Notes: generated from the sequence alone by a model not told the origin. A stretch of 21,671 nt of DNA from a virus (IMGVR_UViG_3300027865_000299:1-21671); one strand, 5' to 3'; positions 1 through 21,671 are shown, counted from the first letter of the stretch. Translations and numbers: made by a program.

Positions 1-2783
1 TCCCAGTAACCCGCGCTGTTCGCCACCACCGTAATCGTCACGCTGGGCACCAAGTCGGTGGACGTGTAGAACATATCGCTACCCGTCAAAGTTACTTTGA
101 CCTTGGCACCCTCCAGAGCCACGTTGTTCTTCTCGGCCCAGTCATTGAGGGTGGTCATCTGGACACCCGGTGTGGTGTTGGTGGCTGCGAGATCGTAGCC
201 CTGAGTGCTATCGGTGTAACCACCCCCACCAGCGTCAGTTGTCATGGTATCGTTGGAAGCCCAGATGTAACCTGTTCCCGTACCCGTGACCAAGTAATCT
301 GTGCTGGCGTCAAGGTTCCAGGTCGTCAAGCCGTCAGAGTCAGTGAATTGCTTCACACCTACCTGTACACCCGCTTTGGTGGATACGGTGATACCCTGCC
401 AGGCCACGTTGGCGTTGGTACCGGATGTATCGACAGCGTAGATAGTGACGGTCTTAGCCCCACTTCCAAACCCGCCGCCAGTTGTCCACGCCGCATCACC
501 CCGATCACGCAATGCCTCAAGGGCGTCCGTGGTGTTGTCGAACCCGGACCAGTCACCGTCCGATGAAGCCATTTCGGCTAAGATCGTGGCGTTTACAACG
601 TCATCGGCATCGGCGGTTAGGGCGAGGTGGTCCAGTCTCAAGGAATCATGGGCTTCGTCAACCTGTGTTCGGACCTGTGCAGCCGTTGCGCCCGACCCCC
701 CCGATCCCGTCGCCTCGTAACCGTACTTGACGAGATCATAATGCCCTGTGGTGTCTTCGTTCCATACGGCGTCAGCGATGTTGACCGCCAGCCCAGCCGT
801 GTCGGATAAGGGGAATAGGGACGAAACATCAGCCTTGTAATCTCCGGGTGTCGTAAGATCGCGTGTAACGGGACCATCCCATACGGAATCTGCGGTATTC
901 GCTAAAAGTCCACTGGCAGCACTGGCGGAAGATACATCAACGATCACCGAGTCCGTCGTGTTATCAAAGAGTGACGCTTCAAGTGCCAATGCGGAGACAT
1001 CGGCTTTGTAATCACCCGGAGTGGTGAGATCCCGTGTGAGACCACCATCCCAAACCGAATCGGCAGTCTTTGCCATCAATCCATCCGCTGCCGCAGCGGA
1101 GGAAACATCTACGATCACTGAGTCCGTTGTTGGATCGTACAAAGAAGCCTCAAGCGCCAGAGAGGACACATCAGCCTTGTAGTCACCGGGTGTTGTCAGG
1201 TCACGGGTGAGACCACCGTCCCATACCGAATCGGCAGCTTTAGCCAACAGCCCATCGGCAGCACTGGCCGACGAAACGTCTACAATCACTGAATCCGTCG
1301 TCGGGTCGTACAGAGATGCCTCAAGAGCCAACGCTGATACGTCAGCTTTGTAGTCACCTGGAGTGGTGAGATCGCGGGTCAAACCCCCATCCCACACTGA
1401 GTCGGCGGCCTTTGCAAGTAGGCCATCAGCGGCAGTGGCCGACGAAACATCAACTATCACTGAGTCTGTTGTGTTGTCGAAGAGCGACGCCTCAAGAGCT
1501 AAGGCCGATACATCAGCCTTGTAGTCGCCGGGCGTTGTGAGGTCGCGTGTTACAGGACCATCCCACACAGAATCTGCGGCGTTCGCCAAAAGTCCGCTGG
1601 CGGCACTTGCGGAAGATACGTCCACGATGACGGAATCGCTGGTGGGGTCAAAGTTGTTTAGTGCCGCAATGTCAGTCTCAGCCTGTGTAGAATTTGTCAC
1701 CGTCGCAAGGGTGCCCGTGATATTTGCATCAATGTCTGCTGTGGTACCGTCAATCTCCAGTCCGTCACCGCTGGCAGCATTGATATCGACACCGTTACCA
1801 CTCGTAGATGCGATAGTGACGCCGTTTCCACTTGTTGCACCGCCATCAATTTGGAGACCTACCCCCGTGCCACCCACGGGGTCTGCTTGCATACGAACCG
1901 CCGCCCCAGACCCATCACCAATAAAGTGTAGACCCTTTCCGTTACTTCCGTCTGAGGCCAACCCTACGATACCACTACCACTACCAGAACCACCTATCGC
2001 TATAAGGCCATGACCCGCCCCTGCCTGTGAACTCCATAGTACCAAAGCGGTGTCTTGCGCGCCGGAAGTCTTGACGTTGATGCTCGTTAACCAGAGCGGG
2101 TCAGCCCGTGATCCACTGGCACCGTCGAACGCCTTTTCGAGATTGGTGGCGGCAGCGGCAGTGCCGTCGATAGCCGTGACATCAACACCCGTAGCTTCCT
2201 GCGCCACCCAATCATCTTGGTTTTGTAGAGTATCGAGAACCGCGTTTACAGTGTCTACGATCAAGGTTTGGTTGGCGCTTGTTGCGACCCATCCATCCTG
2301 AAGCTGTAATGTGTCAAGAATCGCATTCGCTGTGTCGGCAAGTGCATCAGCCCAAGTCGTGAACGCAGCGGTCTCGTATAACTGGAACTCACCGTGATGG
2401 GGTGTGTGGAGACTAAGGGACACGTCATGTACGATCAGTGTGTACTTGTACGTTCCCTGTTGTGGCGTAGCGTCAATCGCAGCAACGGAGTTGAAGTAAG
2501 TGTTCGACCCACCACCAGCGTAATCTGCCCACGTCTCTGAAACGATCTGCGCATTGTTTCCGGCGATGGAGTCCCTGAAGGCCAGCTTACCACCAGGATA
2601 GAACACCATAAGATATACGGAATCTCCGGCGACGATATCCACAGGGTTACCGAGGGTGTCAAGCGCCGTGAAGGTTATCCCTATGGAATCTTCCGACGTT
2701 GTACCCGTGTTGTTGTAGATCCCCGCCTGTGCCGACACCGATAGCGCCAGCACCCACACTGCCACCAAGACAAACCGTTTCAT
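1..2783 (-). CDS. Exported giant tail fibre with tandem 57-residue repeats (partial, runs off left edge)
   Basis: The frame is open from ATG 2781-2783 (ribosome site AAGGAG) to the window edge, giving at least 927 residues without a stop; the C-terminus is missing. It begins MKRFVLVAVWVLALSVSAQA-G, a textbook signal peptide. Domains in order: a beta domain (about 20-125); two 27-residue helical repeats (AILDTLQLQDGWVA / AVLDTLQNQDDWVA, about 145-190); a Gly-rich short-repeat region (GHGLIAIGGSGSGSG… SGNGVTIASTSGNGVDI, about 245-345), like fibre beta-helices; five 57-residue repeats (about 375-655); then DALEALRDRGDAAW and a peptidase-regulatory/Ig-like beta domain (KTVTIYAVDTSGTNANVAWQ… DGLTTWNLDASTDYLV, about 775-850). 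The repeat motif ADSVWD…TRDL resembles the VWDE…GHTTAG modules frequent in phage tail proteins. I infer a host-binding fibre. Confidence 0.7.
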   Translation of the reverse strand, partial: MKRFVLVAVWVLALSVSAQAGIYNNTGTTSEDSIGITFTALDTLGNPVDIVAGDSVYLMVFYPGGKLAFRDSIAGNNAQIVSETWADYAGGGSNTYFNSVAAIDATPQQGTYKYTLIVHDVSLSLHTPHHGEFQLYETAAFTTWADALADTANAILDTLQLQDGWVATSANQTLIVDTVNAVLDTLQNQDDWVAQEATGVDVTAIDGTAAAATNLEKAFDGASGSRADPLWLTSINVKTSGAQDTALVLWSSQAGAGHGLIAIGGSGSGSGIVGLASDGSNGKGLHFIGDGSGAAVRMQADPVGGTGVGLQIDGGATSGNGVTIASTSGNGVDINAASGDGLEIDGTTADIDANITGTLATVTNSTQAETDIAALNNFDPTSDSVIVDVSSASAASGLLANAADSVWDGPVTRDLTTPGDYKADVSALALEASLFDNTTDSVIVDVSSATAADGLLAKAADSVWDGGLTRDLTTPGDYKADVSALALEASLYDPTTDSVIVDVSSASAADGLLAKAADSVWDGGLTRDLTTPGDYKADVSSLALEASLYDPTTDSVIVDVSSAAAADGLMAKTADSVWDGGLTRDLTTPGDYKADVSALALEASLFDNTTDSVIVDVSSASAASGLLANTADSVWDGPVTRDLTTPGDYKADVSSLFPLSDTAGLAVNIADAVWNEDTTGHYDLVKYGYEATGSGGSGATAAQVRTQVDEAHDSLRLDHLALTADADDVVNATILAEMASSDGDWSGFDNTTDALEALRDRGDAAWTTGGGFGSGAKTVTIYAVDTSGTNANVAWQGITVSTKAGVQVGVKQFTDSDGLTTWNLDASTDYLVTGTGTGYIWASNDTMTTDAGGGGYTDSTQGYDLAATNTTPGVQMTTLNDWAEKNNVALEGAKVKVTLTGSDMFYTSTDLVPSVTITVVANSAGYW
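822..1653 (-). repeat. Five tandem repeats of 171 bp (57 residues) in the partial fibre gene
   Basis: The minus-strand motif TACAA, which ends the codons for DYKAD in each unit, recurs at plus positions 835, 1006, 1177, 1348 and 1519, exactly 171 bases apart. Each unit encodes FDNTTDSVIVDVSS…GLLAKAADSVWDGGLTRDLTTPGDYKADVSALALEASL-type sequence with few substitutions, although many third codon positions differ. The two outer units share GPVTR and ASGLLAN; the inner three share GGLTR and ADGL(L/M)AK. A shortened degenerate copy (DTAGLAVNIADAVWNEDTTGHYD) follows on the C-terminal side at about 725-825. Confidence 0.9.
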
Positions 2784-2792
2784 CGTTTCTCC

Positions 2793-3023
2793 TTATTCTA
2801 CCGGCGCGATGGGGAACGCCTTCCCCACCCAATCGGTCACAATATCGCCCGCCGCCGCCTGAATTGTTTTTAGTGCCTCTACCGCATCCAACTCAGTCGT
2901 ACTCTGTTTTGCAGAACCGACCTCGATAAACGAGGTGCTGGTTATGGGCCGCACCACCTCTACCGTGTAGTAACTCGGCCCCTGCGTGATTTTCACTTCC
3001 ACTGTCAAACTTGCTGTCGGCAT
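2793..3023 (-). CDS. Small conserved-looking hypothetical protein between two fibre genes
   Basis: The protein has 76 residues. The ATG at 3021-3023 is preceded by AGGAGAGGAG, one of the strongest ribosome sites here, so I regard it as real although it overlaps the current 938-residue frame by 131 bases. It has a beta-type N-terminal half (ASLTVEVKITQGPSYYTVEVVRP) and a helical C-terminal half (DAVEALKTIQAAAGDIVTDWVGKAF). It has no signal peptide, Cys or membrane segment. It ends 9 bases before the start of the next large fibre. The function is unknown. Small proteins between fibre genes are sometimes fibre-assembly chaperones or trimerisation partners, but nothing in the sequence proves this. 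Confidence 0.7.
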   Translation of the reverse strand: MPTASLTVEVKITQGPSYYTVEVVRPITSTSFIEVGSAKQSTTELDAVEALKTIQAAAGDIVTDWVGKAFPIAPVE

Positions 3024-5709
3024 CCGTGTTCTCCTCTCCTAAGATTATCTTGCGACGCCGGGGATTGACCCCCCCGGCAGCTGTTGATGTATCCGTTACC
3101 CAGATTCGCAACTGAGAAGCTGTCGCGATAGTAGCCGTGAACGGGAATGTGTTGTTGACCTTCTGGCGGTTCTTCGTTGCCCCAGATTTGATTATATGCA
3201 GGACTGAGAAGCCGTTCATCCAAGTGCAGGTATCGGATGTTCCGTCTGTCTGCATGGCTTTTGCCCAGGTTGTAACATCGAAGTGCCCCGTGGTCTCTTC
3301 GGCTATTTTACGAGGCATTATGTCGCGAAGAGTGTCATTCCAATCGGTACCGGGGGTGGTTCGGGTAGCCCCGCCATCCCTGCCACCCGCCGAGTCCCAA
3401 GCGTTCTGAAACAGGGGAGACGCCAAATTACACCCCGAACGGGTTGAGTCCGTTCGGTAGGCGCCATCAGTGAAGCATGAGGTAATGGTCGACCGCGCCG
3501 TTGCGTAGATACTGCCAGTGTGACCCCAGCGGAACACCCGCACCGAGTCGCTGGCCCGCCTGCTAAAAAATAGCGACGCAGAGTCGGCAGAGACGGTCCC
3601 GCGATCATAGAGGGAGGAGTAGTAGGGCATGAAGATAGCCGAGTCGATCCTGTCTGTGGTCACGGGGAACCGGCTCGATATCACACTGGAATCCCTTAGC
3701 GCGAAGTAGTATGAGGTGCCGAAGTCGTTGGTCTCGGGAACTGAGAGTATGGACCTTGCTGACGCACCGTCATAGTTTGAACCAACCCCGATACCGGTGT
3801 AGTGCATGATGAGGATGACTTCTGTCGTATCATCAAAGGCGTGGCAGTCCTTGTCAGCACCGCCCTCGCAAGTAATGGCGTTCGTCAGTGCCCCCGTGGT
3901 AGTGGTGTGTATCTCGATCCACGTAGAGTCTGCCCCCGAGAAGGGTGGCACGTTACCGAATGTCATGCTCTGCTGTGTGGTAGAGTCCTCCCCTAAAGGG
4001 AAGAGGAACTGAAACCCATTGTATTCGTTTCTGGCGTTCCCCTGGGCCGTCGCCATGTTCACCCAAAACTCCGTTATCTCAATCTTATGGAGGGTATTTG
4101 CCGAGAAGGTGACGGTATCAAGGGCAGTTGCCACGTAGTCGAACCCCCCTCCGCTATCCGCACCTGCCTTATTCCAATCAGCCCCGGCCCCGTACCACGC
4201 CGCCCAGGTAGCGCTGGAGTCAGCAGCGGATTGGTCTGCCGTGGCCCAATTAACTGCGTATCCATAGCCACTACCGGAGGTGTCCTGTGGTATCAGGTCT
4301 CTCGGCTCCATGTAGCCGGGTGTACCAACCGCGGAGTCGGTCATCGTGTAGAGAAATACGCTGTCGATCCATCTTCCGCCCGCGCCGCCCGGAGGGACAC
4401 CCACACTATCGAGATTGCGTATTGCGAACACGACGCGGTTGATGGAACCGCTTTTCGACCCAAATATTTCACACCAAAACCGGAATAGGTGGATTTCGGT
4501 GAAACTGTCCGGTGCATTGAGGTTCTGTGCCCCTCCCTCCATAGCACCAACGTTTGTTACCGAGAGTCCAGTGATGGGCTTTGTGATGAAAGTCGTGGCG
4601 GACGTGGTGAAGCGCACCGTGTCGAACGCGGCATCCGTCCCCGATGTATCAAAGTAGATTATAACGTCCTCGAAACCATTCCCGGTGTGTAACCCACGCA
4701 CGTGGAACCGAACAGAATCAATGGCATCAAAGTTCGCCTCGGTGACACCAAAATCGACGTAAGTTCTTCGGTTCGCGGGCGATACCCCTTGCGGAACTTT
4801 CCAGTAGTCTGTGTCGCCGCCGTCTACGTTCACCAATTGCGCGAAGTTAGAGTCCGTGTGAGACTTTTGCCAGTCCGTTGTCGGTGAGTCTCCGTTGGCA
4901 TCGGGGTGGGCGGAGTCAGTCACAGCCGCGTACCCGATCCCACCTCCCATCTCAAGGAGCGAGTCGGTCCATTCATCGTCCTCTGTGCCGCCAGCGGCGT
5001 CGTCACTCATTTGCCCCATCAGGAAGTCAAGGGTATCGTCGTAGACCAGATGGTCGGTGTTCACCGTCGAGAAGATGGTGTAGATCGACATCGTGTAATC
5101 ATCGAGAGTGCTCTCCACCATCGGGTCAGGCCAAGTGCCGAAGGTCTCGTTGTCGGTGTATACGGTATCGCCCGAAGAGGCAGTGTTGAGCCGTACCTGT
5201 ATTGCATACCCGGCGTCCCCCTCACACCAGACGACCGCCACGAATGTCGTGTCACTATCCAGTTTGGGACGGTCGGGATGTGCATCGAACGCCAGAGCGA
5301 ACCAGCCATCATCGTCGTTGGAGGTGTCTATCGTTATCGTGTTTGTCGAATCTACGAGGGAGGGGGTTCCCGCCGCATAGTTGTAGATCGCACCCTTGAC
5401 GTCCCCCGTTTCAAGATCGGTGAAGTCGGCGAAGGTCAGGTAGACGTAGAGGGTGTCGGCGTACCCGTCCTCGGTCATAGTGAAGCGTTCACCGATTATG
5501 ATGTCCTCGGCGGATGTGTTGGTCGCTTCGGTAGTCCAGTTACCGAGCGAATCCAGCGTCGAGAATCCATAAGAGAACGCCCACGCCTCGCCGCCCATCG
5601 TGAGAGCGACGAGGATTACCACCAACAGGAGAAGGGGTCTCCTTATACGGATCGGCGCGTGTCTCCAATTCGGCTCAAAGAGGTATAGCAGTATATCGTA
5701 GATAATCAC
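2893..5709 (-). CDS. Large exported beta-rich tail fibre/receptor-binding-like protein, C-terminus doubtful
   Basis: The frame encodes 938 residues. The start is a GTG overlapping the methyltransferase TGA (GTGA). After a 22-residue basic segment there is a signal peptide core (PLLLLVVILVALTMGG) with an AWA-F site near residue 44. The mature part is Asp/Thr/Ser/Gly-rich and beta-stranded, with several jelly-roll-like segments. A stretch at about 690-870 (TDRIDSAIFMPYYSS… ADSASLFFSRRASDSVRVFRW… TGHFDVTTWAKAM) resembles DNRLRE-type carbohydrate-associated domains. This suits a receptor- or glycan-binding fibre. The last 50 or so residues (after GGVNP) are basic, differ in character and overlap the next gene; a one-base loss in a G7 run at 3069-3075 would instead end the protein at 3045. 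The fibre role is inferred. Confidence 0.6.
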   Translation of the reverse strand: MIIYDILLYLFEPNWRHAPIRIRRPLLLLVVILVALTMGGEAWAFSYGFSTLDSLGNWTTEATNTSAEDIIIGERFTMTEDGYADTLYVYLTFADFTDLETGDVKGAIYNYAAGTPSLVDSTNTITIDTSNDDDGWFALAFDAHPDRPKLDSDTTFVAVVWCEGDAGYAIQVRLNTASSGDTVYTDNETFGTWPDPMVESTLDDYTMSIYTIFSTVNTDHLVYDDTLDFLMGQMSDDAAGGTEDDEWTDSLLEMGGGIGYAAVTDSAHPDANGDSPTTDWQKSHTDSNFAQLVNVDGGDTDYWKVPQGVSPANRRTYVDFGVTEANFDAIDSVRFHVRGLHTGNGFEDVIIYFDTSGTDAAFDTVRFTTSATTFITKPITGLSVTNVGAMEGGAQNLNAPDSFTEIHLFRFWCEIFGSKSGSINRVVFAIRNLDSVGVPPGGAGGRWIDSVFLYTMTDSAVGTPGYMEPRDLIPQDTSGSGYGYAVNWATADQSAADSSATWAAWYGAGADWNKAGADSGGGFDYVATALDTVTFSANTLHKIEITEFWVNMATAQGNARNEYNGFQFLFPLGEDSTTQQSMTFGNVPPFSGADSTWIEIHTTTTGALTNAITCEGGADKDCHAFDDTTEVILIMHYTGIGVGSNYDGASARSILSVPETNDFGTSYYFALRDSSVISSRFPVTTDRIDSAIFMPYYSSLYDRGTVSADSASLFFSRRASDSVRVFRWGHTGSIYATARSTITSCFTDGAYRTDSTRSGCNLASPLFQNAWDSAGGRDGGATRTTPGTDWNDTLRDIMPRKIAEETTGHFDVTTWAKAMQTDGTSDTCTWMNGFSVLHIIKSGATKNRQKVNNTFPFTATIATASQLRIWVTDTSTAAGGVNPRRRKIILGEENTDADSKFDSGSENHAGAELLHGRGGAAHNQHLVYRGRFCKTEYD
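3031..3040 (-). promoter_or_regulatory. Ribosome binding site of the 76-residue gene
   Basis: The minus-strand sequence AGGAGAGGAG lies 7 bases ahead of the ATG. It sits within the current 938-residue reading frame, which is one of the reasons to suspect that the larger gene really ends before it, at the TAA at 3045-3047 in the alternative frame. Confidence 0.65.
3069..3075 (-). other. G7 homopolymer, candidate frameshift site
   Basis: Seven Gs on the minus strand fall within the codons for AAGG-V near the end of the 938-residue frame. Deleting one G (or the equivalent ribosomal slip) changes the end to AAGGSIPGVAR followed by TAA at 3045-3047, a stop sited just ahead of the next gene's ribosome site, as elsewhere in this operon. 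Adding one G leads instead to a frame that runs to about 3005. Confidence 0.5.
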
Positions 5710-6320
5710 TTGCGCCCCACTAAGTACCGTTGCCCGTAGCGTTCTTCATCACTGAGTAAGGATAACCCCGCCGCCTCGAACGCGGCTGGGTAGTCGTGGT
5801 TGAAGTTATGACCGGCGTCACATTCCCCTGATGGCGCAGTGATAACTGCAAACCGGCCACCTGGTCGCAGCACCCGCACGATGTCCATCAGCATCGCCAG
5901 AAGATTCTCGGGCTTGATGTGCAGGAGGACTTCACAGGAGGCCACCACGTCACACGCGCTACTTGAGAGCGGCAAGATGTTAGGGCCACTACCGTTCGGG
6001 CAAACAACGATAACACCGGGGTCAACCTGTTGTGCCACAGCCCGTTGTGACTCAGCTATGTCGTAAGCGTAGACATGCGGAATATCAGCCCACACGGGAA
6101 ACATCCGGCCAGTGCCACATCCAAAGTCCAATAGGCGATTCACGGGAGCCGCTTCCTCGATGGCCCGTCTAAAGAAGTTCACCTGAGAAACGACACGATC
6201 AACAGGGATCGCATTACCGAACTTCACATAGGAATCACCACCTCTTCGGTCCCAGTACCGCGGGGGATTGTAAGGCAAGAGTTTGGCCCGCACACACTTA
6301 TCGTAGAGCCGGTCGATCAT
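5706..6320 (-). CDS. Class I SAM-dependent methyltransferase
   Basis: The protein has 204 residues and its ATG overlaps the holin stop. It transfers a methyl group from S-adenosylmethionine to an unknown acceptor. The fold's signature elements are present in order: motif I LLDFGCGTGR (63-72) binding SAM, the acidic end of strand 2 in AYDIAES (85-91), CDVVASCEVLLHI (123-135) and RVLRPGGRFAVIT (149-161). The C-terminal part is short. It lacks the DPPY/NPPF motif of DNA N-methyltransferases and the PC motif of cytosine-5 enzymes, so a DNA-modifying role is not supported. Similar small enzymes act on sugars, lipids or small molecules. Being sandwiched between holin and fibre genes, it may modify a virion or envelope component, but this is only context. 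It ends in a GTGA overlap with the next gene. Confidence 0.85.
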   Translation of the reverse strand: MIDRLYDKCVRAKLLPYNPPRYWDRRGGDSYVKFGNAIPVDRVVSQVNFFRRAIEEAAPVNRLLDFGCGTGRMFPVWADIPHVYAYDIAESQRAVAQQVDPGVIVVCPNGSGPNILPLSSSACDVVASCEVLLHIKPENLLAMLMDIVRVLRPGGRFAVITAPSGECDAGHNFNHDYPAAFEAAGLSLLSDEERYGQRYLVGRK

Positions 6321-6601
6321 CCGACCTTCTTTGCCTTGACAGCCCCAGCAACATGCTCAACCGCATTGCCACCGATATACACCGCCGCCAGTTTGAGCAG
6401 CCATTCTGAGGTCGACTCCCATTGCGCAGGCTCCATACCAAGTTGAGTCATCACGCTGCCCAGTAGGGCCATCCCAGCCACCAGCCAGAGTTTCCTTGAT
6501 TTGAGCTTATCCATACTTCCCTCCTTCTGTAGAACATCGACGACGGGCTTGGCCTTTCGCCACGTCTTATACATGCGGGCGTATTTACCAAGACCCAGCA
6601 C
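6317..6601 (-). CDS. Holin-like two-helix membrane protein with possible dual start
   Basis: The long form has 94 residues from a GTG one base after the previous stop, with only a weak ribosome site. An internal ATG at 6512-6514 has a far better one and gives a 65-residue form (MDKLKSRKLWLVAG…). The short form has two hydrophobic helices (LWLVAGMALLGSVMTQLG and WLLKLAAVYIGGNAVEHVAGAV) around a short polar turn and a basic C-terminus (KAKKVG). This is the size and layout of class II holins, which permeabilise the inner membrane at lysis. The 29 extra residues of the long form are basic (eight Lys/Arg), as in holin/antiholin dual-start genes. The stop overlaps the methyltransferase ATG (ATGA). 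Either start, or both, could be used. Confidence 0.65.
   Translation of the reverse strand: MLGLGKYARMYKTWRKAKPVVDVLQKEGSMDKLKSRKLWLVAGMALLGSVMTQLGMEPAQWESTSEWLLKLAAVYIGGNAVEHVAGAVKAKKVG
6518..6526 (-). promoter_or_regulatory. Strong internal ribosome binding site of the short holin form
   Basis: Minus-strand AAGGAGGGA lies three bases before the internal ATG at 6512-6514. It is one of the best ribosome sites in the window, whereas the upstream GTG start has only AAAGGT. It therefore decides for the 65-residue form as the main product, or supports two products from one gene. Confidence 0.65.
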
Positions 6602-6602
6602 G

Positions 6603-7106
6603 TCACTTACCTTTCTTCAGTACAATCGCCTGAATGTCAGTGACCGCCATGCCGATGTGAATAGCCCAGGAGAAACGATCACCAGCGTCATACGCTGAGG
6701 CATAGATGAATGGCGAAATGTACTCCGTCATGGCGAGCGAGAACCCACCCCCAGCCGTGAACGCCGCCACGTTCGATCCGTCCGCCTCTGCGGCCAGATC
6801 GAATGCCACACCGATGTCGGTCATCAGATACCACGGCTTACCAGCAGCCCCCGAGACGAGCAATGCCTTCAGACCATCCCCACCTTCGCCGCCATTCATG
6901 CCGACGTGCTGGTATGTCAGGTAAACTGCCGTCTTCTCCGACACCCCCAGACCACGCATCCCCATCCAGTAGTTCGTGAAATGCGCGCCCTTGTCCTCAA
7001 CCGTCGCACCGTACCCAGTGGACCCAGCCCCGATGGTCAGGGGCATCTTCGCCATCGCTGGCACCGCCAGCACCAATGTCACGATTGCCACTACGATTGT
7101 TCGCAT
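6603..7106 (-). CDS. Small exported beta-rich protein, possible outer-membrane barrel
   Basis: The protein has 167 residues, with a strong GGAGGAAGC site before the ATG. Residues 1-19 are a clear signal peptide (MRTIVVAIVTLVLAVPAMA, cleavage AMA-K). The mature 148 residues alternate polar and hydrophobic residues in strand-like stretches separated by Gly/Asp-rich turns (TNYWMGMRGLGV, TAVYLTYQHVGM, YLMTDIGVAFDLAA, AAFTAGGGFSLAM, ISPFIYASAY, FSWAIHIGMAV). That pattern and size suit a small outer-membrane barrel of about eight strands. Against this, the C-terminus is LKKGK and lacks the usual terminal Phe/Trp. No phage lysis or structural family was recognised. It lies between the coiled-coil membrane protein and the holin. 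A role in envelope modification, superinfection exclusion or lysis would be guesswork. Confidence 0.55.
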   Translation of the reverse strand: MRTIVVAIVTLVLAVPAMAKMPLTIGAGSTGYGATVEDKGAHFTNYWMGMRGLGVSEKTAVYLTYQHVGMNGGEGGDGLKALLVSGAAGKPWYLMTDIGVAFDLAAEADGSNVAAFTAGGGFSLAMTEYISPFIYASAYDAGDRFSWAIHIGMAVTDIQAIVLKKGK

Positions 7107-7115
7107 GCTTCCTCC

Positions 7116-7526
7116 TTATGGTTTACCGTTCGATGAATCACCGTTGATTGCCGTTCTGAGCATTTCCAGTATCTCGCCCTGCATGTCCTCCTGGCGATCC
7201 ATGCGACCCTCGATGTCCTTCTTTAGGTCCGCAACGTGGCCCTCGATGTATCCGACCTTTGTCGTGATGACACCGACCGCCGTTTCGAGATTGGCGATAC
7301 TATCTGCGTGTCCCTTGACGGTATCCTGCAGGGGTGTAATAACACGCTCGTGCTGGATATCCCGTGCCTTCGCCGAATCCGCCTTCACGTCCGCGATCGC
7401 ATCCCACACCGACCAGCCACCGCCCACGGTCGCCGCCAACATGCTCACGACGGTGAGGATCATCTTCCACGGGATTTTCCCGTTGCCGTTCCTCATCTTC
7501 CTGTAGCTTCCCGTGTTTACTTCCAT
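7116..7526 (-). CDS. Membrane-anchored coiled-coil protein, lysis cassette (spanin- or holin-accessory-like)
   Basis: The protein has 136 residues and a very good ribosome site (GGAGGAG, then CG, then ATG). Residues about 21-41 form one transmembrane helix (KMILTVVSMLAATVGGGW) after a basic N-terminus, giving an N-in, C-out orientation. Residues about 45-125 are a heptad-like charged helix (VKADSAKARDIQHERV… SIANLETAVGVI… LKKDIEGRMDRQEDM). An N-terminal anchor with a long periplasmic coiled coil is the architecture of inner-membrane spanins of the Rz type, and also of some small phage membrane proteins of unknown function. A partner outer-membrane lipoprotein was not found. It is next to a holin-like gene, which supports a lysis role. 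I hold the spanin idea as a possibility only. Confidence 0.55.
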   Translation of the reverse strand: MEVNTGSYRKMRNGNGKIPWKMILTVVSMLAATVGGGWSVWDAIADVKADSAKARDIQHERVITPLQDTVKGHADSIANLETAVGVITTKVGYIEGHVADLKKDIEGRMDRQEDMQGEILEMLRTAINGDSSNGKP

Positions 7527-7534
7527 CGCTCCTC

Positions 7535-10500
7535 CTACTTAAATTCGTCCTCGTGCGACCTGTCAGTGATTTCCCCGAATCTCATGTAGTGAACCGCCTC
7601 TCGATCATTTTCTTCCATCGGATAATAGTGCTTCTTTTCGTTCCACTCATTCATAAATGCTATGGCCCGATCCTCGTCACCATCCCAATAAGCTCGCCGC
7701 GCCTTTTTCAAGACAGACTGGTACTTCTGCTTATTCTTCTTCAGTTCCGTCTCGTTTGATTGCCACCTACTGGACACATGATAGCCATAGGATCCCCAAA
7801 GGGTAGTCATGTCTTCGGCCAACCGTAAGCCAACCTCACCTAATGGCATCGCTTCTTGTTGCTTCTCAGTACCACGGAACGACTTGTTGATATTCCCGAG
7901 TGTTTCCTTCCCCATTCTTGCCCAATTGATAACATCGCTGGCTGCCACGGGGAGTACAGAGAATTCCAAGTTCTCCGCAATCCCCTGAAATTGCTTGGCC
8001 GGGTCATCTTCATTGCTCCAGCCAAAATCTCCATATATTCCGAGCGTACCAACGAGGGCACCGCGTTGAAGCACTGCTCCGGTGGGGAAGTCACCTCGAC
8101 TCAGGAAAAACCGCACCACGTCGTCGGTTACGAAATCGCCCTCGGGGTGAATGTCTTCTTTCCCACCAAACCCCTCGAACAACTGGCGTCGCAGGTACAT
8201 CATCAAGTCGCCACCCAAAAGCCCGCCAGCCGCCGCCCGTATCAATGGCAACGCATTCCCCCTCTTCAAATCTCCTCTGATAACATGGCTTGCCATAAGG
8301 GCCTGTTGCCTGGTAAACCTCTTCAGATACCCAAGCCAACGCGTCTTCGGCAAATTAAAGAAGGCAGGTTCCCTCCAGACATTGGGGTGATGGTTCATAT
8401 AGGCAGCGTAATCCTGTGTCATACGGACGAACTCAGCGTCACCCAAGGGCTTCTTATAGTCGATATCGAACCGATCCTTCAGCGTCTCACGCGCCCACTT
8501 GACCCTCGGCCTGAGTATCGCACGCAACCCACTGGTTTCCCGATTCGCTATACCATAGAGATCCCGAGCGAAGATCTCCCCGGTAGCCGCAGAGGCATAG
8601 TCCAGTTGCCGATTGAGGAATTCCATGAGTTTCAACGTCGGCACTTTTTCCAGCAACCCAGCATCTCCGGCCCCAATCTGACGCCGAAACGCAGTAGGAC
8701 CAATCACACCCTGCCGACGCAGAAACGCCCGGTAGGTGGGGTTGAGCGCCCTGAAACTCCCACGGACACCCCGGCTCCACCCCGCGTCCATCATAAAAGA
8801 AATCGCCGGTTGACTGATCTGAATGATTGGAGCAAAACCAAGCCCAATCTTAGTACCGTAAACGTATGTGCTGTAACCCTTCTGTGCCCGTTGAGCCATC
8901 CTACTCAAAGGCTGGGACTTGTCGATGACACCCATAGAGGCGTCCGACAGATCGCTTATCATCTTGAATTCACCGGGGGCATTACTCTTAATATCGTCAA
9001 GCATATTCGTGAGAATCTGCCGTGACGGGCCGAATATCTCCGTATCGGCCATCGTGTGCGCTACCTCGTTCATATAGCGCATAAGAACCGTTTTGGCATT
9101 TGTCTCACGCCATTCATCGGGGAATAGATTCGCCGTGCGACCAAACTCAGTACCATGTCTACGAAATCTCTGGGCGCTGGATTCCTCGAACAACCATTGG
9201 AGAGCTTGCCCCGGCGTATCAACGATACCCGTCACTGGATGCGTCAAACGAGTGATCGCTTTTTTTGTCGCGGGACTCCATCTGGCGTCTCGGGCCATCC
9301 GGTCAATCGTACCCAGTAACGACGCCGCATTGCCCTTATGCCCAGATCCCTCCGCTAAAACATGGGCCGACTGGTTGGTTCCAGACACATCCTCCCAGAT
9401 AGCCTTACTAATTTTGTCGTTCCACCTCCGTGGGCCATCTGTAAGGAATTCTTGACTCAACTTAAACGGTCTGACGATATACTTCCCAGCCGTCTCGGCA
9501 ACCTGGTAATCAATCCCCTGCTCAAGTAATTTCACTCGGGCTGCTTCAATTTCTTTGACGGTCCTCGGGGGCTTGTTCTCCGTCTTCCGCTTAGCAATCT
9601 TCAATGTTGTCCCAAGCTGATCGGTAAGCGGTATCAGTGATTGAACACCACGATTACTCAAATCAATGCCAATCCCTTCCATGAAATTTCTGACCTCAGG
9701 AATAGCCATCGCCTCTTGAATTGTAATCTCGTTCAGCCCCTTAAACTTCCGCCCCCTACTAACAGCAAGTTCAGACAAATCCTCAGCTAAGTTCCCCAGG
9801 TTCACATTTGCCCTACGATTTCTATCTATGTGTGCATGAACCAACGCCTTAGACTCGGGTGATTTCACTCGGTTCTCTGAATCCCTAAGAATATCTCGCC
9901 ACCTGCCACCATCATTGCTGGAGCGTTTCGTCCAAGCCTTCACATCAACAAACGCCTTACCGCTATTGTCAATTGCGTCAATAATCGGACTGGCCGACTC
10001 CATGATTGATGGCTGACCGGGTTTGGTTTTCGCCTCATCCAGATGCTTAATCTTTGTGAACACACCTGAACGTAGGAACGGTTGATACTGTGGTGGCTTG
10101 TAAGGGGCTGGTTTCACGGACACACCCGGCTTCAATTCCACCGCCTTATTGACCTTGGCAGCAGCCAACGCATCCATGATATTTCCCGGTGGAGCGGTCC
10201 CCAAACTGCGCTTGGGCACACCACCTGCGGGATGATGCCGCATTTCACGGGTACCGCTTGGGAATGCCGTCTCCCCTACCCCTGGCCCCCCAAACATTCC
10301 TCGCTCTGCCTGAGATTCGGGGATACGCTTACTTCTGGAAGCATCCTTAAACGTAAATCCCTCACCCACCCCCTCCGGGGGCGGCAACATCCGCGCCGGG
10401 TCAGTAATCGGCTTCTGGGGAACCTTAGGGCCGAACTCACCCCCGAGAGTTTGTGTGCGCCCACCAACATCAGCTATTGTGGGGACATTGGGTTGGGGCT

Positions 10501-11335
10501 TCGGGAATTCACGCGAAAACCGTCCCGCCACTTCACGCCCTATCGCCTCCTCGTAGGCCACTTTCCGGCGAACCTCTCCAGCCCGGAATGCCTCTAAATC
10601 CGTCTCAAATGCTATGCGCTGGGAACGAGCCCTGTACCGCTTCGCAAGAGCTGGTCCGGCTTTCACGAAACCCAAGAGCATCAAAGCAGCGAATGTCGGA
10701 CCAAGTGGATCTTCGTACAATTCAGCCCTGGCGATACGTTGCTGCTTTCTCTCTTCTGCTGTGTGAGCAGGAGCGAATACCTTATAAGCCAATATCGCCT
10801 GGTGCGGTATAACCTCCAGCATTGATTTCAGGGTTCCCTTTGGGTCGCGTTTCAGCGCCTCCGGCAAACCAACAAGCCCCGCCAAGGCATAGGTCAACGA
10901 CCGACCGATATTGCGAACAAAACCAACACCCTGCATGACGCCACTGGCGTTGGAATCGAAGTCGGTTCCTATCTCATCAGCGACTTCCATGAGTGATTCA
11001 CTGGCAATTCCGCTAACAGCAGCCGCGCCAGATATCCCGGTTAGTTTCATCAGGAGGGGGTCTTGTCCGGCTTCTTCAACTTTCTCACCGACGATACCCC
11101 CAACAGTCTTCTGTTCAGGGGTCGGTGACGAGGGCGGAAAGAAACGCCAACCATGCGGATCCCACTCATCCTGAGACGCAACCCCCAGACGCTCAAACAA
11201 CTTCGCCGCCTTCCGTGCCATCGGGTGATCCGTAGGCCGTGGACGGTCAGGGACTGTATCTGCGAGCGCAGTCCCTATATCGTAGGGGTCTTCAGAATAC
11301 GCGCCTATATCGTATAGGTCACTCGGTTGCGGCAT
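7535..11335 (-). CDS. Giant internal virion / DNA-ejection protein (gp16-like position)
   Basis: The protein has about 1266 residues from ATG 11333-11335 (MPQPSDLYDIG…). An ATG at 11366-11368 is in frame but would overlap the previous gene by 50 bases; both ribosome sites are weak. The length is close to T7 gp16 (about 1,300 residues), the last and largest ejection protein. Visible parts are an N-terminal domain with amphipathic or hydrophobic stretches (SLTYALAGLVGLPEAL, PTFAALMLLGFVKAGPAL at about 150-225), a Pro/Gly-rich linker (about 280-430), then a long helical region. Late segments (FFNLPKTRWLGYLKRFTRQQALMA… AAAGGLLGGDLMMYLRR) resemble the helical membrane-associated parts of large polyvalent/ejection proteins. 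I could not find the N-terminal lytic transglycosylase of T7 gp16. The stop is followed at once by a strong GGAGGAG site for the next gene. Confidence 0.6.
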   Translation of the reverse strand: MPQPSDLYDIGAYSEDPYDIGTALADTVPDRPRPTDHPMARKAAKLFERLGVASQDEWDPHGWRFFPPSSPTPEQKTVGGIVGEKVEEAGQDPLLMKLTGISGAAAVSGIASESLMEVADEIGTDFDSNASGVMQGVGFVRNIGRSLTYALAGLVGLPEALKRDPKGTLKSMLEVIPHQAILAYKVFAPAHTAEERKQQRIARAELYEDPLGPTFAALMLLGFVKAGPALAKRYRARSQRIAFETDLEAFRAGEVRRKVAYEEAIGREVAGRFSREFPKPQPNVPTIADVGGRTQTLGGEFGPKVPQKPITDPARMLPPPEGVGEGFTFKDASRSKRIPESQAERGMFGGPGVGETAFPSGTREMRHHPAGGVPKRSLGTAPPGNIMDALAAAKVNKAVELKPGVSVKPAPYKPPQYQPFLRSGVFTKIKHLDEAKTKPGQPSIMESASPIIDAIDNSGKAFVDVKAWTKRSSNDGGRWRDILRDSENRVKSPESKALVHAHIDRNRRANVNLGNLAEDLSELAVSRGRKFKGLNEITIQEAMAIPEVRNFMEGIGIDLSNRGVQSLIPLTDQLGTTLKIAKRKTENKPPRTVKEIEAARVKLLEQGIDYQVAETAGKYIVRPFKLSQEFLTDGPRRWNDKISKAIWEDVSGTNQSAHVLAEGSGHKGNAASLLGTIDRMARDARWSPATKKAITRLTHPVTGIVDTPGQALQWLFEESSAQRFRRHGTEFGRTANLFPDEWRETNAKTVLMRYMNEVAHTMADTEIFGPSRQILTNMLDDIKSNAPGEFKMISDLSDASMGVIDKSQPLSRMAQRAQKGYSTYVYGTKIGLGFAPIIQISQPAISFMMDAGWSRGVRGSFRALNPTYRAFLRRQGVIGPTAFRRQIGAGDAGLLEKVPTLKLMEFLNRQLDYASAATGEIFARDLYGIANRETSGLRAILRPRVKWARETLKDRFDIDYKKPLGDAEFVRMTQDYAAYMNHHPNVWREPAFFNLPKTRWLGYLKRFTRQQALMASHVIRGDLKRGNALPLIRAAAGGLLGGDLMMYLRRQLFEGFGGKEDIHPEGDFVTDDVVRFFLSRGDFPTGAVLQRGALVGTLGIYGDFGWSNEDDPAKQFQGIAENLEFSVLPVAASDVINWARMGKETLGNINKSFRGTEKQQEAMPLGEVGLRLAEDMTTLWGSYGYHVSSRWQSNETELKKNKQKYQSVLKKARRAYWDGDEDRAIAFMNEWNEKKHYYPMEENDREAVHYMRFGEITDRSHEDEFK

Positions 11336-12749
11336 CGTACGTTTTCCATCCCATTTCATCGAACACATCTTCGATGTCTAACTGTAGGCTGGCGTAAACC
11401 CCTCTGTAAAATTGGTAATTGGCGACTACGAACGCACGGTCATAGGCGTTCCCTCTGATACTCTCAGCCGCTTTCTTCAAACGATCCTCATAGGCTATAA
11501 CATCGTTTGGTTCAGCAGTATCCTGACTCTCACGGAAATACTTGCGCGTGGTTTTGGCAGTTTCGATTTCCTCCGACATCACACCATTGAACAATCGGCT
11601 ACGGACCTCAGCCCTGAGTAAACTATTCGGACTATTCTTGTCGAAGCCCTCACGCGCCCACAGCGCCATCGTCCCCTCAAGTGCGCTATGAAATTCTTGG
11701 AGCTTCTTGTACCCCGCCTTCTCGAAAGACGCTCCAGGTGGAACCAATGTTACAAGCTCCTCAGCAAACGGCGCACCCGCAAACGGACCCTGAACGTCCC
11801 TATGCTCAATGACACCCTCGGAGAAGATCACCTTATCCAGTTCCTTCTCGATCTCCTTGAATCCCTCACTGTCCTTGTACGTCATTTTGAACATCGTAAA
11901 CATATTGCCGCCACCCGGTGTGTAGAGGTCGGAGATTATACCCTGCGCCGTTATCTCCTGCTGTGAGGTCAGAAGCCCCTTGGCACCCTTCTCCACGTCG
12001 AGCTTGCCCATCTTGTCCAAATTAGCAATGAAGCCCTGCCACTGCTTCGTACCAACGATTCCAGGTGTCTGTGTTTCCGCAGACAATAGCAAACGCCCCG
12101 CCTCTTCCGGGCCAGCATCTTCCAGTAGCTTCCCGATCTCCCCAATCTTCTGTTGCGCTACTGCCTCGTTAGCCGACATCTCCATGGTGCGTAACTCAGC
12201 AGGAGTCACAGCGTCCGCCTTGAGCTGTTCAACTTCCCTGCGGAGGTTATTCTTCTCATCATCACGCATCGTCTCGTAGATCTGGTCCGTTTGCCTCTGA
12301 ATGTCCGCCTGGCTCCACGAAAGAACATGCTTCTGTGCCACCTCCGGGATATCACCAAGGAGACTCTGAGCCTCCGCCAACCGCGAAAGTTGAAGATTCG
12401 GATTTCCAATAGCATCCTCAGCGTAGATTGAGTTCATTATCCCCTTGATTCCACCTGCGGTCTCGCCATACTGAGTCTGATATCCAGAGATTTTCCCCGC
12501 CTCTGCTCCAAGCGTCAGATCGACTTTGTGTTTGGCTAAGTCCTTGGCGTCCTGAACTGCAGCTACCCGTGACTGCTCACGTTCCTTCCGTTCCCGCTCT
12601 GCCCGCTCATCCTCCCGCCGATTCTCAATCATCTTCCAGAAGAAATCACCAATCTTCTCCATCCCCTTATTGCGGGACTCCATCTTCGCCAACCGCTTGT
12701 ACGCTGGCCGGAACTTCTTGGCAATGTCCATCGCCGTATTGTTAGGCAT
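11319..12749 (-). CDS. Internal virion protein, helical (gp15-like position)
   Basis: The protein has 476 residues from ATG 12747-12749, which has GAGG six bases upstream; a TTG four codons earlier is open but lies within that ribosome site. The product is almost wholly helical and charged, with a strong coiled-coil-type segment at about 30-80 (NRREDERAERERKEREQSRVAAVQDAKD region) and others through the middle (NNLRREVEQLKADAVTPAELR). It has no signal peptide, membrane segment or catalytic motif. It lies between the 897-residue and about 1266-residue proteins, matching the position of T7 gp15, the helical middle component of the DNA-ejection core. The final codons overlap the beginning of the next gene. 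The role is inferred from order and composition, not from a recognised domain. Confidence 0.55.
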   Translation of the reverse strand: MPNNTAMDIAKKFRPAYKRLAKMESRNKGMEKIGDFFWKMIENRREDERAERERKEREQSRVAAVQDAKDLAKHKVDLTLGAEAGKISGYQTQYGETAGGIKGIMNSIYAEDAIGNPNLQLSRLAEAQSLLGDIPEVAQKHVLSWSQADIQRQTDQIYETMRDDEKNNLRREVEQLKADAVTPAELRTMEMSANEAVAQQKIGEIGKLLEDAGPEEAGRLLLSAETQTPGIVGTKQWQGFIANLDKMGKLDVEKGAKGLLTSQQEITAQGIISDLYTPGGGNMFTMFKMTYKDSEGFKEIEKELDKVIFSEGVIEHRDVQGPFAGAPFAEELVTLVPPGASFEKAGYKKLQEFHSALEGTMALWAREGFDKNSPNSLLRAEVRSRLFNGVMSEEIETAKTTRKYFRESQDTAEPNDVIAYEDRLKKAAESIRGNAYDRAFVVANYQFYRGVYASLQLDIEDVFDEMGWKTYDAATE

Positions 12750-12766
12750 GACGGTCCTCAATCATT

Positions 12767-15460
12767 TCATTCATACGGTCGCCCGTAGTTATTGGCGGCG
12801 TTATCAGCAACCGCACCCGCCGCACCACCCGCAGCAGCCCCCGGAGGACCACCAAACACAAAGCCCAGAACAGGAAGCAGGTCAGCCGTGAAGTTCAGCC
12901 AATCAGTTTCCCCACCCGCCTCGATTTCCGCCAGCATAACTTCCAGTTTCGCCTTGTCCACATCGTGCTGATTATTCACGGCCATCCGTCGTATAGCATT
13001 GCTGACGGTATCAAGATCAATTCGCTCACCAGCAACCCACGCCTCCAGATCTATCCTCGCCATACCGAGCTTGTCTTGAATCTCAAGATCCGTGGCCTTC
13101 AGCATGAAATCATTGATCTGCTGTGTCGCCTGCAACTGATACATCCGATCCGAATCAATCACCGACAAATCGAATTCGCCCTTCTCGATCATCTGGTCGA
13201 ACGCTGTCTTGTCTACCGTAAGACCAAACTCCGCCTCAAACTGCTTGAGCATATCTTCTTGCTTCTTTTCATCTAAGGCTAAATAATCTTCCTTAATCTC
13301 CATCGCACGTTCGGCCAACGTATTGCCCTGGTCATTCTTAACCTCTTCCAATTTCTGGCTCTGTGTGACAGCGTAGAAATTCTGATTGGCTACATCACGG
13401 TTAAGCTCCTGCCCCTCGAACGTGAAGACATTCTCGGCCCGCTGCTTCTCGCGACCAGTCTCGATACCCGCCGCATTTAATGCGGCTTGCAATTTCTCAG
13501 TGCGGAGATTGTCTTGGGCACGAGCCACTTCCAACTCAAACATTATCTCGCCCTGAGCAATGGCTTTGACCGTCCCACTGCTCAGTCCCATCCCCGCCCC
13601 TGACAGCTTCGACACAGCCGCCTGGATACCCTTGTCCATCCGTGATCGAATCGCACCCTTTTCTTCACTGGACAACTCAGGGTCCCAATCCATCACTTTG
13701 TCGAGGAACTCGTTCACCTTCTTATTCTGACCGAGATTCTCAATATCCTCCGCAGTCGCACCCTCTAAGAGACTCTCGCTTGCCAAGCTGCCAAGGTCAT
13801 CAATAAATGCCTTATAGTCTTCCGGGCTGGTCTCAGCACTGAACGTCGTGCCCTCGCCCAAATCACTCTCGGCAGTAGAGGCTTCAGGGGTAACGTCACC
13901 TCCGGTCTCACCCGCGTCACCCTCTCCATCAGGATCCAACCGTTCACCAGCAGAGCCTTCCTCTACATTCGTCTCTACAGCATCACCGAGTTCATCTTGG
14001 CCGGTAGTTGTTCCACCCTCCGGGGTCTGGTCCTCCGGTATCTCCGTTGACTCTAAACCGTCCGGCCCTCGCAACCCCGCCTTCTGGTCAGGCGGAATAC
14101 TGGTACCGATAATGGACTTCTGCTTCTCCTGAAGTTCCTTGATGGCTTCTTCTATGGATGACTTCGCCCTGAAGTCCTCCTCAGACATCTCTCGCGTAGT
14201 ACCATCGCTTGTAGGACCACCACCCTCTCGGTTGGCCTTCTCACTCCTCCCTTCCCAGCCGTCAATCAAATCAGTAATCTGCTGATTGATATCATTCCAC
14301 TGATTCTTCGATTCTCCCTCAAGCCAGTCGGGGGCATCGAATATGTCGTGCTGAGGAAAGATGTCCTCAATCGCGCCCTCTTGAATGATCTCCCCGGTCT
14401 CCTTGTCCCTCACACTGAACCGAGACTCACCAATAGGCTGGGCGTTCGGTGACGTGTAGGTGCGACGCCTAACGGGCGTTGTACCACCATCTTTCCCGGC
14501 AGTGGCCCATTGGTCCTCGGTCAACTCACCGCCTGGAATACCAACGTCTCGCTCAGGAGTGGTCCCCTCCTGCCCCCGGGATTTCTGGGTGCGTCCCTCT
14601 ACGGTCTCTATGGGTTCAAATCCACGATCTTCGATACTATCACGAATGTCACCGCTACCCGGAGGATCACCTGCCGCGCTAACCCCACCTCCCGCGAGAA
14701 TGTCCTCCTGTGCTGTACCACCACCAGCACCTTGCTGACGCTGAAACTCTTGCTGCAATGCAAGTTGCTGTTTTTGAGCAGCCCCCGGAGCAAGACCGAA
14801 TTGCTTTTCATAGGCCGCTTGGTCTTGTGCCGCCTTCTGCCTCTGTTGCTCCGGGCTTCTCACCATTTGATCTTGCAGTCGACCAGAGGTCCATTCAGCA
14901 AAGGATTGGCCCCCCTCCGGTATAAGCCCCGACTCCAGTAGAAATTGTTTCTTACCCTCAGTCGTACCGATGCCACCCGGAGTCTTGCCGCCCAATTGCT
15001 GCTGCTTTATGCCCAGCAACTCTTCCTGCGCTGTGCCACCCTGTGCAGCAAACTTCTGAGTATTCAACTCCATCTGTTGCTTTAGACCATCTCCAGTACC
15101 ATCCTGAGCCGAGAGCTTCTGCTCCATATCCACCACCTGCTGTCGGGACGTGGTAGCAACATCACCTGCACCACCACCTTGGGCAGCAAACTTTTGAGCA
15201 TCCAGCTCCATCGCCTGTCCCGTTGTATTAACGGGAGCACCGGGACTCTGCAACCGTGATTGCATGCCCAATATTTCTTCTTGCGCTGAAGTCGCTCCCC
15301 CACCCCCAGGGGACTGCTGCATTTCCAGCATCTTCCCTTTCGCCCGCGCCGGGTCAGGCACAGCCGCCGGAGCCGGAGCTACCGCTGTCTGCGCAGCACC
15401 ACCGTCAATGATGTCTTCGGTTGCCGTGCGCTTCTTTTTCCTAAATGGATTGGATGGCAT
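12767..15460 (-). CDS. Large internal virion / ejection protein (gp14-like position) with degenerate N-terminal repeats
   Basis: The protein has 897 residues from an ATG preceded by AGAGGG. After a basic start (FRKKKR), residues 11-260 hold degenerate Gln/Gly-rich repeats such as SAQEEILGMQSRL (58-70), TSRQQVVDMEQKL (104-116), TAQEELLGIKQQQL (143-156) and TAQEDILAGG (249-258), plus two copies of QKFAAQGG 46 residues apart. An acidic Glu/Thr/Gly-rich middle (about 440-560) is followed by a long helical domain (about 560-850) and a hydrophobic Gly/Ala-rich tail (LLPVLGFVFGGPPGAAAGGAAGA) that could insert in a membrane. T7 gp14, a much shorter inner-core protein, is the outer-membrane ejection component. 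Order and the membrane-active tail suggest an analogous role. There is no signal peptide. Its assignment as an ejection protein is inference. Confidence 0.55.
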   Translation of the reverse strand: MPSNPFRKKKRTATEDIIDGGAAQTAVAPAPAAVPDPARAKGKMLEMQQSPGGGGATSAQEEILGMQSRLQSPGAPVNTTGQAMELDAQKFAAQGGGAGDVATTSRQQVVDMEQKLSAQDGTGDGLKQQMELNTQKFAAQGGTAQEELLGIKQQQLGGKTPGGIGTTEGKKQFLLESGLIPEGGQSFAEWTSGRLQDQMVRSPEQQRQKAAQDQAAYEKQFGLAPGAAQKQQLALQQEFQRQQGAGGGTAQEDILAGGGVSAAGDPPGSGDIRDSIEDRGFEPIETVEGRTQKSRGQEGTTPERDVGIPGGELTEDQWATAGKDGGTTPVRRRTYTSPNAQPIGESRFSVRDKETGEIIQEGAIEDIFPQHDIFDAPDWLEGESKNQWNDINQQITDLIDGWEGRSEKANREGGGPTSDGTTREMSEEDFRAKSSIEEAIKELQEKQKSIIGTSIPPDQKAGLRGPDGLESTEIPEDQTPEGGTTTGQDELGDAVETNVEEGSAGERLDPDGEGDAGETGGDVTPEASTAESDLGEGTTFSAETSPEDYKAFIDDLGSLASESLLEGATAEDIENLGQNKKVNEFLDKVMDWDPELSSEEKGAIRSRMDKGIQAAVSKLSGAGMGLSSGTVKAIAQGEIMFELEVARAQDNLRTEKLQAALNAAGIETGREKQRAENVFTFEGQELNRDVANQNFYAVTQSQKLEEVKNDQGNTLAERAMEIKEDYLALDEKKQEDMLKQFEAEFGLTVDKTAFDQMIEKGEFDLSVIDSDRMYQLQATQQINDFMLKATDLEIQDKLGMARIDLEAWVAGERIDLDTVSNAIRRMAVNNQHDVDKAKLEVMLAEIEAGGETDWLNFTADLLPVLGFVFGGPPGAAAGGAAGAVADNAANNYGRPYE

Positions 15461-15494
15461 GTTACCCTCTACTCATTAGTATTGTTTTGGGAAA

Positions 15495-16529
15495 TTAATT
15501 TAACGGCCAAGACCAGGGAATGCGCCATATCCCAACAACTTGCCAAGACAATACTCTCGCCGTCGCACTATACTCTATGCCAACAACGAACGATGTGTCG
15601 GTAACCGAAACCAGCCACAAGGAATCAGTGAAGTAATTGGCCGCATCTGGACCCCACTCAAGATTGACACTCGCATTTATGCTACTCCATACGGGCCAGC
15701 CCGCTGGATTCACGTTTCCTTTGGGGTCAGTCCAGATGGCGCCCCCACCCGATTTCGCACCGCCATGAAGGGCCGAATACGTCGAGGCAAAGACTATGGT
15801 ATCATGGGTCTGTTCGGTGTTTATGTCAACCCGACCGCCTTGAACGAGAGCTGGATTCGGGTACTGCTTCCCGACATAAGCACGGCGACTCACGTTAAGT
15901 GTGTCATTTTCAAGTGGGTTAAAACTCCAGATTGTTTCCCCACCCATCGTGGGGTCGCCCGAAGAACCGCCCGGAAGGTAATACAACGTGCTGGTTGGAG
16001 ACTCACTGGAGTCCAGTGTTCCAACCCAAGAAATGTCCAGTGAATCCCCACCCCCTCCACGAAAACGAAGAATGGGGGTCTCCATAAAAACAGGATCAGG
16101 TGTACAGGACGAAATGTTGTGGGCATCATCAATCGGCTTCGCCAGCAATTGAAATATCTGCGTATTGACAGTGACCGTTGGAGCCTCTTGCCCGCCCCAA
16201 TCATACCACGGATCACCCGTATCACACGTATCGGGCCACGTACACGCTTGAATCGTATCTAATCTCGCAAAGCAGTTCCCGTCAAAAACCGTATCAGCGA
16301 TGTAGTTGCAGAGCCGCAGATAGATTTCGTCAATGATCTGGTAGTTCATGTGATCGATGAACTCCCTCATAGCCGGGCGCAACGAATCGGGGAACCTTGA
16401 GTAATCGAATACCACGGGATACGGTTTCGGGGGACATGGCGGGACGCCCTCGTGGGATGTGTAGGACCACGCCCACGACGAACACAGAACAACAAGAAGA
16501 ATAATCACGATATCTCTACTCAGTTTCAT
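15495..16529 (-). CDS. Exported cysteine-containing probable tail protein
   Basis: The protein has 344 residues from the ATG at 16527-16529, with an AAGGA ribosome site 7 bases ahead and a gap of only 3 bases after the nozzle gene. The N-terminus (MKLSRDIVIILLVVLCSSWA, then a WS-Y site near residue 23) is a convincing signal peptide; the Cys at 16 could alternatively hint at a lipobox but lacks the usual small residues around it. Beyond the leader there are six Cys, mostly in the first 150 residues (PPCPP, LCNYI, GNCFA, QACTW, DTCDT, SSCTP), an even number compatible with disulfides in an oxidising compartment. The C-terminal half is beta- and Gly-rich and ends in WRIPWSWPLN. No family was recognised. 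Its position after the nozzle suggests a tail component. Confidence 0.55.
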   Translation of the reverse strand: MKLSRDIVIILLVVLCSSWAWSYTSHEGVPPCPPKPYPVVFDYSRFPDSLRPAMREFIDHMNYQIIDEIYLRLCNYIADTVFDGNCFARLDTIQACTWPDTCDTGDPWYDWGGQEAPTVTVNTQIFQLLAKPIDDAHNISSCTPDPVFMETPILRFRGGGGDSLDISWVGTLDSSESPTSTLYYLPGGSSGDPTMGGETIWSFNPLENDTLNVSRRAYVGKQYPNPALVQGGRVDINTEQTHDTIVFASTYSALHGGAKSGGGAIWTDPKGNVNPAGWPVWSSINASVNLEWGPDAANYFTDSLWLVSVTDTSFVVGIEYSATARVLSWQVVGIWRIPWSWPLN

Positions 16530-16532
16530 CGG

Positions 16533-18146
16533 CTAATCCTTGGCTAATCCCTTCATAGAACCCCGTATCTCCAGAGCGTTGATCTTCACCCGGAGGGAGT
16601 CGGTTACATCAATACGGAACTTCATAAGTGACCCCACGACATAATCCCGTAGGCGCTTGTTGTCCAGCCCCGGCGTACTGGTGGTGGTGATTGACGTTGT
16701 GTCCAGCGCGGTGTTGTCGTCACCGTACCAGGTAACCGTGAACACAGATGTATCCAACGCCGAAGAGTAGGTCAACACCCGCTCAAACTGTTTACGCTGC
16801 CATAACTCATTCAGAGGTGACAAGGCCGATACATAGTGAGCATTGGCGACCGTCCCAAAGTCGCTTTTGTAGGCGTCGCCGGGGTGCACGTAAAAGATAT
16901 CATGGTTCCCTGAAGACGAATCCCGCACAAAGATAAGCCGCTGGCCGTAATTGATCGAACCCATGAGCGGTTCACTGGCCCGGCCCGAATACTCATACCG
17001 GAGCATAAAGTGAGACTCTGCCTGCCCCAGCGTTGGCGTCACGGATGTAAGCTGGTACTTCCACCACACCTTCAGATCAAGATCATAAACGAACGTGCGG
17101 TACTCCTTGACCTTGGATTCATCCCCCGCTCCACCCCGCAGGGGGAGTGTCACCATGAGTCGATTGTTCACCACAGCCATCTTGAAGACCTTGGCGGTAC
17201 CAACTGACTGCACCAAAGAATCAGCGAACCAGAAATCTATGGGCTTGGAAATCTTCTGAACAGCGTTCCCATTGAACATATACACGCCATCCTCGGCCCT
17301 AAAGAAGTGCATGTTGTTCCACTGAACGACAGCCCCGTATCCATAGGCACCAATGTTGTCGGCAACCTTGATAACCTCCACCGGAACATTGGTCGTGGAG
17401 CTAATGAGAACCTTGTAGACCGCCCGCGTCTTGTAAACTACAAGATGACCCCCAAGCGGCAGAGCGTTGGTGATGATGTCCCCAGCGTCTCGGTCAATGT
17501 AGACGAACCCAGAATTGACCTTTGTATCTACCGAATCGAAGGTGATGTCAAACTCAGGTCGCCAATGGAGTTTGGTGTTGGTAGAGTCATCAATCCCGTA
17601 CCCGTAGATACGATCATTGTGCAAAAGGATGCGACGATAGGGCCACGTCCACATACTGTCCGTGAACAATGAAGTTGTATCCTTGGGGCTTGCCGTAAAT
17701 ATCTTGCTGCCGCTGGTATAGATGAGTGTGTCCTTGAAGACAAGGGCGGTCATATTCACGCCATCATCTACCGGACGCCCACCGTCAAAGTCTATCCAAC
17801 CATCACCGTTGCCAGTGTTGAAGTACGCACTTCCCCCCTGGATGATAATGACACGTTCGGTGTCGCTGTTGATCTGACAGATGTAGGCAAGGCGGATCTC
17901 TGTGCCCGCCGGATCTTCAAGGATGCGTTTGGTCCCCTCACGCTGCTGTATGAAGGTCCGCTCACCCTCTGTGCCGATATCAAAATTCATCATGTCCACA
18001 GGGGCAGACAGATCAGGGGAGAACGGCTCGTCAGAATCTATGCCCTTCCAGTTATAGAACTTGATGGTGAACTTCTCCTCTTGTACAATGAGACCCATCG
18101 ACAGGAAGGCCGCGATAACAACTACTGTGAAGATGAACCATCTCAT
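16533..18146 (-). CDS. Tail nozzle / DNA-stabilisation-type protein with N-terminal membrane anchor
   Basis: The protein has 537 residues. Its ATG overlaps the upstream stop (ATGA). Residues 1-21 are hydrophobic (MRWFIFTVVVIAAFLSMGL), with no clear AxA site before VQEEKF, so this is an uncleaved anchor or an atypical signal peptide. The rest is beta-rich. Near residues 54-75 it has NFDIGTEGERTF..REGTKRI, the opening typical of podovirus tail nozzle/tubular B-like and P22 gp10-like proteins (a line of the type 'N..v..eG..~.R.Gt'). Later segments read like propeller blades (ALVFKDTLIYTSGSKIF, HLVVYKTRAVYKV, GAVVQWNNMHFFRAEDGVYMFNG). Such proteins close the tail tip and hold the packaged DNA. 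It follows the two adaptors, as expected for a nozzle. The leader is anomalous for the family. Confidence 0.6.
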   Translation of the reverse strand: MRWFIFTVVVIAAFLSMGLIVQEEKFTIKFYNWKGIDSDEPFSPDLSAPVDMMNFDIGTEGERTFIQQREGTKRILEDPAGTEIRLAYICQINSDTERVIIIQGGSAYFNTGNGDGWIDFDGGRPVDDGVNMTALVFKDTLIYTSGSKIFTASPKDTTSLFTDSMWTWPYRRILLHNDRIYGYGIDDSTNTKLHWRPEFDITFDSVDTKVNSGFVYIDRDAGDIITNALPLGGHLVVYKTRAVYKVLISSTTNVPVEVIKVADNIGAYGYGAVVQWNNMHFFRAEDGVYMFNGNAVQKISKPIDFWFADSLVQSVGTAKVFKMAVVNNRLMVTLPLRGGAGDESKVKEYRTFVYDLDLKVWWKYQLTSVTPTLGQAESHFMLRYEYSGRASEPLMGSINYGQRLIFVRDSSSGNHDIFYVHPGDAYKSDFGTVANAHYVSALSPLNELWQRKQFERVLTYSSALDTSVFTVTWYGDDNTALDTTSITTTSTPGLDNKRLRDYVVGSLMKFRIDVTDSLRVKINALEIRGSMKGLAKD

Positions 18147-18829
18147 TGCTGAACCTGTTGCGGGCGACCAAGATACACGCCCTTCATGGCCAAATGGTCA
18201 GTCCAGTACCGATAGAAAAACCCCGCCGACTGAAGCTGTCTGTCGCGCATCATAACCATCGAGGCTGCCAGCATAACTACAGCCATCTCATCTTCTTCGG
18301 CCACGCTCATAGCTGAATCACTGGCCGCGAGGTCGATACCGATCTTGGTGTAGTAGACCAGCAGCGTATCATCACCATTCGGCGCTGTCCCCAAAATGAG
18401 ATTCTGTCCTTGCATGGAGTACCAAGCACCGGGAGACTGCGCACCCGTGGGGACCAACTGTTCAATGGGCAAGTAGCGCATAATCACTTCACCGCCACCA
18501 GACTCCGTGTTTTTGCGCTGAATAACGAGGGGCGGCGATCCCGACATGGCATCGGTGTTCAGAGCGTACCGAATGATGTTCGTGGAAGTAATCACCGTAT
18601 CCAGCGTCACCTTGGACTTATTCATCAGCGCCAACTGGGTTGTACGCTGGGCGTAGTTGAGGAACCGCGCTGCCGTGGTGTCGTCAAGAAACTTGCTCTG
18701 CGGCTCATTCACCGCATCCCGTAGGAAATATATCATTGACGCACGAGAACTATCCGTCAACTGCGCGTACACCGACGAAGGGGCAACCATCACCAACATA
18801 ACCGCCAATGCAAGAAGCCATCTCATCAT
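18143..18829 (-). CDS. Adaptor-like protein 2 with N-terminal signal peptide
   Basis: The protein has 228 residues from ATG 18827-18829, which overlaps the preceding TGA; a second ATG follows directly, and upstream in-frame GTG codons are poorer starts. It begins MMRWLLALAVMLVMVAPSS and reaches a VYA-Q site at about residue 22, a textbook Sec signal peptide. The mature part resembles the preceding gene in layout: a helical start (ARFLNYAQRTTQLAL), beta segments with ALNTDAMSG and WYSMQGQNLILGTAP…DDTLLVYYTKIG, then a helix with DEMAVVMLAASMVMMRDRQL. It is therefore probably a second connector/adaptor component, and the pair may be diverged paralogues. A signal peptide on such a protein is unexpected, because connectors normally assemble on cytoplasmic heads. 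The function is inferred from architecture and position only. Confidence 0.55.
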   Translation of the reverse strand: MMRWLLALAVMLVMVAPSSVYAQLTDSSRASMIYFLRDAVNEPQSKFLDDTTAARFLNYAQRTTQLALMNKSKVTLDTVITSTNIIRYALNTDAMSGSPPLVIQRKNTESGGGEVIMRYLPIEQLVPTGAQSPGAWYSMQGQNLILGTAPNGDDTLLVYYTKIGIDLAASDSAMSVAEEDEMAVVMLAASMVMMRDRQLQSAGFFYRYWTDHLAMKGVYLGRPQQVQQ

Positions 18830-19539
18830 ATCACCCCCGGCCACCACGGTGCCCTAATGTCTGGGATGTCATCTCTCCCCTGTCCCACAAAGGCACCATC
18901 GTTCCACCCTGGATCAATCCCGAGCAGCTTGGGCGCACCGGATACCGCCGTGTCTGAGTTTATCGCCCGCCTCAGGCTGCGGTCAGATATTTGCATCTGT
19001 GCTGTCCGGCCTTCTCCGGGCGGCACAACCAATTCCACGCATTTGTCCACAATCGCCGTAAGCATATAGCTCGGCAAATTGGGAAGCTGCGCGGGATCTG
19101 CCACTATGTCATAGACAAGCCGAAGACTGTATGAGCCGTTCGGGACCGGAAACCAGTACACCCGCCACTTATCAGCTTTGGCCGTACTGTGTTTGACCAA
19201 TTTCGCAAAGATGGGCCTGCTGGTGGTGTGTGATACGGGGCGGGGATAACTCATGTCAAAGTTCTCCTCACCCATGATATTTATCCACCGTGAACTGGTC
19301 CCATCCACCAACACCAGACTGACGAGACTTTCCATCTCGCCGGTTAAGATGGTGTATGTCTGCCCCGAAGTGGCACTTAGGCTCGTGTTTTCTCTGCGCT
19401 TCGTCTTCCACGCATAGGCACCCCAGACGTATCCGTATCCCACCTCAATCGCATTGTCCACAAGGTCATTGATCTGTGGTACGTTCTGTCCACCGGATAG
19501 AATCGAACTGAGATACTCTTTGAGTTGCTCTCTTGTCAT
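18826..19539 (-). CDS. Head-tail adaptor-like protein 1 (no signal peptide)
   Basis: The protein has 237 residues from ATG 19537-19539. An in-frame TTG further upstream lies within the loop of the hairpin and is unlikely to be the start. The N-terminus is helical (MTREQLKEYLSSIL… QINDLVDNAIEVGYGYVW), followed by alternating beta segments (TYTILTGEMESLVSLVLVDG, WRVYWFPVPNGSYSLRLVYD) and a helix beginning YMLTAIVDKCVELV. Helical ends around a beta core, with its position straight after the capsid, fit the adaptor/connector proteins that dock under the portal and carry the tail (gp11-like in T7). No motif proves this. There is no hydrophobic leader, so it would stay in the cytoplasm with the head. 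Its stop overlaps the start of the next gene (ATGA). Confidence 0.6.
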   Translation of the reverse strand: MTREQLKEYLSSILSGGQNVPQINDLVDNAIEVGYGYVWGAYAWKTKRRENTSLSATSGQTYTILTGEMESLVSLVLVDGTSSRWINIMGEENFDMSYPRPVSHTTSRPIFAKLVKHSTAKADKWRVYWFPVPNGSYSLRLVYDIVADPAQLPNLPSYMLTAIVDKCVELVVPPGEGRTAQMQISDRSLRRAINSDTAVSGAPKLLGIDPGWNDGAFVGQGRDDIPDIRAPWWPGVI

Positions 19540-19553
19540 CGCTAAGCCCCAAA

Positions 19554-19576
19554 TGGGGCGGGCCAAGCCCGCCCCA
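19554..19576 (-). terminator. Strong hairpin between capsid and first adaptor gene
   Basis: On the minus strand a perfect 10-bp stem (TGGGGCGGGC / GCCCGCCCCA, loop TTG) starts 12 bases after the capsid stop codon. It is followed by ATTTGGGG rather than a T-run, so it is not a textbook intrinsic terminator. It may act as a partial terminator, a stabiliser of the abundant capsid mRNA 3' end, or a processing site. A second, mutually exclusive hairpin is possible (GCCCC-ATTT-GGGGC, plus-strand 19546-19559), which reuses the 3' arm of the first and ends just before the next gene's start. Confidence 0.45.
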
Positions 19577-19587
19577 ATGGATTAAGG

Positions 19588-20883
19588 TTACGCATACGAG
19601 AAGATACCGCACATGAAGTTTGCATTGAGTGGTTTGACAATCCAATACAACTTCCAACCCGCACGACCATACAGGTTGTTGACGTTCTCGGTATTCCCGT
19701 CGTTCGGATTCGGGATCTTGATATTCATCTCCGGCGAACCACGGCCCTCCAGAGCAATCGTACCAAAAGAATCCCGGCCACAAACCAACGTCAAAAACAC
19801 GTTTCCAGCAGTCTCGCTGTATGAATTGAACGTCTGGGCAGTCGTGGCGAAACGCGCACCCGTGGTTCCACGCATGAACTTCGTCTTCGACCAGACACCC
19901 AGCTCATTGCGCCTCAATCCTTCCGAACCCTGATCGCGGGTTATGGAGGTCACCCAGTCAGTATCAGCCAGCAATTGCCGATAGATTTGTGGCTGGATGT
20001 AAGCACGGTACAGGCCATCTTCGTACGTCGGCGCACCGTTCTTAAACAGAACCTCCTCCGCCTTCTGGAGTACCTTCGTATCCAGCTTGGCCGCAGAAGT
20101 CTGGGCGACAGTGAACGGACTACAGATTGTCAACTGCGTTGGGTTGTTATCAGTCGACATCTGCATCACTTCAGGGAGGTCCAATGCGTCGAGAGTCAAC
20201 GCCTGATTGTCCGACACGAAATCGGTAATTCGCGTCGAGTAACCATAAGAAGCACCCTTAGATACACAAACCCAGCCACCGTTGAGCACGTCATCCGAAA
20301 TGGCGACATTAGAAATCGTCATCCCACCAGTTGTGCTGACAGCCGCAACGTGAATGATGTAAGCAGCAGCCGCAGAGGCCGTTTCGACGGACGAAACAAC
20401 GACACCCTCAGAGTAGAATAATACCTGATCCTCACCAGACGTGTTGACCTGACGAGCATCAATCGGCCAAATGTTGCCTTCAGCCAAAACCTTGAGAGTC
20501 TCCAATTCAATCGACTCCCCGGCTTGCTGACCAATTAACTCTGTTCCACGCGCCAGGAATGGATCGCGGGATGTCAGATACAGAAGTTCGGAGAATTCAA
20601 ACTGGTCATTCCATGTTACGAGGGTTCCCTCAACATTCATTCCTTCAAACTTCTTATATGTCAATGATCCAGTTTCACCTTCATTCGTTAAGGCCGACGT
20701 GACCTTGGCGAACGGATGATACCGGAACCAATTGACTGTTTTACCGGAATGCAGGGGAACTGGGACGGATTGCCCCATATTCTGTAAAACCAATGCTTCC
20801 TCAAAGTGTGCGAGAAACGTACCCTCATAATACGTCTTCATCGCCTCATCTAAGGTTGCAGTGGTTGTTCCAGCAGCAGCCAT
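19588..20883 (-). CDS. Major capsid protein, N4-gp56 family
   Basis: This is the shell protein of the icosahedral head. It has 431 residues from ATG 20881-20883. A GTG nine bases further upstream is open but sits only two bases from the AAGGGA ribosome site, so the ATG is more likely. The N-terminal half follows the N4-gp56 capsid pattern: TLDEAMKTYYE (about 10-20), SGKTVNWFRYHPF (about 46-58), a short LTNEGE loop (65-70), FSELLYLTSRDPFL (97-110) and ELIGQQAGESIE (115-126). This family has an HK97-type fold. The length is normal for the family. It lies 64 bases after the scaffold gene and is followed by a strong GC-rich hairpin, consistent with a highly expressed transcript boundary. It has no signal peptide, unlike many downstream virion genes. 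Confidence 0.9.
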   Translation of the reverse strand: MAAAGTTTATLDEAMKTYYEGTFLAHFEEALVLQNMGQSVPVPLHSGKTVNWFRYHPFAKVTSALTNEGETGSLTYKKFEGMNVEGTLVTWNDQFEFSELLYLTSRDPFLARGTELIGQQAGESIELETLKVLAEGNIWPIDARQVNTSGEDQVLFYSEGVVVSSVETASAAAAYIIHVAAVSTTGGMTISNVAISDDVLNGGWVCVSKGASYGYSTRITDFVSDNQALTLDALDLPEVMQMSTDNNPTQLTICSPFTVAQTSAAKLDTKVLQKAEEVLFKNGAPTYEDGLYRAYIQPQIYRQLLADTDWVTSITRDQGSEGLRRNELGVWSKTKFMRGTTGARFATTAQTFNSYSETAGNVFLTLVCGRDSFGTIALEGRGSPEMNIKIPNPNDGNTENVNNLYGRAGWKLYWIVKPLNANFMCGIFSYA

Positions 20884-20947
20884 GTGGAACACTTCCCTTC
20901 TAATAAAGGGTCAATGTTACGACTGCTTACTACCGACCAAACAGGTA

Positions 20948-21514
20948 CTACAGAGGCTGGTCTTCGGGATGGGCCTTAGACCAATTATCAGCAATGGCAT
21001 CACGTTCTTTTTGCGTCTTCGCCTCACTCATACTCTTCTTGTAATCAGCGAGTTGACGCGCTTCATCAGTCCGTGAGCTTCCTCTTGATGCTGGCGGTCC
21101 TCCACCTGTCAGATGGGCTTGAGCAGCCGCGTCTGATTTGCTCCTCCCCTTAACAGGGGGATCGCCAGCGTTTATTTCGGCCTGCTGGTCAACGGCGATA
21201 ATCTTCTTTGCCGCCTGGATACGCTCCATCTTGTTTGGGATGGATCTAAGCCAGGGATTTGCTGCCATTGCTACCTCAAGCTCACCTTCGTCGATGTCCT
21301 TCACTAACAGTTGATCGACTTGACCCTGCAATGACCTGATCTGGCGTGTGAGCGCAGTAGTATTCGGATCGCCGTCCAGTTCCTTTTCATCCAGCTTCGC
21401 TTGCAGATCCTCTACTGTCCGCTCCAAACCACTGATCTTATTCCTCTGAGCCGCAAACGCTTTATGCGCTGGCGCATCAGGAATATCTCCACCTTCGCGG
21501 GATTGGTCCGTCAT
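20948..21514 (-). CDS. Capsid scaffolding-like protein
   Basis: The protein has 188 residues from the ATG at 21512-21514. A GTG two codons upstream is open, but the ATG is preferred because it overlaps the previous gene's stop (ATGA) and has a GGAG 5 bases ahead. The product is highly charged and predicted helical. A coiled-coil-type segment lies at about residues 20-75 (ISGLERTVEDLQAKLDE, then IRSLQGQVDQLL), followed by a Pro/Gly/Ser-rich linker at about 118-145 and a terminal charged helix (DYKKSMSEAKTQKERDAI). It has no enzymatic motif. Phage scaffolding proteins are typically short, helical and charged, are encoded immediately before the capsid gene, and guide procapsid assembly in the cytoplasm before leaving. 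The call comes from composition plus position; sequence similarity to a named family was not tested. Confidence 0.72.
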   Translation of the reverse strand: MTDQSREGGDIPDAPAHKAFAAQRNKISGLERTVEDLQAKLDEKELDGDPNTTALTRQIRSLQGQVDQLLVKDIDEGELEVAMAANPWLRSIPNKMERIQAAKKIIAVDQQAEINAGDPPVKGRSKSDAAAQAHLTGGGPPASRGSSRTDEARQLADYKKSMSEAKTQKERDAIADNWSKAHPEDQPL

Positions 21515-21671
21515 TTCCACTCCACTTCTCTCTCGACACCCAAGCCGAGGATTTCGTTATAATCACCATACTCCTTCTGTATCTCTGGTTCTTCCTGCTC
21601 CTGTAAAATCGTGTCAGTGGACTCGATGTGACGTAACTCTCGCTCAAATGACGCCTCTGTCAGAATGGCTT
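21511..21671 (-). CDS. C-terminal fragment of an upstream gene, probably the portal protein (partial)
   Basis: An open frame enters from the right edge and gives 52 residues before a TGA stop at 21511-21513. The visible tail is rich in Glu (…EQEEPEIQKEYGDYNEILG…) and has no diagnostic motif. Its TGA overlaps the ATG of the next gene as ATGA, a translational-coupling arrangement used repeatedly in this operon, which supports it as a real coding end. The portal assignment rests only on position: in podoviruses the portal gene normally lies directly upstream of scaffold and capsid, and acidic charged C-terminal tails are common there. The start lies outside the window. I am fairly sure that it is coding and only moderately sure that it is portal. 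Confidence 0.6.
   Translation of the reverse strand, partial: AILTEASFERELRHIESTDTILQEQEEPEIQKEYGDYNEILGLGVEREVEWK

Follow-up and report, generated by a model that had tools for sequence, protein, structure and literature searches.

The SU10-type (Kuravirus) short tail is made up of the portal gp6, the adaptor gp11 and the nozzle gp17 (PMC9509320), and podovirus tail proteins are added one by one to the finished head (PMC3185693). In T4-type phages, head assembly begins at the inner membrane, on its cytoplasmic side, via gp20 and YidC (PMC9026906). Exported tail parts belong to neither of these routes. No report of connector or nozzle proteins with export signals was found in the literature searched, the coverage of which was partial, with subscription journals mostly outside it. 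The virus record IMGVR_UViG_3300027865_000299, analyzed here over its whole stretch of 21,671 bases (the window), carries 15 genes, all on the minus strand, in a reading order that begins with a scaffold gene (20948-21520) and ends with a fibre gene cut by the contig end (3-2783). Six of these genes start with a strong hydrophobic leader, namely those for the second of two adaptors (ad2; leader score 37.0), the nozzle (40.5), a 344-residue tail protein (t344; 40.0), a 167-residue protein (p167; 40.7) and two fibre-like proteins (fib938, 42.5; fib927, 36.3), and a sequence-only reading of the window had placed the leaders on the same six genes.

The leader score, a measure of our own with a small calibration set, rates the best hydrophobic core without charged residues close to the N-terminus. 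In the E. coli K-12 calibration, 17 of 27 exported proteins scored at least 30, and none of the 54 cytosolic ones did. Six of the window's 15 genes reach the same threshold, compared with none of 127 virion genes of nine tailed control phages (SU10, T7, P22, Cronobacter Ss1, Bacillus Pascal, Stenotrophomonas StenR_269 and three Manatee Spring records); Fisher's test gives p = 5e-7, a nominal value since the genes of one operon are not independent. The window scores (36.3-42.5) equal or exceed those of the E. coli exported proteins, and the leaders exceed the median E. coli signal in hydrophobicity. They have Lys or Arg ahead of the core and low net charge. Hydrophobic segments of other kinds occur in two further proteins, p136 (score 29.5) and p94, as would be expected of holin- or spanin-type proteins.

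The only relative found among viral contigs, searched with the capsid, adaptor 1, nozzle, TerL and two DNA patterns, is IMGVR_UViG_3300031673_000904 (hereafter L002); scans of genome contigs found no relative. Identity between the window and L002 falls from 72% in the capsid and 55% in the scaffold to 50% in adaptor 1 (ad1), 31% in ad2 and 29% in the nozzle. The comparison of leader patterns thus covers two genomes, both fragments. The window ends short of the portal gene, and L002 has an SU10-type portal (57.9 bits, cut-off 30) and a TerL-like protein. Since both are present in L002, the lineage is taken as a phage, and a domesticated tail is ruled out. Three genes lie between the portal gene of L002 and the methyltransferase gene upstream of its scaffold gene (L002:4745-7806), an unusual insertion in a head module, and one of them has a faint match to glycosyltransferase 2 (E 0.04, below cut-off).

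The head-side proteins of the window have no leader. The scaffold-like gene, which precedes the capsid gene, encodes no hydrophobic core; the major capsid protein (19588-20892; phrog_1357, E 2e-30) scores 7.8 and ad1 (18826-19566) scores 5.5. Three presumed inner proteins of 897 (12767-15460), 480 (11319-12761) and 1277 residues (7535-11368), recognized by position and size only, also lack a leader, with no strong core in the first and no core in the other two; the 897-residue protein matched no family above cut-off. Scores of all these proteins and of the methyltransferase encoded beside the fibres are at most 13.5 or undefined, which bears out the earlier statement that head and presumed inner proteins carry no leader. 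The names of the inner proteins, t344 and the fibres are assigned by position. Among annotated phages, no relatives of ad1, ad2, t344, fib938, fib927 or the 1277-residue protein were found, and sequence searches of the PDB gave no useful match. In L002, the capsid gene (L002:9314-10617) lies in two overlapping frames (9314-9796 and 9652-10617), a frame break that is either real or from assembly.

The change from leaderless to leader-bearing proteins is seen most closely at the two adaptors. In the window, ad2 (18143-18847) matches SU10_adaptor (PF24175) over residues 43-204 (E 2.5e-6, 28.5 bits, cut-off 27), and its leader, MMRWLLALAVMLVMVAPSSVYA followed by Q (18764-18829), sits ahead of this domain and outside it. 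Both adaptors of L002 match the same family, ad1 (36.1 bits) from residue 1 and ad2 (30.4 bits) from residue 47, past its leader. Because both belong to SU10_adaptor and ad2 alone has a leader, the adaptors serve as an internal control. Window ad1 had no direct SU10_adaptor match in Pfam and is linked through its L002 counterpart; no link between ad1 and ad2 emerged when their profiles were compared, and their relation rests on Pfam. With ad1 leaderless and ad2 leader-bearing in the window, and the same split in L002, the leader boundary falls between the two adaptors. The SU10 tail (PMC9509320) suggests, by analogy, an order of portal, ad1, ad2, nozzle and further tail proteins from the head outward, with ad1 presumed to be the adaptor that touches the portal. 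The AlphaFold model of ad2 is poor (pLDDT 37); a fold search with it had no hit at E <= 0.001 and is given no weight as evidence.

The cleavage-type position of ad2, A-Q in the window and G-Q in L002, occupies the same alignment column and, as far as such a motif can tell, favours export of ad2. The start of ad2 in the window may be GTG 18847 or ATG 18829/18826, and the leader is kept with any of them. Just past the leader, the codon for Met38 (window numbering) is also aligned in both genomes, and this might be seen as a second start, such that each gene would give a leader form exported for a role outside the virion, such as masking of the receptor, and a second form, translated from the internal start without the leader, that builds the virion. 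However, neither genome has a convincing ribosome site ahead of Met38, and an equivalent shared start is absent from the nozzle and t344, so we regard such a pair of forms as improbable.

The nozzle gene (16533-18146) is assigned by phrog_3287 (E 8e-13) and by Foldseek, and with the Pfam match of ad2 this upholds the nozzle and adaptor assignments proposed earlier. Its ATG overlaps the stop of ad2 by 4 nt, an overlap also present in L002. The best Foldseek matches of the nozzle model are the nozzles or tails of Pa223, VP1, SU10, GP4 and P22 (E 1e-10 to 2e-6); at a pLDDT of 39 and TM-scores of only about 0.2, they tentatively support the fold class (beta-propeller/platform), not the details. 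Modelling therefore agrees with the proposed nozzle at low confidence and gives no match for ad2. The nozzles of the window and L002 have about 20-25 extra N-terminal residues compared with the homologues L005, L007, L008, L014 and L015, most of which start about at the leader end, the alignment being approximate at such distances. On this alignment, the leader is an extra segment on tail proteins of the ordinary kind. The expectation that homologues share the nozzle leader thus holds for the close relative L002, but not for the very distant homologues, which lack it as ordinary tails would.

The nozzle leader, MRWFIFTVVVIAAFLSMGLIV (18084-18146), has a weak cleavage site (SMG) and is a possible anchor. 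That of t344 (gene 15495-16529, leader 16464-16529), MKLSRDIVIILLVVLCSSWAWS followed by Y, has a weak to middling site (WAWS). Because of these weak sites, both leaders could be anchors, and cleavage-type sites are good only in ad2, p167, fib938 and fib927. The protein t344 has six Cys after its leader and occupies the same place as the leader-bearing third tail gene of L002. As a sign of periplasmic folding, Cys content is suggestive only; it is high only in t344 and fib938, and no feature of the mature domains was a clear marker. In L002, the leader of the third tail gene (L002:13609-14181) contains LVAC, which fits a lipobox, and the protein might therefore be a lipoprotein.

The remaining three leaders belong to genes farther down the operon. 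The p167 gene (6603-7106) has a ribosome site, AAGGAGG, and a classical leader, AMA-K, and its product has no family match. The fibre-like fib938 (2893-5709), also with no family match, has the leader AWA-F after a long n-region, and its GTG start overlaps the stop of the preceding methyltransferase gene. The fibre-like fib927 (3-2783) has a classical leader, AQA-G, and the ribosome site AAGGAG. Within fib927, a segment of about 45 residues (TDSVIVDVSSA...TRDLTTPGDYKADVSALALEASL) recurs several times in near-identical form. The methyltransferase beside the fibres (5706-6320) is 26% identical to the one encoded ahead of the scaffold in L002 (L002:7793-8380). The leaders had been described as consecutive from adaptor 2; this is so for ad2, nozzle and t344, but the three leaderless inner genes and p136 precede p167 and the fibres.

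In L002, leaders are present on ad2 (37.4), the nozzle (42.3) and the third tail gene (45.8), and absent from TerL, portal, scaffold, capsid, ad1 and the gene after the third tail gene. All three tail leaders are thus retained in the one close relative, at an identity of about 30%. Random mutation of the leaders of either genome down to 35% identity or below left 2.7-6.0% as hydrophobic in each of the three genes; since drift retains so few, the tail leaders are probably kept by selection. A composition-matched null might be taken as room for chance hydrophobic N-termini or wrongly chosen starts, because about 1% of spurious ORFs in the window (1 of 118) attain a score of at least 36. This explanation is nevertheless largely excluded by the count against the control phages, by the recurrence of leaders on the same three tail genes of L002 at drift odds of about 0.03-0.06 each, and by the starts, which are coupled to preceding stops or have ribosome sites (clear ones for L002 ad2 and the L002 third tail gene) and so rule out misplacement. 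The earlier judgement that the leaders are not chance is confirmed to this extent.

Leaders that start at ad2, with none on the head-side proteins, form the pattern expected of a cytoplasmic head and a translocated or membrane-held tail. Judging from sequence, we give about an even chance to the view that tail parts go through or into the inner membrane and that heads join them there or at lysis. With marginally less confidence, we propose that the virion is built in two compartments, with heads in the cytoplasm, tails in or facing the periplasm, and the joint between adaptor 1 and adaptor 2 made at the inner membrane or at lysis. In this scheme, the leaders would act as genuine Sec/SRP signals. 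The head components (portal, capsid, scaffold, terminase, adaptor 1 and the presumed ejection proteins) would stay in the cytoplasm, where heads would be made and filled. Translocation would apply to adaptor 2, the nozzle, t344 and the fibres, of which some would be cleaved and others might remain as membrane anchors, and tail assembly would take place in the periplasm or facing it. Filled heads would then meet tails at a membrane-held ring of adaptor 2 and nozzle, or once the holin opens the inner membrane. Some holins make very large holes, which would allow the latter. Export, cleavage, the place of tail assembly and the timing of joining are all inferred from the leaders and their distribution. 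Such a route requires heads and tails to be joined through the inner membrane or once it has been opened, for which no precedent was found in the literature searched.

The division between tail side and head side in the window, its repetition for ad2, nozzle and the third gene in L002, the AXA-type sites of p167, fib938 and fib927, and the shared cleavage-type position of ad2 all speak for translocation, whereas the poor cleavage sites of the nozzle in both genomes and the n-region of L002 ad2 speak against it. With a net charge of -2, the latter is unusual for a Sec signal. The nozzle sites, together with a nozzle leader of transmembrane-like length and the hydrophobicity of the leaders above that of the median E. 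coli signal, would also fit leaders of ad2, nozzle and t344 that stay in the virion as hydrophobic helices forming or lining a membrane-crossing channel, the signal peptides of p167 and the fibres being a separate matter. Uncleaved, membrane-piercing leaders and assembly at or across the membrane were the two mechanisms suggested by the sequence-only reading, whose interpretation is supported in part by the tail-side pattern. We consider this unlikely, though the strongest of the alternatives, because ad2 keeps its cleavage-type position, SRP/Sec would normally take such N-termini during translation, and the fibres carry classical signals too, though they line no channel. Somewhat less likely again is that the leaders hold the tail proteins at the inner membrane while the folded domain lies on its cytoplasmic side (N-out, C-in), as a platform for tail addition to heads inside the cell. 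The negative n-region of L002 ad2 does not favour N-in, and such a platform is comparable in place to T4 prohead assembly via gp20 and YidC (PMC9026906); however, Lys or Arg ahead of the core in the other leaders favours N-in with the domain outside, and the AXA-type sites of p167, fib938 and fib927 point to cleavage.

If translocation of the tail parts is true, a head-tail joint can form across the inner membrane or after its opening, and the switch in leaders between two adaptor-family proteins raises questions on how they are joined and on the timing relative to lysis. Oxidative folding of tail proteins also comes into question, given the Cys residues of t344. Should the leaders remain in the virion instead, they would be candidate membrane-crossing elements for a short tail.

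Among known systems, SU10 is similar in that its adaptor family is found in window ad2 and both L002 adaptors, its portal type in L002, and its nozzle, gp17, among the low-confidence matches of the window nozzle model. SU10 virion genes, however, have no N-terminal leader, and in the window and L002 there are two proteins of the adaptor family, of which the second bears a leader. P22, GP4, VP1 and Pa223 resemble the window in giving the best Foldseek matches of its nozzle model and in having the nozzle directly downstream of adaptor genes, but P22 gp4 and gp10 lack a leader. In P22 gp7, the host OpdA cleaves the N-terminal 20 residues of a podovirus virion protein (record note); gp7 is, however, an ejection protein that scored as leaderless, and the ejection-like proteins of the window carry no leaders. 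The Inoviridae (PMC3185693) also anchor virion proteins in the inner membrane before assembly, although the filamentous virion is unrelated, has no capsid, portal or terminase, and is extruded continuously. T4 and SPN3US (PMC9026906) are tailed phages that likewise use the inner membrane as an assembly site. Unlike in the route proposed for the window, however, they start the head on the cytoplasmic face and their tail proteins are not exported, and the L002 portal, for its part, has no N-terminal leader.
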